A program made the translations under genes and the position numbers. This document shows, one piece after another, positions 1-64,000 of a DNA stretch of 64,000 bases. Under the pieces are notes generated by a model, which was given only the letters and a program-made list of their open reading frames with translations, ran no database searches and was not told the DNA's origin. The DNA comes from Qipengyuania vulgaris (lineage in GTDB: Bacteria; Pseudomonadota; Alphaproteobacteria; Sphingomonadales; Sphingomonadaceae): positions 1-64,000 of the forward strand of contig NZ_WTYC01000006.1 of NCBI RefSeq assembly GCF_009827325.1, read 5' to 3'. The number at the start of each line of letters is the position of its first letter. Within the stretch, counting starts at the first letter, position 1.

Positions 1-130
1 CCCCATCCCGCATGGCTAAGCCCGAGCGGGACATCGGCGTGAGACAGTTTCGGCGTCCCAAATGAGTTGCTGACAGATTCGAAACATCTGCGATGTCGTG
101 GCCTAGAGCCTAACGAGACAGGAGACGCGG

Positions 131-673
131 ATGCTGGTCGGATACGCACGGGTGAGTTCGTCGGGACAGTCGCTCGATATCCAGAACGAAGCTTTGGCCC
201 ATGCTGGATGCGAGAAGGTCTTCGCCGAGAAGATGTCTGGTCGTTCGGCCAAAGACCGTATCGAACTCGCCAATGCACTCGACTTCGTTCGGGAAGGCGA
301 CACGCTCATCGTCACGCGGCTCGACAGGTTGGCAAGGTCGGTCGGTGACCTTCACCGCATCATCGAGACACTGGCGAGCAAAGGTGTCGCGTTCCGCTGC
401 ATCAACCAAAACGGTGTCGATACCGATACCAGCACGGGCAAGTTGATGTTGAGCATCCTTGGTGCCGTTGCGCAGTTCGAGAATGACATCCGCCGTGAAC
501 GACAGTTGGAAGGCATCGCGAAGGCCAAGGCCGATGGACGTTACAAAGGCCGTCCCGCAACCATCGACCATAAGCAGGTCAAGGCACTTCACCAGAAAGG
601 CATGGGAGCTTCTGCAATCGCCCGTGAGATGAACATCGGTCGTGCCAGCGTCTATCGAGCACTCGCAGCCTGA
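131..673 (+). CDS. Serine recombinase (resolvase/invertase family)
   Basis: 180-residue small serine recombinase that would cut and rejoin DNA through a 5'-phosphoserine link. The N-terminal catalytic domain opens with YARVSSSGQSLDIQ (nucleophile probably Ser9), followed by the TRLDRLARS arginine motif near residue 65 and an AQFENDIRRER helix near 115. The C-terminal HTH runs from about 140 to the end (GMGASAIAREMNIGRASVYRAL). The ATG has an AGGAG 5-6 bases upstream. Length matches Tn3-type resolvases and DNA invertases. The 130 bases upstream hold no gene and could carry its crossover site, but no clear inverted site was found. Two small ORFs follow on the same strand. A second, distinct serine recombinase lies at 61160-61741. 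Family assignment is firm; resolvase versus invertase is not decidable here. Confidence 0.93.
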   Translation: MLVGYARVSSSGQSLDIQNEALAHAGCEKVFAEKMSGRSAKDRIELANALDFVREGDTLIVTRLDRLARSVGDLHRIIETLASKGVAFRCINQNGVDTDTSTGKLMLSILGAVAQFENDIRRERQLEGIAKAKADGRYKGRPATIDHKQVKALHQKGMGASAIAREMNIGRASVYRALAA

Positions 674-711
674 AGGCCATCAGAACTGCTCTACGGCCAT
701 CCTGGCCATAG

Positions 712-903
712 GTGAAACCTTACAATGTCAATCCGACGGGGCACAATGCGGCGTGGGCCATGCTCGCATCGGCATGGACTTCGAATCGCATTGTAGCGTT
801 CCCTATGGCGCGTGTAATAATCTTCTCCACGGTCATCGGCATCATCGGTCATCGGCGTGATATCGTTGACCAACTGACGAACTATGGCACGCTCGACCGA
901 TGA
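712..903 (+). CDS. Small hypothetical protein after the recombinase
   Basis: 63-residue ORF with a GTG start and one hydrophobic stretch around residues 28-47 (RIVAFPMARVIIFSTVIGII). I do not recognise it. Its support is positional: its TGA overlaps the ATG of the next ORF (ATGA at 900-903), which suggests translational coupling, and it follows the recombinase by 38 bases. No strong ribosome binding site is visible. It could be spurious. Confidence 0.3.
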   Translation: MKPYNVNPTGHNAAWAMLASAWTSNRIVAFPMARVIIFSTVIGIIGHRRDIVDQLTNYGTLDR

Positions 904-1307
904 CCGAAAAGACCGTCACCGAAAACGCCGAAACAATCGTCATGCCGAAAACGACCGATACCGCTGCTGGCGATGTCACCGACGCCCATTACAACGATGA
1001 CCAACGTTGGGCCGAAGCCGTCATTGCCAGCCTGCCTTCACGCTCACGCGAAGCGCGAACAGCGTTGGTAAAGGCTTTACTGGACGGTGATGCCTCCTTG
1101 TCCGCTCCTGTCGGGTGCGCCATTAGCGAAAATCCGCAGAGTTCTGGGATTTTCGGTTTCACCCGACAGGAATATGATGGGCACCTGATGGCGACTTTGG
1201 GGCCGATAGCTGCCCGTCCGTGTACAGGCGCAGGAAGGGCGAAAGCTGCCGTTAGGAAGTCACGACCTCTTGGAAGGGGGCTACCGTGGCACAGTTCACT
1301 CCTATGA
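900..1307 (+). pseudogene. Hypothetical ORF whose 3' part is replaced by repeat R1
   Basis: 135-codon ORF. The first 70 residues (acidic, with DDQRWAEAVIASLPSRSREA) look protein-like and unrelated to anything I recognise. From base 1110 the reading frame runs into dispersed repeat R1, so the tail beginning at VGCAISENPQ is translated repeat, not native sequence. The original C-terminus has therefore been lost or displaced. The strand opposite carries the extended tail of the acyltransferase ORF, so only one of the two readings may be real. Its start overlaps the previous stop. Confidence 0.35.
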
Positions 1308-2527
1308 GGGCGTTGACGCTTTAATTTTCCGTGGCCGGTCTCGGCATCATCTTCTCTCTTCTTTTGAATTGGCGCTTTCCTCTTCAGCCCGAGGAATGGT
1401 CGCAGCCACCCAACTCTACGACCGAGCTCATACGTCAGTATGCATCCTGCTAGCGTCGCAAATAGGATGATTGCGAACTGAGATGGTGCAGCGATGCCCG
1501 TTTGCTTGAGCCAGAACCCTACAGCGATGATGATGGTTTGGTGGACGATGTAGAAAGGGAAGATTGCCTCAGTCAGGTACCGCCGCGCCTGGCTATCCCG
1601 GTGGAGATGGGACTGGGCAAAACCAAGCAGCCCGAGAATTGCGCACCACGCGAGTGTAGCGCGCGCGGCGATGCGAGAGGCTTCTATAAGCGCGGAGCCA
1701 TTCCCTTGTGCATGGATAGCAAACATCGCGAGGCAAGCCAGCACCGCTATGAGCAGGAGGTGCTTCCATGCGCCTAAAATCCCGGTCCACGCAGTATTCG
1801 ACCGAGCCAAGGCAACCCCGAAGAAGAAACTGAAGCCGTAGACTGCATGAGCATAAGGATCATCCACTAAGGCATGGGTCTCGCCAAATGCCGGGTGAAG
1901 TGCATACCGAACGATGGTTAGCCAAACGATCGGCAATACGATCAGCCGCCAACCGGAAAACAGCTTGTCGAAGCCATGCTGGATTTTCGGGCGCAGTTCG
2001 ACTGGCAGGGCAGCGAGAATGGCAAGCCCCATCGTATAAACCCAAAGATAGGCAATGAACCAGAGGTGGTTCCATGTGGGTAGCGGAGTGCCGCGGCTTC
2101 CTCCGAATTCGAAGTAATCGTTAAGCCAGAAATGAAGTAACCCGTCCTCGTATCCACCCCTGTCCCTCAGCTCGAACCAAGGTTGGGGCGCGACGAAGAT
2201 CACCATTCCCGCCAAAAGTGGGAGGAGCAGGCGGATCGAGCGACTAGCGGCGAAACTTCCTGGACGGACTAACTTTGTGATTAGCGCACGGGAGACGACA
2301 CCCGAGATCACGAACAACAGCATCAGGCGCCAGGGATTAATTGCCATCATCGGCCACACAGCCCAATCGATCGGCTCGGCAGTCTTTACGTGCCAACCCC
2401 ATGGCACAAAGAACATGCCGATATGATACACGATCAAGAGCCCGAATGCGCCGATCCTGAGCCAGTCCAGACCGAATTGTCGGCCGGTAAGCGCTACGGC
2501 AGCTTGCATCTCATTTCTCCTTGCCAT
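989..2527 (-). CDS. Acyltransferase 3 family membrane protein with repeat-derived tail
   Basis: Polytopic membrane protein, likely transferring acyl groups to a carbohydrate or lipid at the inner membrane (acyltransferase 3 / OpgC-like). The first 390 residues contain about ten hydrophobic segments, beginning with LDWLRIGAFGLLIVYHIGMF, where the Asp, Arg and His are typical of the family's first helix; WNHLWFIAYLWVY and FPFYIVHQTIII are also family-like. After GLKRKAPIQKKRED (about residue 395) the sequence turns hydrophilic and reads through repeat R1 (AIRCPSYSCRVKP), so the last 110 residues are probably acquired rather than functional. It is divergent from the LytTR regulator at 2621, a plausible regulator-target pair. 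ATG start at 2527. Substrate unknown. Confidence 0.82.
   Translation of the reverse strand: MARRNEMQAAVALTGRQFGLDWLRIGAFGLLIVYHIGMFFVPWGWHVKTAEPIDWAVWPMMAINPWRLMLLFVISGVVSRALITKLVRPGSFAASRSIRLLLPLLAGMVIFVAPQPWFELRDRGGYEDGLLHFWLNDYFEFGGSRGTPLPTWNHLWFIAYLWVYTMGLAILAALPVELRPKIQHGFDKLFSGWRLIVLPIVWLTIVRYALHPAFGETHALVDDPYAHAVYGFSFFFGVALARSNTAWTGILGAWKHLLLIAVLACLAMFAIHAQGNGSALIEASRIAARATLAWCAILGLLGFAQSHLHRDSQARRYLTEAIFPFYIVHQTIIIAVGFWLKQTGIAAPSQFAIILFATLAGCILTYELGRRVGWLRPFLGLKRKAPIQKKREDDAETGHGKLKRQRPHRSELCHGSPLPRGRDFLTAAFALPAPVHGRAAIGPKVAIRCPSYSCRVKPKIPELCGFSLMAHPTGADKEASPSSKAFTNAVRASREREGRLAMTASAQRWSSL
1110..1222 (+). repeat. Fold-back repeat copy R1 (right half only)
   Basis: Starts abruptly at GTCGGGTGCGCC and contains the core (CGAAAATCCGCAG... 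degenerate on its right side), the middle right arm GAATATGATGGGCACC and the outer right arm with CTTTGGGGCC. The left half present in R2-R5 (GGCGCAAAGCTGCC... to CAGTGCCCATCA) is missing. The copy lies inside two opposed ORFs: it ends the native part of the plus ORF at 900 and lengthens the acyltransferase C-terminus. Confidence 0.85.
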
Positions 2528-2620
2528 CTAACCTGCCAACCGGATTAAGGTGGGGGTTGACCGGGCGCACGCGGGTCGTGATCAACGGCGGAGCCGACGG
2601 GCTAAAACGTGGGAGGCAGA

Positions 2621-3460
2621 TTGACGAACGGCGGGGATCAAGGGCCGAGCGGTGTCCAAGCCTTTGGGCAGTTCTGGCGCGACCCTCGATGGATCGCTGC
2701 CATAACCTTCCTGGTCTTTGGTTTCATCTATATGCTGGTCAACGCGGCAAGTCTGATCGATCAGCGACGCGCCTTAGGCCAGCCAATCGCCACTTCGCAT
2801 GCTTGGGCACTTGAAGGCAGCAGCTATGCTGCCTGGCTCCTTCTGCTTCCGTTGGTCTTATTTATAGCAGCGCGCCTCGCTGAAGGTGCATTCTGGCGGG
2901 CAGTCGCATTCCACTTTGTAACCTGCATCTTCATCTCCCTTGCCCATAGCGGGGCTATGTTCGCGATCCGCGCTGTGATCTTTTTATGGGCTGGAATCGA
3001 TTACACGCTGTCTGATTCAGTCGGCGGATATCTGGTGTTTGAGCTTCGAAAGGACGTAATCACTTACGTCTCGATCCTCGCAGTTTTTCTGATTGCCAGG
3101 CACATCGGCGTAATCTCAGCACTGTCCCGTGGCAGCGACGACAACTCAGATGACCTGATCGAAGTTCGCGATGGTAGTCGCGTGGTGATGCTGCGGACCG
3201 GCGAAATCGATTGGATCGGAGCAGCCGGTAACTATGTCGAATTGCACGGCCCGTTCGGCAGCGTATTAGCCCGCCGAACTTTGGCGGATCTCTCACAGGA
3301 ACTGGAACCACGCGGTTTCGTGCGGGTTCATCGCTCGCGCTTGGTTCGGCGTTCTGCAATCGCCACCATCACTACCCGACAAAGCGGCGATTTCGACATC
3401 CAGCTCCGCTCGGGGGAGAGTATCGTTGGCAGTCGGCGTTTCCGCCAGAGGCTGGCGTGA
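2621..3460 (+). CDS. Membrane-anchored LytTR-type transcription regulator
   Basis: Four hydrophobic segments fill the first 170 residues (AITFLVFGFIYMLVNAASL, LLLPLVLFIAARL and others). A LytTR DNA-binding domain fills the last 95: IEVRDGSRVVMLRTGEIDWI, then GNYVELHG, TLADLSQELEPRGFVRVHRS and GESIVGSRRFRQRL. There is no receiver domain, so the membrane part is presumably the sensor. I prefer the TTG at 2621, with GGGAGG 4 bases upstream, over the in-frame GTG at 2609, which would place that Shine-Dalgarno inside the gene. It diverges from the acyltransferase gene, its most likely target. Confidence 0.85.
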   Translation: MTNGGDQGPSGVQAFGQFWRDPRWIAAITFLVFGFIYMLVNAASLIDQRRALGQPIATSHAWALEGSSYAAWLLLLPLVLFIAARLAEGAFWRAVAFHFVTCIFISLAHSGAMFAIRAVIFLWAGIDYTLSDSVGGYLVFELRKDVITYVSILAVFLIARHIGVISALSRGSDDNSDDLIEVRDGSRVVMLRTGEIDWIGAAGNYVELHGPFGSVLARRTLADLSQELEPRGFVRVHRSRLVRRSAIATITTRQSGDFDIQLRSGESIVGSRRFRQRLA

Positions 3461-3647
3461 CAGCCCTGAGATGTATCGGAACGGCGGATGCGGGGCGGTT
3501 AGCTGTCCGTCTGCTTTCGGCCAAATTCATCTAAAAGCTGCCATCCCACGTAAGACGCCATGTTTGGAACTCATTGCTAGTCTCCGTTGGAGAATAGCGG
3601 TCGAGTTGGTGCATGCCACATTCGGACCGAGCGTGTATTGAACGGGC

Positions 3648-4934
3648 GTGAAACCCAAGATACTCACTACCCTCCGCGACTATTCGTGGAGCCAGTTCGG
3701 GGTCGATGCACTCGCAGGTGTAACCGTGGCCCTAGTCGCACTCCCGCTAAGCATTGCCATCGCCATTGCGTCAGGCGCGCCACCTGCCGCCGGTCTGGTC
3801 ACAGCTATTGTCGCCGGATTTGTGATTTCGGCTCTGGGCGGCAGCCGGGTGCAGATCGGTGGCCCCACCGGAGCGTTCATCGTGGTGGTATACGGCATCA
3901 TCCACGATCATGGCTATGACGGCTTGCTGATCACCACGCTGATGGCCGGGTTGATTCTTCTACTGGCAGGTTTCCTGCGCGCGGGACACCTTATTCGCCA
4001 CGTTCCCGAAGCAGTTATCGAAGGCTTCACGCTTGGCATTGCGGTGGTGATCGCGGTCAGCCAGCTCAAGGACTTTGCTGGGATGACCGGCCCCGCGTTG
4101 CCTGCCGAATTCCTACCCAAGCTCGAAGGGCTTTGGGCAATGCGACAATCCATCGATCCTGTTAGCGTCGGAATGGGCGTCAGCGCGGTTGCGGCGATGC
4201 TGATCCTGCGCCGCCTGGCGCCGCGAATCCCGTGGCTGGTGCTGGTAGTTGTGCTCACCAGCGTTGCGACAGCGCTTGGCTTGGCACCCGTTGAGACTGT
4301 GAGCGCTAGATATGGTGCGCTGCCGGATACCCTGCCGATGCCGTCACTTCCGAAGATGAGTGCCGACCTGCTGGTCGCGTTGCTTCCGTCAGCACTCACC
4401 ATCGCCTTTCTCGCGGGTATCGAATCCCTGCTCTCCGCAATCGTAGCCGACCGGATGATCGGCGGTGCTCACCGTTCCAATGCAGAGCTGATCGCACAAG
4501 GAGCCGCTAACATTGCTTCACCCCTCTTTGGAGGCCTGCCTGCGACCGGTGCGATTGCCCGCACGGCCACCAATGTGAATGCAGGCGGACGTACACCGGT
4601 TGCTGGCATGATTCATGCTATTGTCGTGTTTTTGGTCTTGCTGGTGGCAGCGCCACTGGCAGGTGCGCTCGTGCTGCCCGCGCTCGCAGCCTTGCTGGTT
4701 GTGACAGCCTGGACAATGAGCGAACCGCACCGCTGGTCCGATCGGTTCCGCTTGCCCAAGGCAGATCTTGCGTTGCTATTAGGAACTGCTGCCATGACAG
4801 TTCTAGCAGACCTCTCTGTCGCCATTGCGGTCGGGACGATGATCGGACTCGCCCTTAGGCTCTCGCGTGGAGAGATAGAAGCTCCAAGCTGGCACACGCC
4901 ATTCCGCTGGGGCGGAGACAAGCGTGAGGACTGA
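3648..4934 (+). CDS. SulP family anion transporter lacking a STAS domain
   Basis: 428-residue permease with about ten to twelve membrane segments. SulP signatures are visible: FGVDALAGVTVALVALPLSI at residues 17-36, VQIGGPTGAFIVVVYGII near 70, PEAVIEGFTLGIAVVIAVSQ near 120, and a conserved stretch around GIESLLSAIVADRMIGGAHR followed by NAELIAQGAANI. It ends soon after the last helix, so the cytoplasmic STAS domain usual in SulP proteins (normally about 550 residues) is absent. Anion specificity (sulfate, bicarbonate, other) cannot be inferred. GTG start with a weak ribosome binding site. The 187 bases upstream carry a GAAAGCAGAC-type motif in reverse at 3501-3518. Confidence 0.9.
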   Translation: MKPKILTTLRDYSWSQFGVDALAGVTVALVALPLSIAIAIASGAPPAAGLVTAIVAGFVISALGGSRVQIGGPTGAFIVVVYGIIHDHGYDGLLITTLMAGLILLLAGFLRAGHLIRHVPEAVIEGFTLGIAVVIAVSQLKDFAGMTGPALPAEFLPKLEGLWAMRQSIDPVSVGMGVSAVAAMLILRRLAPRIPWLVLVVVLTSVATALGLAPVETVSARYGALPDTLPMPSLPKMSADLLVALLPSALTIAFLAGIESLLSAIVADRMIGGAHRSNAELIAQGAANIASPLFGGLPATGAIARTATNVNAGGRTPVAGMIHAIVVFLVLLVAAPLAGALVLPALAALLVVTAWTMSEPHRWSDRFRLPKADLALLLGTAAMTVLADLSVAIAVGTMIGLALRLSRGEIEAPSWHTPFRWGGDKRED

Positions 4935-5027
4935 CCTACTAGCGTTCGCACGGATGCTGGCAGTATTGTCGGGTCGCTAGAAGACCGTCCGCTACGATTG
5001 GGATCGGGTGGATGCTACTGGAGGGAT

Positions 5028-5543
5028 ATGAAAATGAATATCCGGCTTTCGATTTTGTTTTTCGCGATGTTCGCCCTCGCCGCCTGCGTAACGTCGAATG
5101 CTCCTTCCGCCACTGAGAGAATACCACTTCAGGGTGAGAGATCGATCTTTGTTACCAGGCACATGCAAAAAGCCGCAGGTGAGGATCCGGTTCTCAATCC
5201 TGAAGGCTTAGCCGCGGCCGAGCAGCTCGCGGATCTACTGGCAAGCCGAGATATCAAGGGGATCTTCGCCACCGCAACCCGAAGAGCGATGGAAACCGCA
5301 GCCCCCCTTTCAGCGAGGATTGGCGTCCCAATCGCTACCTACAATCCGCGGGATCCCGATTCACTCGCCGCCGCGGTATCTCAGGTCAAAGGCGATGTGC
5401 TGATAGTGGGTCACAGTAACACCGTTCCCCAACTCGTCGCGAGTTTCGGAGGCCATCCGCTGCCGGAAATGACCGAACAGGACTATGGAACGGTATTCAG
5501 GATTGATGCCAACGGTAGCGTCCGTCTGATAATTCTGGATTGA
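5028..5543 (+). CDS. Histidine-phosphatase-family lipoprotein (SixA/PGAM-like)
   Basis: 171-residue exported lipoprotein: signal peptide followed by lipobox LAAC with Cys20. The mature part is a histidine phosphatase fold. The catalytic motif is TRHMQK, where most members have RHGxR or RHAE; ATATRRAMETA supplies the usual arginine and glutamate, and VGHSNTVPQL supplies the second histidine. It would remove phosphate from a periplasmic substrate. The ATG at 5028 and another at 5034 are both served by GGAGGG at 5020-5025; the spacing of 9 favours 5034, which would drop two residues. The replacement of the motif-1 glycine by methionine is unusual, but both histidines are present. Confidence 0.85.
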   Translation: MKMNIRLSILFFAMFALAACVTSNAPSATERIPLQGERSIFVTRHMQKAAGEDPVLNPEGLAAAEQLADLLASRDIKGIFATATRRAMETAAPLSARIGVPIATYNPRDPDSLAAAVSQVKGDVLIVGHSNTVPQLVASFGGHPLPEMTEQDYGTVFRIDANGSVRLIILD

Positions 5544-5614
5544 TGTCGTGGTTCGTCAGAGAGTGAGGAACGATCACTCACCCCCACCAAGATTTGTGAA
5601 AGAATCCGGCGCCC

Positions 5615-6655
5615 ATGATTTCACATGATATAATCGTAATTGGCGGAGGGCAGATGGGGCTCGCACTTGGCTATTACCTAAGGCGTGCTCGCACTGATTT
5701 TTTAATTCTCGATAGCGAACCTGGCCCCGGCGGTACCTGGCGGCACGGATGGGATTCGCTTCGGCTCTTTTCTCCGGCCGGATACAGTTCGCTCCCTGGC
5801 TGGCTGATGCCTCCCGCAGATCATGACGGATTTCCAACTCGTGATGAAGTGATCGCCTATTTCTCACGGTATGAGGAACGCTATGATCTGCCAGTAGACC
5901 GGCCGATCAAAGTCCTCGAGATCCAGCGAGCGGGCGAGGGGCTCGTCATAAATACACATACAGGAGACTACACGGCAAAGCTCGTGGTCAGTGCGACCGG
6001 GACTTGGTCCAAGCCTTACGTTCCAGATATTCCCGGGCGACGCCGGTTCGAAGGTCGGCAAATACATTCAGCGGACTACCGCGCGCCCGATCAGTTTGAA
6101 GGACAGAGGGTGCTTGTTGTTGGGGGCGGCAACAGCGGAGCCCAAATATTCGCCGAAGTCGCGGATGTGGCGGCGGAGGCCGTTTGGGTCACCATCCGCG
6201 AACCGATCCTTCTGCCGGATGATGTCGATGGGCGCGTTCTGTTCGAGCGTGCGATTGCAAGGTTGAAGACAGGAAATCGGGATGAACCGGTGGGCGGGAT
6301 CGGCAATATCGTGATGGTTCCGCCAGTAAAGGCGGCCCGCGATCGCGGAATTTTACGCTCCGTCCGTCCGTTCGTCCGAATGACCGAGACAGGGGTGGTA
6401 TGGCAGGATGGTCGTGAGGCCGAGGTCGACGCAATCATTTGGTGCACCGGCTTCCGGCCCGCTCTCGATCATCTGCGCTCGCTCAATGTCTTGAACGGTG
6501 ACGGACGAGTGGATTTGCAAGGCCACCAAACAATCGAAGAGCCTAGGCTCTGGCTTGCTGGGTATGGGGATTGGAGCGGACCCGGTTCGGCCACCATCAT
6601 GGGGGCGGGACGAACCGCTCGTGATCTGGTCCCGCGGTTGATTTCATGCCTTTAA
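5615..6655 (+). CDS. ArsO-like FAD/NADPH flavoprotein monooxygenase
   Basis: 346-residue two-dinucleotide-binding flavoprotein. The FAD-binding Rossmann motif IIVIGGGQMGLALGYYLRRA lies at residues 6-25, the NADPH-binding motif VLVVGGGNSGAQIF near 168, the VVSATGTWSKP turn near 125 and AIIWCTGFRP near 275. The N-terminal half (PGGTWRHGWDSLRLFSPAGY, SSLPGW) closely fits the ArsO-type flavoproteins often found in arsenic resistance operons. No arsR, arsC or arsB is next to it here, so the arsenic role is only an analogy; a general flavin monooxygenase is the alternative. No clear ribosome binding site. Confidence 0.82.
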   Translation: MISHDIIVIGGGQMGLALGYYLRRARTDFLILDSEPGPGGTWRHGWDSLRLFSPAGYSSLPGWLMPPADHDGFPTRDEVIAYFSRYEERYDLPVDRPIKVLEIQRAGEGLVINTHTGDYTAKLVVSATGTWSKPYVPDIPGRRRFEGRQIHSADYRAPDQFEGQRVLVVGGGNSGAQIFAEVADVAAEAVWVTIREPILLPDDVDGRVLFERAIARLKTGNRDEPVGGIGNIVMVPPVKAARDRGILRSVRPFVRMTETGVVWQDGREAEVDAIIWCTGFRPALDHLRSLNVLNGDGRVDLQGHQTIEEPRLWLAGYGDWSGPGSATIMGAGRTARDLVPRLISCL

Positions 6656-6751
6656 GCCACCCATGTCCCTAGCTCCGAATTGCAAGCCTAGTCTGCAGCC
6701 CTGGTCAATCAGATTGGATCCAGATCACTTCCCGACCAATCCGGCTTTTTC

Positions 6752-6774
6752 AACGTGAAAAACACGTTTGTTTT
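6752..6774 (+). terminator. Possible terminator after the ArsO-like gene
   Basis: AACGTG and CACGTT form a 6-bp stem with an A5 loop, followed by TGTTTTC. It lies about 100 bases after the stop at 6655. The stem is short, so the call is tentative. Confidence 0.4.
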
Positions 6775-6811
6775 CAGGGCAGAATTCGTTTCGGTGACTG
6801 ACCCAAATAAA

Positions 6812-6995
6812 GGCGCGAAGCGGTCATCATTGGGGTAGGAGAACTAAAATTTCCCAATGATTACAGTGCCCATCACTTTCATGTCGGGTGCGCCATTAGC
6901 GAAAATCCGCAGAATTCTGGGATTTGCGGATTTACCCGACAGGAAAGTGATGGGCACCTGATGGCGGCATTGGGGCCGAGAGCAGAGCGTCCGCC
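6812..6995 (+). repeat. Fold-back repeat copy R2 (full length)
   Basis: Complete copy with nested arms. The middle arms GTGCCCATCACTTTC (6866-6880) and GAAAGTGATGGGCAC (6943-6957) are perfectly complementary over 15 bp. Inside them, GTCGGGT (6883-6889) pairs with ACCCGAC (6934-6940). The core around AGAATTCT is imperfect in this copy. The outer right arm runs into GAGAGCAGAGCGTCCGCC. It lies between the ArsO-like gene and the DUF2868 gene without interrupting either. Spurious ORFs on both strands read through it. Confidence 0.9.
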
Positions 6996-7180
6996 AGGAC
7001 ACAGAGCCGCCCCGAAAGCGGTCGCTGCCCCTTCTATCTTCTCCTTTCAAAGAGAAGTAACTCGCTCTTACCTGCTGCGGATCAGGCGGGCTCCTATTCA
7101 TACTCAAATGTGGCTTGAATTGCGCGTCGTTTGCATAACTAAGGTTCGCACGTATGGTCCGGTCAACCGGGGAGTTCCCA

Positions 7181-8656
7181 ATGCGAGAAGACGATGCGCG
7201 TGCGTTTGAGCTCGTCCGTGCTTTTGAGATGGAGGATAGCGACGCTACGTTGCTAACCCGTGAGGATCGGGCCCAAGCTGACGCCGTTGCGCGGAGTGCC
7301 GCAGCGGGCAAATCCGATAAGTGGGCTGGCAAGGAATTTCTTGTCGCTCGTGCGCGCTTTGCCGCCTTACGATTGAAAACACGACATCCCGGCATTGCCA
7401 CTCTCAGCTCTCGCAGCAGTTGGCCACGTTGGCTTGGCGTGGTGCTTCCAGTGTTGGCACTGGGACTGGGCCTCCTTGCGAACGAATTCGGGCAAGGCAA
7501 GCGGATGGATCTGCTCGCGGTGCCCCTGCTCGGTACCATTGCGTGGAACCTCCTCGTTTACCTTTGGCTGCCGGTAGCGGCGGTGAAGGGCATCGGCAGG
7601 CCCCGCCACGACCCGATCTCGCGCGCCGTCGGCTGGATCGCGGGCACAGCGCGTCGCGATTTCAACCGCGGCACGCCGCTCCAACGCGCCGCCGACACCT
7701 TCCAGCGGCGATGGTCAAAGCTCACCGCCCCGCTTGCCGGAGCGCGCATCGCCCGCACGCTACATCTGTCGGCCGCGCTATTCGCCGCCGGAGTGATCGC
7801 GGGCATCTACCTACGTGCGCTGGTGGTGGAATATCGCGCGGGATGGGAAAGTACTTTCCTCGATCCCGAGGCTGTCCATGGTTTGCTGGCCACGGTGCTT
7901 GGCCCCGCGATCGCACTGACCGGCGTGGACATTCCACCTGCAAGCGATTTCCCCGCGCTGCGCTGGAGCAACGGAGATGGCATAATCGCGGGACCATTGA
8001 TCCATCTGTGGACTACGACTTTGGCAGGCGCAGTAATCCTTCCGCGACTGGCGCTGGCGCTATGGCAGGGGTTGAGGGTCGCACGGCTTTCGCATGCCAT
8101 GCAGACATCCGGGCGAGAAGATTTCTACACCAGACGCCTGCTTCGCGCCGGAAGGGGAGATGTGGGCCGTGTACAGGTGACGCCCTATGCCTATACCCCC
8201 GACCATTCGACCAGATCCGCGCTTACCGCCGCACTCGCCCGCGCGCTGGGGGACGGGGCGCAAGTGACTATCGACCCGCCCGTCGCTTATGGCGAGGAGG
8301 AAAACTGGCTTGCCGCGCACTCTCCCGATCCGGGCGTCGATTACCGAGCGCTCCTGTTCTCCGTCGCCGCCACACCTGAGAGTGAAAATCACGGGGCGTT
8401 CGCGAGCGGCGTCGCCAAAACACTGCCCGCCGGGACGATGCTGGCGGCGTTGGTGGATGAAGGCCCGTTCCGCTCCCGGTTCGAGCGGCAAGCGGGATTC
8501 GAAGAACGGATCGGCGGACGATCTGCGGCATGGCGCAGCGTCCTTTCCGAGGCGGGCATCGTTCCGCTCTCGCTCGACCTTTCGAGAGGCGAAACAGAAT
8601 CGCTTGCCGAGCGACTGGAAGGCGGACTACTCCCCGATGCGGAGCTTCGCCGATGA
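7181..8656 (+). CDS. DUF2868 domain membrane protein
   Basis: About 491 residues. Hydrophobic segments lie near residues 85-105 (LGVVLPVLALGLGLLANEFG), 115-135 (LLGTIAWNLLVYLWLPVAAV), 185-205 (HLSAALFAAGVIAGIYLRAL) and 265-285 (LIHLWTTTLAGAVILPRLAL). A cytoplasmic C-terminal half follows, with an ARALGDGAQVTIDPPVAYGE stretch. This is the DUF2868 pattern, which usually travels with a DUF3482 GTPase, exactly the arrangement here (ATGA overlap at 8653-8656). I prefer the ATG at 7181, preceded by GGGGAG, over the in-frame ATG at 7154. The two products probably form one membrane complex; its function is not established. Confidence 0.85.
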   Translation: MREDDARAFELVRAFEMEDSDATLLTREDRAQADAVARSAAAGKSDKWAGKEFLVARARFAALRLKTRHPGIATLSSRSSWPRWLGVVLPVLALGLGLLANEFGQGKRMDLLAVPLLGTIAWNLLVYLWLPVAAVKGIGRPRHDPISRAVGWIAGTARRDFNRGTPLQRAADTFQRRWSKLTAPLAGARIARTLHLSAALFAAGVIAGIYLRALVVEYRAGWESTFLDPEAVHGLLATVLGPAIALTGVDIPPASDFPALRWSNGDGIIAGPLIHLWTTTLAGAVILPRLALALWQGLRVARLSHAMQTSGREDFYTRRLLRAGRGDVGRVQVTPYAYTPDHSTRSALTAALARALGDGAQVTIDPPVAYGEEENWLAAHSPDPGVDYRALLFSVAATPESENHGAFASGVAKTLPAGTMLAALVDEGPFRSRFERQAGFEERIGGRSAAWRSVLSEAGIVPLSLDLSRGETESLAERLEGGLLPDAELRR

Positions 8657-10107
8657 CCGAGAAAGTCACCGAATCCCTTGACGCAGGCACCACGGTCAAT
8701 CTCAGTCTGATCAGCCACACCAATGCTGGTAAGACCACGCTTGCGCGCACGCTTCTGGGCCGGGACATCGGCGAGGTGCGCGACGCGGCGCATGTCACCG
8801 ATCTCGCCAGCGGGCATCTGCTCGTGCAGACGGGCGAGGATACGCTGATGCTATGGGACACGCCCGGCTTCGGCGATACCGCGCGGCTGCTCCAACGCCT
8901 GCACATGAGCGGCAACCCCATCGGTTGGTTTCTGAACCAGGTGTGGGACCGCTGGCGCGAACGACCGCTGTGGTCGAGCCAGCAGGCGGTGAAGAACGCG
9001 CGCGAGCAGGCCGACGTGATCCTCTACATGGTCAACGCCTCTGAAGACCCGGCCGCGACGTCCTATGTCGCGCTCGAGATGGAAGTACTGCAATGGATCG
9101 GCAAGCCGGTGGTGTTGTTGCTCAACCAGCTCGGTCCACCGCGTGAAGACGTTTCCGGCGAGGTCGCGCGGTGGAGCGACATCGGTGCGTCCGGACAGGT
9201 GGCGGCCACTCTGCCGCTCGATGCATTCGCTCGTGTCTGGGTGCAGGAGGGCGAGCTGCTCGAAGCGGTCGAGCCGTTGCTGCCGCCTGAAAAGCGGGAC
9301 GCAATGGTGCGGCTGAGAGAGCGTTGGCACGAACTCAATCGCGAGCGTTTCGACAAGTCGATGCAAGTCCTCGCCCACTATCTCCTCCGCGCCGCCTGCG
9401 ATCGCGAACCGGTCGAGGATGCAGGCTGGCAAGGCAAGCTCGCCGCGGCCGTAGCAGGACGCGACAAGGGCGATGCCGCGGCGGGCAAGGCGATGAAGGC
9501 ATTGGGTCTGCGACTGGCGGAAACCACCGCCATCTCAACTGATGAGCTGATCGCGCTACACAACCTCTCTGGTCGCGCAGCGAGGAAAGTGCTCGACCGG
9601 GTTGCGCAAGATTATGCCCACAACGAAAGGCTTACCGAAGGCGCTGTGGGCGCGCTCGGAGGGCTGTTCACCGGCGCGGTGAGCGGGCTCGGCGCGGATC
9701 TGATGGCGGGCGGGATGACGCTTGGCGGTGGGATGATCGTGGGAGGCATTCTCGGTGCGCTCGGCGCGACCGCCGCGGCGCGCGGCATCAATATGGCGCG
9801 CGGGGAGGACGGCAATACGGTGAGCTGGGCGCAGGATTTCTTCGCGCGCCTCGTCGTAACCTCGCTGCTCCGTTATCTCGCCGTTGCTCATTACGGGCGC
9901 GGACGCGGCGACTGGGACGAAGGCGAACATCCGCCGCACTGGCAGGGCGTGGTCGAGACCGCGGTCGCACAGCGCAGCGCCGCTTTCGCTGAAATCCGAA
10001 AGGGCTGCCGGAACGAAGACGCGGCCATGCAGGCTAGCCTTTCGGCACTGCTGCGTGAAACGGGGCTGGACGTACTCGCGCGGCTTTATCCCGGAAGTAT
10101 GACGTGA
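8653..10107 (+). CDS. DUF3482 domain GTPase (membrane-associated)
   Basis: 484 residues. The N-terminal GTPase has a P-loop variant SHTNAGKTTLARTLL at about residues 20-34, switch-II DTPGFGD near 75 and a G4-like LLNQLG near 160 in place of NKxD. The C-terminal part carries a glycine-zipper-like hydrophobic region (LGGLFTGAVSGLGADLMAGG, then GGGMIVGGILGALGATAAA) around 345-385, suited to membrane insertion. It starts inside the stop of the DUF2868 gene, indicating coupling. The pair resembles dynamin-like or YcjF-like stress GTPases in architecture only. No gene follows for more than 500 bases, so this is a two-gene operon. Confidence 0.87.
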   Translation: MTEKVTESLDAGTTVNLSLISHTNAGKTTLARTLLGRDIGEVRDAAHVTDLASGHLLVQTGEDTLMLWDTPGFGDTARLLQRLHMSGNPIGWFLNQVWDRWRERPLWSSQQAVKNAREQADVILYMVNASEDPAATSYVALEMEVLQWIGKPVVLLLNQLGPPREDVSGEVARWSDIGASGQVAATLPLDAFARVWVQEGELLEAVEPLLPPEKRDAMVRLRERWHELNRERFDKSMQVLAHYLLRAACDREPVEDAGWQGKLAAAVAGRDKGDAAAGKAMKALGLRLAETTAISTDELIALHNLSGRAARKVLDRVAQDYAHNERLTEGAVGALGGLFTGAVSGLGADLMAGGMTLGGGMIVGGILGALGATAAARGINMARGEDGNTVSWAQDFFARLVVTSLLRYLAVAHYGRGRGDWDEGEHPPHWQGVVETAVAQRSAAFAEIRKGCRNEDAAMQASLSALLRETGLDVLARLYPGSMT

Positions 10108-10671
10108 CGGCCGAGCGATCAGGCTGCGATCGCATGTGCGATGCGAACGATCAGTCGGTCAGCAGGATTTTGTTGTAGCCATTAACAGGTCTGGGATTGG
10201 GCCTATTGTGTTGATAAACTCCGCGGCGGGTTTGACGAGAAATTTTAAAACTCATCAGAGTTCATTGCTGCATCAATACTCCGAGCTGCCTCATTTCGTC
10301 GAATCATTATTGCGGAAAAGCGGCTGAGGATCGGGTCAGGCCGAGTTTTTCAACGCAATAGGGACGTTTGCGGACTTACCGGTTCCATTGTGCCGGGTCG
10401 GGAATGCAGGGGCTGAGCTGGCTCATATTTTTGTTAGAGCTGCGTGATGTCTCTATCTGAAGCTTCCGGCAAATTGCGAACAGTGCAAAAATCAGAGATG
10501 TAGCACGGTTTCACGGACTTTGCTTCGTAACGGCCAGAATTCTGCTTCCATACCACGTGAAGTAAGGCAGGAGCCACCACTGCTGTCTGATTTTCCGTTC
10601 TTGATTTCAACGGTTCCTCGCAGGACGGGTTCCACGTTGGCGAAGGCCGCGCCCCACGCTATTCAACTTCG
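10108..10671. other. Gene-free stretch downstream of the GTPase operon
   Basis: 564 bases in which I find no convincing gene. A 63-codon plus-strand ORF at 10136-10327 has no ribosome binding site and an unconvincing composition. The stretch is richer in A and T than the flanking operon. Confidence 0.5.
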
Positions 10672-11043
10672 TCAGCAATCGATGTGAAGTTCTAGTAGCT
10701 CCAGGGCCGCATATGGATGCCGGCGAACGAATTGATCGCGGTCAAGGATGTCACCGTCATTGTAGCAGTTCTGAGCAATGGCAGTTTCTTTCTGCCATGC
10801 CCCTCGCGTCCAGACCCAAGCATCTTCGCTTTGACGGCAGACCACAATAGGCCGCCCTTTCAACTCGAAGAAGTCCACCGCTCCAAATTCGCTTCCTTCG
10901 TCCATCCGTGCCCCCAAGAATAATACGCCCTGTATATTAAAGTAGGTAACGGGCGTGTCTTGAGCAATGTCCTTCATAAAGTGGGCTATTGTCGCCGGCG
11001 AACGCAGGGATCCATCCAGTCCCAGGCCCAGACTGCCAGTCAC
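10672..11043 (-). CDS. Hypothetical protein
   Basis: 123-codon ORF with a GTG start; an in-frame ATG at 10978 (MKDIAQDTPVTYFN) would give 101 residues. The interior reads like a real soluble protein, with balanced hydrophobic and charged residues (GVLFLGARMDEGSEFGAVDF, RPIVVCRQSEDAWVW, NDGDILDRDQFVRRHPYAAL). I recognise no family. It stands alone between the GTPase operon and the dodecin gene, without a good ribosome binding site at either start. Confidence 0.45.
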   Translation of the reverse strand: MTGSLGLGLDGSLRSPATIAHFMKDIAQDTPVTYFNIQGVLFLGARMDEGSEFGAVDFFELKGRPIVVCRQSEDAWVWTRGAWQKETAIAQNCYNDGDILDRDQFVRRHPYAALELLELHIDC

Positions 11044-11219
11044 GGGCCCATCGGCCCAATCAGGCTTCTCTGACCCTTACTCCTAAATCTAGATGGGGAT
11101 AGCGACTTGCTTTGGACGCACCCCAGGGTTTAACAAATTTAATAGAGCGCTGAGCGCCTCAACTGCTGCGCCCCCAGGTGGAGCAACGCACTGGTCTAAA
11201 TGTTCAAAGGAGGACTGAA

Positions 11220-11420
11220 ATGGCGATAGCTAAAACGATCGAAGTGATTGCGAGCTCAACTCAGGGGATAGAGGCTGCAGTCCGCGATGGCATCGCCAAG
11301 GTCGGCGAAACCGTCACCAATATCGAGGGCGCATGGGTAAAAGACACAAAGGCAGTCGTCCGGGACGGAAGCGTTGCCGAATGGCGTGTGACCATGGTGA
11401 TCACATTTATCGTGAACTGA
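11220..11420 (+). CDS. Dodecin family flavin-binding protein
   Basis: 66-residue dodecin. Dodecins form hollow dodecamers that bind and buffer flavins in the cytoplasm. The family pattern is clear: AKTIEVIASSTQGIEAAVRD (first strand and helix), then INNIEGxWVK-like TNIEGAWVKDTKAVV and WRVTMVITFIVN at the end. The ATG at 11220 follows AAAGGAGGACTGAA, a strong Shine-Dalgarno, and is preferred over the in-frame upstream ATG at 11178. The YegP-like gene starts 16 bases after its stop, so the two are probably one transcript. Confidence 0.93.
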   Translation: MAIAKTIEVIASSTQGIEAAVRDGIAKVGETVTNIEGAWVKDTKAVVRDGSVAEWRVTMVITFIVN

Positions 11421-11436
11421 TTTGAAGGAACGAGAT

Positions 11437-11613
11437 ATGGCACATAAGTTCGAGATACATAAAGACAAAAAAGGCGAGTTTCGCGTTCGGTTCAAATACA
11501 ACTCGGAGGTCATGTTCGCGTCGGAAGGCTACACCAGCAAATCGTCTGCTATCTCAGCCATCGAATCGTTTAAAAAGAACGGGCCGGGAGCCCAGGTAGA
11601 AGATAACAGCTAA
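11437..11613 (+). CDS. YegP/DUF1508-type small protein
   Basis: 58 residues with the DUF1508 hallmark: FEIHKDKKGEFRVRFKYNSE, a SEGYTSKSSAISAIESFKKN segment and an acidic end. Proteins of this family are short beta-beta-alpha units of unknown role, often stress induced. ATG at 11437 with AAGGAA nearby. It sits between dodecin and a small lipoprotein on the same strand, within a run of small stress-type genes. Confidence 0.88.
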   Translation: MAHKFEIHKDKKGEFRVRFKYNSEVMFASEGYTSKSSAISAIESFKKNGPGAQVEDNS

Positions 11614-11680
11614 CGGTCTCTGCAATTGCGCTCCACCTAGGTTGGTGATGCGTAAAGCCGCTGAATAAGGAACTCGGAAA

Positions 11681-12010
11681 ATGAACACTCGAACGATCGG
11701 AATTCTTAGCCTCTGCATTGCGCTCGCTGCGTGCAATTCCGAGCCTGCCGAAGAAGCAGCGCCAACCGAGGTGCCGGCCGCGGAAACTCCCTCGACGACG
11801 ATGACCGCGCCCGTTGTCATGGAGCCCGCTCCTGAAGGACTGCCGTCCCGCATTGCTCGTGAGGTGATCGCAGAGAGCGGACAGACCTGTACTGAAGTAG
11901 CGAACGCCGAGCGGGGCGCAAACGGAACAATCACCGCAAATTGCGCAGGTGGAGAAACTTACCAGATCTACACGCAGCCGGGACAGGGACCCGTCGCAGT
12001 CGAACAATAA
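11681..12010 (+). CDS. Small lipoprotein of unknown function
   Basis: 109 residues. Signal peptide with lipobox LAAC (Cys18), then a linker rich in Pro, Glu, Ala and Thr to about residue 52, then a compact domain of about 55 residues with two cysteines (GQTCTEVANAERG, ITANCAGGETYQIYTQPG) that could form a disulfide in the periplasm. ATG start with an AAGGAA site upstream. No family recognised. It ends just before the strong hairpin at 12022-12057. Confidence 0.8.
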   Translation: MNTRTIGILSLCIALAACNSEPAEEAAPTEVPAAETPSTTMTAPVVMEPAPEGLPSRIAREVIAESGQTCTEVANAERGANGTITANCAGGETYQIYTQPGQGPVAVEQ

Positions 12011-12021
12011 AGACAAACGCT

Positions 12022-12057
12022 AATCGGCCTCGCATGCCGCGTGCTGCGAGGCCGATT
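12022..12057. terminator. Bidirectional terminator-like hairpin
   Basis: A perfect 13-bp stem, AATCGGCCTCGCA at 12022-12034 against TGCGAGGCCGATT at 12045-12057, with a 10-base loop. It lies between the convergent stops of the lipoprotein gene (12010) and the DUF3597 gene (12076), so it can serve both strands. No clear T run follows. Confidence 0.75.
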
Positions 12058-12075
12058 GACTGAAGAGCGCGAATT

Positions 12076-12465
12076 CTAGTTAAGAAGCTCGGGCGGAACC
12101 TTTCCGCCGTTGGCTGCCAATTCGCGCATCGTTGCCTTGTGGAGCCAGATATTCATTTCTGCGCTTCCATCGAGCTGGCCTGCATAGCCCAGTTCCTGAG
12201 CCAGTTCCTTACGGTTGTCCAAGCTGGAGTCGACACCGATCAGTTTCATGAGATCGACAATCGAAGTCCGCCAATTCAAGTCCTTGCCCTCGGCCATGGC
12301 CGCCAGATTGCGTTCGACGTCCACTTCGGAAACTTCCGCGGGAGCTGTCTGATGCGTCTTTGTGCCGGGACTGGCGGTAGGGGCGACATTCCCGGCACCA
12401 GGCTTCGGGGATGCGGCCTTCGCCTCGCCAAAGATAGCGTCCTTGATTTTTCCGAAAATGCTCAT
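12076..12465 (-). CDS. DUF3597 domain protein
   Basis: 129 residues. Starts MSIFGKIKDAIFG, has a low-complexity Ala/Pro/Thr linker from about 15 to 40, then a conserved C-terminal domain (VDVERNLAAMAEGKDLNWRT, SIVDLMKLIGVDSSLDNRKE, LAQELGY) ending in NGGKVPPELLN. The C-terminal domain fits DUF3597, possibly peptidoglycan or envelope related but undefined. The ATG at 12465 has AAGGAGA 7 bases upstream and is clearly better than the in-frame upstream starts. Divergent from the DUF937 gene. Confidence 0.88.
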   Translation of the reverse strand: MSIFGKIKDAIFGEAKAASPKPGAGNVAPTASPGTKTHQTAPAEVSEVDVERNLAAMAEGKDLNWRTSIVDLMKLIGVDSSLDNRKELAQELGYAGQLDGSAEMNIWLHKATMRELAANGGKVPPELLN

Positions 12466-12588
12466 GAATTTCTCCTTGTTAGCCCGAAGAGGATGCTCCG
12501 CGATCCGTTCGTTGGCAAGGGGGTCACTCTGCGTTGCGTATTTGTCGAAATCCCGTAAGTTCGAGAAATCCCAAATACGGAGATAGCA

Positions 12589-13128
12589 ATGGACCCCAAC
12601 GAAATCCTTCGCTCGCAGGGCGGAATTAGCGCCATCGCCAGTCAGCTGGGCATATCCGAAGCACAGGCGGAACAAGGTGCTGCAGCGCTTTTGCCTTCAA
12701 TCCTCGGTGGGTTTGGTCAGAGAGCCGAGGGTTCGAAAGGCAGTGGTCTTGGCGGGTTAGGGACCATCCTGGAGACGCTTGGCGGAGCAGACCTCAGCCG
12801 TGATGTCGTCGGGCCGGGACCGACACACGTCGAAAAAGGCGACAACATCCTGGGCGAAATATTCGGGACAAAGGATGTTAGTCGGCAAGTAGCTGGAGAA
12901 GCATCGCAAACAACAGGGCTGGACCCTGCACTGCTAAAGAAGATGCTGCCAATCGTGGCGATGCTCGTTGCTGGATACCTGTCGTCGCAAAAGAACAAGC
13001 CGGGTCAGCCCGGTGGTCTGAATGACGTGTTGGGACAGGTCATCGGCAGCATGGGCGGTACAGCCGGTGGCGGTCTGGGAGGCGGATTGGGCGGCGTGCT
13101 CGGCTCCATTCTTGGCGGAAGGCGCTGA
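12589..13128 (+). CDS. DUF937 domain protein
   Basis: 179 residues. The N-terminal half (LRSQGGISAIASQLGISEAQ, AEQGAAALLPSILGGF) is the DUF937 helical signature seen in YidB-like proteins. A second helical block follows near residue 100 (ISRQVAG-like SRQVAGEASQTTGLDPALLK, MLPIVAMLVAGYLSS). The tail is glycine rich (GGTAGGGLGGGLGGVLGS). Function unknown. ATG start with a GGAGA site. It belongs to the run of small, probably stress-related genes at 11-13 kb. Confidence 0.85.
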   Translation: MDPNEILRSQGGISAIASQLGISEAQAEQGAAALLPSILGGFGQRAEGSKGSGLGGLGTILETLGGADLSRDVVGPGPTHVEKGDNILGEIFGTKDVSRQVAGEASQTTGLDPALLKKMLPIVAMLVAGYLSSQKNKPGQPGGLNDVLGQVIGSMGGTAGGGLGGGLGGVLGSILGGRR

Positions 13129-13171
13129 TGCTACGCTAGGATTTCATCTCTGATCAAAGCGGTGTGGACGA

Positions 13172-13483
13172 CTAGCGGCTAACTTTCGCGCTCACCCTAT
13201 GAAAAAACGCATGATGCGGGGAACTGCCCGAGAATAACTCTTGGAAGACACCCCCACACAGCGCGGGCAATCTTGCTTCGACAGCATGCGCCTCTTCCAG
13301 TGTCTTCACGTCAATGTGAAGGCGGAGGTTTTTCCGGAACGTGAAACTGATCTCAACAGCACTGGGAAACTCGGCATGGAGCGGCTCGATCAGCTTAGCT
13401 AATTCCCGCGATATTGGGCGTTGCCCCTCACTGGCTTTGATCGTTGCTACGTTTTCCGTGTTTCGATCCGGGTTCGATTGCAC
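13172..13483 (-). CDS. Hypothetical protein, about 103 residues
   Basis: The open frame extends to 13846, but only the last 100 residues look protein-like (RPISRELAKLIEPLHAEFPS, AVEISFTFRKNLRLHIDVKT, LEEAHAVEARLPALCGG). The upstream part is arginine rich and overlaps the IS element. I therefore choose the GTG at 13483, which has GGAAGGAA 8-10 bases upstream. No family recognised. The IS1111-type element begins about 150 bases upstream of this start and may have separated the gene from its original promoter. Confidence 0.55.
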   Translation of the reverse strand: MQSNPDRNTENVATIKASEGQRPISRELAKLIEPLHAEFPSAVEISFTFRKNLRLHIDVKTLEEAHAVEARLPALCGGVFQELFSGSSPHHAFFHRVSAKVSR

Positions 13484-13649
13484 CAATAAGTTCCTTCCGA
13501 TCTGAGGTCTCGTTCTCACACATCCGGTCGACTTTCGGCAAGAAGCTTTAAATATCGGCTGACGATAGAGTAGCAGTCGCGTTCCACCTCGCCAAAGGCT
13601 GACGCAGTACCGTCGGAGCAGCGGACGGTCCGTGTGTGGACGCCCCATC

Positions 13650-13896
13650 GGATTCAAGGGGGTGCTGAGAGATTTTTTGCGCTCAGGTTCAGGTGCTTCC
13701 GTGTGTCCGGCCTGTTGACGCAGCCTTATTGTGGGGCTGCTGGCCTGTATGGAGATCGCGGATCGGGTCCAAACCGCTTTTGCGCGCTTTAGGCGCTTGG
13801 ACCATACACTGGTTATCCCGATCCCGTCTTCTGACCGTTGCGCCATACCTCTCTACTGACCTTCCCTTGCGTCCCTGACGCCTCAAGCCGTGGCGA
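13650..13896 (-). ncRNA. Candidate bridge RNA region of the IS1111-type element
   Basis: About 247 bases between the transposase stop and the left inverted repeat contain no gene. IS110-family recombinases use a structured bridge RNA from a non-coding end, and in the IS1111 subgroup that end lies downstream of the recombinase gene, as here. The location is inferred from element architecture; I have not derived the loops or guide sequences. Confidence 0.5.
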
Positions 13897-14922
13897 TCAC
13901 ACCGCCGCGGCCGGAGCTCTGTAGGTTCCTCCGTGCGCCATCAGCGCCCAGACGATCCTCGCCATCTTGTTCGCCAACGCGACGGTCACCAACATTCGTG
14001 GCTTGCGCGCCAGCATGCCGACCAGCCAAGCGCTGGCCTTTTCGGGATTGCGCGCTGCAACCTTCGTTGCCGAACTGGCACCAAGGATCAGCAACCGACG
14101 TAGGCTGCGCTCACCCATCTTGGTCGTGCGCCCTAGCCGTTCCTTCCCGCCACTGGAGTGCTGTCTGGGCACCAAGCCGAGCCAGGCAGCAAAGTCGCGC
14201 CCACGACGGAAAGTCCCAGCAGCAGGCGCTAGCGCTACCAGCGCAGTCGCGATGACAGGTCCGACACCGGGGATTGTCATCAGCCGCTTGGCTACTGGAT
14301 CAGCCTTTGCACGACTGGCGATTTCCCGATCAAGCTGTGCGATCTGCGCCTGAAGCCCCTCGAGGCTTTGCGCGATGATCGCCAGCACCGGTCGAGCTTC
14401 GGCCGGGATGTCGGATTGTGGATCGGTGATAATTTCAACCAGCTTGCCGACGTGTCCGGCACCCTTACGAACCACGTAACCGAACTCAGTCAGGTGGCCA
14501 CGGATCGCGTTGATGAGCTGGGTGCGCTGGCGCACGAGGAGATCGCGGGTGCGAAACACCACCGCTGACGCCTGCGTCTGCGCGCTCTTGCCCTGAACGA
14601 ACCGCATCGTCGGGCGTTGGGCCGCCTCGCAGATCGCTTCTGCGTCGGCCATGTCGTTCTTCTGCCGTTTGACGAACGGCTTCACATATGCCGGCGGGAT
14701 AAGCTTCGTGTCGTGCCCGACCGCGGCGATCTCGCGCGCCCAGTAATGAGCGCTCGAACAGGCCTCCATCGCGACCAGGGATCGCGGCAATGTTGCCATG
14801 AACTGTAAAAGCTGATCCCGACGTAGCTTCTTGCGGAATAAAACCACACCGCTACGATCCGAACCGTGGACCTGGAAAACTGACTTCGCCAGATCAATAC
14901 CAACTGTGCTAGCCTCAACCAT
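13897..14922 (-). CDS. IS110/IS1111 family transposase
   Basis: 341 residues. The N-terminal DEDD RuvC-like domain starts with VGIDLAKSVFQVHG, has SLVAMEACSSAHYWAREI near 65 and KNDMADAEAICEA near 100. The C-terminal Transposase_20 domain has LMTIPGVGPVIATALVALAP near 225 and the serine-containing PRQHSSGGKERLGR near 265, close to where the second catalytic residue lies in this family. The ATG at 14922 follows AGGAGGC and is preferred over the longer frame to 14967. It appears intact and so potentially active. Confidence 0.95.
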   Translation of the reverse strand: MVEASTVGIDLAKSVFQVHGSDRSGVVLFRKKLRRDQLLQFMATLPRSLVAMEACSSAHYWAREIAAVGHDTKLIPPAYVKPFVKRQKNDMADAEAICEAAQRPTMRFVQGKSAQTQASAVVFRTRDLLVRQRTQLINAIRGHLTEFGYVVRKGAGHVGKLVEIITDPQSDIPAEARPVLAIIAQSLEGLQAQIAQLDREIASRAKADPVAKRLMTIPGVGPVIATALVALAPAAGTFRRGRDFAAWLGLVPRQHSSGGKERLGRTTKMGERSLRRLLILGASSATKVAARNPEKASAWLVGMLARKPRMLVTVALANKMARIVWALMAHGGTYRAPAAAV

Positions 14923-15030
14923 GGACGCCTCCTGCTCTGGTGATTCAACACCTCCAATATGGCACATAGATGCCGTCAGGGGGCGTCCACCCCAACGCTT
15001 TTCGGGACGTTGGATTTCGACCTCGTATGT

Positions 15031-15206
15031 CCGAAATGAGGGCGCAAAGCTGCCGTTATCGGGGTAGGGGAACTAGAATTTCCCAATGATTACAGTGCCC
15101 ATCATATTCATGTCGGGCGCGCCATTAGCGAAAATCCGCAGAATTCTGCGGATTTTCGATTCACCCGACAGGAATATAATGGGCACCTAATGGCGACTTC
15201 GGGGCC
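15031..15206 (+). repeat. Fold-back repeat copy R3 (full length, perfect core)
   Basis: Outer left arm GGCGCAAAGCTGCC, middle arms GTGCCCATCATATTC (from 15095) and GAATATAATGGGCAC (to 15186, one mismatch). A perfect 30-bp core palindrome spans 15129-15158, each half CGAAAATCCGCAGAA. It lies immediately right of the IS element. Confidence 0.92.
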
Positions 15207-15552
15207 GTTTGCGGTCAGTCTGCTTTTAAGCGAGAACTGCATCAATGCCGACATTGGTCCGGTGGGTCGAAGCATATCTGACCGCTGGCTCGACCCTTTG
15301 AAAGCGGTAGCCTTGAGACTGCTGCTAAATGTCCGGCAAACTTTGTACCGCGAACCCCCATCCAGCGAGCGATTTCGATGCACTGCGGCCAATCAGTTTG
15401 TTGGCATCAGCTATGCCGAAAGGCTTGGCATTCTCCGTTGCTTTGAGCTCGTTCCAAGTGATCGGTACGGCGACTGGTGCTCCGCTATCCGCAAATAAAA
15501 ACGTGCTATCCTCGTCGTGAATTCACGTCATGATGCGGCTATGACGGGGATC
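15207..15552. other. Gene-free stretch
   Basis: 346 bases after R3 without a convincing gene. A plus ORF starting at 15190 begins inside the repeat and has no ribosome binding site. A reverse GAAAGCAGAC-like motif lies near 15212-15229. Confidence 0.5.
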
Positions 15553-16107
15553 TCAATTATCCGATCCTGCCGTTAGTTCAAGGTTTTGTATCAAGCGAAT
15601 GCACTCACTTCGAACCTTGCAAAAGGTTTCGACGAATATCCTCCGGTCGCCCGTTATCGGTGACAGCGATAAAATTTGAGTCGGAAATCGCTCTTCGGAT
15701 TGCGTCGGGTGCGCAATGTCCGAACCAATGCGTGGAGGGTCCAGCGATCTAAGCGCGTATTCAGGTACTGCAGATGGGTATGTGAGGGTGAACATCTCAC
15801 AATTCTGTTCATTCGAACACGATACCGATCCCGATTCCTGTCCTGCTGTCATCCTCAAAATATAGGAGTTACCAGCGATCTGATAGCCGCTCCCACCGTG
15901 GCCGACAATCTTTGTGACGACCGCTCCCTCAGGATATCGAAAGCTAAAGTCAAACGAACTGTCTTTTGAGGCTAAAGTAACGAAACCAACGTCCCGTCGT
16001 ACTTCTAGGTTCGGTTGAGAGCTTTGTCGCGGAGACATGCTCGGCGCAGTAGCGCACGAGGCCAACATACAACACAATGTTAACAATGAGCCCACTCTAT
16101 TAATCAT
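15553..16107 (-). CDS. Hypothetical lipoprotein
   Basis: 184 residues from the ATG at 16107, which has AGGTGG upstream. Signal peptide with lipobox LASC (GSLLTLCCMLASC), a short Ser/Pro/Gln linker, then a periplasmic domain with several strands (SSFDFSFRYPEGAVVTKIVG, SYILRMTAGQES) and four cysteines that could pair. Family not recognised. Its start overlaps the stop of the metalloprotease fragment by 8 bases (16100-16107), so the two are translationally coupled and may once have formed a secreted protease plus partner pair. Confidence 0.75.
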   Translation of the reverse strand: MINRVGSLLTLCCMLASCATAPSMSPRQSSQPNLEVRRDVGFVTLASKDSSFDFSFRYPEGAVVTKIVGHGGSGYQIAGNSYILRMTAGQESGSVSCSNEQNCEMFTLTYPSAVPEYALRSLDPPRIGSDIAHPTQSEERFPTQILSLSPITGDRRIFVETFCKVRSECIRLIQNLELTAGSDN

Positions 16108-16567
16108 ACAACCACCTAAGGCTACGTTTGTCGGCTTCAGACAGAGTGCTCGGCCATGCGCCGTTGTATGCATAGCCATACATGATGTCTCTGGTTGTCT
16201 GGGTAGTGAGTTTATGCCCCAAACCTTGGGTATGGCCTAACTCGTGCGCCGTTAACCCTCGAATATCCTTCATATTGCTAGGTGTGGTACTGGTGCCGCA
16301 ATAGCCAGCGCTAAAGGTTGCTGGGCTGATAACCACATCGCCATCCAGTCTGAAAAACCGCTTTCGTTCGCCAACACCTGTTTCATTCCAGGCTCCCCAA
16401 TCGAATGAAGTTTCTGCAGCGGCGTCTACCGACCCTGCCATGCTTCCCATCGCGACTTCGGCTGTGTCCGTGCGGTTCGCAGACGTTGCTACTTGGCGAC
16501 CATTCGAAGGTGTTCGAGATGGCGAATACTGGGATGTGTAGCCCGACCAGGTGAAGGTGTACGCCAT
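16100..16567 (-). pseudogene. Matrixin-like zinc metalloprotease, 5' truncated
   Basis: 155 residues with a full metzincin site: HELGHTQGLGH (three zinc ligands and the catalytic Glu) followed by DIMYGYAYNG, the Met-turn. DGDVVISPATFSAGYCG upstream is also matrixin-like. It begins at MAYTFTWSGY with no signal peptide or propeptide, and an in-frame TGA lies one codon before that ATG. The same DNA at the 5' side continues into an HNH-like coding frame. I read it as the 3' part of a secreted protease gene joined to foreign DNA. It may still be translated, but export would fail. Confidence 0.75.
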
Positions 16568-16748
16568 ACATCACGCTGATTGCCTCGAACGACTTCAACA
16601 GGGCTTGATCAATCGTGCCGAGGCGATTGTTGCATTCGGCGCAGGTGGTGTCGCGAAGTTCCAGATCGGGCGGACAGCCGAGCGCCTCGGGAATCCCGTG
16701 CTCAAGCGAAAGCTTCGGAAAATCGTTGAGGCACCAGATGCAAATCAC
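16383..16748 (-). pseudogene. HNH-endonuclease-like fragment, 3' truncated
   Basis: The first 60 residues carry an HNH-type zinc pattern: CIWC at 3-6, LSLEHGIPEALG near 14, CAECNNRLGTIDQ near 36, then LLKSFEAISVMYG. This resembles the N-terminal half of HNH nucleases with paired CxxC knuckles. After about base 16560 the frame runs antiparallel in quality to the metalloprotease frame and turns arginine rich, so the native C-terminus is lost. GTG start at 16748 without a good ribosome binding site. Repeat R4 begins 150 bases upstream. Confidence 0.55.
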
Positions 16749-16899
16749 TCGCTCAGTTATATGCTCTTTTCCCGGCGAGCAAGATAGAGGGGGATTTCGC
16801 TCAATGCCCGAAAGCGACCGGGCCGGTTTTTATCAGCCCTGCGCCGAATTGGGTCTGACCGAATGACAACTTTCAGGCACGATCTGCGTCAATCCGAGT

Positions 16900-17080
16900 G
16901 TCCGAGATTGGGGCGCAAAGCTGCCGTTATAAGGGTGGGGAAACTAGAATTTCCCAATGATTACAGTGCCCATCACTTTCATGTCGGGTGCGCCACTTTC
17001 GGAAACCCGCAGAATTCTGCGGGTTTCCGGACTTACCCGACAGGAATATAATGGGAACCTGATGGCGGCTTTGGTGCCGG
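16900..17080 (+). repeat. Fold-back repeat copy R4 (full length, compensated core)
   Basis: Same left block as R3. The core is again a perfect 30-bp palindrome (17000-17029), but each half is CGGAAACCCGCAGAA, differing from R3 at two positions with both partners changed. The middle right arm (GAATATAATGGGAAC) no longer matches its left arm (GTGCCCATCACTTTC) well, so arms from different variants seem to be combined. Confidence 0.92.
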
Positions 17081-17400
17081 ACGGAGACTCTCCGATTTCG
17101 GTGGTCAAGCGGCGAAAAACAGACTGGCGGCTTACGATCCGATTGCTGACATTCGCCGATTCAAGCAAATCGTCGCTATGAAATCTGGCTAGGTTACTGC
17201 AACGATAGCGTGTGCTTTGGTTTCCGCTTGTGCGACGGCGCGGGACGGACGCGACATCTGCATGATGGAAACAGCGGGGCGGAAACTGGATCAGTGATAA
17301 TACCGGTGAATTTATTGTTTCCCGAATACCATATGATAGGAGCCTGAGCGACAACCTGGACCGCAACACTGCTTTTTTATCTTTGTGTTCAACAGCGCAG
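17081..17400. other. Gene-free stretch
   Basis: 320 bases between R4 and the convergent end of the LuxR-type gene. I see no gene, strong hairpin or promoter in it. Confidence 0.5.
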
Positions 17401-18528
17401 CTAGAAAATTCGGGACAAATTTCCCAGTCTCGCTGCTTCAAGCATTTCGGGAGTACGCGAATAGTTCGATTTCGACCCCATGTTCTTTACATGCCAACGT
17501 ACTGTCTCATAGCTTACGTTCAGTTTCATACCGCATGCGCGCAGACTGTGCCCGTCACAAAGCAAAGCTAGTAAGCGAGTTTCTTGTTCTGAAAATTCGA
17601 AAGCTTCAGCAAAGAGGGAAACGGTTTCAACGTTGCTGTCTCTAAACACCGTTAGCATGGCAAATTTTTCGCCTGGGTGAAGCCAGGCAAGTTGCGCTGG
17701 CATTGGCGAAAAGCGAAAAGCTGTCTCGTTGATTTTAAAGAATGCCCCACTTCCAAAAAGTGCCGCTTGAACGCCTTTATCAAAAACAGCTTGCAGCGAA
17801 GCATTATTGAAACAAAGTCTCCCATTTGAGAAGGCCAGCTGCTGCGATAGCTGTTTGCCCAACCTCGGCCCAGTTTTGGCTGAGGTCAAATATTCCAAAT
17901 CGGCTGTGACCAGGCAGCCGAACAATTGCTTCTCGCCTGCCGGACCAGCCGCAAGACAGGTCGTAAGTTTCGACGCACGGATGTAGCGGGCGATGATAGG
18001 TAAAAGCGCCTCCAACTTTGCAGAGTGGGTTCTGTCAAAGTATTCAGAGCTAAAGCCACGTTGAACGCTAACAGTAAGGCGACCAAACTCGTCGTCGGCA
18101 ATAATGCCGTGGACGCTGTCTTGGACATCACCTGCTACACAAATGTCCGAAAAGTACCGGGTACCTTCGATTTCGTCGTTCCGCAAAAACTCCTGACCGA
18201 GCCCGCTTTTACCCACGTTTGTCGCAAGCGATTGCGCGCGACGGGGGTCAATCCTGTTATAGCCGGAATTATATAGCGCCAAGCCACTCGGATCGTGGTT
18301 GAAGGCGACAGAGGACATGTACGAGGCAGTCGTTTCGGAGTTAAGGAGCATTGCCTTCTGCCCCCCAACGAGGCCTGCCACCTCTTGTAAGACTTCAAGC
18401 CAACTGGATTGTCCGTAAGCCGCGCTTTCGCAAAGTCGAACTAGGCTATCAATGTTAATGTCTGAACTCCAAAACGTATAACGAAGTTTCTGCTTGTCGC
18501 GTCGGTTCGAGTAGGCAGAGATCATCAT
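17401..18528 (-). CDS. LuxR-type HTH transcription regulator
   Basis: About 375 residues. The C-terminal 65 residues form a LuxR/GerE-type HTH: FSEQETRLLALLCDGHSLRA, CGMKLNVSYETVRWHVKNMG, then a SKSNYSRTPEML tail. The N-terminal 300 residues are a sensor-like region without a motif I can name; the central part (FGRLTVSVQRGFSSEYFDRT) is reminiscent of GAF/PAS-like regions in orphan LuxR proteins. No autoinducer-binding signature is visible. In-frame ATGs at 18558, 18528 and 18525 are possible and none has a good ribosome binding site; with 18558 it would overlap the divergent hydrolase gene. It probably regulates that hydrolase and perhaps the RTX gene. Confidence 0.8.
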   Translation of the reverse strand: MMISAYSNRRDKQKLRYTFWSSDINIDSLVRLCESAAYGQSSWLEVLQEVAGLVGGQKAMLLNSETTASYMSSVAFNHDPSGLALYNSGYNRIDPRRAQSLATNVGKSGLGQEFLRNDEIEGTRYFSDICVAGDVQDSVHGIIADDEFGRLTVSVQRGFSSEYFDRTHSAKLEALLPIIARYIRASKLTTCLAAGPAGEKQLFGCLVTADLEYLTSAKTGPRLGKQLSQQLAFSNGRLCFNNASLQAVFDKGVQAALFGSGAFFKINETAFRFSPMPAQLAWLHPGEKFAMLTVFRDSNVETVSLFAEAFEFSEQETRLLALLCDGHSLRACGMKLNVSYETVRWHVKNMGSKSNYSRTPEMLEAARLGNLSRIF

Positions 18529-18530
18529 TG

Positions 18531-19301
18531 ATGAATTATACGGGTAATTCAATGCCATCAGAGAAAATAGATATCGAACCGATTAGTTTGAAGCGGGTTA
18601 GTTCGAGATCCCCAATCGGTGCCTTCAATGCTCGACACGTCGATGTTGGCAATAGTCCAGATTGCGGACTAATTGTTTTAGACGACGAGCTACTTGGCGA
18701 TTTGGCCATCTCTGCCGCCCGCGCCTTGGTGATCGCTGAAGAGATACCGCCAGTAAGGGTGTTTGCGATTGGATTTGGGGCCGACGACATTAGTTCTCTC
18801 ACGCTGTGCCGTGCGCAATATTTGACCTATCAGGAGGGGTGCCTTGAATTATTGGAGTTAGAAAGCACGGGCCACGGCGAGGTGCTAGAAAGCTATCTCT
18901 GCTCGATTGCCTCGACTGAATTCAGCGAACCTCCTAGTCTTTTAGGATATTCATTATCGGGGTCATTTGCTTTGCAGGCAGTTGGCAAGTCGCCCGAAAA
19001 ATTTTCCGGCGTTGCAGCAATTTCTCCCTCGCTTTGGGCTGAACCGGCGGCCGAAATTTCAGTCAGAAATGCCTTGTCCTCGAACTCAGAATTTCTCTGC
19101 CATCTTTCGGCTGGCGCTGCGGAAGTTGACCGGCATTTGACAGGCCGAGGTGATCACATGTTTGAACTGGTGGCGTCTCTGGGAAAGAATTTGGAAGAAG
19201 AGTTTGGAGAAAGGGTTTCCACACGGCTTTTTGAAGGCGAAACCCACTTCGGAATGCCATTTGCGGCAATATGTGGCGCTCTTCGCATATTGTGTCGTTG
19301 A
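18531..19301 (+). CDS. Alpha/beta hydrolase, esterase-D-like
   Basis: About 256 residues with an alpha/beta hydrolase layout of the Esterase_phd type. Nucleophile elbow GYSLSG (LLGYSLSGSFALQAVGKSPE) is near residue 143, AAISPSLWAE near 165 as in IroE/Fes-type esterases, and a probable catalytic His is in ETHFGMP near 240. No signal peptide, so cytoplasmic. A later ATG at 18552 (MPSEKIDI) is an alternative start. It is divergent from the LuxR-type gene and 345 bases upstream of the RTX gene on the same strand. Substrate unknown. Lower GC than its neighbours suggests transfer of the pair. Confidence 0.75.
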   Translation: MNYTGNSMPSEKIDIEPISLKRVSSRSPIGAFNARHVDVGNSPDCGLIVLDDELLGDLAISAARALVIAEEIPPVRVFAIGFGADDISSLTLCRAQYLTYQEGCLELLELESTGHGEVLESYLCSIASTEFSEPPSLLGYSLSGSFALQAVGKSPEKFSGVAAISPSLWAEPAAEISVRNALSSNSEFLCHLSAGAAEVDRHLTGRGDHMFELVASLGKNLEEEFGERVSTRLFEGETHFGMPFAAICGALRILCR

Positions 19302-19646
19302 ATGTTCAGCAGCGAAAGCTTCCTGACGGGCGATTAGCTTCCGACACCGATGACGGACCGTCCTCTACCAACCCAAGTGGGTGGTTACGACGACCGATCC
19401 CAAGGCTAGCACATCTTGACGAAAAACCCTCCTCATTCGGCGAACGGGATCATGGATCCGGATGCGTGACAATTGGGTTTCGAGCGGTCGGAATGGAAGT
19501 TGAGATTACCTTCCTGAGGGGGCGTCCAAGTGTTCATTCTTGGTCGCCAGTGCACGTCATGCAGTTGGCCTCACAGGCTCTCTGAATGCGTGTGATGTGT
19601 TTTATTTGGGCTTCGCATAAAGCCGTCATAATCTGGGGTCGATACT
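19302..19646. other. Upstream region of the RTX gene
   Basis: 345 bases without a convincing gene, presumably holding the RTX promoter. A plus ORF at 19271-19585 overlaps the hydrolase end and is probably spurious. A 12-base match to the IS1111 right end occurs at 19517-19528 without further similarity. Confidence 0.5.
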
Positions 19647-22600
19647 GTGGCTGATTTTACTGGTACCTCCGGCAATGATAACATTGTCGGCACTGCGGGT
19701 TACGATTGGATCGAAGCGGGGGCGGGCAACGATACGGTAACCGGACTTGGTGGGGCCGATTATATTTACGGCGGCGAAGGTAACGATGACCTCGATGGCG
19801 GTGACGGAGATGACTACATCGTTGGCGGTGAAGGGGCCGACACCATTAATGGAGGCGATGGCGATGACGAGGTTTACTCTTCGAGGTGGAACGGCCTTAC
19901 AGATATTTTGCTTGATGGCGGTGCCGGCACCGATTTCCTGAATTTGGACATCGGAATATACGATCTCGCGGTCACCTTCAGCATTGCCGACCCGGCTATC
20001 GATCAGAACATTGCCGGCATCATCGTCCGCGGATTTGAACAAATCCATTACGTCGGTGGTGACGGCGTCGATACCGTCACCGGGGGCGCGCTTGACGACT
20101 TCTTTTTCGGCTGGGGCGGAGACGACACATTCAATGGCGGCGGCGGTGATGACATCATCAACGGCGGGGCCGGTAGAGACACGCTGAGCGGCGGTGACGG
20201 TAACGATACACTTCGCAGCGAGGCGTATTCTGGCGCAAACCAAACCGACATACTGATCGATGGCGGTGCAGGGATCGACTTTGCCGAAATCTCCAAAGTT
20301 CTCGCCACGACCGCAATCACGTTCGATATCACCAACTCAAATGTCTCGCAGACTATCGACGGAACTGTGGTCGTAAATGTCGAACGGATCGATTATTACG
20401 GTGGCAGCAACGTTGATACAATCACCGGCGGCGCTTTTGGCGACATCATTCACGGCAACACTGGAGACGACATTCTGTCGGGTTCTGGCGGAGACGACTT
20501 CCTGTATGGGCAGGAAGGCGACGACACGCTCGCGGGCGGATCTGGCACGGACCTTCTCAACGGTGGTGACGGCAACGACGACCTCGATGGCGGTGACGGA
20601 AATGACACGCTCACTGGCGAAGCAGGCGCCGACACTATGCGCGGCGGCAACGGAATCGACCAGATTTACGTTGTACTTGCAGCGGACGGTAGTTCCGACC
20701 TGCTTGCCGATGGCGGAGACGGCTACGACACATTAATCTACGATGCCACGCTTTACGGCACCGGGGCAGCTTTCGACCTCTCGGCAACGGGCGATAATGT
20801 CGCTCATGGCACCACTATCCGCAACTTCGAGCGGGTCCAGTTCTATGGTGGGACCGGTGCCGACACGGTTACCGGAACGGCTGGCAACGACGAACTCTAC
20901 GGTAATCAGGGCGACGATATTCTTGATGGCGCCGACGGCAATGACCGGCTCGAAGGCAGTATCGGCAACGATACGCTGCGCGGGGGTGCGGGGAACGATA
21001 TCCTGCTGGGCCAGGACGGTGATGACACACTGGAAGGCGGCGAAGGCAATGACCAGCTCGAGGGACTGGAAGGTTCCGACGCAATGTATGGCGGCGATGG
21101 GGACGATATAATTTACAGCCGCGATTATGCGGGCATGGCGAATGACACTATCGTTTCAGGTGGGCTTGGCGTCGATACGCTGGTCCTCGACCGAACGCTT
21201 AGCACAGCATCGGTAACTCTCGATTTCGGGAACGGCACCGATCAGCAGGCTGACGGGACGACCATCAGCGGCATCGAACAGGTCGTATTCTACGGCGGCA
21301 CTGGTGATGACATCGTCACGGGCGGCAACCTTGCAGACGAACTGAACGGCGGAGTGGGCAACGACACATTGTCCGGCGGTGCCGGATCGGACGAATTGTA
21401 CGGCGGTGCCGGCAGCGACAGCTACTTTGGCGGTGACGGCGACGATATCATCTACACCCAGATCGTGGACGGCGTGGTGGACACGCTGGTCGATGGCGGG
21501 TCAGGCAACGATTATGCCCTCATCGATCAAACCCTGAGCGTGGCGGCTCTGGTTTTCGACGCCGGGGCATCTGGTGACCAAGTGGTTGATGCCACCACGA
21601 TCCGGTCGGTCGAACAGGTCGATTTCTATGCAGGTTCGGGCGACGATATTCTGATCGGCGGCGATTTTGCGGACGAGCTGTACGGCAATGCCGGCAACGA
21701 CACTCTTTCCGGCGGTGATGGCGACGATGCGCTGTATGGCTCAACCGGAAACGATATCATTGCCGTTGGCGGCGGCAATGACACTGTCGACGGTGGCAGC
21801 GGAACCGATACTCTGGTGCTGACCGGAAACCGGGCCGACTATCAGATCACGGATGACAGCGGCACGGTCGAGATTATCGATCTCCGCTCGGGTTCGCCTG
21901 ATGGGACCAATTCGGTGACCAGCATCGAAAGCGTCCAGTTTGCCGACGGTACCTTTACAATGACGGAGGTTGCAGTTCGCACCTTCTACGGGACTGAAAG
22001 TAACGACTATCTGACTGGAAGTACCGGTGCGGACATTATCTACGGATATGGCGGCAATGACACCATCAGCGGCGGGGCCGGTCCAGACACGTTTTATGGC
22101 GGCGATGGCGACGACACGATCAGTACTTACATTGAACCTGACGGCGTAGCGGACATCCTGGCCGACGGCGGTGCAGGAAACGACACCCTATCACTCTCTA
22201 TTGTTTATAGCACAGAAGCTGCGAACTTCGATCTTTCACCAGGCGGCGAATTCGTGATCGCCGGGACGACAATCCGCGATTTCGAAACCTATCAGCTTAG
22301 TCTCACCGAGTTCGATGACACCGTGATACTCGGCGACGGCAATGACCGCGTTTATGCCCGCGCCGGCGACGATACAATCGTCGGCGGCATAGGCAACGAC
22401 GTCCTTTATGGCGAAGAGGGCAACGACACGCTCGCTGGCGGTATGGGAGCCGACAGTCTCAACGGAAGCATCGGTGATGACTCCCTTACCGGCGGTTTGG
22501 GCAACGACAACCTAAATGGCGGCGCTGGTGCCGACACTATGGAAGCGGGCGAGGGTGATGACAGCGTAACCGTAGATGCCGACGACATCCTTGCCGATGG

Positions 22601-25600
22601 CGGTGACGGTATTGATTTGCTTAACCTGAGGGGCCTACACAATTTCACGCTCGACCCCAGCGGTGCCGATTTCGTTGCGGGTTCCTTGACGATCCGGAAT
22701 TTCGAGATCGTGAGCTATTACAGCTCGGAAGCAATTGCGGCGAATATTACTGGCGGACAGTATAATGATACTATGACCGGCGGCGATGCTGGCGATACTT
22801 TTGTGGGCCTCGCCGGGAATGACAGGCTCAGCGGAGAGCTCGGCAACGACAATCTCAGCGGCGGGGATGGCGACGACACTCTCGAAGGCGACGAAGGCAA
22901 CGACACAGCTCTGGGCGGAGCGGGCGCCGACGATATCGAAGGCGGTACAGGCAACGACAGTCTTGATGGCGGCGACGACGACGATCTCGTGGTCGGCGGC
23001 GACGGAGACGACATTGTTCGCGGCGGCGCAGGCGACGACCGGGTATTTGGAGATGAACAGAGTGAATACAGTTCGACCCAAGGCAGCGACACACTCTACG
23101 GCGATGCGGGCGATGACACGCTAAACGGCGGCGCCGGCATCGACGCGATGTATGGCGGCGATGGCGACGATACCCTGTTTAGCACCACACGCTATTATTT
23201 ATCCGGAACCGGTTTTGTCTTCGAAAGCGTGACGGACAGTGTGATCGATGGTGGTGCGGGCTTCGATTTTGCGGAGATCATTCGGACCGGCAGCAGCGCG
23301 AATGTCACCTTCTCGATTGCTGATCCCAACATCGCTTCCACCAGCGGCGGGATGACGATTGTTGGCATCGAGCAGCTCGAGTATACTGGTGGCTCGGGAC
23401 GCGACAACGTCACGGGCGGTGCGTATGCCGATATTATTTCCGGTGGAGAAGGCAACGATGTCCTGTCCGGCGGTGGCGGCAATGACGAACTGATCGCGGG
23501 TCTTGGCGCGGATTCGCTCTATGGCGGCGCGGGTGACGATACGCTGAGGTCGATCCAGCGATACAATGATGGCAGCGGCTGGGTTTACGATACAGCGCGC
23601 CCTGTGATGCTCGATGGCGGTGACGGTATCGACTTCCTGCAGATCGAACTGAATTCTTCGACCGGCACGAATATCTTCGACCTTTCCGATCCTGCAATTG
23701 CCTCAACGTCAGGCGGAACCACCATCGTTAATGTCGAACGCATCGACTATCGTGGCGGAACGGGCAGCGATATTGTGACTGGCGGCGCTCTTCTCGATAT
23801 CATTTATGGCGGCGCTGGCGAAGATACACTTTCCGGCGGCGGATGGACTGACCAGCTATATGGCGAAGAAGGCGACGATACACTGCATGGCGGCGACGAC
23901 AGGGACGTTCTGGTCGGCGGCGCGGGAAGCGATGCGCTCTACGGTGACGACGGCGACGATAATGTGACTGCCGATCACCTCGATAGCGTTGTCGACGGTG
24001 GCGCTGGCACGGACTATCTCAGGTTGGAAGCTTATGCGTCAACAGCCGCGATCACGCTGGACATTAGTGATCCGACACTGGTTCAGGTCACTGGCAATAC
24101 GTCGATAAGTGGCTTTGAGCAGCTCCTTTTCTCAGGCGGAAGCGGAGATGCCGCTGTAACCGGCGGCGGACTTGCGGACACGCTAAATGGCGGCGCAGGG
24201 AACGACACTTTGCGTGGCGAGGGCGGCGATGACACCATCAGGGGCGGCGACGGGATCGACGCGCTCTACGGCGGCGACGGCGACGACAACATAACGGCCG
24301 ACCTCGACGATAGTGTGATCGACGGCGGGGACGGCAATGACAGATTAACGTTCTTTGCCACCGGCTCTACCGGCAACATCAACTTTACAATGTCAAATCC
24401 GGATACCGCTACGATATTTGGCAGCACAACCATCAGCGGGATCGAGCAGTTCAGCTTTTACAGTGGTGCTGGAAATGACTCGGTCACCGGTGCCTCAGGC
24501 AACGATTATCTCAGGGGCGGCAGCGGCGACGATGTTTTGAGCGGCGGCGCTGGCAATGACATTCTGGATGGCCAATCCGGATTGGATACGCTTTATGGCG
24601 GCGCGGGCGATGACCAGCTGACCCTGAACATCGGCGATGCGCTCATCGACGGCGGAAGTGGTGAGGATTATCTTCGCGCAACTCTCTCCGGATTCAGCGG
24701 CGCGGTCATTCTCGATCTCACTTCCCAAGCCGATCAGCTTACGGCTGGGACAATCGTTCGCAGTATCGAACGGCTGTATATCGAAACTGGGGCAGGCAAT
24801 GATGAACTGACCGGCGGCGACCTGGACGATTATTTCCGGACCAACGCGGGTAATGACATCGTGTTCGCCGGAGGCGGAAACGACTCAATTTATGGCACCA
24901 GTGGCCTCAATGAATTGCACGGCGGAACCGGGGACGACACCGTCAATGGCGGTGCCGATGATGATCAGCTCTTCGGCGATGACGGCGACGATTACCTGTA
25001 TGGCGGCAATGGCGGCAACGACTACATCGAGGGCGGCGCAGGAAACGATAGCATCATTGTTTATAGAGGTGCGAATACCATCCTTGCCGGGGCAGGTGAC
25101 GACGCAATCACAAGCGGTTACTCCGACCGCATTGATGATGTTCTGATCGATGGCGGTGCGGGTTTCGATCTGCTGACTATGAACCTTGAATACATGATTG
25201 GTTCTATTGTTGCCGATTTCTCTGACCCGTCCGCTGATCAGCTGATCGGAGCCACGGTCGTCCGTGGGATTGAGATCGTGGACCTTCAACTTGGCAACTA
25301 CGCCAATGATGTCACTGGTGGCGCCTACGGAGACAGGTTGATTGGCGGCGACCTCGACGATCAGCTTACCGGAGGAGGCGGCGACGACGTCCTCGAAGGC
25401 AGGGGCGGTGACGATATTCTGCTTGGCGGTGCCGGCAACGACCACCTTTCCAGCGGTGGCGGGGATGACCTGATGTATGGTGGATCGGGCAACGACATAC
25501 TCGCCGTTTCTGGTGGAAACGTCTTGGCTGATGGCGGGAGCGGTATCGATCTGGCGACCCTCTCTTTCCACTCACCCTACGAAGGGATCTATCTGGACTA

Positions 25601-27692
25601 CGCGGGGCAGACGGGCGGGGTTTTTGTTACCTCGAACAATTCAACAGCAACACTGGTTTCGATTGAACGCCTTTCGGTATCCGCGACAAGCTTTGCCGAT
25701 ACCATTCTACTCGGCGACTATGATGACATCGCAGACGGTCGGGACGGGGATGACGTCTTGAACGGGCGCGCCGGGAACGATGATCTTCACGGTGGTAACG
25801 GTGACGACGAACTCGACGGCGACACTGGCGACGATTATCTCCGGGGCGGCAATGGCCATGATTTCCTGATGGGCGGCAACGGTGCAGACGAATTGTTGGG
25901 CGAGTACGGGGCTGATACACTTGAAGGCGGCGACGGCGATGATGTGATCGATGGCGGCTACGGGGCTGACATTATCAACGGCGGCGCCGGCAATGACCTC
26001 ATGACTGGCGGTTACGGCGATGACGATGACTTCATCGATGGTGGCGGCGGCATTGACACCGTCAGTTATTCGGGTTCCCGCAACATCGCAGTTAATATCG
26101 ACCTCGAGTTGAGCGTTCAGGCGTCGCATGAAGTTCTAGGGAGCGATACGCTGACCAACATCGAGAATGTTGTCGGTTCTAACCGCGCAGATAGCCTTGC
26201 TGGTGACGGCGGCGCAAATATGCTCGACGGCTCAGGAGGCAACGATATATTGACGGGACGCGGCGGCGACGATGTCCTCGAAGGTGGATATGGCGATGAC
26301 TGGCTCGACGGCGGTGCAGGCAACGATACCGCGTCTTACGAAACGTCAGGTGGAGGGGTCTCGATTACTCTGGCGGTGCAAGGTGTTGCGCAAGAATTCT
26401 CAAGCAATTACGGCGCCGACACGCTTGTCGGGATCGAGAACCTGACTGGATCGGCCTTCGCCGACACGCTGACGGGCGACGCTGCACAAAACATCCTGAC
26501 GGGCGGAGCCGGCGATGATTTGATTTTCGGCGCTGGCGGCAGCGACACGCTTGATGGAGGCGGCGGGGTCGATGATCTTGTCGGCGGCAACGGTTGGGAC
26601 ACGCTCGATGGCGGCGCTGGGAATGACAGGCTGGAAGGCGGCAACGGTAACGATTTTCTATTGGGCGGCTCTGGCTGGGATTCGTTGGAAGGCGGCAACG
26701 GCGACGATTTGATCAACGGCGGCAGCGGCAGCGATACCGCGACCTATGTTGGCGCGACGGCAGGCGTATCTGTCAGCCTCGCAACCAGCATTGCACAGGA
26801 CACTGTGGGAGCAGGTATCGATACACTTTCCGGCATCGAAAATCTCACCGGCTCGTCTTTCGCCGACACGCTGACGGGTGATGAAGGGGTGAATTTCATT
26901 TTTGGCGGCTTGGCCGATGATGTGTTATCCGCCGGCGGGGGTTCGGACCGCCTGTACGGCGGGGACGGCGACGATGCCATGGTCGGTGGCAGCGGCTGGG
27001 ACCAACTTATAGGCGCCGACGGCGATGATGTGATGACCGGAGGCAACGGCGGCGACCTGTTCAAGGGCGGCGCGGGCAATGATACCGTCTTCGGTGGCAA
27101 CGGCACGGACCGCGCCTATCTCGGCAACGACAATGACACGGCTTGGGGCGGCGCGGGCGACGATCTTCTCCTCGGTCAGGTCGGCGACGACGTACTTTAC
27201 GGCGATGACGGCGATGATAACCTAATGGGATCGATCGGCGCGGATTATCTCGACGGGGGAGCGGATAACGATACGCTTAATGGTGGCGGGCACGACGATA
27301 TCTTGATTGGCGGCGCGGGCGACGATGTCCTCATCGGCAGCTGGGGCATCGATACTCTGACCGGCGGGACGGGAGCCGACACCTTCGTGTTCAATACCGG
27401 CCATACCGGTCGCTGGCAGGGAATTGCTGATGTGATCACTGATTTCAGCCAGGCTGAAGGGGACATCATCGACCTGTCTGCAATCGATGCGGTTGCCGGT
27501 GGCGCCGACGATGCCTTCATCTTCATCGGCAACGCGTCCTTTAGCGGAACGGCAGGCGAACTGCAGTTTTACACGTCAGGCGATGAGACTTTCGTATCTG
27601 GAGATACGGACGGCGACGGAGTGGCCGATTTCGTGATCGCCTTCAACGGAACCGATCTACCCGATCTGACCCCGGGTGATTTCATCCTGTAG
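19647..27692 (+). CDS. Giant RTX calcium-binding repeat protein (2681 residues)
   Basis: Almost entirely hemolysin-type nonapeptide repeats (GGxGxDxLx), which form calcium-bound beta-rolls outside the cell. Blocks of nonapeptides alternate with about 14 non-RTX inserts of 60-80 residues with a shared pattern: DGGAGxD, a strand with FDLS or FSIADP, GTTIxxFE or VERIDY, then GGxGxDxVTGG. Anchors fall near residues 127, 242, 391, 540, 652, 875, 1017, 1237, 1359, 1488, 1595, 1703, 1871 and 2005. Three shorter modules with IENLTGSxFADTLTGD follow (about 2169, 2261, 2395). A NRADYQITDD...VQFADGTF insert is near 735. The last 110 residues (DVITDFSQAEGDIIDLSAID, FSGTAGELQF, DTDGDGVADFVI) match the serralysin-type C-terminal region and imply type I secretion. 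No signal peptide and no catalytic domain. No ABC exporter or membrane fusion gene lies in the window. GTG start. Confidence 0.95.
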   Translation: MADFTGTSGNDNIVGTAGYDWIEAGAGNDTVTGLGGADYIYGGEGNDDLDGGDGDDYIVGGEGADTINGGDGDDEVYSSRWNGLTDILLDGGAGTDFLNLDIGIYDLAVTFSIADPAIDQNIAGIIVRGFEQIHYVGGDGVDTVTGGALDDFFFGWGGDDTFNGGGGDDIINGGAGRDTLSGGDGNDTLRSEAYSGANQTDILIDGGAGIDFAEISKVLATTAITFDITNSNVSQTIDGTVVVNVERIDYYGGSNVDTITGGAFGDIIHGNTGDDILSGSGGDDFLYGQEGDDTLAGGSGTDLLNGGDGNDDLDGGDGNDTLTGEAGADTMRGGNGIDQIYVVLAADGSSDLLADGGDGYDTLIYDATLYGTGAAFDLSATGDNVAHGTTIRNFERVQFYGGTGADTVTGTAGNDELYGNQGDDILDGADGNDRLEGSIGNDTLRGGAGNDILLGQDGDDTLEGGEGNDQLEGLEGSDAMYGGDGDDIIYSRDYAGMANDTIVSGGLGVDTLVLDRTLSTASVTLDFGNGTDQQADGTTISGIEQVVFYGGTGDDIVTGGNLADELNGGVGNDTLSGGAGSDELYGGAGSDSYFGGDGDDIIYTQIVDGVVDTLVDGGSGNDYALIDQTLSVAALVFDAGASGDQVVDATTIRSVEQVDFYAGSGDDILIGGDFADELYGNAGNDTLSGGDGDDALYGSTGNDIIAVGGGNDTVDGGSGTDTLVLTGNRADYQITDDSGTVEIIDLRSGSPDGTNSVTSIESVQFADGTFTMTEVAVRTFYGTESNDYLTGSTGADIIYGYGGNDTISGGAGPDTFYGGDGDDTISTYIEPDGVADILADGGAGNDTLSLSIVYSTEAANFDLSPGGEFVIAGTTIRDFETYQLSLTEFDDTVILGDGNDRVYARAGDDTIVGGIGNDVLYGEEGNDTLAGGMGADSLNGSIGDDSLTGGLGNDNLNGGAGADTMEAGEGDDSVTVDADDILADGGDGIDLLNLRGLHNFTLDPSGADFVAGSLTIRNFEIVSYYSSEAIAANITGGQYNDTMTGGDAGDTFVGLAGNDRLSGELGNDNLSGGDGDDTLEGDEGNDTALGGAGADDIEGGTGNDSLDGGDDDDLVVGGDGDDIVRGGAGDDRVFGDEQSEYSSTQGSDTLYGDAGDDTLNGGAGIDAMYGGDGDDTLFSTTRYYLSGTGFVFESVTDSVIDGGAGFDFAEIIRTGSSANVTFSIADPNIASTSGGMTIVGIEQLEYTGGSGRDNVTGGAYADIISGGEGNDVLSGGGGNDELIAGLGADSLYGGAGDDTLRSIQRYNDGSGWVYDTARPVMLDGGDGIDFLQIELNSSTGTNIFDLSDPAIASTSGGTTIVNVERIDYRGGTGSDIVTGGALLDIIYGGAGEDTLSGGGWTDQLYGEEGDDTLHGGDDRDVLVGGAGSDALYGDDGDDNVTADHLDSVVDGGAGTDYLRLEAYASTAAITLDISDPTLVQVTGNTSISGFEQLLFSGGSGDAAVTGGGLADTLNGGAGNDTLRGEGGDDTIRGGDGIDALYGGDGDDNITADLDDSVIDGGDGNDRLTFFATGSTGNINFTMSNPDTATIFGSTTISGIEQFSFYSGAGNDSVTGASGNDYLRGGSGDDVLSGGAGNDILDGQSGLDTLYGGAGDDQLTLNIGDALIDGGSGEDYLRATLSGFSGAVILDLTSQADQLTAGTIVRSIERLYIETGAGNDELTGGDLDDYFRTNAGNDIVFAGGGNDSIYGTSGLNELHGGTGDDTVNGGADDDQLFGDDGDDYLYGGNGGNDYIEGGAGNDSIIVYRGANTILAGAGDDAITSGYSDRIDDVLIDGGAGFDLLTMNLEYMIGSIVADFSDPSADQLIGATVVRGIEIVDLQLGNYANDVTGGAYGDRLIGGDLDDQLTGGGGDDVLEGRGGDDILLGGAGNDHLSSGGGDDLMYGGSGNDILAVSGGNVLADGGSGIDLATLSFHSPYEGIYLDYAGQTGGVFVTSNNSTATLVSIERLSVSATSFADTILLGDYDDIADGRDGDDVLNGRAGNDDLHGGNGDDELDGDTGDDYLRGGNGHDFLMGGNGADELLGEYGADTLEGGDGDDVIDGGYGADIINGGAGNDLMTGGYGDDDDFIDGGGGIDTVSYSGSRNIAVNIDLELSVQASHEVLGSDTLTNIENVVGSNRADSLAGDGGANMLDGSGGNDILTGRGGDDVLEGGYGDDWLDGGAGNDTASYETSGGGVSITLAVQGVAQEFSSNYGADTLVGIENLTGSAFADTLTGDAAQNILTGGAGDDLIFGAGGSDTLDGGGGVDDLVGGNGWDTLDGGAGNDRLEGGNGNDFLLGGSGWDSLEGGNGDDLINGGSGSDTATYVGATAGVSVSLATSIAQDTVGAGIDTLSGIENLTGSSFADTLTGDEGVNFIFGGLADDVLSAGGGSDRLYGGDGDDAMVGGSGWDQLIGADGDDVMTGGNGGDLFKGGAGNDTVFGGNGTDRAYLGNDNDTAWGGAGDDLLLGQVGDDVLYGDDGDDNLMGSIGADYLDGGADNDTLNGGGHDDILIGGAGDDVLIGSWGIDTLTGGTGADTFVFNTGHTGRWQGIADVITDFSQAEGDIIDLSAIDAVAGGADDAFIFIGNASFSGTAGELQFYTSGDETFVSGDTDGDGVADFVIAFNGTDLPDLTPGDFIL

Positions 27693-27768
27693 AAGGTACT
27701 GGGCGCTCCCTCCGATTGAATTGCTCGTGCCTCGCTTGGTAAAAAGAAATGCTGATGGGCCGCTTCCC

Positions 27769-27789
27769 CGCGAAGAAAGTCTCTTCGCG
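27769..27789 (+). terminator. Possible terminator of the RTX gene
   Basis: CGCGAAGA and TCTTCGCG form a perfect 8-bp stem with a 5-base loop, 77 bases after the RTX stop. No T run follows. Confidence 0.4.
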
Positions 27790-28376
27790 AGAGGTGACGC
27801 AACTAGATTGGCAAGAGCTTTCACTCCTCAGCTTTCGCTGAAAACGGTGACATTGCTAGGGTCGCCTCCACAAGCCTTCCCATGTCCTGAACCCAATTGA
27901 GTGTAAGGAGGATTTCCCGCGGTCCCATATTTGTCGGCACACCCGGTACCGGCAGAACCCGGCGATTACGACGATAGTTGATTGCGATGCGCACCGCGCC
28001 GGACTTGGTCAATCGCCACCAACCCGTTCGTCTGGCCGTTTCTCGACCTGGACAATGCTGCAGGTCGCTACAATCGCATGACTGAACGTTCGGACCGTTC
28101 AGCGCTCTATTTCGATCCCGCGCTTGCGCCGTCCGAAGCGGACGATCTGCCGTAAGGTTCCTAACCCGAATTCCCGCGATCGGAAACCCAGATGGTCTAG
28201 CGGCCCAGTGGTTGCGCTCAATCAGAATACTAAAGGGCAGAGAAAGGAGATTTTGCCCCAACCGGTGCGGCAGCCAGTCGACGTCCTGAGCATTCAAGTC
28301 TGGTAAAAGGAAATACATCAAAAATTTTGGGCGGCGTCGGCTTTTGGGCCACTTGGATCAAGCCATTAATGGCGGC
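27790..28376. other. Stretch with possible gene remnant
   Basis: No intact gene is recognisable. A 57-codon plus frame, 27982-28155, ends in a protein-like segment (TNPFVWPFLDLDNAAGRYNR, TERSDRSALYFDPALAPSEA) and may be the tail of a decayed gene; it is preceded by in-frame stops and has only a TTG start. A long minus ORF (27821-28321) over the same DNA looks like a shadow. The stretch ends at half-repeat R5. Confidence 0.35.
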
Positions 28377-28466
28377 AATGAGGGCGCAAAGCTGCCGTTA
28401 TTAGGGTAGGGAAACTAGAATTTCCCAATGATTACAGTGCCCATCACTTTCATGCCGGGTGCGCCA
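28377..28466 (+). repeat. Fold-back repeat copy R5 (left half only)
   Basis: Carries GGCGCAAAGCTGCC, the conserved TTTCCCAATGATTACAGTG block, the middle left arm GTGCCCATCACTTTC and GCCGGGTGCGCCA, then stops where the core palindrome should begin. It is the reciprocal half of R1: both break within about ten bases of the core. Confidence 0.88.
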
Positions 28467-28672
28467 GCTTTTCCGGAATAATCGGTAGCTCCGTAGTTCA
28501 CCGCAGGTTAGTCTGAACAGCGGCATGGCGCGCGTGTTGCTGCAGCGCAACAGGTTCTATGGATGCAACGCTGGCAATCCTTGCTGGAAAGATTACATTG
28601 CCGTGACAAAGTGTGACTCTTCGGAGAAACAACTGGGCTCGCCCGTCGCATTCGGGCAGAGGCGACGAGACT

Positions 28673-29710
28673 ATGGAACGCACGATTTACCAGTTTGATC
28701 ACCTTGCCCGCATTGCGGAAGGGGTTACCCGTGCGCCATCTTCCGTGCAGCCGGTCCATCAGGGCGGCCAAGCGGTAAGGGTCGGTGTGATCCTCAACCG
28801 CCGTAGCCATCAGAACAATGCTGAGCGCCGCGAATGCGAAGATCGCAGCAATGTCTCGGTCGTTCGCCCCGAAACACGCCTCGACATTGCACGTGAGCTG
28901 GCTCGGTTCGCCGACAGGGGAATCGACCTTCTGATTATCAGCGGCGGCGATGGCACGGTGCGGGATGTGTTGACTATGGGCCAGCCCGTTTTCGGATCGC
29001 GCTGGCCGAAAATCGCGGTGCTGCCGAAAGGCAAAACTAATGCGTTGAATGTCGATCTGGGATCGCCTTCCGACTGGACGCTGGCGCAGGCGATCGACGC
29101 CTATAGCACCGGGCGCACGGTCGAGCGTCGCCCCCTCGCCATCCGACGGGCTGGAACCGACGATCCGGCTATGTTGGGCTTCATCTTCGGGGCCGGTGCG
29201 TTCTCGCTCGGCGTCGAGGCCGGGCAGGATGCGCACCGGATCGGTTTCTTCAATTCGCTGGCGGTGGGGATGACCAGCGCCTGGGGTATCATGCAGGCGC
29301 TGTTCGGTAGCGATGCCAACCGTTGGCGTCGCGGGACGCGCATGGATCTGGCCTATCTTCCTTCGGGCGAAACAATGCCCCATTCACGCCACGGCGATCC
29401 GAGCCGTAGGCATGTAATGCTGGCGTCCACACTCGAGACCATGCCGCTCGACATAAAGCTGTTCGGCAAGAGGCAAGACGGCATCAGACTGGTCGTACTC
29501 GATCATCCGCGGCGACGGATCATGTTTTCCGTTCCCGCCATTCTCGCCGGCTGGCATCCGCGCTGGCTTCCTGGTGCCGGTTTGCACCATCTGTCGGCAA
29601 ACGGGTTTGCGATCGACCTCGATGCGCCGTTCATCCTCGACGGCGAGCATTTCGCTCCGGGCAGCTATACGATCGAGCAGGGCCCCGAACTGACCTTCGT
29701 CGCGGGGTGA
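28673..29710 (+). CDS. Diacylglycerol/lipid kinase family protein
   Basis: 345 residues. The kinase signature IISGGDGTVRDVL (GGDGT, nucleotide binding) lies near residue 90, preceded by VGVILNRRSHQNN near 38, the usual first strand and NP-like turn. IAVLPKGKTNALNVDLG near 115 corresponds to the lipid-kinase loop usually reading P.GT.NDFA; here K-T-N-A-L-N. FIFGAGAFSLGVEAG and LSANGFAIDLDAPFILDGEH in the C-terminal half match the beta-sandwich domain. It would phosphorylate a lipid at the inner membrane face. ATG at 28673. Its TGA overlaps the GTG of the next gene (GTGA at 29707-29710). Confidence 0.82.
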   Translation: MERTIYQFDHLARIAEGVTRAPSSVQPVHQGGQAVRVGVILNRRSHQNNAERRECEDRSNVSVVRPETRLDIARELARFADRGIDLLIISGGDGTVRDVLTMGQPVFGSRWPKIAVLPKGKTNALNVDLGSPSDWTLAQAIDAYSTGRTVERRPLAIRRAGTDDPAMLGFIFGAGAFSLGVEAGQDAHRIGFFNSLAVGMTSAWGIMQALFGSDANRWRRGTRMDLAYLPSGETMPHSRHGDPSRRHVMLASTLETMPLDIKLFGKRQDGIRLVVLDHPRRRIMFSVPAILAGWHPRWLPGAGLHHLSANGFAIDLDAPFILDGEHFAPGSYTIEQGPELTFVAG

Positions 29711-30606
29711 GCGAAAGCCTCCAGGATAGGATTTACGGGTCGCTCGCGCAGGACGTGCGCGGCGAAGTGGCCGCCTATGCGCGCATGCTCGCCGAAGAGG
29801 TTGGGGCGAGCGCCGTGCTGTTCTACGGATCGAACCTTCGAACCGGTTCACTCGAAGGCGTGCTCGACTTCTATGTCCTAATGCCTGGACTGCAAGAAGA
29901 ACGGATATGGCCGCGTGTCGGTTATCGCGAGTGGCAATGCGAAGGTGAAATTCTCCGCGCGAAGATAGCCACGATGAGCCTGCGCAAATTCGCCCATGCT
30001 ACCCGCGGGGAGAGTCGCGACACGACGATCTGGGCGCGCTTCGTGCAGCCGAGCGCCCTTGTCTGGGCGAGAGATAATGAGGCAAAGGCAGCGGTGGAGG
30101 ATGCCATCGGTCACGCGGCGCGGACCGCGGCTCGATTTGCCGCAGTGCTCGGACCCCAATCCGGGATGGCGCTGGACTACTGGCGGTCCTTGTTCCAGGC
30201 GACCTACCGTGCCGAATTCCGCATCGAAAAAGCCGGTAGGGAAGATTCTATCCTATCGGTCAATGCGCAGCATTTCGCCGGATTGCTGCCCTTGGCGTGG
30301 GAAGCGGATGGCTTGGCTTTCGAGCGCAGCGACGATGGCAATCTGAGGCCGCTGATGGAGAAACGCCGCCATCTGGAGATTCTGGCGCAATGGCATGCGC
30401 GCCAGAGACTGGGCAAGCCGCTCAACATTCTTCGGCTGGCTAAGGCGACCACGACCTTCGAGGGTGCTGCGCGATACGGCGCCTGGAAGCTGGAGCGACA
30501 CACCGGGATTGCGTTAGAGGTTACACCCTTTCGAGAGAGGCATCCGCTGCTCGCCATGCCCGGCGCAGCTTGGGAGCTGTGGCGCGCCCGTCGGCGCGCT
30601 GGCTAG
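29707..30606 (+). CDS. Nucleotidyltransferase-like protein
   Basis: 299 residues. The N-terminal part has a nucleotidyltransferase-like motif: ASAVLFYGSNLRTGSLEGVL followed by DFYVLMPG (GS motif then an acidic pair variant, about residues 35-60). No obvious signal peptide. A C-terminal helical region contains conserved-looking TYRAEFRIEKAGREDSIL and ILRLAKATTTFEGAARYGAW. The four-base overlap with the lipid-kinase gene implies coupled expression, so a role in modifying the same lipid or its head group is possible but not shown. It runs convergent to the DUF2141 gene with 3 bases between stops. Confidence 0.6.
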   Translation: MSESLQDRIYGSLAQDVRGEVAAYARMLAEEVGASAVLFYGSNLRTGSLEGVLDFYVLMPGLQEERIWPRVGYREWQCEGEILRAKIATMSLRKFAHATRGESRDTTIWARFVQPSALVWARDNEAKAAVEDAIGHAARTAARFAAVLGPQSGMALDYWRSLFQATYRAEFRIEKAGREDSILSVNAQHFAGLLPLAWEADGLAFERSDDGNLRPLMEKRRHLEILAQWHARQRLGKPLNILRLAKATTTFEGAARYGAWKLERHTGIALEVTPFRERHPLLAMPGAAWELWRARRRAG

Positions 30607-30609
30607 CGT

Positions 30610-31107
30610 TCAGCGGTAACGCATGCGGATAGAGATATTCTCTACACCGCTACCGACATCAAAACCGACCTTCTTGTAGCTTGGCTTGCCGAGATTGAAG
30701 AGATTGATGCTCGGGTCATTCGACATGGCGCCGCCATCCCCGAAGATATCGGTTTCCCCGTCCCCGTCGAGATCATGGCGTACCGCGATGCCGTAGTGTC
30801 CAGGCTTGGGCAGTGGCATGCAGAATCGCATGGTGCCGGCCTTGGCGGGCGCTTCCATGCGGTACATCCAGCGGCCTTTTTCCAACCAGTCCTGCTTGGT
30901 TGCCCGGTAGGACTGAACCCGCATTCGGCCCTTGCTTTCCTTCACACCGGTGATGGAGACCATTACGGCAGGACCCTTGCCCGAAGCGCATTTGCCCGGA
31001 TCGTGCGAGATTTTCTCCCGGTATTGCGCTTCGGCAGGCGATGCCAGAGTCAGTGCCGCGAGGGCTAGCGTGCCTGTACTTGCAATGGCTGCAATCAGTT
31101 TCTTCAT
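30610..31107 (-). CDS. DUF2141 domain secreted protein
   Basis: 165 residues with a Sec signal peptide (MKKLIAAIASTGTLALAALT, cut near ASPAEAQ). The mature part fits DUF2141, a small beta-sandwich: VMVSITGVKESKGRMRVQSY, PGHYGIAVRHDLDGDGETDI, FGDGGAMSNDP and a C-terminal FNLGKPSYKKVGFDV strand. DUF2141 proteins are periplasmic and of unknown role; they often lie near lipid-kinase or carotenoid genes in sphingomonads. Two cysteines (CASGKG, RFCMPLP) may form a disulfide. Confidence 0.88.
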   Translation of the reverse strand: MKKLIAAIASTGTLALAALTLASPAEAQYREKISHDPGKCASGKGPAVMVSITGVKESKGRMRVQSYRATKQDWLEKGRWMYRMEAPAKAGTMRFCMPLPKPGHYGIAVRHDLDGDGETDIFGDGGAMSNDPSINLFNLGKPSYKKVGFDVGSGVENISIRMRYR

Positions 31108-31383
31108 ACGGAAAGCCCCGTCAATTCTTGAGTGTGAGCGCAGGAATTAACTGCACTTTGTCGGCGGAAGCCCCGCCTCGATACACCCCGCTGCCTATCA
31201 TTTTACGCTGAATTGCGGCTGAATTTCCCGTTCACCTTGGAAGGAGGAGCAATTGAGACGATCTGCGGCGACCGGCAGCGGTGGTTCGTGGATAAGCCGG
31301 GGGACAAGCTTGTGGAGACTTGTGGGAGAAGGGTATTCCGAATGCCCGCAGGCTCACCCCATTTCGATGCCGGACACGCGACC

Positions 31384-32046
31384 ATGACCGCCCCGCTGAT
31401 TTCACCCTCCATCCTCTCCGCCGATTTCGCCCGGCTTGGCGAAGAAGTTCGCGCGGTCGACGAAGCGGGAGCCGACTGGATCCATATCGACGTGATGGAC
31501 GGTCATTATGTTCCGAATATCACGATCGGACCCGCGGTTGTGAAGGCGCTTCGCCCGCATACGGCCAAGCCTTTCGACGTTCATCTGATGATCGCGCCGG
31601 TAGACCCTTATCTGGAGGCCTTTGCCGAGGCGGGTGCCGACATCATTACGGTCCATCCTGAAGCCGGTCCGCACATCCACCGTACGCTTCAGGCGATCAG
31701 GAACCTCGGCAAGAAGGCGGGTGTGGTCCTCAACCCGGGCACTCCTGCGAAGATGCTGGATTACGTGATCGAGGAAGTCGACCTCGTGCTGGTGATGAGT
31801 GTCAACCCCGGTTTCGGAGGGCAAAGCTTCATCCACTCGCAACTGCGCAAGATCGAGGCGATCCGCAAGATGATTGAGAGGACTGGCAAGGACATTCGGC
31901 TGGAAGTCGATGGCGGTGTCGATCCGACGACCGCCCCGCTTTGCATCGAGGCTGGCGCAGACGTTCTGGTGGCTGGCTCTGCCACATTCCGCGGTGGGCC
32001 GGAAAAGTACACATCGAACATCGCTGCGCTGAAGGGCCGGGAATGA
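31384..32046 (+). CDS. rpe: Ribulose-phosphate 3-epimerase
   Basis: 220 residues, full length. It interconverts ribulose-5-phosphate and xylulose-5-phosphate in the pentose phosphate pathway. Motifs: [16 protein letters not shown] at 7-22, [17 protein letters not shown] near 34 (metal-binding His and Asp), PFDVHLMI near 64, [20 protein letters not shown] near 142 and [11 protein letters not shown] near 172. The ATG at 31384 gives the family N-terminus; the open frame upstream to 31213 is not native. Its stop overlaps the ATG of the heparinase-like gene. Confidence 0.97.
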
Positions 32047-33977
32047 GCGAAGGGCACGCCGATCTCCTGAGCGCCGCGCGCGAAGATGCAGCTGAAGATA
32101 TGCAGGTGGCCTTGCCGCTGTTCGACGAGCCCGAGCCGCATGTGGAAGCGAAGGAACGCGAGCTGGAGGTCGAGGTTCGCCAGCATGCCGAGCCGAAGCA
32201 CGTCTACAGCACTCCCTCGCCATCCGAAACTTTAGTCGATCCCGAGCCTCTGGAGCCCGTCCGTGCTCTCGTCCCCGCCGACTTTGCGCTGCCTCATGCT
32301 GGACCGGTCGAGATGGCGATGCGCTGGGCCTACAAGCTTGGTGTGCCCGGCTCGATTCTCTGTGCGCCGCTGCGCAAGCCCGCCCGCCCTCGGTTCCTCG
32401 CGATGGTCGAGACGCCGCTCGCCGGGGATCGGGCCTCCGGGATGGCCCTGCGTGCTGGGTATGTCCAGGTTGCGGGACACAAGACGCTCATCACCAGACT
32501 TGATTTCGGCTCCCCCTCCAAGCTGGCCCCGCCCTTCGCCCGCACGGTTCATGGCTTCACCTGGATGCGCGACCTGTCTTCCTGTGCGCCGCGCGGACAA
32601 TGCGCCGATACGTCGGGACGTCTCTTTCGCGAGTGGCTGAAGTCGAACCCCGGGCCCGGCAAAGGGCCCGCATGGGATGTTGAACTTGCCGGTTTGCGGC
32701 TGCTCAACTGGCTGGTTCATACGCCGGTCCTGCTTTCGGGTGAGGGCGAGAAGCTCAAGACGCCTCTTCTGGACGCGATCGAGGTTACAGCGCGCTGGCT
32801 CGACCGGCATGTACCGAACGGGCAAGATGGGCTGGCGCAGGTGACGGGCTGGACGGGCCTTGTTGCGGCCGGACTGCTGCTTCCCGACGGCAAGCCCCGC
32901 CGCTTGCATGCAGAAGCGGGCCTCCTGCGAATACTTGGCGAACTCGTCAGCGACGATGGCGGGGTGCTTTCCCGCAGCCCTTCGGCGCAGGCGCAGCTCA
33001 TTGGCCTGATGGTCGACTTGGGGGCTTGCTACGAGGCGGTCAAACGGCCTCCGCCCGCTGCGTTTGCTGCTCTTCTGAGCCTGCTCGTGCCCGCGCTTCT
33101 GTCCCTGCGCATGGGCGACAAGGGCTTGGGCAGCTGGCAGGGCAGCGCCGCCATGAGCGAATCCGCACTGGATGCTCTCGTTACCGCGAGCTGCGTACGC
33201 ACACGGCCGATGATGGATGCTCGCCACTGGGGATATCAGCGGGTGCGATCGCGCGACGGACTATTGGTCATGGATGCTGCGCCGCCGCCCAAGCCGCGTC
33301 ATGCACGCCACGGCTGCTCTTCTACCCTGGCATTCGAGTTCTCTCACAGGACCCAGCGGATCATCGTCAATTGCGGCGGCGCGGAACTGGCGGGCGCGCT
33401 GGTCCCGGCGCGGATCGAACAGGGTCTTCGCGGAACCTCGGCCCATTCGACGCTGGTGCTCGACGAAGCCAATTCCACTGCCATCCTCCTCCACGGGCAG
33501 ATCGGCAAGGGGGTCGAGGAAGTCGATTTCACTCGCGAGACGATCGGGCAGAACGGACGCAAGTCGGTCAAGCTCGAGGCGTCGCACAACGGATATGTCG
33601 CGCGCCACGGGCTGCTCCATCGCCGCATCCTCATCCTCTCCGACGACGGCAGCGAACTGCGCGGTGAGGACGTGCTCGAGCCTTCGGGACGCAAGGGCAA
33701 GCGCGGCAAGATCGCCTTTGCAATCCGCTTCCATCTGGGCCGCGGGATCGACGCAAAACTAACGGAAGACGCGATGGGCGTGCATCTGGCGCTTCCCGAC
33801 GCAAGCTACTGGCAATTTCGCCTCGGGGGCACTAGCGGCGAAGCGCACTGCGTGCTGGAGGACAGCCTGTGGGTCGATGGCCATGGCCGTCCGCACGGCG
33901 TGCAGCAGATCGTGGTCGAAGGCATGGCCGCGCGCGGCGGGGAACGTTTCCCCTGGCTGCTCAAACGAATGGGGTGA
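32043..33977 (+). CDS. Heparinase II/III family protein
   Basis: 644 residues from the ATG at 32043, overlapping the rpe stop by 4 bases. An acidic linker of about 80 residues precedes an alpha-helical toroid region ([52 protein letters not shown]) and a C-terminal beta-sandwich ([49 protein letters not shown]). This is the layout of heparinase II/III-like polysaccharide lyases. No signal peptide is visible, so the site of action is unclear. In sphingomonads this gene regularly sits between rpe and purH, consistent with the overlaps at both ends. Confidence 0.85.
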
Positions 33978-33985
33978 ATTTTTCG

Positions 33986-35572
33986 GTGACTGACGTGGCG
34001 ATCAAGCGGGCACTCCTTTCGGTGTCCGACAAGAGCGGTTTGGTAGAACTGGGCAAGGCGCTTGCCGTCAAGGGTGTCGAGCTGGTCTCGACTGGCGGAA
34101 CTGCCAGGGCGCTGCGCGACGCGGGCCTGGAGGTGATGGACGTCTCCGACTTCACCGGTTTCCCCGAGATGATGGACGGACGGGTCAAGACGCTGCATCC
34201 CATGGTGCATGGCGGCCTTCTGGCCGTGCGCGACAATCCCGACCACGCAGCCGCGATGGCGGAACACGCAATTGGCGCAATCGATCTCGTGGTAGTCAAT
34301 CTCTATCCCTTCGAAACCACCGTCGCCAGGGGTGCCGGTCGCGAGGAGATCATCGAAAATATCGACATCGGTGGGCCGAGCATGGTCCGGAGCGCGGCGA
34401 AGAACCATCACTTCGTAACCATCGTCACTGATCCGGCGGATTACGACACGCTGGTTGGTGAGCTGGAAGCGGCGGGCGCGACTTCGCTCGATTTTCGCCG
34501 CAAATGCGCCGCCAAGGCTTTCGCTGCGACTGCGGCTTACGATTCGATGATCAGCCAGTGGTTCGCTTTCGCCGACCAGGGTGAAACCTTCCCGGGGATG
34601 CTCGCTGTGAACGGCAAGGCGCCTGTCGAACTGCGGTATGGCGAGAACCCACACCAGAAGGCGGCGCTCTATACGCCCGTCGGCCCGCACGCGAAGGGCA
34701 TTGCGCAAGCCGAACAGCTGCAGGGCAAGGAACTCAGCTACAACAATTACAACGATGCCGACGCCGCTCTCGAGCTGTGCGCGGAATTCGCAAACGGCGA
34801 TCCAGCGGTTGTCATCGTCAAACATGCCAACCCTTGCGGCGTCGCGCAGTCATCCTCGCTGATCAGAGCGTGGAACGATGCGCTGGCGTGCGACAGCGTT
34901 TCGGCTTTTGGCGGCATAGTCGCCGTAAATACCGAGCTCGATGGCGAGACGGCAGCGGCGATCTGCGAGATTTTCACCGAAGTGGTCATCGCGCCTTCGG
35001 TCAGCGACGCGGCGCGCCAAGCTTTCGCCAAGAAGAAGAACCTACGCCTTTTGGTTACGGGCGAGTTGCCCGATCCCCGGCGCGGCGGATTGACCGTCAA
35101 GCCGATCACGGGCGGCCTACTGGTCCAGACGCGCGACAATGGCGCAATCTCGCAAGCGGACCTCAAGGTCGTCACACAGCGCGACCCCACCGAGCAGGAA
35201 CTGAAGGATTGCCTTTTCGCCTGGACCGTGGCGCGGCATGTGAAATCGAACGCGATCGTTTACGCCAGAGACGGGGCGACAGCGGGCATCGGCGCAGGCC
35301 AGATGAACCGCCGCGATTCGAGCCGGATCGCCGCTATGAAGGCTGCGGAAGCGGCGGAGAAATACGGTTGGGGCGAAAGCCGTACGGTGGGGAGCGCTGT
35401 GGCGTCGGATGCCTTCTTTCCTTTTGCCGATGGTCTGCTTGCCGCGGCAGAAGCAGGTGCCACGGCGATCATCCAGCCCGGCGGCTCGATCCGCGACGAT
35501 GAGGTGATCGCGGCAGCGGACGAGCATGGCCTCGCCATGGTGTTTACCGGAATGAGACACTTCCGACATTAA
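33986..35572 (+). CDS. purH: Bifunctional AICAR transformylase/IMP cyclohydrolase
   Basis: 528 residues. Last two steps of IMP synthesis. The N-terminal cyclohydrolase starts [20 protein letters not shown] with [10 protein letters not shown] and [16 protein letters not shown]. The C-terminal transformylase has [14 protein letters not shown] near 210, [12 protein letters not shown] near 272 and [17 protein letters not shown] near 435. I prefer the GTG at 33986 (giving [13 protein letters not shown]) because GGGGTG lies about 10 bases upstream and family proteins start close to this point. An in-frame GTG at 33974 would overlap the preceding stop (GTGA) and add four residues. Confidence 0.96.
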
Positions 35573-35692
35573 TAGGTCGGTCCAATGCGAGAAGCCGGAT
35601 TGATCGGCTGAACCGTTCACAACAATCGTATTCAGCACGTTGCAATTACGCAGCGGATAACCACGTGGAATAGCACCACGAAAGATAAGATC

Positions 35693-35812
35693 ATGAGCCT
35701 GTTTACCCCTGACCTCTGTCGCAATTTCGGCATCGGCTTTCTGGCCGGGGCGATCATCGTCGCGTTCTCGAATGGCGGGGAACTCGTTTCGGCTGTTGCC
35801 GCGATAATTTGA
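35693..35812 (+). CDS. 39-residue membrane peptide upstream of msrA
   Basis: Small ORF not expected from length alone. It encodes MSLFTPDLCRNFGIGFLAGA followed by IIVAFSNGGELVSAVAAII, with one membrane segment at about residues 13-25. Its TGA overlaps the ATG of msrA (TGATG at 35810-35814), which suggests it is translated and coupled. Function unknown; it may be a leader that tunes msrA translation or a real small membrane protein. Confidence 0.6.
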   Translation: MSLFTPDLCRNFGIGFLAGAIIVAFSNGGELVSAVAAII

Positions 35813-36492
35813 TGCGCCGTTCCGCCCTTCTGATGGCGGCCGGCGCTCTTGCACTGACCAGCGCTTGCCAGCAGCCTGCACTAGCTGCCGAAGAGGTGGT
35901 CGAGGCACCAATGGCTACGCGGTCGGCGAAGGAAGGCAGCGGCCTGAAGACCGCGATCTTCGCAGGCGGATGCTTCTGGGGTGTGGAGGCCGTCTTCAGT
36001 CATACGAAGGGCGTGACCAGCGCGATATCCGGCTATCACGGCGGAACGAAGCGGCAGGCGGACTACAGGCTCGTCTCATCGGGAGTCACCGATCATGCGG
36101 AAGCGGTAAAGGTGACCTATGATCCGAAGGTCATTCGTTACGATCAATTGCTGCGGATATATTTTTCCGTCGTCGCGGATCCGACACTGGTCAACCGCCA
36201 GGGCCCCGACCGCGGGGCGCATTATCGCAGCGCACTCGTGCCAATGTCCGCCGAACAGAATGTGGTGGCCAAGGCCTATATCGCGCAGCTTGAGCGAGCG
36301 GGGTTGTGGGATAAGCCGATCGTTACCAGGATCGAGCGGGCTCAGACATTCTACCCAGCCGAAACCTATCACCAGGACTTTGCAGCCAAGAACCCGCGCC
36401 ATGGCTATATCCAGCGCTGGGACGCGCCCAAGGTGGCGGCGCTCAAGCAACTCTATCCCGGCGTATACCGCTCCGAGTTCCGACGCGACTGA
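35812..36492 (+). CDS. msrA: Peptide-methionine (S)-S-oxide reductase, exported
   Basis: 226 residues. It reduces methionine S-sulfoxide in proteins. AIFAGGCFWGVEAVFSHTKG near residue 50 holds the catalytic Cys; GYHGGTKRQADYRLVSSGVT, DHAEAVKVTYDP and HYRSALVP are further MsrA motifs, ending with FYPAETYHQDF. The N-terminus is a signal peptide with a lipobox-like TSAC, so the enzyme should be periplasmic, possibly lipid anchored. No cysteine follows the catalytic one, so the usual C-terminal resolving cysteine is missing and regeneration must use an external thiol or the reductant directly. Confidence 0.94.
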   Translation: MRRSALLMAAGALALTSACQQPALAAEEVVEAPMATRSAKEGSGLKTAIFAGGCFWGVEAVFSHTKGVTSAISGYHGGTKRQADYRLVSSGVTDHAEAVKVTYDPKVIRYDQLLRIYFSVVADPTLVNRQGPDRGAHYRSALVPMSAEQNVVAKAYIAQLERAGLWDKPIVTRIERAQTFYPAETYHQDFAAKNPRHGYIQRWDAPKVAALKQLYPGVYRSEFRRD

Positions 36493-36528
36493 CTTGCGCG
36501 GCGACGCGGGCAAGCTTACCTCTCCCTC

Positions 36529-36996
36529 ATGGCAAAACACGCGCATGCACATCAGGAACACTCGGGCGACGATCTTATCGACGCCGCCCGGATCACGCTC
36601 ACCGATGCAGGTGAACAATGGACGGGCATGCGCCAATCCGTGTTCGAAGAGCTGGCGCAGCATGACAAGCCCGCGAGCGCCTATGACATCGCCGACAATC
36701 TTTCCGCTGCGCGCGGCAAGCGGGTCGCGCCCAACAGCGTCTATCGCATCCTAGACCTGTTCGTTCGGACAAATCTCGCCAACAGGATCGAGAGCGCGAA
36801 TGCCTATCTCGTCAATACGCATCCGGGGTGCCGCCACGACTGCATCTTTTTGATCTGCGACGATTGCGGGAAGGCGACGCATATCGACGATGACCGCGTA
36901 ACCGGTGCTCTTCGGGTAGCCGGCAAGGACGCAGGCTTCACCGATGTGCGCCCTGTGGTAGAACTTCGCGGGCTGTGTGACGATTGCGCGGCCTGA
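36529..36996 (+). CDS. Fur family metal regulator (Zur-like)
   Basis: 155 residues. An N-terminal winged helix (GMRQSVFEELAQHDKPASAY, DIADNLSAARGKRVAPNSVY, RILDLFVRTNLANRI) is followed by a dimerisation domain with paired zinc-binding cysteines (CDDCGKATHIDD near 108, CDDCAA at the end) and a HPGCRHDCIF motif. The HisHis-rich start (KHAHAHQEHSG) may also bind metal. Paired CxxC and lack of a typical Fur iron-site HHDH string favour Zur over Fur, but this is not proven. ATG without a clear Shine-Dalgarno. Confidence 0.85.
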   Translation: MAKHAHAHQEHSGDDLIDAARITLTDAGEQWTGMRQSVFEELAQHDKPASAYDIADNLSAARGKRVAPNSVYRILDLFVRTNLANRIESANAYLVNTHPGCRHDCIFLICDDCGKATHIDDDRVTGALRVAGKDAGFTDVRPVVELRGLCDDCAA

Positions 36997-37071
36997 GGTG
37001 GCGCCAAGGCGTGCTTTTCCAGCGATCAAGCGTTCATCGACAGTTCGGAAAACCGCGTGTAAGGCATTCGT

Positions 37072-38994
37072 ATGACTAGCCGACCCGATACGCCGTTACT
37101 CGACACGGTCGATACGCCCGCCGATCTCCGCAAGCTCGACAAGAGCCAGCTCCGCCAGCTTTCCGACGAGTTGCGAGCCGAGATGATCGACGCCGTCGGG
37201 ACGACGGGCGGGCACCTCGGCTCCGGCCTCGGCGTGGTCGAACTGACCGCCGCCATCCACTATGTATTCAATACGCCCAAAGACAGGCTGGTCTGGGACG
37301 TCGGACATCAGTGCTATCCGCACAAGATCCTGACCGGCCGGCGCGACCGTATCCGCACCCTGCGACAGGGCGGGGGTCTCAGCGGCTTCACCAAGCGTGC
37401 CGAAAGCGAATACGATCCTTTCGGTGCGGCGCATAGCTCGACCTCGATTTCCGCCGCTCTCGGCTTTGCCATGGCGAACAAGATACAGGGCCGCCCGGGA
37501 CGCGGGATCGCCGTGATCGGCGACGGCGCGATGAGCGCCGGCATGGCCTATGAGGCGATGAACAATGCCGAACAGGCGGGCAACCGCCTGGTGGTGATCC
37601 TCAACGACAACGACATGTCGATCGCTCCGCCTGTTGGCGGGCTGTCCGCCTATCTTGCCCGGATGGTGTCCTCGAGCGAGTACCTCGGCCTGAGGTCTAT
37701 GGCGTCGAAGATAGCCAAGAAACTCGGCCGCCGCGTATGGGGTGGGCTCGAAAAAGCCGAGGAGTACGCCCGCGGAATGGCGACCGGCGGCACTCTTTTT
37801 GAGGAACTGGGCTTTTATTACGTCGGCCCGATCGACGGGCACAATCTCGACCACCTCATCCCGGTACTCGAAAACGTGCGGGATAGCGAACAGGGCCCGG
37901 TCCTGATCCATGTCGTGACGCAGAAGGGCAAGGGCTATGCCCCGGCTGAAAACAGCGCCGACAAATATCACGGTGTCGCCAAGTTCGATGTCGTCACGGG
38001 CGAGCAGAAGAAGTCATCCGGTGGCCCGCCCGCCTACCAGAACGTTTTCGGAGAGACGCTGGCGAAGCTGGCGAATGAGGATCCGCGGATTTGCGCCATC
38101 ACCGCCGCGATGCCGAGCGGTACAGGGGTCGACAAGTTTGCCCAGGCACACCCGGACAAGGCGTTCGACGTCGGCATAGCCGAACAGCATGGCGTGACTT
38201 TTGCAGCGGGGCTTGCTGCGGAAGGCATGCGGCCCTTCGCTGCGATCTATTCGACCTTCCTCCAGCGTGCCTACGACCAGGTGGTGCACGATGTGGCGAT
38301 TCAGAACCTGCCCGTGCGGTTTGCCATCGACCGCGCCGGACTGGTGGGCGCCGACGGCTGCACCCATGCAGGCAGTTTCGACATCACCTATCTCGCCACT
38401 CTGCCCAATTTCGTGGTCATGGCCGCGGCCGACGAGGCGGAACTGGCGCACATGACCTACACGGCGGCCGAGCATGACGAAGGCCCCATCGCTTTCCGCT
38501 ACCCGCGCGGCAGCGGCACCGGCGTGGCAATACCCGAGAAGCTGGAGAAGCTCGCGATCGGCAAGGGCCGGATCGTGCGCGACGGCACCAAGGTCGCAAT
38601 CCTGTCGCTCGGTGCGCGTCTTGAGGAGGCCAAAAAGGCTGCCGACCAGCTCGAAGCCAAGGGCCTTTCAACGACGGTCGCCGACATGCGCTTTGCCAAG
38701 CCACTCGATACCGACCTGATCGAGAAGCTTATGCGCAGCCACGAGGTCGTGGTGACGGTCGAGGAAGGTGCCATCGGCGGCCTCGGCGCGCATGTGCTGA
38801 CGTTCGCTTCGGACGAGGGGCTTACCGACACTGGACTCAAGGTCCGCACCATGCGCTTGCCCGACGTCTTCCAGGACCATGACGATCCGGACAGGCAGTA
38901 TGACGAGGCCGGGCTGAACGCCCCGCATATCGTCGACACGGTATTAAGCGCGCTTCGGCATAACAGCGCTGGGGTTGAAGAGGCGCGGGCTTGA
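37072..38994 (+). CDS. dxs: 1-deoxy-D-xylulose-5-phosphate synthase
   Basis: 640 residues, full length. It condenses pyruvate and glyceraldehyde-3-phosphate in the first step of the MEP isoprenoid pathway, which also feeds carotenoids in this group. Motifs: [20 protein letters not shown] near 45, [18 protein letters not shown] near 75, thiamine-diphosphate motif [17 protein letters not shown] near 147 ending in LNDND, DIGIAEQH-like [17 protein letters not shown] near 367 and [18 protein letters not shown] near 420. ATG at 37072. Confidence 0.97.
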
Positions 38995-39352
38995 CGCCGA
39001 CTGCGGTTCGGATCGCTACGCCGTTCCTTGCAATAGCGGTTTTCAATTAATCCCGGTCACCTTGCTACTCGCACTTTGGCCAGGGTAGGCCGCCACAAGT
39101 TCGCCACCGCTCGGTTGGCGGGCTGGGTGATGCGGCGGTTTGCTATGGGTCGGGCTGTTTATTTGGAAGCGAGGTAGGCGGCATGCCGATCGCGTCGAGG
39201 ACTACCAATAAATTCGATTGTCACCCCGGACTTGATCCGGGGTCCATCTTCTTCTGGCGCCTCACTCCAAGGCAGCGGCAGCCCCGCTCTGGGGCCGGGG
39301 TGACGAAGTGGGTGGGTAGTGGCATGGAGCTAGGCAAAAGGACCTTCGCCTC
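38995..39352. repeat. Intergenic region with a large GTCACCCCGG/CCGGGGTGAC hairpin
   Basis: 358 bases without a gene. At 39220-39304 the outer arms GTCACCCCGG and CCGGGGTGAC pair perfectly. Inside the left arm CCCCGGACTTGATCCGGGG forms its own small hairpin. This is the type of palindromic intergenic repeat common in sphingomonad genomes. It might also act as the dxs terminator. Confidence 0.75.
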
Positions 39353-40150
39353 ATGCCCCTTCTCACCACTGCCACCGCCGATCACGTCACCATTCTCACG
39401 TTAAGCCGGCCCGACACGATGAACCCGCTCGGTGCCTCGGGCGATGGCGATGCCTTCGCCGCAGCCTGCGATGCAATCAATGCGGATATGGACGTACGCT
39501 GCGTGATCCTGACCGGGGCCGGACGTGCCTTCAGCGCGGGCGGGGACATCAAGGCGATGAAAGAGAAGTCCGGAAATTTCGGTGGGACCGCGCCGGAGAT
39601 CGCCGATGGCTATCGCAACAACATCCACAAAATCCTGCGTGCCCTCTATTCCCTGAGGGTTCCTCTGATTGCGGCAGTGAATGGACCGGCGATCGGGCTG
39701 GGATGCGATCTTGCCTGCCTTGCAGACATGCGGGTCGCGGGCGAAAGGGCGAAGTTCGGGGTCACCTTCCTCAAGCTTGGCATCATCCCAGGTGACGGCG
39801 GCACATGGATCCTGCCGCGCATCATCGGCGAAGCGCGCGCGGCGGAGCTTTTCTATACGGGGGACGTGATTGATGCGGAAACTGCGCTCGACTGGGGACT
39901 GGTCAGCCGTGTCGTTGAGCAGGACGCCTTGATGGACGAAGCCAGGGAGCTCGCTGCCAAGGTCGCGGCGATGCCGCCGCATGCACTCCGGCAGGCCAAG
40001 AACCTCATGCGTCAAGGGCGCTCGGTGAGCTATGATGCTGCGCTGGAGATGGCGGCCAATGCGCAGGCGCTGATGCACTCGACGCAGGATCATATGGAGG
40101 GCGTCGCCGCTCTTCTTGAAAAGCGCGCGCCCAAATTCACGGGTACCTGA
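39353..40150 (+). CDS. Enoyl-CoA hydratase/isomerase (crotonase) family protein
   Basis: 265 residues. The crotonase fold is shown by VILTGAGRAFSAGGDIKAMK near residue 50 (first oxyanion-hole loop), PLIAAVNGPAIGLGCDLACL near 105 (second loop) and FGVTFLKLGIIPGDGGTWIL near 138, where GDGG takes the place often holding a catalytic Glu. SYDAALEMAAN and a C-terminal helix complete it. Probable role in fatty acid or aromatic acid degradation. The gene stands alone; it is convergent with nnrU and separated from it by one base. Confidence 0.9.
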   Translation: MPLLTTATADHVTILTLSRPDTMNPLGASGDGDAFAAACDAINADMDVRCVILTGAGRAFSAGGDIKAMKEKSGNFGGTAPEIADGYRNNIHKILRALYSLRVPLIAAVNGPAIGLGCDLACLADMRVAGERAKFGVTFLKLGIIPGDGGTWILPRIIGEARAAELFYTGDVIDAETALDWGLVSRVVEQDALMDEARELAAKVAAMPPHALRQAKNLMRQGRSVSYDAALEMAANAQALMHSTQDHMEGVAALLEKRAPKFTGT

Positions 40151-40151
40151 T

Positions 40152-40826
40152 CTAGCCTATCCAGCGCCAGATCCCTGCAGGAATGCCTCCTGCACCGATA
40201 TGCCACCAAGTGATGCCCAGCCAGACGGCAGTCGCCGCGAGCCACAATATCGGGCCCGCTCCCGGCAGTTTCGACCATCTGGGCCAATAGCCGGTCCTCG
40301 CCTCCCAGCCTTCCCATGCCGCGCCCATAAGGGCGGCCTTCTTGCGGTCCTGCAAGCGCGCGCCGACCAGCGCGAGGACGAGTATGGCAAGAGCAACGAT
40401 ATTGGTGCGCCAGCTCCACCAGAGCACGATGTGCGATATCGCCCAGAGCGCGAAGCCCCACATCATCGGGTGGCGGGTGACTGCGAAAACGCCAGTGGGA
40501 TCACGCTGTGCGAGCTTCTCCGCGCCCGGTGCCGGCAGCGCGGGATTGCCTTTCAGCGAACCTAGGAACAGGACCAGCGCTGGAAGCGTCAGCGCCGTGG
40601 AAATGGCCCAGCCTATCTCGCCCGTACCGTCCAGTCCTCCGGCAGGAGCGGCGACAAAGGCGAAATACATCCAGACCATGGAGGCCGCGGCCACGACGCT
40701 GTAGAGCAGGCTGAACCCCGCAGACCCGAGCGTCTTTACCAGCGCCGCGCGAAGCGGATGCGACAGGGCGAAATGCGTTCCGACAAACGCTATCGAGGCG
40801 GCGAGCAGCGAGGTAAGCGGTTCCAT
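40152..40826 (-). CDS. NnrU family membrane protein
   Basis: 224 residues with about six membrane segments. Signature PTGVFAVTRHPMMWGFALWA near residue 105, HIVLWWSWRTNIVALA, and QDRKKAALMGAAWEGWEART resemble NnrU/isoprenylcysteine methyltransferase-like proteins. NnrU is linked to nitric oxide metabolism in some bacteria, but no denitrification gene is near. The ATG at 40826 has GGGAGGG 6-7 bases upstream and replaces the longer frame to 40874. Confidence 0.87.
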   Translation of the reverse strand: MEPLTSLLAASIAFVGTHFALSHPLRAALVKTLGSAGFSLLYSVVAAASMVWMYFAFVAAPAGGLDGTGEIGWAISTALTLPALVLFLGSLKGNPALPAPGAEKLAQRDPTGVFAVTRHPMMWGFALWAISHIVLWWSWRTNIVALAILVLALVGARLQDRKKAALMGAAWEGWEARTGYWPRWSKLPGAGPILWLAATAVWLGITWWHIGAGGIPAGIWRWIG

Positions 40827-40877
40827 GAAAGCCCTCCCATCGGATAAGGCTATCACGCTTCGGCTTTCAGGCAAGCT

Positions 40878-41372
40878 CTACTCTGGTGGCTCGATGGCCA
40901 GAAGCTTCACTTTGAAGAGCAGCGTGGCGCCGCCAGGAATCGGCCCCTTCCCCTGAGGGCCATAGGCAAGGTCGGCAGGTGCGGCGATCTCGATCGTGTC
41001 GCCCACGCCCATTTGCGGTATCGCCATTTGCCATGCCTTTACCAGTCGGCCCAGCGGGAAGGTGGCGGGCTCCCCGCGGTCGAAACTTGAATCGAAGGTT
41101 TCGCCATCGATGAAGGTGCCCGCATAATGCACGGTCACCGTGTCAGAGACCGTCGGACGCTCTGCCTCCCCGGCATATTCGACATAGCGCCAGCGCAGTC
41201 CGCCATTCATGTAATGCCAGCCGTCCTCGGCCCTGAGACCAGAGAGATAGGCTTGCTGCGTGCTCATCCACGCAAGATCCTGCGACCGGTCGGGCGCCTC
41301 CTGCTGCGCAACCGCTGCATGGAAGCCAACCGCCACGAAGGCCGCGCCGAGTGCAATCAACATCGAACGCAT
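40878..41372 (-). CDS. FKBP-type peptidyl-prolyl cis-trans isomerase, exported
   Basis: 164 residues with a signal peptide (IALGAAFVAVGFHAAVAQ). The FKBP domain at about 70-160 has DTVTVHYAGTFIDGETFDSS, FDRGEPATFPLGRLVKAWQM and LAYGPQGKGPIPGGATLLFK. It would assist folding of periplasmic proteins. It is followed by the amidohydrolase genes on the same strand (13 bases from the next gene's stop), so it may share their transcript. Confidence 0.93.
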   Translation of the reverse strand: MRSMLIALGAAFVAVGFHAAVAQQEAPDRSQDLAWMSTQQAYLSGLRAEDGWHYMNGGLRWRYVEYAGEAERPTVSDTVTVHYAGTFIDGETFDSSFDRGEPATFPLGRLVKAWQMAIPQMGVGDTIEIAAPADLAYGPQGKGPIPGGATLLFKVKLLAIEPPE

Positions 41373-41385
41373 TATCGGTCTGCCC

Positions 41386-42759
41386 TTACCAGTCGTAGCC
41401 TTCAGGCAGTTCGCTCTCGTCGATGTCGCGGTAGCGGTCGCGCAGGCGGCTCTGGTGATTGTCCAGCGGCTGCCTTACCCCGTCGATATAGACGGCCGTC
41501 GGCATGGAGCCGACCTCGAGCGGATCCCCGTCCCAGACGACGAGGTCGCCCATCGCGCCCGCGGCAAGCGTACCGGCGCGGCCACCCATTCCGCTGATTT
41601 CCGCCGGAACGGAAGAAATCGCAGCAAAAGCCTGGCCCCAGCTGAGACCCGCAGCCCCGGGCACCCGGGTTAGGGCAACGAGATTGCCGGCATACTGGTT
41701 GAGGTTGCGCGGGTTTTCCATCGCGGAAGCGTTGATCGCGACCTTCACGCCGGCCTCAACCATGCGGCCGATGTTGGACTGCGTCGCGGCCAGCTCCTCG
41801 AAATTCTGCGGCAGATCGTCGAGCCCGTCGGCAATTACCGGCACACGCGCAGCAGCGATATCCCGCGCCGCAAGCCAGCCTTCGCTGGCTCCGACCAATA
41901 CCATGTCCAGACGCGGAAATTCGCGTTTGAGCGCCAAGGTGCTGCGGATGTCCGACGCACGCTCCACCATGACGTAGAGCCGCTGCTCCCCGCGTACGAC
42001 AGGCACCAGTGCTGCCGCATCAAAACGGGTGAGCAGCACGTCGTCGCCGCGCTCGGCATCCTCGCCCGATAAGCGCGGATCGACCGGCAGGTCGTCACCC
42101 GTGGTGCTTTCAGCAGGGCGCGAGGCACGGCCCGGAATGCTCGCATTCTCACCGAACTGGCTCGCTTCGCGCAGGGCGTTGCGGAACAAGGCATGGGCGG
42201 AAGCGCGGCTGCCCCCAGAGAGGCGCGCGCCGCCTTCGCCCAGTGCCACGACCTGGAATGCACGCGGCATCACGACGGGATCGGCGTCCGACCCAAGGTC
42301 GATGATCGCGCCCTGGCCGCCGAAGATCGAGCTCGACGGCATGGTCACACTCGCCGCCCTGGTCACGCCGGCCGCGCGGTGAATGGCAATATGCTGCGAG
42401 TTTGGATTGACGATCGGCGCCACGTCGAGCGCGGCGCTGAAGGGCGAATCGCCCGCCCGGGTATCGTTCGATTCGCTGACCGCACCGACATCCCAGAGCC
42501 CGAGCGAGGTGACAGTCGCGAACAGGCCGGGTGTGACCCATGAACCTGAGCCATCGACGGTGTCGATCCCTGCGGGTACGGCGACGCCAGAGCCTGCAGC
42601 GATGATTTTTCCGCCGCGCACGACCACTGTAGCACCTTCGATCGGTTCGGAACCGTCACCGGTCGCGATAGTGGCATTGGTTATCGCGATGTCCTGTGCC
42701 GAAGCGGAGGAAGCTGCGAGAGCGGTCGCGCTGGCCGCGAGTGCGAGAAGGCGCTTCAT
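41386..42759 (-). CDS. Amidohydrolase-like protein lacking metal ligands
   Basis: 457 residues with a signal peptide (LAASATALAASSASAQ). It has the amidohydrolase composite beta-sandwich (ATVVVRGGKIIAAGSGVAVP, GSWVTPGLFATVTSLGLWDV) and the C-terminal closing strand (GDLVVWDGDPLEVGSMPTAV). The HxH metal motif that should follow VTPG is FATVTS here, and the late His-Ser-Asp-Asp site of its neighbour reads AINASAMENP. It is therefore probably not a metal hydrolase; it may be a structural partner of the intact enzyme encoded just upstream, whose stop overlaps this ATG (ATGA). Confidence 0.85.
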   Translation of the reverse strand: MKRLLALAASATALAASSASAQDIAITNATIATGDGSEPIEGATVVVRGGKIIAAGSGVAVPAGIDTVDGSGSWVTPGLFATVTSLGLWDVGAVSESNDTRAGDSPFSAALDVAPIVNPNSQHIAIHRAAGVTRAASVTMPSSSIFGGQGAIIDLGSDADPVVMPRAFQVVALGEGGARLSGGSRASAHALFRNALREASQFGENASIPGRASRPAESTTGDDLPVDPRLSGEDAERGDDVLLTRFDAAALVPVVRGEQRLYVMVERASDIRSTLALKREFPRLDMVLVGASEGWLAARDIAAARVPVIADGLDDLPQNFEELAATQSNIGRMVEAGVKVAINASAMENPRNLNQYAGNLVALTRVPGAAGLSWGQAFAAISSVPAEISGMGGRAGTLAAGAMGDLVVWDGDPLEVGSMPTAVYIDGVRQPLDNHQSRLRDRYRDIDESELPEGYDW

Positions 42760-44132
42760 TTCACATCTCCTTCGCCCGGCTGGCCGAGCTCGAAATCGCT
42801 AACCGGGCGGCGGCTGCGGTCCATCGCATCGAACATGAGCGCCCCGTCGATCCAGACCTTTTCGGGCCGCGAATAGACGCTCAGCGGATCGCCGTTCCAA
42901 AGCACAACATCGGCCATCTTGCCGGGCTCGAGGCTACCGGTCATCTCGCCAATACCCATGGCTTTCGCCGCGTTGAGGGTGAACCAGCCGACCACTTCCG
43001 CATCGGGAATTTCGATGCCGACGCGGCGTCCGGCCGCCTGTGCTTTCGCGGCTTCCTGGTTGAGGCGCTGGATGCCATTTGCATCGTCGGAATGGATGAC
43101 CACGCACGCATCTTCGCGCTGCAAGTAGGCGGCATTTTCGAGGATGCCGTCATAGGCTTCCATCTTGAAGCCGTACCAGTCCGCCCAGATCGCGCTGCAA
43201 ACGTCGTTTTCGCGCAGCAGGTCGCCGATCTTATAGGCTTCGACAGCGTGGTGGAAGGCAGTGACCTTGTAGCCCATCTCCTTGCCCATATCGATCACCA
43301 GCGCCATTTCATCGGCGCGGTAGCAGTGATTGTGGATGAGGATGTCGCCGTCCAGCACGCCCTTGAGCGTTTCCTTGCCAATGTCGCGTTTCTCCCCGTC
43401 GTAGGCCTGCGCATCGAGCCACATCTGCCGGTTGACCGCGAAATTGCCCATCCGCGTGGAGGGCGCGCGGCCTCTGCCGCCATAGACCCGCTTGGGGTTC
43501 TCGCCGCAGGCCATCTTCATGCCGTAGGGGGCGCCGGGGAACTTCATCCCCTGCACCGTGCGTGACGACACGTTCTTGAGCGTTACCGAACGTCCGCCGG
43601 TAAGGTTCGCCGAGCCGGGCAGGATTTGCAGCGAGGTAACCCCGCCATTGGCCAGCGCGCGGGTAAAGCCGGGATCCTGCGGCCAGACCGAATGTTCCGC
43701 CCAGACTTCGGGCGTGGTCGGGCTGGTCGCTTCATTGCCGTCCGAATGCGCTTCGACGCTCGGGGTGGGGTAATCCCCGAGGTGCGAATGGATGTCGATC
43801 ACTCCCGGCGTGACGAACTTGCCGCCCGCATCGATGCGGGCATAGCCGTCGGTGGAAAGAGAAGAATCGCCGATCGCCACTACTTCGCCGTCGCGAAACA
43901 GGACCGTGCCGTTGTCGATCCGTCCCCCTGCGCCATCATAGACGGTCGCGCCAACCAGTGCGGTCGGGCGCCCCGGATAGCGCTCGTAAGTACTGGCATA
44001 AGGTGCGCGGCCGTCTTCGCCCTTGGGTGCGGTCCAGTCGGCGTCCGATGCCGAGGCGAGGTCCGTGTCGGAGCCGGTAGTGGCGCAGGCGGCGAGGCTC
44101 GCGGCAAGCGCGAGCGGAACTAGTCTTTTCAT
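42756..44132 (-). CDS. Amidohydrolase family lipoprotein, catalytically complete
   Basis: 458 residues. Lipoprotein signal with LAAC (about Cys16), so periplasmic and lipid anchored. Metal site: FVTPGVIDIHSHLGDY (HxH) near 110, ILIHNHCYRADEMALV near 265, VTAFHHAVEAYK near 290 and VVIHSDDANGIQRLNQEA near 345. Fits imidazolonepropionase-related or dipeptidase-like amidohydrolases. ATG at 44132 preceded by GGGGGAT. It forms an operon with the ligand-less paralogue downstream, and lies next to a POT peptide transporter, which suggests a peptide or amide substrate. Confidence 0.92.
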   Translation of the reverse strand: MKRLVPLALAASLAACATTGSDTDLASASDADWTAPKGEDGRAPYASTYERYPGRPTALVGATVYDGAGGRIDNGTVLFRDGEVVAIGDSSLSTDGYARIDAGGKFVTPGVIDIHSHLGDYPTPSVEAHSDGNEATSPTTPEVWAEHSVWPQDPGFTRALANGGVTSLQILPGSANLTGGRSVTLKNVSSRTVQGMKFPGAPYGMKMACGENPKRVYGGRGRAPSTRMGNFAVNRQMWLDAQAYDGEKRDIGKETLKGVLDGDILIHNHCYRADEMALVIDMGKEMGYKVTAFHHAVEAYKIGDLLRENDVCSAIWADWYGFKMEAYDGILENAAYLQREDACVVIHSDDANGIQRLNQEAAKAQAAGRRVGIEIPDAEVVGWFTLNAAKAMGIGEMTGSLEPGKMADVVLWNGDPLSVYSRPEKVWIDGALMFDAMDRSRRPVSDFELGQPGEGDVK

Positions 44133-44236
44133 GCAATCCCCCAATCGAGAACGGGCCGGAGCATTGCTGCCCCGGCCCGTACCGTCAATGGACTTTGGTC
44201 GAGGAAAATCGCCTTTCGGACGATCCCCTCTTCTAC

Positions 44237-45883
44237 TCAGGTGCGCGTCGTCGGGTGGACGCCGGCTTCCTGCGCTTCGAGACCAGCCTCGGCCTGGCCT
44301 TCCAACTCGTCGTCGCGGATCGTTTCGAGATGCATCAGCTTCTTGATCAGCGGGCTGACGACCATCACCGCGACGCCGATACCGACTGCGTACCAGCCAA
44401 CAGTGCTGTAAACGCCGAGCACGACCTGTTTGCCGGCTTCCTCGCCGACGCCTTCCGCGCCAGTGGCGGAAGCGATCAGGCCAGCGGCGAAGTTACCCGC
44501 AGCCGAAGCAAAGAACCAAGTGCCCATGATGAGCGAAGCCATATGGGTCGGGCTCAGGCGGTTCATCGCCGAAAGGCCAACGGGTGACAGGCACAACTCA
44601 CCAGTGGTGTGGAGCAGGTAGATGAGGAAGATGAAAATGACCGGGGTCGGCACACTCACACCGACGCTTTCCGAGCCCCACACGAGGACGAGGAAACCAA
44701 GGCCCACCTGAATCACGGCCATACCGAACTTCAGCGGAGTGCTCGGCTCCTTGCCTTTGCGAGCCAGGCCCTGCCACAGCATCGCGAACAGCGGTGCGAG
44801 CAGCACGATATAGATCGCGTTGATCGACTGGAACATCGATGCGTTCACGCCCTGCGTGTCGACATGGCGATCGGTAAACAGGTTGAGCGACGAGCCCGCC
44901 TGTTCGAACAATGCCCAGAAAACGATCGAGGTCAGGATGAGGAACATCGCGGCGAAGATGCGGTCCCGCTCTTCACTCGGAAGCTTCGTGACTGCGGTAA
45001 AGAGCACGAACAGGACCAGACCGCCGCCGAAGACGCCCAGCACCACGCCGACCAGTTCTTGGTACTGAATGGCAAGCCAGCAGAGTGCGACCATCGCAAG
45101 ACCGGCGCCGTAGATGGCCCATTCCTTGCCGCCCTTGATCTTCGCAGGATCCTTGGGTTCGCCCTTACCGAGCAGCAGAGGCTTGCCGATCACGAAGAAC
45201 ACAAGTCCGAGCAGCATGCCGAAGCCGGCTAGGCCGAAGCCGTACTGCCAGCCATAGGTCTGGCCGAGATACCCGCAGATTATCGATGCGGTCGCCGCGC
45301 CGACGTTAATGCCCATGTAGAAGATGGTGTAGGCTGGGTCGCGGCGCACGTCGGTGCGCGAATAGAGCTGGCCGACAATCACCGAGATGTTCGCCTTCAG
45401 GAAGCCCGAGCCCACGATGATGAGGGCAAGAGCGAGCCAGAAGACGTTTATGATGGGATCGGCTTGGCCGCCGCTGCCTTCGAACGCCATGAAGAAGTGG
45501 CCAAAAGTCAGCAGCACCGCACCAAACAGGACTGCCTTGCGCTGCCCGATATATTGGTCGGCAAGATAACCGCCCACCACGGGGGTAATGTAGACCAGTG
45601 CAGTATAGGCACCATAGATGACCGAGGCTTCGCTATCGGAGAACAGCCAGTGCTGGACCAGATAGAAAATGAGCAGTGCACGCATGCCGTAGTAGGAGAA
45701 GCGCTCCCACATTTCGGCCATAAACAGGAGGAACAGCCCCTTGGGGTGCCCGATGACCTCTTCCTGCGGGCGGGTGACGAGCACCACGCCACCGATGAGA
45801 AATGCTGCAAGTGCGACCACTGCAACCCTGAAAGTCCACATTTCGAACGCTGAGTCGAATGTGAAGAACATGCCTTCGACCAT
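44237..45883 (-). CDS. POT family proton-coupled peptide transporter
   Basis: 548 residues with 13-14 membrane segments. The POT signature EMWERFSYYGMRALL (ExxERFxYYG) is near residue 50, GGYLADQYIGQRKAVLFGAV near 100, KANISVIVGQLY near 145 and the FYMGINVGAATASI PTR2 motif near 170. LLHTTGELCLSPVGLSAMNR near 430 is the second family signature. It imports di- and tripeptides with protons. ATG at 45883; a second at 45871 is possible. Divergent from the GntR-type gene, its likely regulator. Confidence 0.95.
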   Translation of the reverse strand: MVEGMFFTFDSAFEMWTFRVAVVALAAFLIGGVVLVTRPQEEVIGHPKGLFLLFMAEMWERFSYYGMRALLIFYLVQHWLFSDSEASVIYGAYTALVYITPVVGGYLADQYIGQRKAVLFGAVLLTFGHFFMAFEGSGGQADPIINVFWLALALIIVGSGFLKANISVIVGQLYSRTDVRRDPAYTIFYMGINVGAATASIICGYLGQTYGWQYGFGLAGFGMLLGLVFFVIGKPLLLGKGEPKDPAKIKGGKEWAIYGAGLAMVALCWLAIQYQELVGVVLGVFGGGLVLFVLFTAVTKLPSEERDRIFAAMFLILTSIVFWALFEQAGSSLNLFTDRHVDTQGVNASMFQSINAIYIVLLAPLFAMLWQGLARKGKEPSTPLKFGMAVIQVGLGFLVLVWGSESVGVSVPTPVIFIFLIYLLHTTGELCLSPVGLSAMNRLSPTHMASLIMGTWFFASAAGNFAAGLIASATGAEGVGEEAGKQVVLGVYSTVGWYAVGIGVAVMVVSPLIKKLMHLETIRDDELEGQAEAGLEAQEAGVHPTTRT

Positions 45884-46096
45884 AAGATTCCGGTGTCCCT
45901 CTAATATTATCCGGAAGGCCGCGCTTTTGCGCTGCTGCTCCCCTCGAAGGCGGGCACACTAGCGACTCGCGCGCTCATGTGAAGCATTAGTTACACTCGC
46001 GACCAGATTGTCGCGCAAGCATCCGCATGGCCGGGAACCTTGCGCGCCGCGCTGTATTATGGCACTGATGCACTATAGGCTGTCCGGGAATTCTCA

Positions 46097-46438
46097 ATGA
46101 GCAACCAGTCCAAACCGGTTTATCTCAAGCTGCGCGACATGATTGCCGCGGCGATTATCGACGGACGCTACAAGGAAGGTGAAATGCTGCCGTCGGTACG
46201 GGCGCTGGCTGCCGAACAGGGGGCCAATCCCCTGACCGTTGCGAAGGCTTACCAGCAGTTCCAGAATGACGGCCTGGTCGAAGTCCAGCGCGGGGTCGGG
46301 ATGTATGTCGCGAAAGGCGCTGCAGCGGCACTCCGGCAAAGCGAACGCAAGGCGTTTCTCTCCGAAGAGTGGCCCGAAATCCGCGAAAGGATCGAGCGCC
46401 TTGGGATCACTCCCGCCGAACTCATTGCCGAGACCTAG
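46097..46438 (+). CDS. Short GntR family regulator (YtrA-like)
   Basis: 113 residues. Winged-helix GntR domain: KLRDMIAAAIIDGRYKEGEM, LPSVRALAAEQGANPLTVAK, AYQQFQNDGLVEVQRGVGMY. Only about 35 residues follow, without an effector-binding FadR/HutC/MocR domain, which fits the short YtrA subgroup. It is divergent from the peptide transporter with 213 bases between, and probably controls it. Confidence 0.9.
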   Translation: MSNQSKPVYLKLRDMIAAAIIDGRYKEGEMLPSVRALAAEQGANPLTVAKAYQQFQNDGLVEVQRGVGMYVAKGAAAALRQSERKAFLSEEWPEIRERIERLGITPAELIAET

Positions 46439-46596
46439 GCTCTCGTTCCTCCAGTCCTCCACCAGCCATTAGACGGCTTGCGGGAATCGCCAAATTCTGC
46501 CACTTACCGTGATCAGGGACGCGGCTCGCAGCCGATCGACTGGTCGGCTTGAAATAACGATACGATCGCAAACAGGCGATCTGGAGAAAGCGCGAA

Positions 46597-46878
46597 ATGA
46601 TCCGATCCGAACTTCTCGCCGAGATCGCGGAAGGCAATCCCGAACTGCGCGCCGAAGAGGTGGAGCAGGTGGTCGACATCTTCTTCGAAGAAATTTCAGA
46701 GCGGCTTTCCGAAGGCGGGCGAGTGGAACTGCGCGGATTCGGTGCCTTCTCGGTGCGTGACCGCCAAGCGCGCCAGGGCCGCAATCCGCGAACCGGCGAA
46801 TTGGTGGATGTGCCCGCAAAGCGGGTGCCCTATTTCAAGCCGGGCAAGGAAATACGCGAGCGTCTGAACGAAAATTGA
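46597..46878 (+). CDS. ihfB: Integration host factor beta subunit
   Basis: 93 residues. HU/IHF fold: [60 protein letters not shown]. The DNA-intercalating arm reads [20 protein letters not shown] and ends [11 protein letters not shown]; the VPYFKPGKE end and length favour IHF beta over HU. ATG with GGAGAAAG upstream. IHF bends DNA, including at integrase sites, and here lies 70 bases from a tRNA used as an attachment site. Confidence 0.93.
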
Positions 46879-46948
46879 TCGCGGCAGGCGGTGCGCTTCG
46901 CGATTGCGGCGCACCAATCAATTGACTAGGCACGCCACGCGCCGGACA

Positions 46949-47033
46949 GCGGGTGTGGCGGAATGGTAGACGCCGGGGACTTAAAATCCCCTGAGCTTTG
47001 CTCGTGTGGGTTCGAGTCCCACCACCCGCACCA
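46949..47033 (+). tRNA. tRNA-Leu (anticodon UAA)
   Basis: Acceptor arms GCGGGTG and CACCCGC pair, with encoded ACCA. The anticodon stem GGGGA/TCCCC encloses loop CTTAAAA, anticodon TAA. A long variable arm (GAGCTTTGCTC) marks class II. T arm GTGGGTTCGAGTCCCAC. The tyrosine integrase begins 71 bases beyond the 3' end and faces it, so the tRNA 3' end is the likely attB core. Confidence 0.97.
47011..47033 (+). other. Probable attachment site (attL) in the tRNA 3' end
   Basis: The T-arm and acceptor 3' end are the usual crossover core for tRNA-targeting integrases. No second copy is visible in the window, so the right end of the island lies beyond 64000. Exact core limits cannot be set from one end. 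Confidence 0.55.
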
Positions 47034-47103
47034 CTAGGATATAAGCGGCTTTCGGTTATTTTATCCTGCAACAGGTTTTTCGCCGCTTCGCGCGCGCGTG
47101 TAA

Positions 47104-48258
47104 TCATGGTGTAACGGCGCTGCTTATACAGTTCGATAGATTGGCAACTGCCTTGTCGACATGGGCGTTGGAAAGGTGCGTGTAGCGTAGGACCATGGCC
47201 AATGTCTTATGGCCGCTGATTTGCTGGATGGTTGGCAAGTCTACTCCCGCGACCACAAGTTCCGTAATCGCGGTATGTCGCAAGATGTGTGGCGTCACCT
47301 TGCTAGGATCAAGTTTTGCTCGTTTCACTACCCGCCGGAACTGAGTCGCCATGCTTTGGCGATACGGAAGCTTTGCATCAGCTCGTTTTGTAGCAAAGAC
47401 ATAACCAGTTGGCTCGCCACGTCGCTGCCATTCTGCGTGGAGGAGATTGGAAAGTTGTGGCGGCATCGGTTGTTCGCGCTGCCCCGCCTTGGCTCTGTCA
47501 ATAAAGATGCGCCGTTGCGAAAAATCAATCTGATCCCATCTCATACGAAGGATTTCGCTGTGACGCATGGCAGTGCCCATGCCGATGCCAATAAATATCC
47601 AAGTCGATGAGTCTTGGTCTGAGACCGCTGCGGACATCAACTCCCGTTTGTCCGATTCAGATAAGACTATGACTCTTTTTTTCGGCTCCGGGTTCTTAAA
47701 AACCCTAGGCTTTGTTCTGCACCAGCCCCAATCCACGCACCGGTTTAGGAAGTGAGAAAGGGTCGCCAGCTCACGGTTAATCGTCGCTAAGGCGGCACCA
47801 TGATCTTTACGCTGCCGCACGTAAGCGCTGATGCTGAAGTCGGTCAGGCTGTCGATCCGCTGCCCCCGAAAGAACGGCGATAGACGCCTCTCTAGGTGCT
47901 GCCGTTTTCGTGCGAAGTTGCGCCCATACTTAGGGTGATTTTCAATTCTTCGAAGATAATCATTCGCTGCCTCGACAAAGGTCCTGTGTAGCTTTCGTCC
48001 GGTCGGCAGATCTAACCGCTGTTCTCGAGCCTTCGTTCGAAAATTCTCGATTGCTCGCTCAGCTTGCTCCCTTGTCGTCCCTTCGCTTTCGCGACCGATT
48101 GCACGATGAATACGCTGGCGATCAACCATGATATTGATGCTAAAACATACGTCGCCATTGGATTGTCGACGAGCGGTGATTCCATGTTCTGTGATAGACT
48201 CAGATGGGCCAAGACTGCGAATTGCGGGACGAGTAAGGCGCGCGAACCTAAGGGCCAC
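47104..48258 (-). CDS. Tyrosine-type site-specific integrase
   Basis: 384 residues from the GTG at 48258; the open frame extends to an ATG at 48369, which would overlap the Arc-family gene by 122 bases. The core-binding domain (KRQHLERRLSPFFRGQRIDS, RELATLSHFLNRCVDWGWC) precedes the catalytic domain: Arg in GTAMRHSEILRMRW, HxxR in TPHILRHTAITELV, GHKTLAMVLRYTH with the nucleophile Tyr. Orientation toward tRNA-Leu fits an integrated island. Neither start has a good ribosome binding site. Confidence 0.94.
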   Translation of the reverse strand: MALRFARLTRPAIRSLGPSESITEHGITARRQSNGDVCFSINIMVDRQRIHRAIGRESEGTTREQAERAIENFRTKAREQRLDLPTGRKLHRTFVEAANDYLRRIENHPKYGRNFARKRQHLERRLSPFFRGQRIDSLTDFSISAYVRQRKDHGAALATINRELATLSHFLNRCVDWGWCRTKPRVFKNPEPKKRVIVLSESDKRELMSAAVSDQDSSTWIFIGIGMGTAMRHSEILRMRWDQIDFSQRRIFIDRAKAGQREQPMPPQLSNLLHAEWQRRGEPTGYVFATKRADAKLPYRQSMATQFRRVVKRAKLDPSKVTPHILRHTAITELVVAGVDLPTIQQISGHKTLAMVLRYTHLSNAHVDKAVANLSNCISSAVTP

Positions 48259-48973
48259 TGTCAGAGTCCGGTCGAGCAGCCGCCATGATTGCTGCGTAAA
48301 GTGCTTCACCCCTTTTTGCCGCCTCGCGCTGCGGCCGAAGAATTTCCTCTTCCTCGGAGTTGAGGTCATTCAGAACGATTAACAGCGCTTTCAACTCTCC
48401 GAGTTTTTGACGTAGGTTTTCTCGTTCGTCATCGCCGAGATCGAACCTCAGCGCGTCATAATCTTCGGACCTCCACCTATTTTCCGGCAGCTCAGTGACT
48501 TCCAGCTTTGCGTTGGACGCCAGATTGCTTTTTACGCTGGTAATCACTCGACAATATGAAAGCTCCTGAATGAGGGCTTCAGCGCGCTCGCGATTTGGCA
48601 ACTTCTTACGATTCAGGTCCACCAGCGCTTCGAGGTAAGATGTATCTGGAACATATTTTGCGCGAACCAAGTCGCGGACCAACAACGACGAGGCTCGATT
48701 TGTCTCGGCGTCATTGAACCAATCCTTCCCAGTGATGCGGGAAATCCGGTCTAATTCATCGGAAATGCTCTGGAGCAGTGCAACGGTTTGAGGACCAAAC
48801 GCCCGATCTTCTTGTTCGATCGAACTTTCAAGGCGCTGGACGATCTCGGCATTCAGCGACCTGGCATTGGCTCGCGCTGCGTCTGCGAGTCTCGATCTCA
48901 AATCTTCTCTGAAACGGAGTTGTAAGCCGACCACATCATTCGCGTCTCGGTCCTTCGTTCGCTTTGCAGTCAT
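48248..48973 (-). CDS. Arc-family (ribbon-helix-helix) DNA-binding protein
   Basis: 241 residues. An Arc-like ribbon-helix-helix occupies residues 15-50: GLQLRFREDLRSRLADAARA followed by NARSLNAEIVQRLE. A long charged helical C-terminal part (RENLRQKLGELKALLIVLND, LNSEEEEILRPQREAA) is of unknown function. The ATG has AAGGA upstream. It overlaps the integrase gene at its end and diverges from the HTH gene at 49125. It is the likely repressor acting on the palindromes at 49034-49110. Confidence 0.8.
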   Translation of the reverse strand: MTAKRTKDRDANDVVGLQLRFREDLRSRLADAARANARSLNAEIVQRLESSIEQEDRAFGPQTVALLQSISDELDRISRITGKDWFNDAETNRASSLLVRDLVRAKYVPDTSYLEALVDLNRKKLPNRERAEALIQELSYCRVITSVKSNLASNAKLEVTELPENRWRSEDYDALRFDLGDDERENLRQKLGELKALLIVLNDLNSEEEEILRPQREAAKRGEALYAAIMAAARPDSDSGP

Positions 48974-49033
48974 GATTGTCCTTGCTTGACCATTTGATCG
49001 ACCACTTAGCGCACGACTTACAAACGGTCAACG

Positions 49034-49110
49034 AGTAGTCCCATATGTGCTACTAATTTTCGCTTGCTCATTCAGGACCTTCAGGTTAACGCAGTAGCAG
49101 AAGTGCTACT
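49034..49110. promoter_or_regulatory. Operator-like inverted repeats in the divergent promoter
   Basis: AGTAGCA (49093-49099) and TGCTACT (49104-49110) form a perfect inverted repeat with a 4-base spacer, 15 bases before the HTH ATG. A second, looser pair, AGTAG (49034-49038) and CTACT (49050-49054) within GTGCTACT, lies 40 bases away. Shared half-site TGCTACT suggests one protein binding both, most likely the Arc-family or HTH product. Confidence 0.65.
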
Positions 49111-49124
49111 AGTGGACCAACAAT

Positions 49125-49352
49125 ATGATCGAGACGACTCCAGATGGCCGCGTAACTCGCTCCGAAGCCGCGAGATTCCTTGGCTTCAGTTCTAAGACGT
49201 TAGCCGAGTGGCACAGGCTTGGTTACGGGCCGCCCTCCTTTCTAGTTGGGGGGCGTCGCTTTTACCGGTTGGCCGAGCTCGAATGCTACGCCAGCGGCGA
49301 GAAGCCAATCCGGCCAGCAACGTTAGAAAATGGCGACGAGGGCGGAAAGTGA
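49125..49352 (+). CDS. Excisionase/AlpA-like HTH protein
   Basis: 75 residues with a MerR-like HTH_17 motif: VTRSEAARFLGFSSKTLAEW, HRLGYGPPSFLVGGRRFYRL and AELECYASGE. Such proteins act as excisionases or as activators of integrase genes on islands. ATG at 49125, directly after the operator palindrome. Its TGA overlaps the GTG of the next small gene. Confidence 0.88.
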   Translation: MIETTPDGRVTRSEAARFLGFSSKTLAEWHRLGYGPPSFLVGGRRFYRLAELECYASGEKPIRPATLENGDEGGK

Positions 49353-49552
49353 GTCGCCCTTACAGGAGCACGCGCAAAGCCGCTTTGGCAGTGCTCAACA
49401 GTGGCATCGGCTTGACGAAAAAGGCTGGGTGCTTCCTGGGTGAACTAGTTGCAGTTGACCCCCATCGTCTAACTTCCGCCCAACTGGGTTGGCTCGGTAA
49501 TCTCCTCGCTAAGGCTGGCCTGCCCCCGATGCGCGACTGGGACGGGAAGTGA
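49349..49552 (+). CDS. Small island protein coupled to the HTH gene
   Basis: 67 residues from the GTG at 49349 (GTGA overlap with the previous stop). Basic start (SRPYRSTRKAALAVL) then VDPHRLTSAQLGWLGNLLAK, AGLPPMRDWDGK. No family recognised. The four-base coupling and conserved-looking composition support translation. Confidence 0.6.
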   Translation: MSRPYRSTRKAALAVLNSGIGLTKKAGCFLGELVAVDPHRLTSAQLGWLGNLLAKAGLPPMRDWDGK

Positions 49553-49772
49553 TTGCCGAGCCACGCTTTGGAGCGCTGGTAGGTATCCCTTTCGCTGCCA
49601 ATTCTATGAGGCCATCCAATCAGCGCCAGAGGGACGGTCCTGCTGGGGATCAGGGTCCGTAAGATGAACAACACTCCCACATAATATTCGGGACCTTTTT
49701 CCAGAAAAATAGCGTGAAAACAGGCGGTTCACGGATCCGGCCGACGAATTCGCGCGCCTTGAGGATACCAAC

Positions 49773-50699
49773 ATGAAGATGAAGAATACCAAATCCGCAA
49801 AGCTTGGCGCGAAAGTGTCCAAGAAGAAGAAGACGTCAACCTCATCGAAGAAAACCATCTCAGACCGAGTCCTGAAATTTGTAAAGTCAGTCGAAGATGC
49901 ATCCGTGAAGGCACAATACGAGGCTTTGATGGGAGTAGGGCGGCCCGTCGATATTGCCCTGGCGTCATACACGGACGTGCTCAAGGAAGGTGCCAAGGTT
50001 GCACTGGCAGGACTCGGAACCTCAATTGTGAAGGAGGGGGCCGATCTGAAGTTGCAGGTCAGTCGCATAGCTATGCGCCCCTTCGCTGACCCTGACTTCT
50101 CGGTAGTGGAGGCGCGGAAGGTGCCAGCTAAATATGGTAAAGCTGGATACGACGGATTTGGCAGTGTGCGCTTCTGCCCCGTGCCCCATCCGGATACCGG
50201 GGCCGACATGATCGCCATGGACACCGTCGTCCTGTATAGTGGCAGTCCTCCGCCGAGCAGACCAGTCCGTCGAAGGCGGAGAGCGGCAATTGGTGACGGG
50301 GTCGATCACGCTGCTACCGTCACGTTTACGCTAAATGACTTGGCGGCGGTGAAAGCAGCGCTAGCTTCGATGTTCTACCCGCCTTTGGCCCGTCTGCCGA
50401 ACGGGGACCCTTTCGAGGACGAGGGCCAACACTTCGCACAGGGCAGCAAACCGGCAGAGCGCGCCTTGATGGCGCTCATGTGTCGATCCCAATTGCCCGC
50501 GAAGAAGATGCTGAACGGCTTCGGCGCGGGTAAGTCGGTCATCGACGGCGTGCAGGGGCACCTCAAGTATCTTGTAGACCAAAGGTGTAAGGGCACCCCT
50601 TCGGTCATACATCAGGACCTCGTGCCCCCCTTCTGGTTCGGCGAGCTGCACCGACTGGGACTGGACCACCTTTCGGTTCCAACGATTAGGCTTCGCTAA
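49773..50699 (+). CDS. Hypothetical island protein with lysine-rich N-terminus
   Basis: 308 residues. The first 30 are lysine and serine rich (AKLGAKVSKKKKTSTSSKKT), suited to nucleic-acid contact. Then a helical segment (EDASVKAQYEALMGVGRPVD), a central part with conserved-looking RFCPVPHPDTGADMIAMDTV, and an Arg-rich linker near 170. The C-terminus is QGHLKYLVDQRCKGTPSVIH. I recognise no family. Followed 11 bases later by the open frame of the next gene, so probably one operon with the HUH-like protein. Confidence 0.6.
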   Translation: MKMKNTKSAKLGAKVSKKKKTSTSSKKTISDRVLKFVKSVEDASVKAQYEALMGVGRPVDIALASYTDVLKEGAKVALAGLGTSIVKEGADLKLQVSRIAMRPFADPDFSVVEARKVPAKYGKAGYDGFGSVRFCPVPHPDTGADMIAMDTVVLYSGSPPPSRPVRRRRRAAIGDGVDHAATVTFTLNDLAAVKAALASMFYPPLARLPNGDPFEDEGQHFAQGSKPAERALMALMCRSQLPAKKMLNGFGAGKSVIDGVQGHLKYLVDQRCKGTPSVIHQDLVPPFWFGELHRLGLDHLSVPTIRLR

Positions 50700-50806
50700 C
50701 GGATTCTCGAGTGGGGTTATTGCCCGACCAATTTCCCGATGATGAAAACACCAATTGCCCCTCGGTCGCTGACGCTGCCGGGGGGCAACTTTCAAGGACC
50801 GCCGAG

Positions 50807-51772
50807 ATGAAATCCCTTTCGGAAATTTATGTCGCACCCAGCATTGCGGCTGCGCAGACAAAGGCCGAGCGAACGATCGAGATATTCAACGGCGCCTATC
50901 GCCGCGACGTCGCAGCATGGACGATGGATTCCGCCGACCACGAATTCCTAACGAAGATTACGCACCGTAGGATGTCGGGCCGTGCCCTATTAAGTAATCG
51001 ATACGTCCATCGCGCCGCCCAGTTCGGTTTGATCCGCGCGATGGCGGACGCATATCTGCAAGACCCAGATCAGAAGTGGGTCTGGTTCACCCTGACGTGG
51101 GATACAGCCGTCAGCTGGGAACGAGAGCCGAATGTCGACCTCGTCTCGTTGAAGGCGATTGCCTATGGGCACCTGCGTCGGACCGGCCTTGAAGGCTTTG
51201 GTGTGATCGAGACCGACATTTGGAAGAACCTGGTGGGTGAACCCGGGCGGCGCTTGGTTTCCCAGATTCATTTCCTTGGAACGCGTGCGATGGGCAACAC
51301 GGCAAAGGTCAGCGACATGGAAGCAGACTTGCGCGACCGCCGCGCCCTAATCAACAGCTTGGGAGCACGGAACGTGGTAATAAGGAACGTCGGGCCGACG
51401 GTGGGCGACCTGACATGGCTTGGACAATACATGTTGAAGCGGCCCGCCTTCGCGAAGAACCCCATCCCTCGGATTGGCGAGGATGGGTATCGGCTCATCG
51501 ATGTCGCACATGCGCGCGGAAGTGTAGCGCGGCTCGTGGAGGTCTTTTCTCATTGCGAGGTCGGGGACGTCATATTTTCGATCGGCTCTGGAGGTGCCAT
51601 TGCGAAGAAAGTGCGGGCTGCTGTTAAGCAGGAGACTTCGTTGAGGAACGGCGCATCACCGGCCCCAACCGCAGATGAAGTCCGATCAAATTGGAACCGC
51701 ATTCGGCAGACCTGCGGTAGCAGACAGTTTCGTCCGTGCCGGGTCATAACGCGAGCGAGCCAGCGAACGTGA
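50807..51772 (+). CDS. Divergent protein with HUH/Rep-like motifs
   Basis: 321 residues from the ATG at 50807 (AAGGA 9 bases upstream); the frame opens earlier at a GTG, 50711. Three segments in the order expected for rolling-circle Rep or relaxase proteins: WVWFTLTWDTAV near residue 91 (like motif I FLTLT), LVSQIHFLGTRAM near 152 (like motif II, but Q-I-H instead of H-U-H) and WLGQYMLKRPAF near 206 (YxxK, like the catalytic tyrosine motif III). Overall similarity is weak and this could be chance. Possible role in replicating or mobilising the island. Partnered with the lysine-rich protein upstream. Confidence 0.5.
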   Translation: MKSLSEIYVAPSIAAAQTKAERTIEIFNGAYRRDVAAWTMDSADHEFLTKITHRRMSGRALLSNRYVHRAAQFGLIRAMADAYLQDPDQKWVWFTLTWDTAVSWEREPNVDLVSLKAIAYGHLRRTGLEGFGVIETDIWKNLVGEPGRRLVSQIHFLGTRAMGNTAKVSDMEADLRDRRALINSLGARNVVIRNVGPTVGDLTWLGQYMLKRPAFAKNPIPRIGEDGYRLIDVAHARGSVARLVEVFSHCEVGDVIFSIGSGGAIAKKVRAAVKQETSLRNGASPAPTADEVRSNWNRIRQTCGSRQFRPCRVITRASQRT

Positions 51773-52703
51773 AAATTTTGCCGGTGACAGCGAAATGTAG
51801 CCGTTAACTGCTCGAAATTTTCGCTCGAACACTATGGCCATATGTTAAGGTCACTACCACACAGCCCCAAGCCTCATCGTCTACACATTGGACACTCGTA
51901 GACACGCTAACCTAGCCCTTCTCGGCATAACGTTTTTTCAAACTTCATGTGGCTCATTATTGGAGTGCTTACCTGCCGCAAAATTCCTGCAATGTAATCT
52001 ACGCTCGTAAATTTCTAGCAGGGCACTGGCTTACGTGGTGGACAGAACCATCAGCAGATCAATGTTCGGCACAGAAAACTGCACGTGGAATTAGCAACCT
52101 ATCGCTTCGTGGAAGGCTCTCTGATGATGCAGCTTTCTGCGCTGAGGCTCAAAGCCAGTGGATGGCGAGAGGTCTGCTTTCGTGTTGTTCTCAATAAAAG
52201 CGGAATTTCCGCTTCCGACGCCAAAGCGGTCATGTGAAACAGCCTCCCGCTTCCCGATACCTGCCGTCGAGTCAGCCTATTCGCTTCTGCCATTTTGGGG
52301 CCGGGAGCAGACTGTCCGGTTTACGTCGTCCAGGCTCACTAGCAGACCCAGTTAGCTGTAAGTGCGGACGGGCAAAGAGCTGCGACAGCTTATTCATGAA
52401 CGCCCATATCAACCGCAGCGAGGAACTTGACGATATCGCTACCATAACCTTGTTTGACCGATTGCCGGACGGTCAGATGCCAAACCTTGGAATTGGTAGC
52501 GTATCGTACCACGCTGTAATCAACGAAAGCACAACTGGCCCTCGCGGTGATGGGAGTAAAGCCTGCATCTCACACGGTTCGTGACAAATTGTGCCGTTGA
52601 TGATGCCCCCAAAAGTGATACGGCCGATAGCGGCCCCGGGCGGAAACGAAGTCGGACGAATAGACTTAGGGGAACGAGCTATTGCCGCTGACGTAGCCTA
52701 GAC
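51773..52703. other. Gene-free stretch of 930 bases
   Basis: No convincing gene. Several 60-115-codon frames exist, but none has a ribosome binding site plus protein-like composition; the best, an ATG frame at 52396-52584, is doubtful. Near 52290-52320 is a CATTTTGGGGCC block followed by GGGAGCAGACTGTCCGGT, which resembles the right flank of repeats R1 and R2. Confidence 0.5.
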
Positions 52704-53207
52704 ATGCTGCAATTTATCTCTTGCTATCGATGGTCGATAATTACTTTTTTGGTCACGCTGAGCGGTGGTTATGGTTCGCGTCAAGCCATCGGCAGTATTT
52801 ACGGCGCAGCCGAAGCAGTGGATCTTCTCGAGGCGCTTTCCCGGGCTGGCCTGTATCTAGGTTCAGCCATTGCTACAGCGTCCGCGACGACAATCGCGCT
52901 AATGTTGACCTTGATCGGTCTCATCAAGCGAATGGACGAGGATTTCGATGAGCAAGCATATCGGAATGTAGAGCTTGTAGCGCGGCTATCAACCGTCACA
53001 TTGCTCATCGCCCTCTTGCTGCTCATGGCATTCGCACTGCCAGTGGGTGAATTCAAGGAGATGCCGCAAAGCTGGTTCGAGAACCTTTACAACGCGTTAT
53101 ATTACAGCACTGTCGTTATGGTTGGGACAGCCGCTGCAACGGTGGTCCTAATCTATACAACGCTGTTGCAAGTGATGGCAAAAATCACGCCCGGTGACTC
53201 AATCTGA
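52704..53207 (+). CDS. Hypothetical four-helix membrane protein
   Basis: 167 residues with hydrophobic segments near 8-25, 50-75 (LGSAIATASATTIALMLTLI), 95-112 (STVTLLIALLLLMAFALPVG) and 135-155 (YYSTVVMVGTAAATVVLIYT). A charged loop KRMDEDFDEQAYRNVELVAR joins the second and third. No family recognised. It is convergent with the histidine kinase gene. ATG start without a strong ribosome binding site. Confidence 0.65.
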   Translation: MLQFISCYRWSIITFLVTLSGGYGSRQAIGSIYGAAEAVDLLEALSRAGLYLGSAIATASATTIALMLTLIGLIKRMDEDFDEQAYRNVELVARLSTVTLLIALLLLMAFALPVGEFKEMPQSWFENLYNALYYSTVVMVGTAAATVVLIYTTLLQVMAKITPGDSI

Positions 53208-53345
53208 GGAAGTACCATTGAGGGCAGATATAGACCAAGGTGACTCCGTCGGTGGTGGCGAACATTCTGTTTTTTCGAAGCATTAAACTTCCGATACGAT
53301 GGTGACCGAGGAAAAGAAGCTAAGAATGAGTGCATTTAGCAAACT

Positions 53346-55361
53346 CTAATTTCCTTTCGCCAGTACACCGCGCAGAGCTTCAGCGAGCATTTGCTCACTG
53401 AACGGCTTTTCCAACCGCGCGGCGATGTGGTTCTTTGCCCCATCGGGCATTTCGGCGTATCCGCTTGCCAAGATTATGGGAAGATCAGGGAATTGCTCAT
53501 GAATCAAATGAGCAAGTTCAACTCCGGTCATTTTCGGCATCGCCTGATCGGTTATGACGAGATCGAGATCGTTGCGTTCGCTAAGGTGTTCGAGCGCTTG
53601 AGCACCAGAGCCGGCCTCGATCACCTCGTGTCCCATGTCTTCAAGCATTGCGACAGTGCCGAATAGAACTAGAGCATCATCATCAACCGCGAGAATGGTC
53701 AATTTTAGGTTGTCGAACGTGTCCCGGTCTTTATGGACTGCCTCTACATCAATCTCTCCGGACCCTTGCGCGACTGGTAGGAAAATATCCGCAGTCGTAC
53801 CCTTGCCAACTTCGCTAGTAAGCTGAAAAAGACCATTCGATTGTGAAGCAAGTCCATGGACCATCGAAAGTCCCAGACCGGTCCCACGACCTACGCCTTT
53901 CGTGGTGAAAAACGGCTCGGCTGCTTTCGCTAATGTCTCAGCGTCCATTCCCGGCCCCGTATCCTCCACACGAATGCGGACATAAGTTCCCTCGGTCACG
54001 CCAGGTTTATCCAACAAGTCGACGCAATCGAGGCCGAGGGTCAATCTGCCAGCCCCTTCCATGGCGTCCCTGGAATTTACCGCAAGGTTAAGTATCGCCA
54101 ACTCGAGCTGGTTCGCATCCACCATTGCATCCGCAACTTTGGGGGAGACAGAAAGTCTAAGATCGATCTGAGGTCCAATCGATCTCTCGATAAGGTCCCG
54201 CATCCCAGGAAGAAGCTTCGCGATGTCGACAGCTTTCGTATCGAGTTCCTGTTTGCGGGCGAACGCAAGCATTCGCTTCGTTAGGGTTGCCCCGCGTTCA
54301 GTCCCCGCCAACGCATTGTCGAGGAAGCTGAGGGCGCGATCGTCTCCTTCGGGAAGACGTCTTCGCAGCAATTCCAGGCTCGACTTGATCGCCATGAGAA
54401 GGTTGTTGAAATCGTGCGCGACCCCGCCGGTAAGCTGGCCTATTGTTTCGAGCTTCTGGCTTTGTCGCAGCGCTTCTTCAGCGGAGTCCCGCGCTTCTTC
54501 CGCCCGCTTGCGCTGAGTTACATCGACCACCGAAGACATAACTTTTGCAAGATTACCTTCGTTATCTCGCGTTACACGCGCTGAAATGAGTACTTCGGCG
54601 CGGTCTCCACCGTTCTTCAGGACAGTGTAGGGCAAATCATGGACAACGCTATTTTTCGAGAGTTGGGCCCTGTAGGGGCCGTTATGATCATCTAGACATT
54701 CTTCAGCAATGAAATCCGTTGCAGGTCGCCCGACAACCTGGCGCGCGTCAGCGAAACCCATAAAAGATAGCCAGCGATCACTGACGGTCACAATTTTCTC
54801 ATCGCGATCGAGGGAATGCAGGGCCACGGGAGTCTTTTGATAGAGGTCTGCCAATTCCTGTGTGCGCTCAGCCACCATGCCTTCCAACACATCGTGCGAG
54901 GCCGCTAGTTTTTGCTCGCTTTCCTGCAGTTCCTCCATCCGCGAGCGGGCTTCGAACTGACGTTGACGAGCTTTAAGGGCGGAATGTACGGCTCGGACGA
55001 TGTCGTCCTTGTGCATCGGTCGGGCTAGCAAGATAACATTACCTAACGCATCAATTCGTCGCGCCTCGGCAGAATTGCGGGCGCTCTTCATGCCGTTGGT
55101 AAGTACGATGATAGGCACATCCGACCATGCAGGCTGGGCACGAAGCGCTTGGTGAAGTACTTCCTGGTCAGGGCCAGCGATGGCCTCTTCGGCAATCAAG
55201 ATCGCCCCGACAAAATTTTTTATGAAGTGTGCTAGTTCATTCAGGTTTTGAACGATGTGCGTCTGAATGCCCTGCTGATTAAGAAGATCGGATGCGACGG
55301 CTGCATCCCTGCCCCGAGGAGCAAGTATCGTTACCGAAGAACCGTATTTCGAACCCGGCAT
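53346..55361 (-). CDS. Hybrid histidine kinase with pseudo-receiver and PAS domains
   Basis: 671 residues, no membrane segments. Order: N-terminal receiver-like domain (about 8-125) whose phosphoacceptor position reads ILIAEE, so probably not phosphorylated; coiled coil; PAS (about 170-285, PVALHSLDRDEKIVTVSDRW); HisKA with GGVAHDFNNLL (His near 318); HATPase (NLAVNSRDAMEGAG, VEDTGPGMDAETL, TTKGVGRGTGLGLSMVHGLA); and a C-terminal receiver with VDDD and phosphoacceptor Asp in LVITDQAMPKMTG. Cytosolic sensor kinase. TGATG overlap with the KaiC-like gene means the two are co-translated. Confidence 0.94.
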   Translation of the reverse strand: MPGSKYGSSVTILAPRGRDAAVASDLLNQQGIQTHIVQNLNELAHFIKNFVGAILIAEEAIAGPDQEVLHQALRAQPAWSDVPIIVLTNGMKSARNSAEARRIDALGNVILLARPMHKDDIVRAVHSALKARQRQFEARSRMEELQESEQKLAASHDVLEGMVAERTQELADLYQKTPVALHSLDRDEKIVTVSDRWLSFMGFADARQVVGRPATDFIAEECLDDHNGPYRAQLSKNSVVHDLPYTVLKNGGDRAEVLISARVTRDNEGNLAKVMSSVVDVTQRKRAEEARDSAEEALRQSQKLETIGQLTGGVAHDFNNLLMAIKSSLELLRRRLPEGDDRALSFLDNALAGTERGATLTKRMLAFARKQELDTKAVDIAKLLPGMRDLIERSIGPQIDLRLSVSPKVADAMVDANQLELAILNLAVNSRDAMEGAGRLTLGLDCVDLLDKPGVTEGTYVRIRVEDTGPGMDAETLAKAAEPFFTTKGVGRGTGLGLSMVHGLASQSNGLFQLTSEVGKGTTADIFLPVAQGSGEIDVEAVHKDRDTFDNLKLTILAVDDDALVLFGTVAMLEDMGHEVIEAGSGAQALEHLSERNDLDLVITDQAMPKMTGVELAHLIHEQFPDLPIILASGYAEMPDGAKNHIAARLEKPFSEQMLAEALRGVLAKGN

Positions 55362-56863
55362 CAGATACCTTCCAGGAGGTTCCCATTGCCGTTGGAATAT
55401 CGAGGATTGCCACTCAGAATGCGCTCGAACTTCGTTAGCGGCTGACCGATTTTGATGCCGGAGCTATCAATGTTGAATTCTCTGATCGTCCGCTCGTGAT
55501 CAGAAGTTCTGGTCTTGATAACCGCCATCGATTTCCTGACCGTCCCTTCGGCTTCGAAGTACCGAAGCAGCATAACCGTATCAGCGAGATAGCTGATATC
55601 CACGTCGGATCTAAGTTCGCCCGTTACTCCGTGTTGCCCGAGGATCATGAGCGATACGATCCCTTGCTGGCTGAGATAGCTGAGCAATTCGTGCATTTGC
55701 AGCACAAGGAAATTGTCGCTCGGCATGGCGTGCAAATAGGCATTCAGACTATCTATGACGATCAGCCTAATGCCGTCCTCCTCAACTGCGGATTGGACAG
55801 TTCCGGCAAATTCGCCGGGCGACAGCTCGGCTGGGTCAATCTGCCGTAAGTCGAGCTGGCCACTTTCGATATAGTGAGCAAGATCCATATCGAGTGCGGC
55901 ACACCGGGTAAGCAATGTCGCGATGCGCTCGTCGAAAAGATAGTAGGCTGCCTTCTCTCCACGCTCCAGGGCTGAAACCAGACAACGCACTGCTGTTGTT
56001 GTCTTCCCCACGCCCGCCGGCCCCGAAATGAGTGTATTTGTACCGGGCGTGAGGCCGCCACCCAACAATGCATCAAGTTCTGCGAGTCCTGTTGAAACAG
56101 CGGACGCGTCGAAAGATCGATGATGTTCCGAGGCAATCAGGCGCGGATAGACACGCAGTCCTCCCTGCTCGATAGTGAAATCATGATACCCACCTCGATA
56201 TTTCAGGCCCCGCAATTTAATCACTCGCAGGCGGCGTCGTTCAGACCCGAAGTCACTCGCGCTGTGCTCAAGCGATATTACCCCATGCGCGATACTGTGT
56301 AGTTGCAGATCATTGGGTTCCGCAGTGCGGTCATCGAGAATCAGCACGGTGCAATTTCGTTTGGCGAAGAAGTGCTTCAAGGCAAGGATCTGCCTCCGAT
56401 AGCGCAGCGGATTTTGTGCCAGGAGCCGTAATTCCGAAAGGCTGTCGAGAACAACTCTAGACGGGTTTGCCGTCTCAACTTTACTGATGATGCCGCGAAC
56501 TGTCTCTCCGAGCTCAACTTCACTGGGATGGAGTAGAGTTTGCTCGTTATCGCTCGCGAAACCGTCTTCTTCAACAAGCTCATACAATTCGATGCCATCA
56601 AGCGACCAGCCATGAGATGCAGCTGCCGCGACCAGCTCCTCTGAGGTCTCCGAAAGAGTAATATATAGGCCACTTTCAACCGCATCACGTCCGGCAAGCA
56701 AGAAGTTCAAAGCTAAGGTGGTTTTCCCGGCCCCTGGAGTGCCCTCCACAAGATATAGCCGCTCTGCCGGCAGCCCGCCCATGAGAATGTGATCCAGCCC
56801 AGCGATACCAGTTGGAAGTGCGTTGGGCACCTTGCCCCGATTTTCGTTTCTCAAATTGCTCAT
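55361..56863 (-). CDS. KaiC-like double-domain ATPase
   Basis: 500 residues with two RecA/KaiC domains. Domain 1 has TGIAGLDHILMGGLPAERLY and Walker A GTPGAGKTTL (41-50), then LYITLSETSEELVAAA. Domain 2 has TGLAELDALLGGGLTPGTNT and Walker A GPAGVGKTTTAV near 278, with IRLIVIDSLNAYLHAMP as Walker B. This is the KaiC layout. In non-cyanobacteria such proteins form signalling pairs with a histidine kinase instead of a KaiB-based clock; no kaiA or kaiB is present here. It is followed immediately by the hybrid kinase gene. Confidence 0.93.
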   Translation of the reverse strand: MSNLRNENRGKVPNALPTGIAGLDHILMGGLPAERLYLVEGTPGAGKTTLALNFLLAGRDAVESGLYITLSETSEELVAAAASHGWSLDGIELYELVEEDGFASDNEQTLLHPSEVELGETVRGIISKVETANPSRVVLDSLSELRLLAQNPLRYRRQILALKHFFAKRNCTVLILDDRTAEPNDLQLHSIAHGVISLEHSASDFGSERRRLRVIKLRGLKYRGGYHDFTIEQGGLRVYPRLIASEHHRSFDASAVSTGLAELDALLGGGLTPGTNTLISGPAGVGKTTTAVRCLVSALERGEKAAYYLFDERIATLLTRCAALDMDLAHYIESGQLDLRQIDPAELSPGEFAGTVQSAVEEDGIRLIVIDSLNAYLHAMPSDNFLVLQMHELLSYLSQQGIVSLMILGQHGVTGELRSDVDISYLADTVMLLRYFEAEGTVRKSMAVIKTRTSDHERTIREFNIDSSGIKIGQPLTKFERILSGNPRYSNGNGNLLEGI

Positions 56864-57577
56864 CTATCTCGATTGTAGCTTTGGCATCAAACCGCTGATC
56901 AGGCCATTTGTTTCCGTAAGAGCATTTCGAGCGGATATGGTTTGCTTGGCGATAGCAATAAGGGAAATGTCCGCTTACGGGCAATTGGCTTGCAGTTGCT
57001 AATGACCGTTATGGGGGCGCGTTGCTGCCGGAGTTTGGTACTCGCCTCGACGGCAGCTATCGCGGCTTAACCTCCTAAAAGCGGAACGGAAGCTTCCCAC
57101 CCCGTTCTTGTCGTATGGTTGGCGCGTGGTCTGTGCCGAAAGCAGACCGTCCGCTACCGACGCCTGCGTGGGCGGTTCCCCATTGGCAAAGGATATTTGG
57201 CCTGAGGTGGCTTGTTGAGGCGTCTGAAGGTTCAGTCTCACACGCTGAGGCTCGAAAATGGATTGTTGGCGTAGACGGAGGGAGCAAAAGTGGCCAAATC
57301 AATCAGTTACTTATGCGTCGAATGAGGCGAGAGCCACTTTCTCTGCCATAACTTTCGCAGCGGTCTGCTACGAACTGGTGTGGATTTTTGGCCAGTGCGA
57401 AGTTTCCCCTAATGGTGTCAAACGAGACTGTTGGAGGTTCACAGGGCTCGCAGCTGACAGTCACTCGGCGGCTTATGCACGGTTGCGGCTAAATGCCTGC
57501 TAACGCATCGCGAAAACTGAACTTAGAGGATAGGCAGATGCATCGTGTTCCGATCAACAAGTCCCGAGACTGAATAC
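56864..57577. other. Gene-free stretch between KaiC-like and restriction genes
   Basis: 714 bases, presumably holding divergent promoters for the KaiC-like operon and the restriction enzyme. It contains GAAAGCAGACCGTCCGCT at 57138-57155, a dispersed motif also seen in part at 4982 and 52303. Frames in it look spurious. Confidence 0.5.
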
Positions 57578-60500
57578 ATGGCAAAGACCCCTCAAGCCCG
57601 CTTCGTCGATGCTAGAGACAAGATCCTGACGACAGCCAAGGGGCAGGAAGCTGCCATGTATGCCCCTCTGCATACCCTCTTTGTTGAAGTTCTAGGATAC
57701 CCATCAAAGGATGTGGACATTGATATTGCTGGCAAGCGCGGTCGGCCTGACCTGACCGTGTTTGCGCCGGGTGCCGTCGACAATGCGAAAGTCTCTTGGA
57801 TTGTCTTAGAGGCTAAAGACGCACATGGTGTTTGTCTAAAGGAGGGCCGCCGCGCAACGCTCTTTGCGGAAAAGAGCAAATACATCACCGCTGACACAGC
57901 TTGGTTTGTCATGGTCGATCCGACTACCATCGTCGCTCGACCTGCAGATAAGGGTGAAAACGCAGCGTCGGATATCGTTCTCGACCTTGCCAGTCTCACG
58001 TATGACGAATTCCTAGATCGCTTCGCTGCATTGAAAGCCGAAGTAGCGGGAGTGCCGCAACGCCTCGCCCGTTTCAGGGAAGGCGACTTGAGCCTGATCG
58101 ACACGGACGCGCTCTCTGGCAGCGGCGACACGCTGGCGGAAAGCATTGCCCGCAATGCTTTTTATGATGGGCTTGAAGATACCACTCGTCAGCTACAGGC
58201 GGCAACGTTATCGGCGCTGACAGCAATCCGTGCCAAACGAAACGACCTTAAAACCGAGGTGGACGCGTTCTCTGAACAATTCCACGGCCATGTCTTCAAG
58301 CCATATCCGGTCTCGGTCGAGGGCCATCCTAAAGGCCGTGAAGAAACCATCGAACACGGGCGAGCAGTTCATACGCTAAACCGAACGCTAGCGGCCAATC
58401 CCGCACTCTCAAGGCTAACGCTGTCGGCTCTTCCCGCATTTGCTGAGCGAACTGGAATTGACCCGGATAAGGAAGCGGACAAGCTGGATAGGTTTTTCGC
58501 TACGGAAACCGCGAACCTTATCCTGGCTCGCATATTGTTGATCCGCTTCTTAGAGGGACATTCGTTCTTCGACCTGACGACCCCCGACGGCACGCAAATG
58601 CGCCGTTATCTCTGCAACGGCGGCGTGGCTGCCTTCCAGGGGATGAGGGATTACTTCGACGCTCACTACACCCGCTTGCTGGAAGACGCCTACCGTCAAG
58701 GTGCTCAAGTCTATGCCGCCGCGTTCCGGGAGACCGAACACGACTGGGTTCTCGATCTATCCGATGATACGCTCTCCCGCACTATCGAATGGGCCATGTT
58801 CCGCTTCGCCCGTTTCGATTTCACCACTATACGCGGCGACATCCTAACTGGTATATACGACCGCTTCCTCGATCCTGCGCAGCGTAAAGCACTGGGTGAG
58901 TATTACTCACCACCGTCAATTGCGCGCTATATGCTGGATCGCCTCGACCTTGCGCCGGAGGACACAATCCTTGATCCAGCGTGCGGCTCCGGCACTTTTC
59001 TCATCGAGCGTTATCAGCAAGCGGTCGGCGAAGATGCCGACAGGGGCTTGGCTACCTATTCCGATGCCTGCGCCGTAATTGAGCGCACGGCCGGAAACGA
59101 TCTAAATCCTTTTTCGGCCGTGCTTACCCAGATCCAGTTACTGTTCCACCTTTTGTCCTTTGGACCGCAAGTTCGCAGTGAAGGTTTCCCGGCAATCCGT
59201 ATAGCTGAACGCGCCAACAGCCTCGTGCCTACCAGCCTACGGGACCAAAGCACCACGCGATGGGGTGATATCGATGTGCCGGGCTATTCTGCTGTCGTTG
59301 GTAACCCCCCTTATTTGCGCCCTGAACGCGGCCAGCCGCTGGATGACGCTGCCCAAGCACATTTCGAGCAACCCATCACTGTTGGTGGCATAACCCACGA
59401 TGGCATTTCGACGGGTCGGGATGCTTATAATCTATTCATCTATCGCGCCCTACACGATTGGCTCGAACCCGCTGCAGGATCGTCGGCGGGCGACGAGGAG
59501 GGCGCGCCTGAGAGCCGACCCGGAAAGCTCGCCTTCATTATTCCGCTTGGATTTTGTGCTGCCGAGAAGTCTGCCGATCTACGCCGCCTTTTTGCCCCTG
59601 GCGGGCGCTGGACCATCACTGAGATTGTAGACATGGAGCTGATCTGGCGCCACGTTTTCGATGCTCGGGTCTTGCCGATGATTTTGTTTGCCGAAGCGCG
59701 CCCCCCCAAAGAGACCGACACCGTCTGCGTCCGCCACGCGGATGATACTTCCGTAATTCCATCCACCGCAGGTCGAAAAACACGGCCTAGCTTTGATCTA
59801 AGTATTTCGCCAGAAACGCATATTGCATACGCAGATCTCTTTACTCCTGAGGGCCGTATCGCAACCCGCACGACGGCAGAGCGTGCACCAATCATTTCTA
59901 AATTAAGATCATTGTCACCTCTGTCAGAGGCCGCAAAGCAATACTGGACGAGGCGAAAAGGCGGTTTTCAAGCAGTCGATATCCAGCCCACAGGCATCGG
60001 GGAGGCGCAATGGACCGCAGGTCGCATGATAAGCGACGGAGTGGCTAGGCGCGGCACCGGAAGTGAGAACAACCCTGATGGCGTTGATATTTACAAGGGC
60101 GAGAACATCCGAACCGCTGGTCTCGTTGGGGCACCTGTTTTCCGAGGTTTGGATGCTGAGAATCTTTCAACGCCGTCGTTTTGGCGAGAGGGATTGCGGG
60201 AGTTATTATCTAGCCGTGTGTGGTGTTTGCCCATTCTGGAGCAGATTCCTGTTGCAGCGCCGCTTGATCCGAAGACCCAAGCTGTGACGAATACCGCCAC
60301 TGTCTTTGTGCCACGCCCTGATCTTGAGAAGTTCCCATTCGACTTGCTGTTGACCTCTCGTCTTTACGGGTGGGTCACCTTGCTGTCGCTCCGCGCGTCA
60401 TATCAAGATATGCTTCGCAGCCACCTGTATCCGAGCCTAATTGGCAGTCTACCTTGGTCAGAGGATGTCGCAGCCGTAGAAGATGATCTGGAAGCTTTGC

Positions 60501-61114
60501 GTGCACCTTTCCTCGATGCCTGTCGCGCTCGGTTTGAGGCGGGTCGAGAACTCGAACGGCAAGCCGCCGCTTTAGCGCTTGTTCCTCTTAAAAAGGCATT
60601 CAAAGCCAACGCTGCGAAATCGGACAAGCTCGTGGCCTCGGCTGCTTTCGATGACGGGGAGCCAGCCCTCGTCGCCCTCCAGCCGGAAGACCCTGACGAT
60701 CCATTGACCGTCACGTTCTCGGAGAACGGCCATGCTCTGGCCATGCCGAACGAACTTCTCGCAAAGCGGCTTCGCTTAGGACTGGCTTTAGCCCAGGCAA
60801 AAGGTAGTGAGATAACTAAAGGAACCCTGCCTGAGATTCCTGTTCCGGAAGACGCCTCAGCCGAGACGGCGCTTTCAGAACTGCTTGCGAGGCTCGATCC
60901 TATTGCAGTCGAAAGTGAAGTTCAGGCCCGCGTGGACGAGATCGATCAAGTAGTCGGTCTCGCATTGGGTCTGACCGTCGATGAGATCGCCTTTATAGAG
61001 GCGGACATGCGCGAAGATCCATTTCTCAGCCGCGTTCGCCCGCGTTATCCTTATTTTACTCCAGCACAGCGTGGAAGGCGCACCTCCTTGGAGCAAAGTT
61101 CACGATACGGATAA
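57578..61114 (+). CDS. Single-chain restriction-modification enzyme (type IIG-like)
   Basis: 1178 residues. A probable PD-(D/E)XK nuclease sits at about 40-85 (GRPDLTVFAPGAV then SWIVLEAKDAHG). A long helical spacer follows. The N6-adenine methyltransferase has LGEYYSPPSIARYMLDRLDL near 440, DPACGSGTFLIERYQ near 465 (SAM binding) and VVGNPPYLRPERGQP near 575 (NPPY catalytic). A target-recognition region fills 780-1000, and the end is helical. Nuclease, methylase and specificity in one chain is the type IIG plan; BREX PglX-like proteins are an alternative but normally lack the N-terminal nuclease. ATG at 57578 is preferred to 57545, though neither has a clear Shine-Dalgarno. It is probably phage defence cargo. 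Confidence 0.88.
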   Translation: MAKTPQARFVDARDKILTTAKGQEAAMYAPLHTLFVEVLGYPSKDVDIDIAGKRGRPDLTVFAPGAVDNAKVSWIVLEAKDAHGVCLKEGRRATLFAEKSKYITADTAWFVMVDPTTIVARPADKGENAASDIVLDLASLTYDEFLDRFAALKAEVAGVPQRLARFREGDLSLIDTDALSGSGDTLAESIARNAFYDGLEDTTRQLQAATLSALTAIRAKRNDLKTEVDAFSEQFHGHVFKPYPVSVEGHPKGREETIEHGRAVHTLNRTLAANPALSRLTLSALPAFAERTGIDPDKEADKLDRFFATETANLILARILLIRFLEGHSFFDLTTPDGTQMRRYLCNGGVAAFQGMRDYFDAHYTRLLEDAYRQGAQVYAAAFRETEHDWVLDLSDDTLSRTIEWAMFRFARFDFTTIRGDILTGIYDRFLDPAQRKALGEYYSPPSIARYMLDRLDLAPEDTILDPACGSGTFLIERYQQAVGEDADRGLATYSDACAVIERTAGNDLNPFSAVLTQIQLLFHLLSFGPQVRSEGFPAIRIAERANSLVPTSLRDQSTTRWGDIDVPGYSAVVGNPPYLRPERGQPLDDAAQAHFEQPITVGGITHDGISTGRDAYNLFIYRALHDWLEPAAGSSAGDEEGAPESRPGKLAFIIPLGFCAAEKSADLRRLFAPGGRWTITEIVDMELIWRHVFDARVLPMILFAEARPPKETDTVCVRHADDTSVIPSTAGRKTRPSFDLSISPETHIAYADLFTPEGRIATRTTAERAPIISKLRSLSPLSEAAKQYWTRRKGGFQAVDIQPTGIGEAQWTAGRMISDGVARRGTGSENNPDGVDIYKGENIRTAGLVGAPVFRGLDAENLSTPSFWREGLRELLSSRVWCLPILEQIPVAAPLDPKTQAVTNTATVFVPRPDLEKFPFDLLLTSRLYGWVTLLSLRASYQDMLRSHLYPSLIGSLPWSEDVAAVEDDLEALRAPFLDACRARFEAGRELERQAAALALVPLKKAFKANAAKSDKLVASAAFDDGEPALVALQPEDPDDPLTVTFSENGHALAMPNELLAKRLRLGLALAQAKGSEITKGTLPEIPVPEDASAETALSELLARLDPIAVESEVQARVDEIDQVVGLALGLTVDEIAFIEADMREDPFLSRVRPRYPYFTPAQRGRRTSLEQSSRYG

Positions 61115-61159
61115 GCGTTCGTGATCTTGAAGGTTGAATAGAATTGTTGTCGTGGAGCC

Positions 61160-61741
61160 TCATTCTCTGTGTCGATTTTCTGCGCGTTGGATTGCAGAGC
61201 GACTAACTCCCATTCTCCTAGCGACAATTGTCAGCGAGTGCCCTGCCTTGCGCAATGCGATTACTTCTTCTTCCTTTTGATCATCCAGCGCGCGCGGTCG
61301 CCCAAGCTTTTTTCCCTCTGCCTTTGCACGTCGCAATCCAGCTTGAGTTCGCTCGATAAGAAGGTCTCGTTCAAACTCCGCAACGGCGTTAATGACGGAC
61401 ATAGTCATTTTGCCTGCTGCACTGGTCAGGTCGACACCGCCAAGTGCGAGGCAATGAACGCGCACATTTTCTTCAGACAGCCGCTCGACAGTCGTTCGAA
61501 CATCCATGGCGTTGCGGCCCAAGCGGTCGAGCTTCGTGACAATCAGCACGTCGTCCCAATCTAGACGATCAACCATTCTGGCGAACTCTGGTCGTTCCAT
61601 TGCTGGCACCGACCCCGAAACCGTTTCGCAATAGGTTCGGCGCGGTTCGACATTGAAGCCAGCAGCCTCAATTTCAGCAATCTGGTTGTCGGTAGTCTGG
61701 TCGCTTGTGCTCACTCGGCAATACGCAAATGTTCGTGACAT
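61160..61741 (-). CDS. Serine recombinase (resolvase/invertase family)
   Basis: 193 residues. Catalytic domain with FAYCRVSTSDQTTDNQ (Ser11), VLIVTKLDRLGRNAMDV near 65 and AVAEFERDLLIERTQAGL near 118. The C-terminal HTH is AGHSLTIVARRMGVSRSAIQ. Complete and probably active. It is convergent with the restriction gene (46 bases between stops) and divergent from the recombinase-like/GNAT fusion. A 12-base direct repeat, TGTTGTCGTGGA, lies just beyond its stop (61145-61156) and again after the fusion gene (63467-63478). Confidence 0.93.
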   Translation of the reverse strand: MSRTFAYCRVSTSDQTTDNQIAEIEAAGFNVEPRRTYCETVSGSVPAMERPEFARMVDRLDWDDVLIVTKLDRLGRNAMDVRTTVERLSEENVRVHCLALGGVDLTSAAGKMTMSVINAVAEFERDLLIERTQAGLRRAKAEGKKLGRPRALDDQKEEEVIALRKAGHSLTIVARRMGVSRSAIQRAENRHRE

Positions 61742-62073
61742 GGTTCATCTCCACTAGCTCGAAGTCGTGTCACGAAATTAGTAATGGTCGAAAGTGCGTT
61801 AGCCTATATTTGGAGGCAATATCAGGAGCTTACGCGGGGAGGCGCGAAAACGCTCCTTTTCGATAGGAGGATGTCTCACGCTCGTGGGATCGTTTTATCG
61901 GTTGTAGTTCAATCGTTGGGTGCAAGTCACTTGAGCGCCCGCGTGTCACTTGAATCTCGATCGCGCAGCCACTAAGGTTCGATCAGCTCGAATTGAGGTG
62001 CGTTCAGTAGTCACTTCAAGCCCCGATCCTCATTGAGGCTCGGCCTAGCTTTCCAAAGATCACGGAGGTTAGG
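61742..62073. promoter_or_regulatory. Divergent promoter region with GTCACTTGA repeats
   Basis: 332 bases between the recombinase and the fusion gene. GTCACTTGA occurs at 61926-61934 and 61945-61953 (19 bases apart) and as GTCACTTCA at 62010-62018. These direct repeats could bind a regulator or one of the recombinases. No gene seen. Confidence 0.4.
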
Positions 62074-63462
62074 ATGGCCGAAGCTTACTCATGCATCACT
62101 TATGCTCGCAGCCGTCCAGAAGAGCGCAGGGCAGACGCATACGCGCAAGATCAACAAGATGCCGCTGAGAAGGTGTTGTCGCGGAGCTATCGTATCCTTG
62201 GGCGCTTCGGTGACACAGAGTTTGCTGATCCTTTCTCTGGCTGGCTAGAGCCACGACCGGGATGGAAAATGGCTTGCGCTGAGGCGCAACAGATAGCCCG
62301 CGAAGATGGGGCCTGCGACCTCGTCATTCTCACCGCGAATGGAATTGGCACGGGCGATCCGTACCTGCCAGGGACCCATCTAACTGAGGATCTCGAAAAT
62401 GTGCGGATACAGGTGTGCTGTTCCGAGCGCGCGGGACATTATCAATTAGTATCTCTCCACGATGCTCACGCTCGGTTTCAAGGACAAAATGAGCGCGAGA
62501 GAACCCGGCATTCAGGGGTGCCAATCCGGCTGCCAAGCAACCACCCAAAAGGGGAATTATTCTTCCAGCCTGACCATCGTCGAAAGCAGTTGACGGCCTA
62601 CTACTGCAATCCCGGCCACACGCCACTCGAACTGCGGTGGCAGACATTTACCCGCCGCTTGGCGACTGATGACCATTGGTCGGACCCACAATGTTGGACC
62701 GACTTTCGGGTGCCGCCCAATAGCGCCGCATATCTTCACTCTTTTTTCCAAGGGGAACCTGAAGGCGAAGCCCATTGGTGGCGCTTTAAGTCAGGCAAGG
62801 ATCGAGAGATCGCAGTCGGCAATATCTTAATTGCACCGTCTGCCCTGACGCCTGGTTTTAGGGCTCTACGTTGTTACAGGTATGAGCCGATTGCCTTACG
62901 CCGAACGGATTTCCAATGGCAGAGTAAGCCAAGCCTAAGGACGCAGCGGCTCCGGATGAGAAATTGGAGTCCGGCCGATGCTGCGAAGTATGCAAGGCTC
63001 TGCAATACAGAGGAGGTAATGCGCTTCTTGGGGGGAGTTCAATCTGAGGCGGAAATAGCGGCGGACATCGATTATTTCTCCGAGTTAGGAAAGATCGGTC
63101 TGACTTACTGGGTCGTGGAGCGCATGGACGATGATGCGTTTCTGGGTTTTTGCGGGGCCATTATCGTAGAAGAGGAAGACTCCCCGATTCAGGGCGCTGT
63201 CGAAATCGGGTGGCGACTCAGTAGCGACGTTTGGGGCCACGGCTATGCCTACGAGGCAGCGGCGGAAGTACTGCGGTGCTTGTTCGAAGAGATGCAGGTG
63301 AAAGCCGTCGTCGCTCGAATTGATCGCCAAAATCAAGCAAGCCAGAGAGTGGCCGAACGCCTCGGGATGACAATAAATGACAACCTCCAACACGCGGGTG
63401 AAGGCGAGCAAGTGCTAGACGTTTTTTCGATTAACGAATGTGCCTATTGGCGCACCAAATAA
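62074..63462 (+). CDS. Recombinase-like domain fused to a GNAT acetyltransferase
   Basis: 462 residues. Residues 1-125 resemble a serine recombinase catalytic domain (CITYARSRPEERRADAYAQD, then DLVILTANGIGTGDPYLPGT where active enzymes have the TRLDRLaR region), but the nucleophile position holds Arg14 after Ser13, so it is probably inactive. Residues 150-285 are a beta-rich region I cannot assign (LTAYYCNPGHTPLELRWQTF, EAHWWRFKSGKDREIAVGN). Residues 286-460 are a GNAT domain of the RimJ/RimL type: LRTQRLRMRNWSPADAAKYA, AVEIGWRLSSDVWGHGYAYE (acetyl-CoA loop) and RIDRQNQASQRVAERLGM. ATG with GGAGG upstream. I know of no standard family with this layout. Confidence 0.75.
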   Translation: MAEAYSCITYARSRPEERRADAYAQDQQDAAEKVLSRSYRILGRFGDTEFADPFSGWLEPRPGWKMACAEAQQIAREDGACDLVILTANGIGTGDPYLPGTHLTEDLENVRIQVCCSERAGHYQLVSLHDAHARFQGQNERERTRHSGVPIRLPSNHPKGELFFQPDHRRKQLTAYYCNPGHTPLELRWQTFTRRLATDDHWSDPQCWTDFRVPPNSAAYLHSFFQGEPEGEAHWWRFKSGKDREIAVGNILIAPSALTPGFRALRCYRYEPIALRRTDFQWQSKPSLRTQRLRMRNWSPADAAKYARLCNTEEVMRFLGGVQSEAEIAADIDYFSELGKIGLTYWVVERMDDDAFLGFCGAIIVEEEDSPIQGAVEIGWRLSSDVWGHGYAYEAAAEVLRCLFEEMQVKAVVARIDRQNQASQRVAERLGMTINDNLQHAGEGEQVLDVFSINECAYWRTK

Positions 63463-63519
63463 TAACTGTTGTCGTGGAATAGGCGCACAGACAGACCGAA
63501 ACCCCAAGGAGAGTGAGGC

Positions 63520-64000
63520 TTGACGACTGAGCACCTTAACCTCGCCCGATTGCCGCGAAGATATCGCCCCGCACCCCTGAAAGTTTGGAGTGAACACCTA
63601 CAAGACGACACTCAGAAAGCTGTAAGGCGGCTTGTTACCAAGCTCGCTTCTGTTCGTCCTGCACCAGGAAAGCACCTAGCCGCGCTCAAGGAGTGGTTTG
63701 GCATCACGGACGAACATCATTGTTTTATTCAGAGGGTCGAACCGTGGCTTGCTCTTACCGAAACCCAAGCAATGGCTGGGCTGCAGCATTTTCTCGAGAA
63801 GCATGGGGAGCCTGCCATTCTCGCCTTCTTGCGGGCTGCCGCCCCAGGACAATGGCCGGACAAATTCGATGACTGTGCGGCTGAGATCGAAGTGGTCATT
63901 CCGAGCAAGGGTAGCCGGATCGACATGATCGTATCAGGCCAAGAAGGTGATAGGTATATTGGCGTTGTGATTGAGGCAAAGCTCGGCGCGGCGCTAACGA
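63520..64000 (+). CDS. PD-(D/E)XK nuclease superfamily protein, partial
   Basis: Runs off the window; 160 codons are visible from a TTG at 63520 with AAGGAG 8 bases upstream. The first 110 residues are helical (RLVTKLASVRPAPGKHLAAL, then TETQAMAGLQHFLEKHGEPA). The nuclease motif follows: AAEIEVVIPSKGSRIDMIVS and IGVVIEAKLGAAL, giving D and ExK of the PD-(D/E)XK core. It starts 57 bases after the fusion gene on the same strand and may be in its operon. A restriction or defence role is likely but not shown. Confidence 0.75.
   Translation, partial: MTTEHLNLARLPRRYRPAPLKVWSEHLQDDTQKAVRRLVTKLASVRPAPGKHLAALKEWFGITDEHHCFIQRVEPWLALTETQAMAGLQHFLEKHGEPAILAFLRAAAPGQWPDKFDDCAAEIEVVIPSKGSRIDMIVSGQEGDRYIGVVIEAKLGAALT

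Follow-up and report, generated by a model that had tools for sequence, protein, structure and literature searches.

The five fold-back repeats R1 to R5, found in the first 28.5 kb of the window (the whole 64,000-nt stretch of Qipengyuania vulgaris DNA analysed here), most probably serve as att sites for a family of gene-carrying integrative elements whose target is the position behind the CCA of tRNA-Arg genes (CCG, CCT and TCT); we put the probability of this reading at about 0.87. Judging from the sequence, what moves would be the gene-bearing DNA from one repeat to the next and not the 180-base palindrome, which would be an end-to-end join.

The repeat family lies where the first-pass annotation had placed it, with every copy on the + strand (Table 1). 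The nested complementary arms described there are present, and the R3 fold is better than that of shuffled sequences (DNA parameters, z of -6.0 on the + strand and -6.7 on the - strand, with 0 of 200 shuffles equally good). The further claim, that some 180 bases are common to the five copies, did not survive: only R2, R3 and R4 are full sites, and R1 and R5 are halves. These two halves overlap by a 17-base core, which equals the tRNA-Arg 3' end. No Rfam family reached its gathering score at R1-R5, the only match within the window being a tRNA-Leu. That no gene lies inside the repeats is mostly correct, except that open frames cross the sites. R1, for instance, is crossed by ORF 900-1307 and by the last part of the minus-strand acyltransferase frame (989-2527), in which the Pfam match stops about 200 bases short of R1. 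Confinement to the accessory part likewise applies within the window, but partial copies were detected on other contigs: right-half parts at C14:245023-245116 and C12:423555-423586, and the outer arm only on C6 and C18. Because the outer arm recurs alone in many relatives, as an isolated 30-base match, it is weak evidence on its own. The right-half hairpin behind the tRNA was also considered as a terminator, but a pattern scan of 15000-15300 marked a different spot (15203-15216), so that we make no such claim.

Table 1. Sites, elements and neighbouring features in the first part of the window.
Feature	Position	Strand	Content or evidence
Different upstream element, putative right end	1..1122	+	Serine resolvase 131-670, ORF from 900; stops exactly at the common core
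R1, right half-site, E1 left end	1106..1218	+	R3 query 89-201 alone matched; right-half model 108 bits
R1 inner layout	core 1106-1122	+	Hairpin next, inverted core last
E1, ~5.8 kb	1123..6895	+	Acyltransferase, LytTR regulator, SulP transporter, histidine phosphatase, FAD oxidoreductase (Pfam)
R2, full site, E1 right end and E2 left end	6799..6985	+	Core 6879-6895
E2, ~8.2 kb	6896..15124	+	DUF2868, DUF3482/GTPase proteins, DUF3597, DUF937, IS110 transposase (Pfam)
R3, full site, E2/E3 joint	15028..15208	+	Core 15108-15124; query match, folding
E3, ~1.9 kb	15125..16995	+	Single weak peptidase M10 match, 25.0 bits against a cut-off of 24 (Pfam)
R4, full site, E3/E4 joint	16899..17081	+	Core 16979-16995
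E4, ~11.5 kb	16996..28466	+	LuxR-type match under the cut-off, esterase-like match, 2681-aa RTX calcium-binding repeat protein (Pfam)
R5, left half-site, E4 right end, chromosome joined at CCA	28369..28466	+	R3 query 8-105 alone matched
Diacylglycerol kinase family gene, chromosomal marker	28613..29707	+	Pfam

The comparison of occupied and empty sites, which the annotation had suggested, revealed the tRNA-Arg 3' end as the target, and gene-bearing stretches, not 180 bp, as what differs between sites. In relatives, insertions lie exactly behind the CCA of tRNA-Arg(TCT) and of tRNA-Arg(CCG). At tRNA-Arg(TCT), the empty site of G027 after the CCA matches the DNA beyond the left half of the 12.9-kb element of G031 at 74 of 75 bases, and flank similarity between the two is 90% over 236 nt. 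At tRNA-Arg(CCG), 66 of 75 bases after the CCA are shared by G024 (empty) and G026 (with a left half), and upstream of the tRNA the two are 94% identical over 400 nt; the 26-kb island of G026 has no right half at its start. The downstream flank of the window showed no alignable likeness to the empty G024 site (60%, versus 57% for shuffles). Since this flank is too diverged, the assignment of the window's own site rests on the kinase-gene orthologue, on 77% identity upstream of the tRNA and on contig order. Orthologues of the kinase gene were found in 54 of 60 genomes of the genus, its own included, and an intact tRNA-Arg(CCG) stands at 11 of 29 kinase-gene loci in relatives. As to contig order, the stretch 1-1122 recurs with 100% identity at the end of C1 and at both ends of C7, and from these common ends we infer the order C1-C7-C16.

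These observations bear on the mobile palindrome or structured intergenic element that the annotation had proposed. On mobility and on structure the proposal was broadly right, yet the palindrome itself is no MITE-like mobile unit. Nested inverted repeats, multiple copies and strong folding would all suit a non-autonomous transposon jumping alone; however, R1 and R5 are complementary halves overlapping in the core, tRNA-Arg 3' ends host right halves, the empty sites lack gene-bearing stretches and not 180 bp, and beyond the window just two full copies were found (G033 and G076 C8) against many halves. A short unit moving whole with target duplication is contradicted by the half-sites at the array ends and by the empty sites, and we regard it as extremely improbable.

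Half-sites were tallied in this and related genomes. Among 27 right halves, 14 are preceded by an intact tRNA-Arg (8 CCT, 5 TCT and 1 CCG), three by a tRNA-Arg 3' half, five by a left half and five by other sequences. In this tally, four reverse-strand matches (inner inverted copy) were left out and R4 was entered as a left-half joint from its mapped position in the window; the right-half model includes the 17-nt tRNA core, which slightly favours tRNA-adjacent matches, and both half-site models were applied within the family. Insertion at the tRNA 3' end with the target left whole is seen at 14 of the 27 right halves, as well as in the empty and occupied pairs. The same-strand order, right half followed by left half, was found again in relatives, and 18 paired elements, with both att ends kept, range from 0.73 to 17.4 kb; those of one to two genes measure 0.7-1.8 kb. 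The left half occurs in 53 of 397 genomes of the family, and for many left halves outside the genus no partner was found. In 15 regions upstream of left halves in the family (up to 20 kb, some ended by the contig; L217 omitted as it duplicates part of L216), tRNA-Arg was present in three and a clear right half in none.

The proposed att sites would work as follows. The free element would be a circle bearing one full site, made of a left half (about 98 nt), whose last bases copy the tRNA 3' end (TGTCGGGYGCRCCA), and a right half (about 95 nt), which contains a hairpin and the core copied in inverted orientation. Recombination of the core with the tRNA 3' end would open the circle, so that the right half would come directly after the tRNA, itself left whole, while the left half would adjoin the chromosome. 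A second element entering at the same tRNA would displace the first, placing a left half and a right half back to back, which would be the fold-back repeat. Repeated events of this kind in the window would give the order tRNA-Arg(CCG) on C1, an element of another type, E1, E2, E3, E4 and the diacylglycerol-kinase gene. This scheme presumes that the element passes through a circle and that a tyrosine recombinase works in trans.

As to the enzyme that might act, Pfam gave no match to tyrosine recombinase PF00589 in window 1-28466, and so none in E1, E2, E3 or E4; the closest PF00589-type gene on contig C1 is a DUF6538 integrase adjoining tRNA-Arg(CCG). The search for a transposase, also suggested by the annotation, yielded the IS110 inside E2 and nothing else among the array ORFs scanned. 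The serine resolvase upstream of R1 was discarded as a partner enzyme: it sits in the 1122-bp repeat that also ends C1 and C7, and 30 loci, taken with 1.5-kb flanks, gave no match to it. In relatives, PF00589 lies inside two of the 18 paired elements, one copy with a stop (among the matches listed, which include every one counted for G000, G031, G034 and G032), and its absence from the others spans six genera; serine recombinases were sought among the ORFs scanned with Pfam. Most elements examined thus have no recognisable recombinase, and something else probably moves them.

A small family of 210-aa tyrosine recombinases (L033:8825-9454) is a tentative candidate, although we lean somewhat against it. 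In two genera (G028, where it has a stop, and G197/L188) the gene is divergent to the left half at a distance of about 240-325 bp, which makes two such cases among 69 distinct left halves (42 rows compared by eye and 28 loci, one shared). An intact copy lies within the G034 C3 element, and a tRNA-Arg(TCT) with a right-half stub has a fragment of the gene some 210 bp behind it. On the other hand, an att half was absent from 20 regions around copies of its gene (best E 0.09), and no member was found at E 1e-20 in G018, G031, G023 and others having att halves. Plasmids moreover often carry matches to it: 1280 of 72,556 records have one at E 1e-5, though only 122 at 60% identity or more.

Integron cassettes are integrase-free and arrayed, each ending in a foldable site, and are inserted at a fixed platform. 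The elements resemble them as arrayed, mostly integrase-free units at a fixed platform, with a site that may fold; they differ in that the platform is a tRNA gene, core identity is 14-17 nt, and a linked tyrosine recombinase or IntI is absent from window 1-28466. No attC end boxes were recognised by eye in the sites. A mechanism acting on a folded single strand is possible. Joined ends fold at z < -2 in 13 of 18 elements (mean -4.3), each arm has two conserved boxes with a looser middle, elements of only one or two genes exist, and both arms of G439 deviate from the consensus in matching ways. In contrast, covariation between the arms of one element was tested twice and not found, arms being no better matched within than between elements (p = 0.26 and 0.23), five elements fold poorly (G076C6, G076C8, G302, G230 and G318), and RNAalifold on 18 right halves gave two-sided change in one of 20 pairs. 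The array of the window has no tyrosine recombinase gene, and an inverted pair of recombinase sites accounts for the palindrome without folding. We judge it quite improbable that recombination uses a folded single strand of the site, as with attC, and the double-stranded 3' end of tRNA-Arg as the platform. Rather improbable, too, is a broader integron-like capture system of Sphingomonadaceae/Erythrobacteraceae, in which tRNA-Arg 3' ends would stand for attI and a long self-folding site for attC, with cassettes of one gene to 17 kb, an unlinked recombinase and possibly a folded strand during conjugation or uptake.

Accretion at tRNA-Arg as proposed for E1-E4 would resemble that of CIMEs or of additive islands, with the addition of a long palindromic site. 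CIMEs, in the available text of PMC5704250, have att ends without integrase or transfer genes and build up site-specific tandem arrays at target genes, the tRNA 3' end being one example. The elements might be decayed integrative conjugative elements, each having lost its integrase independently; arrays that grow at one target gene while their att sites persist are the pattern in the available part of that source. Yet no transfer-gene family appeared in 54 scanned ORFs, certain elements consist of a single gene or a pair, the search showed no parent conjugative element, and the joined att sites, similar across several genera, form palindromes of about 180 nt. Unrelated cargo between similar long att ends is better explained by a shared capture site than by decay again and again; we consider the decay reading unlikely. 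The additive flexible genomic island fGI-2 of Methylophilaceae (330 bp-42 kb) likewise combines variable gene blocks with a repeated tRNA 3' end, but what the available text of PMC10872708 describes is a 20-nt tRNA-Lys repeat, whereas here long conserved arms flank the repeat on both sides. Tycheposons, as summarised in the same text, use a tyrosine recombinase and measure 4-200 kb; their cargo elements adjoin a tRNA gene, as do 14 of 27 right halves here, but 16 of our 18 elements lack a tyrosine recombinase (among the matches listed) and the smallest measures 0.7 kb. The strand-biased circularizing elements SE-6945 and SE-6283 are also small integrative elements carrying cargo; they encode two tyrosine recombinases and, in the available text of PMC9345347, have att sites without a detected inverted repeat, so that both features are reversed here. 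Acinetobacter pdif modules, as far as the available excerpts go, are similar in being recombinase-free gene modules, moved there in trans by a host recombinase; a possible difference is their Xer/dif-type sites, on plasmids and chromosomes.

On plasmids, the left half was met only twice, both times on conjugative plasmids of Sphingobium xenophagum, and no right half lay within the 24-kb stretches inspected there. A second left-half variant had no plasmid match, phage records gave no match, and no IMG/VR contig matched one left-half pattern exactly. No paper on such sites in this bacterial group was found in a literature search with thin coverage of subscription journals.

The site offers a sequence handle for finding gene packages, exact ends included, across genomes of the family. 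It raises the question of which enzyme serves packages that carry none, and whether the palindrome works in double-stranded or in folded single-stranded form. Order of arrival may be read from an array, the element closest to the tRNA presumably being the newest. Of 69 ORFs selected from elements of nine relatives, 54 were scanned with Pfam and 15 left out; cargo was unrelated between elements, and no recombinase or transposase name appeared other than the two recombinase cases given above. Cargo of the packages, those of the window included, comprises sugar uptake, pili, likely sulfide handling, Ku/LigD end joining, sensory kinases and an RTX giant, as well as HEPN/RES and Gp49 families, which are likely toxins.

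A search of the Qipengyuania vulgaris genome with R3 as query recovered R2, R3 and R4 as full copies, whereas R1 matched by its right part only and R5 by its left part only, all five on the + strand. The first-pass annotation had described five fold-back copies sharing about 180 bases; three of them stand as such, and R1 and R5 are halves, whose overlap is a 17-base core. In a full site, a 25-base arm terminating in the core motif occurs on both sides of a hairpin, in inverted orientation, and R3 folds as single-stranded DNA with z values of −6.0 and −6.7. The right half, which begins with the core, is the upstream end of an element, and the left half, which ends in it, is the downstream end. 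Half-sites with this order and strand are found again in relatives (G031; G034 on contigs C1 and C3; G-numbers are the genomes compared).

Right halves open with the 17 bases that close tRNA-Arg genes. An intact tRNA-Arg precedes 14 of 27 forward right halves (8 CCT, 5 TCT, 1 CCG), a tRNA-Arg 3' half precedes three, and a left half five, R4 being placed among these joints from its repeat matches in its own genome. Other sequence precedes the last five (R1, G022, G067 on C1, G230 and G079); the G079 right half is near a contig edge, and the 64 upstream bases present are not tRNA-like. The best reading is that the element core recombines with the tRNA 3' end, and that the tRNA was entered repeatedly. 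Each later element would then lie nearer the tRNA and joints of left and right halves would remain behind, which would explain the full palindromes between the elements and the halves at the array ends.

Right after the CCA of tRNA-Arg(TCT), 74 of 75 bases are common to an empty site (G027) and one occupied by 12.9 kb (G031). Orthologues of the diacylglycerol kinase family gene that follows R5 occur in 54 of 60 genus genomes, and an intact tRNA-Arg(CCG) is beside the gene in 11 of 29 loci examined. At this site G026 has a left half, followed by 66 of 75 bases common with the empty G024 site; its tRNA-Arg(CCG) lies 26 kb upstream of the left half, and the 400 nt before this tRNA are 94% identical to G024. 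No right half was found directly after the G026 tRNA, and the G026 island is therefore not one simple element. In many genomes (G061, G035, G014, G008, G067 and others), 3'-half duplicates of tRNA-Arg(CCG) lie 9–27 kb off; the gene is a hotspot for another type of island, whose copy of the tRNA is longer.

R3 had matches in 21 of the 61 genomes searched, namely its own and 20 of 36 from the same genus, and several of these matches cover the outer arm alone; none of 24 genomes from other families of the order had one. Sequence-only models were built from 13 right and 22 left halves. The right-half model matched in 11 of 60 genus genomes (E 1e-5) and in 11 of 397 family genomes, an even sample of a larger family, from 8 of 96 genera (E 1e-6). 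The left-half model matched, partially in some cases, 26 of 60 genus genomes and 53 of 397 family genomes (28 of 96 genera). Apart from the elements with both ends, five loci (L212, L213, L219, L222, L230) have a tRNA-Arg 0.85–7.9 kb upstream of a left half, with no recognised right half found; most other left halves followed outside the genus had neither, a tRNA-Arg being present in 3 of 15 upstream regions. Left halves also occur on two Sphingobium xenophagum conjugative plasmids (L057, L058), downstream of a UvrA/formaldehyde-dehydrogenase block, and such elements or their ends therefore reach plasmids.

Coordinates of repeat parts, genes and related sites
Feature	Reference	Position	Strand
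R1, right part	R3 query	89–201	+
R5, left part	R3 query	8–105	+
17-base core in R3	window	15108–15124	
2681-aa protein (E4)	window	19647–27692	
Diacylglycerol kinase family gene	window	28613–29707	+
1122-bp perfect repeat with serine resolvase	window	1–1122	
Same repeat	C1	24825–25946	
Same repeat	C7, both ends		
Serine resolvase	window	131–670	
tRNA-Leu(TAA) and integrase	window	46949–48369	
Second small serine resolvase	window	61160–61741	
Left half on plasmids	L057, L058	12001–12085	

Both ends were paired for 18 elements (17 of a first set, plus G318), with sizes from 0.73 to 17.4 kb. Thirteen belong to the window's genus, and the remaining 5 come from five other genera. Their Pfam cargo is varied: TRAP/TonB sugar uptake (G031), a Na/H exchanger (G034 C1), Ku, LigD, chaperonin, Hsp20 and a tyrosine recombinase (G034 C3), HEPN/RES (G079), spore-coat-U/usher pili (G076 C6), TPR (G076 C8), CheB-CheR-kinase (G032), GGDEF with a decayed recombinase (G028), Gp49 (G230) and LytTR (G318). 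The TauE, pyridine-nucleotide oxidoreductase, BLH phosphatase, Lactamase_B, AhpC and ArsR-type genes of G067 are read as a putative sulfide-handling set. The window's own elements, E1 to E4, follow one another between R1 and R5. E1 carries an acyltransferase, a LytTR regulator, a SulP transporter, a histidine phosphatase and an FAD oxidoreductase; E2 carries DUF2868, DUF3482/GTPase, DUF3597 and DUF937 proteins and an IS110 transposase; and E3 has a single weak match to peptidase M10. E4 has a LuxR-type match below its cut-off, an esterase-like match and the 2681-aa protein, which contains 50 RTX calcium-binding repeat stretches.

Core identity over 14–17 nt and tRNA targeting are pointers to a tyrosine recombinase, and this class is the candidate enzyme to which the present elements point. 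Such a gene was found inside G034 C3 and G028 only, and is absent from 16 of 18 paired elements (six genera). A small recombinase of 210 aa lies beside left halves in two genera (2 of the 69 examined) and is suggestive as the mover. However, plasmids often carry genes related to it (1280 of 72,556 records, 122 of these with 60% identity or more), and 20 other regions carrying the gene had no att half. By eye, bases upstream of the small recombinase genes (e.g. L145, L150, L152) look conserved and include words of the type GGAC..TC.GC..CGGCCC, similar to those at the far end of the right half; under a stricter pattern no such word precedes the L145 gene, and the sole L150 match lies elsewhere.

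It is possible that the site acts as a folded single strand: joined ends fold with z below −2 in 13 of 18 elements, and G439 is the clearest case of joint change in both arms. However, the arms match no better within one element than between different elements, and an inverted pair of protein sites therefore explains the palindrome equally well.

The tRNA-Arg(CCG) of the window's own genome is on C1. The same 1122 bases overlap the C1 end with C7, and the other C7 end with the window start, which suggests, from shared ends, the order C1-C7-window. This repeat terminates exactly at the core, and the piece before E1 therefore looks like the right end of a different element type, which has a DUF6538 integrase on C1. 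Inverted copies of the repeat bound about 10 kb of C7; this stretch may be able to invert, or may be the end of a composite island.

As far as the available portions of the two reports describe them, the R1–R5 elements are of one kind with CIME accretion (PMC5704250) and with additive islands in which tRNA ends are repeated (PMC10872708). In those portions we did not find described a long palindromic site common to several genera, one- or two-gene elements with such a site, or the lack of a recombinase seen here in 16 of 18 paired elements. The elements of PMC9345347, in the part available, have recombinases, and att sites without inverted repeats.

Elsewhere in the window, a tRNA-Leu(TAA) directly adjoins a 421-aa phage-type integrase, an ordinary tRNA island start, and the second small serine resolvase is 36% identical to that of the 1122-bp repeat.
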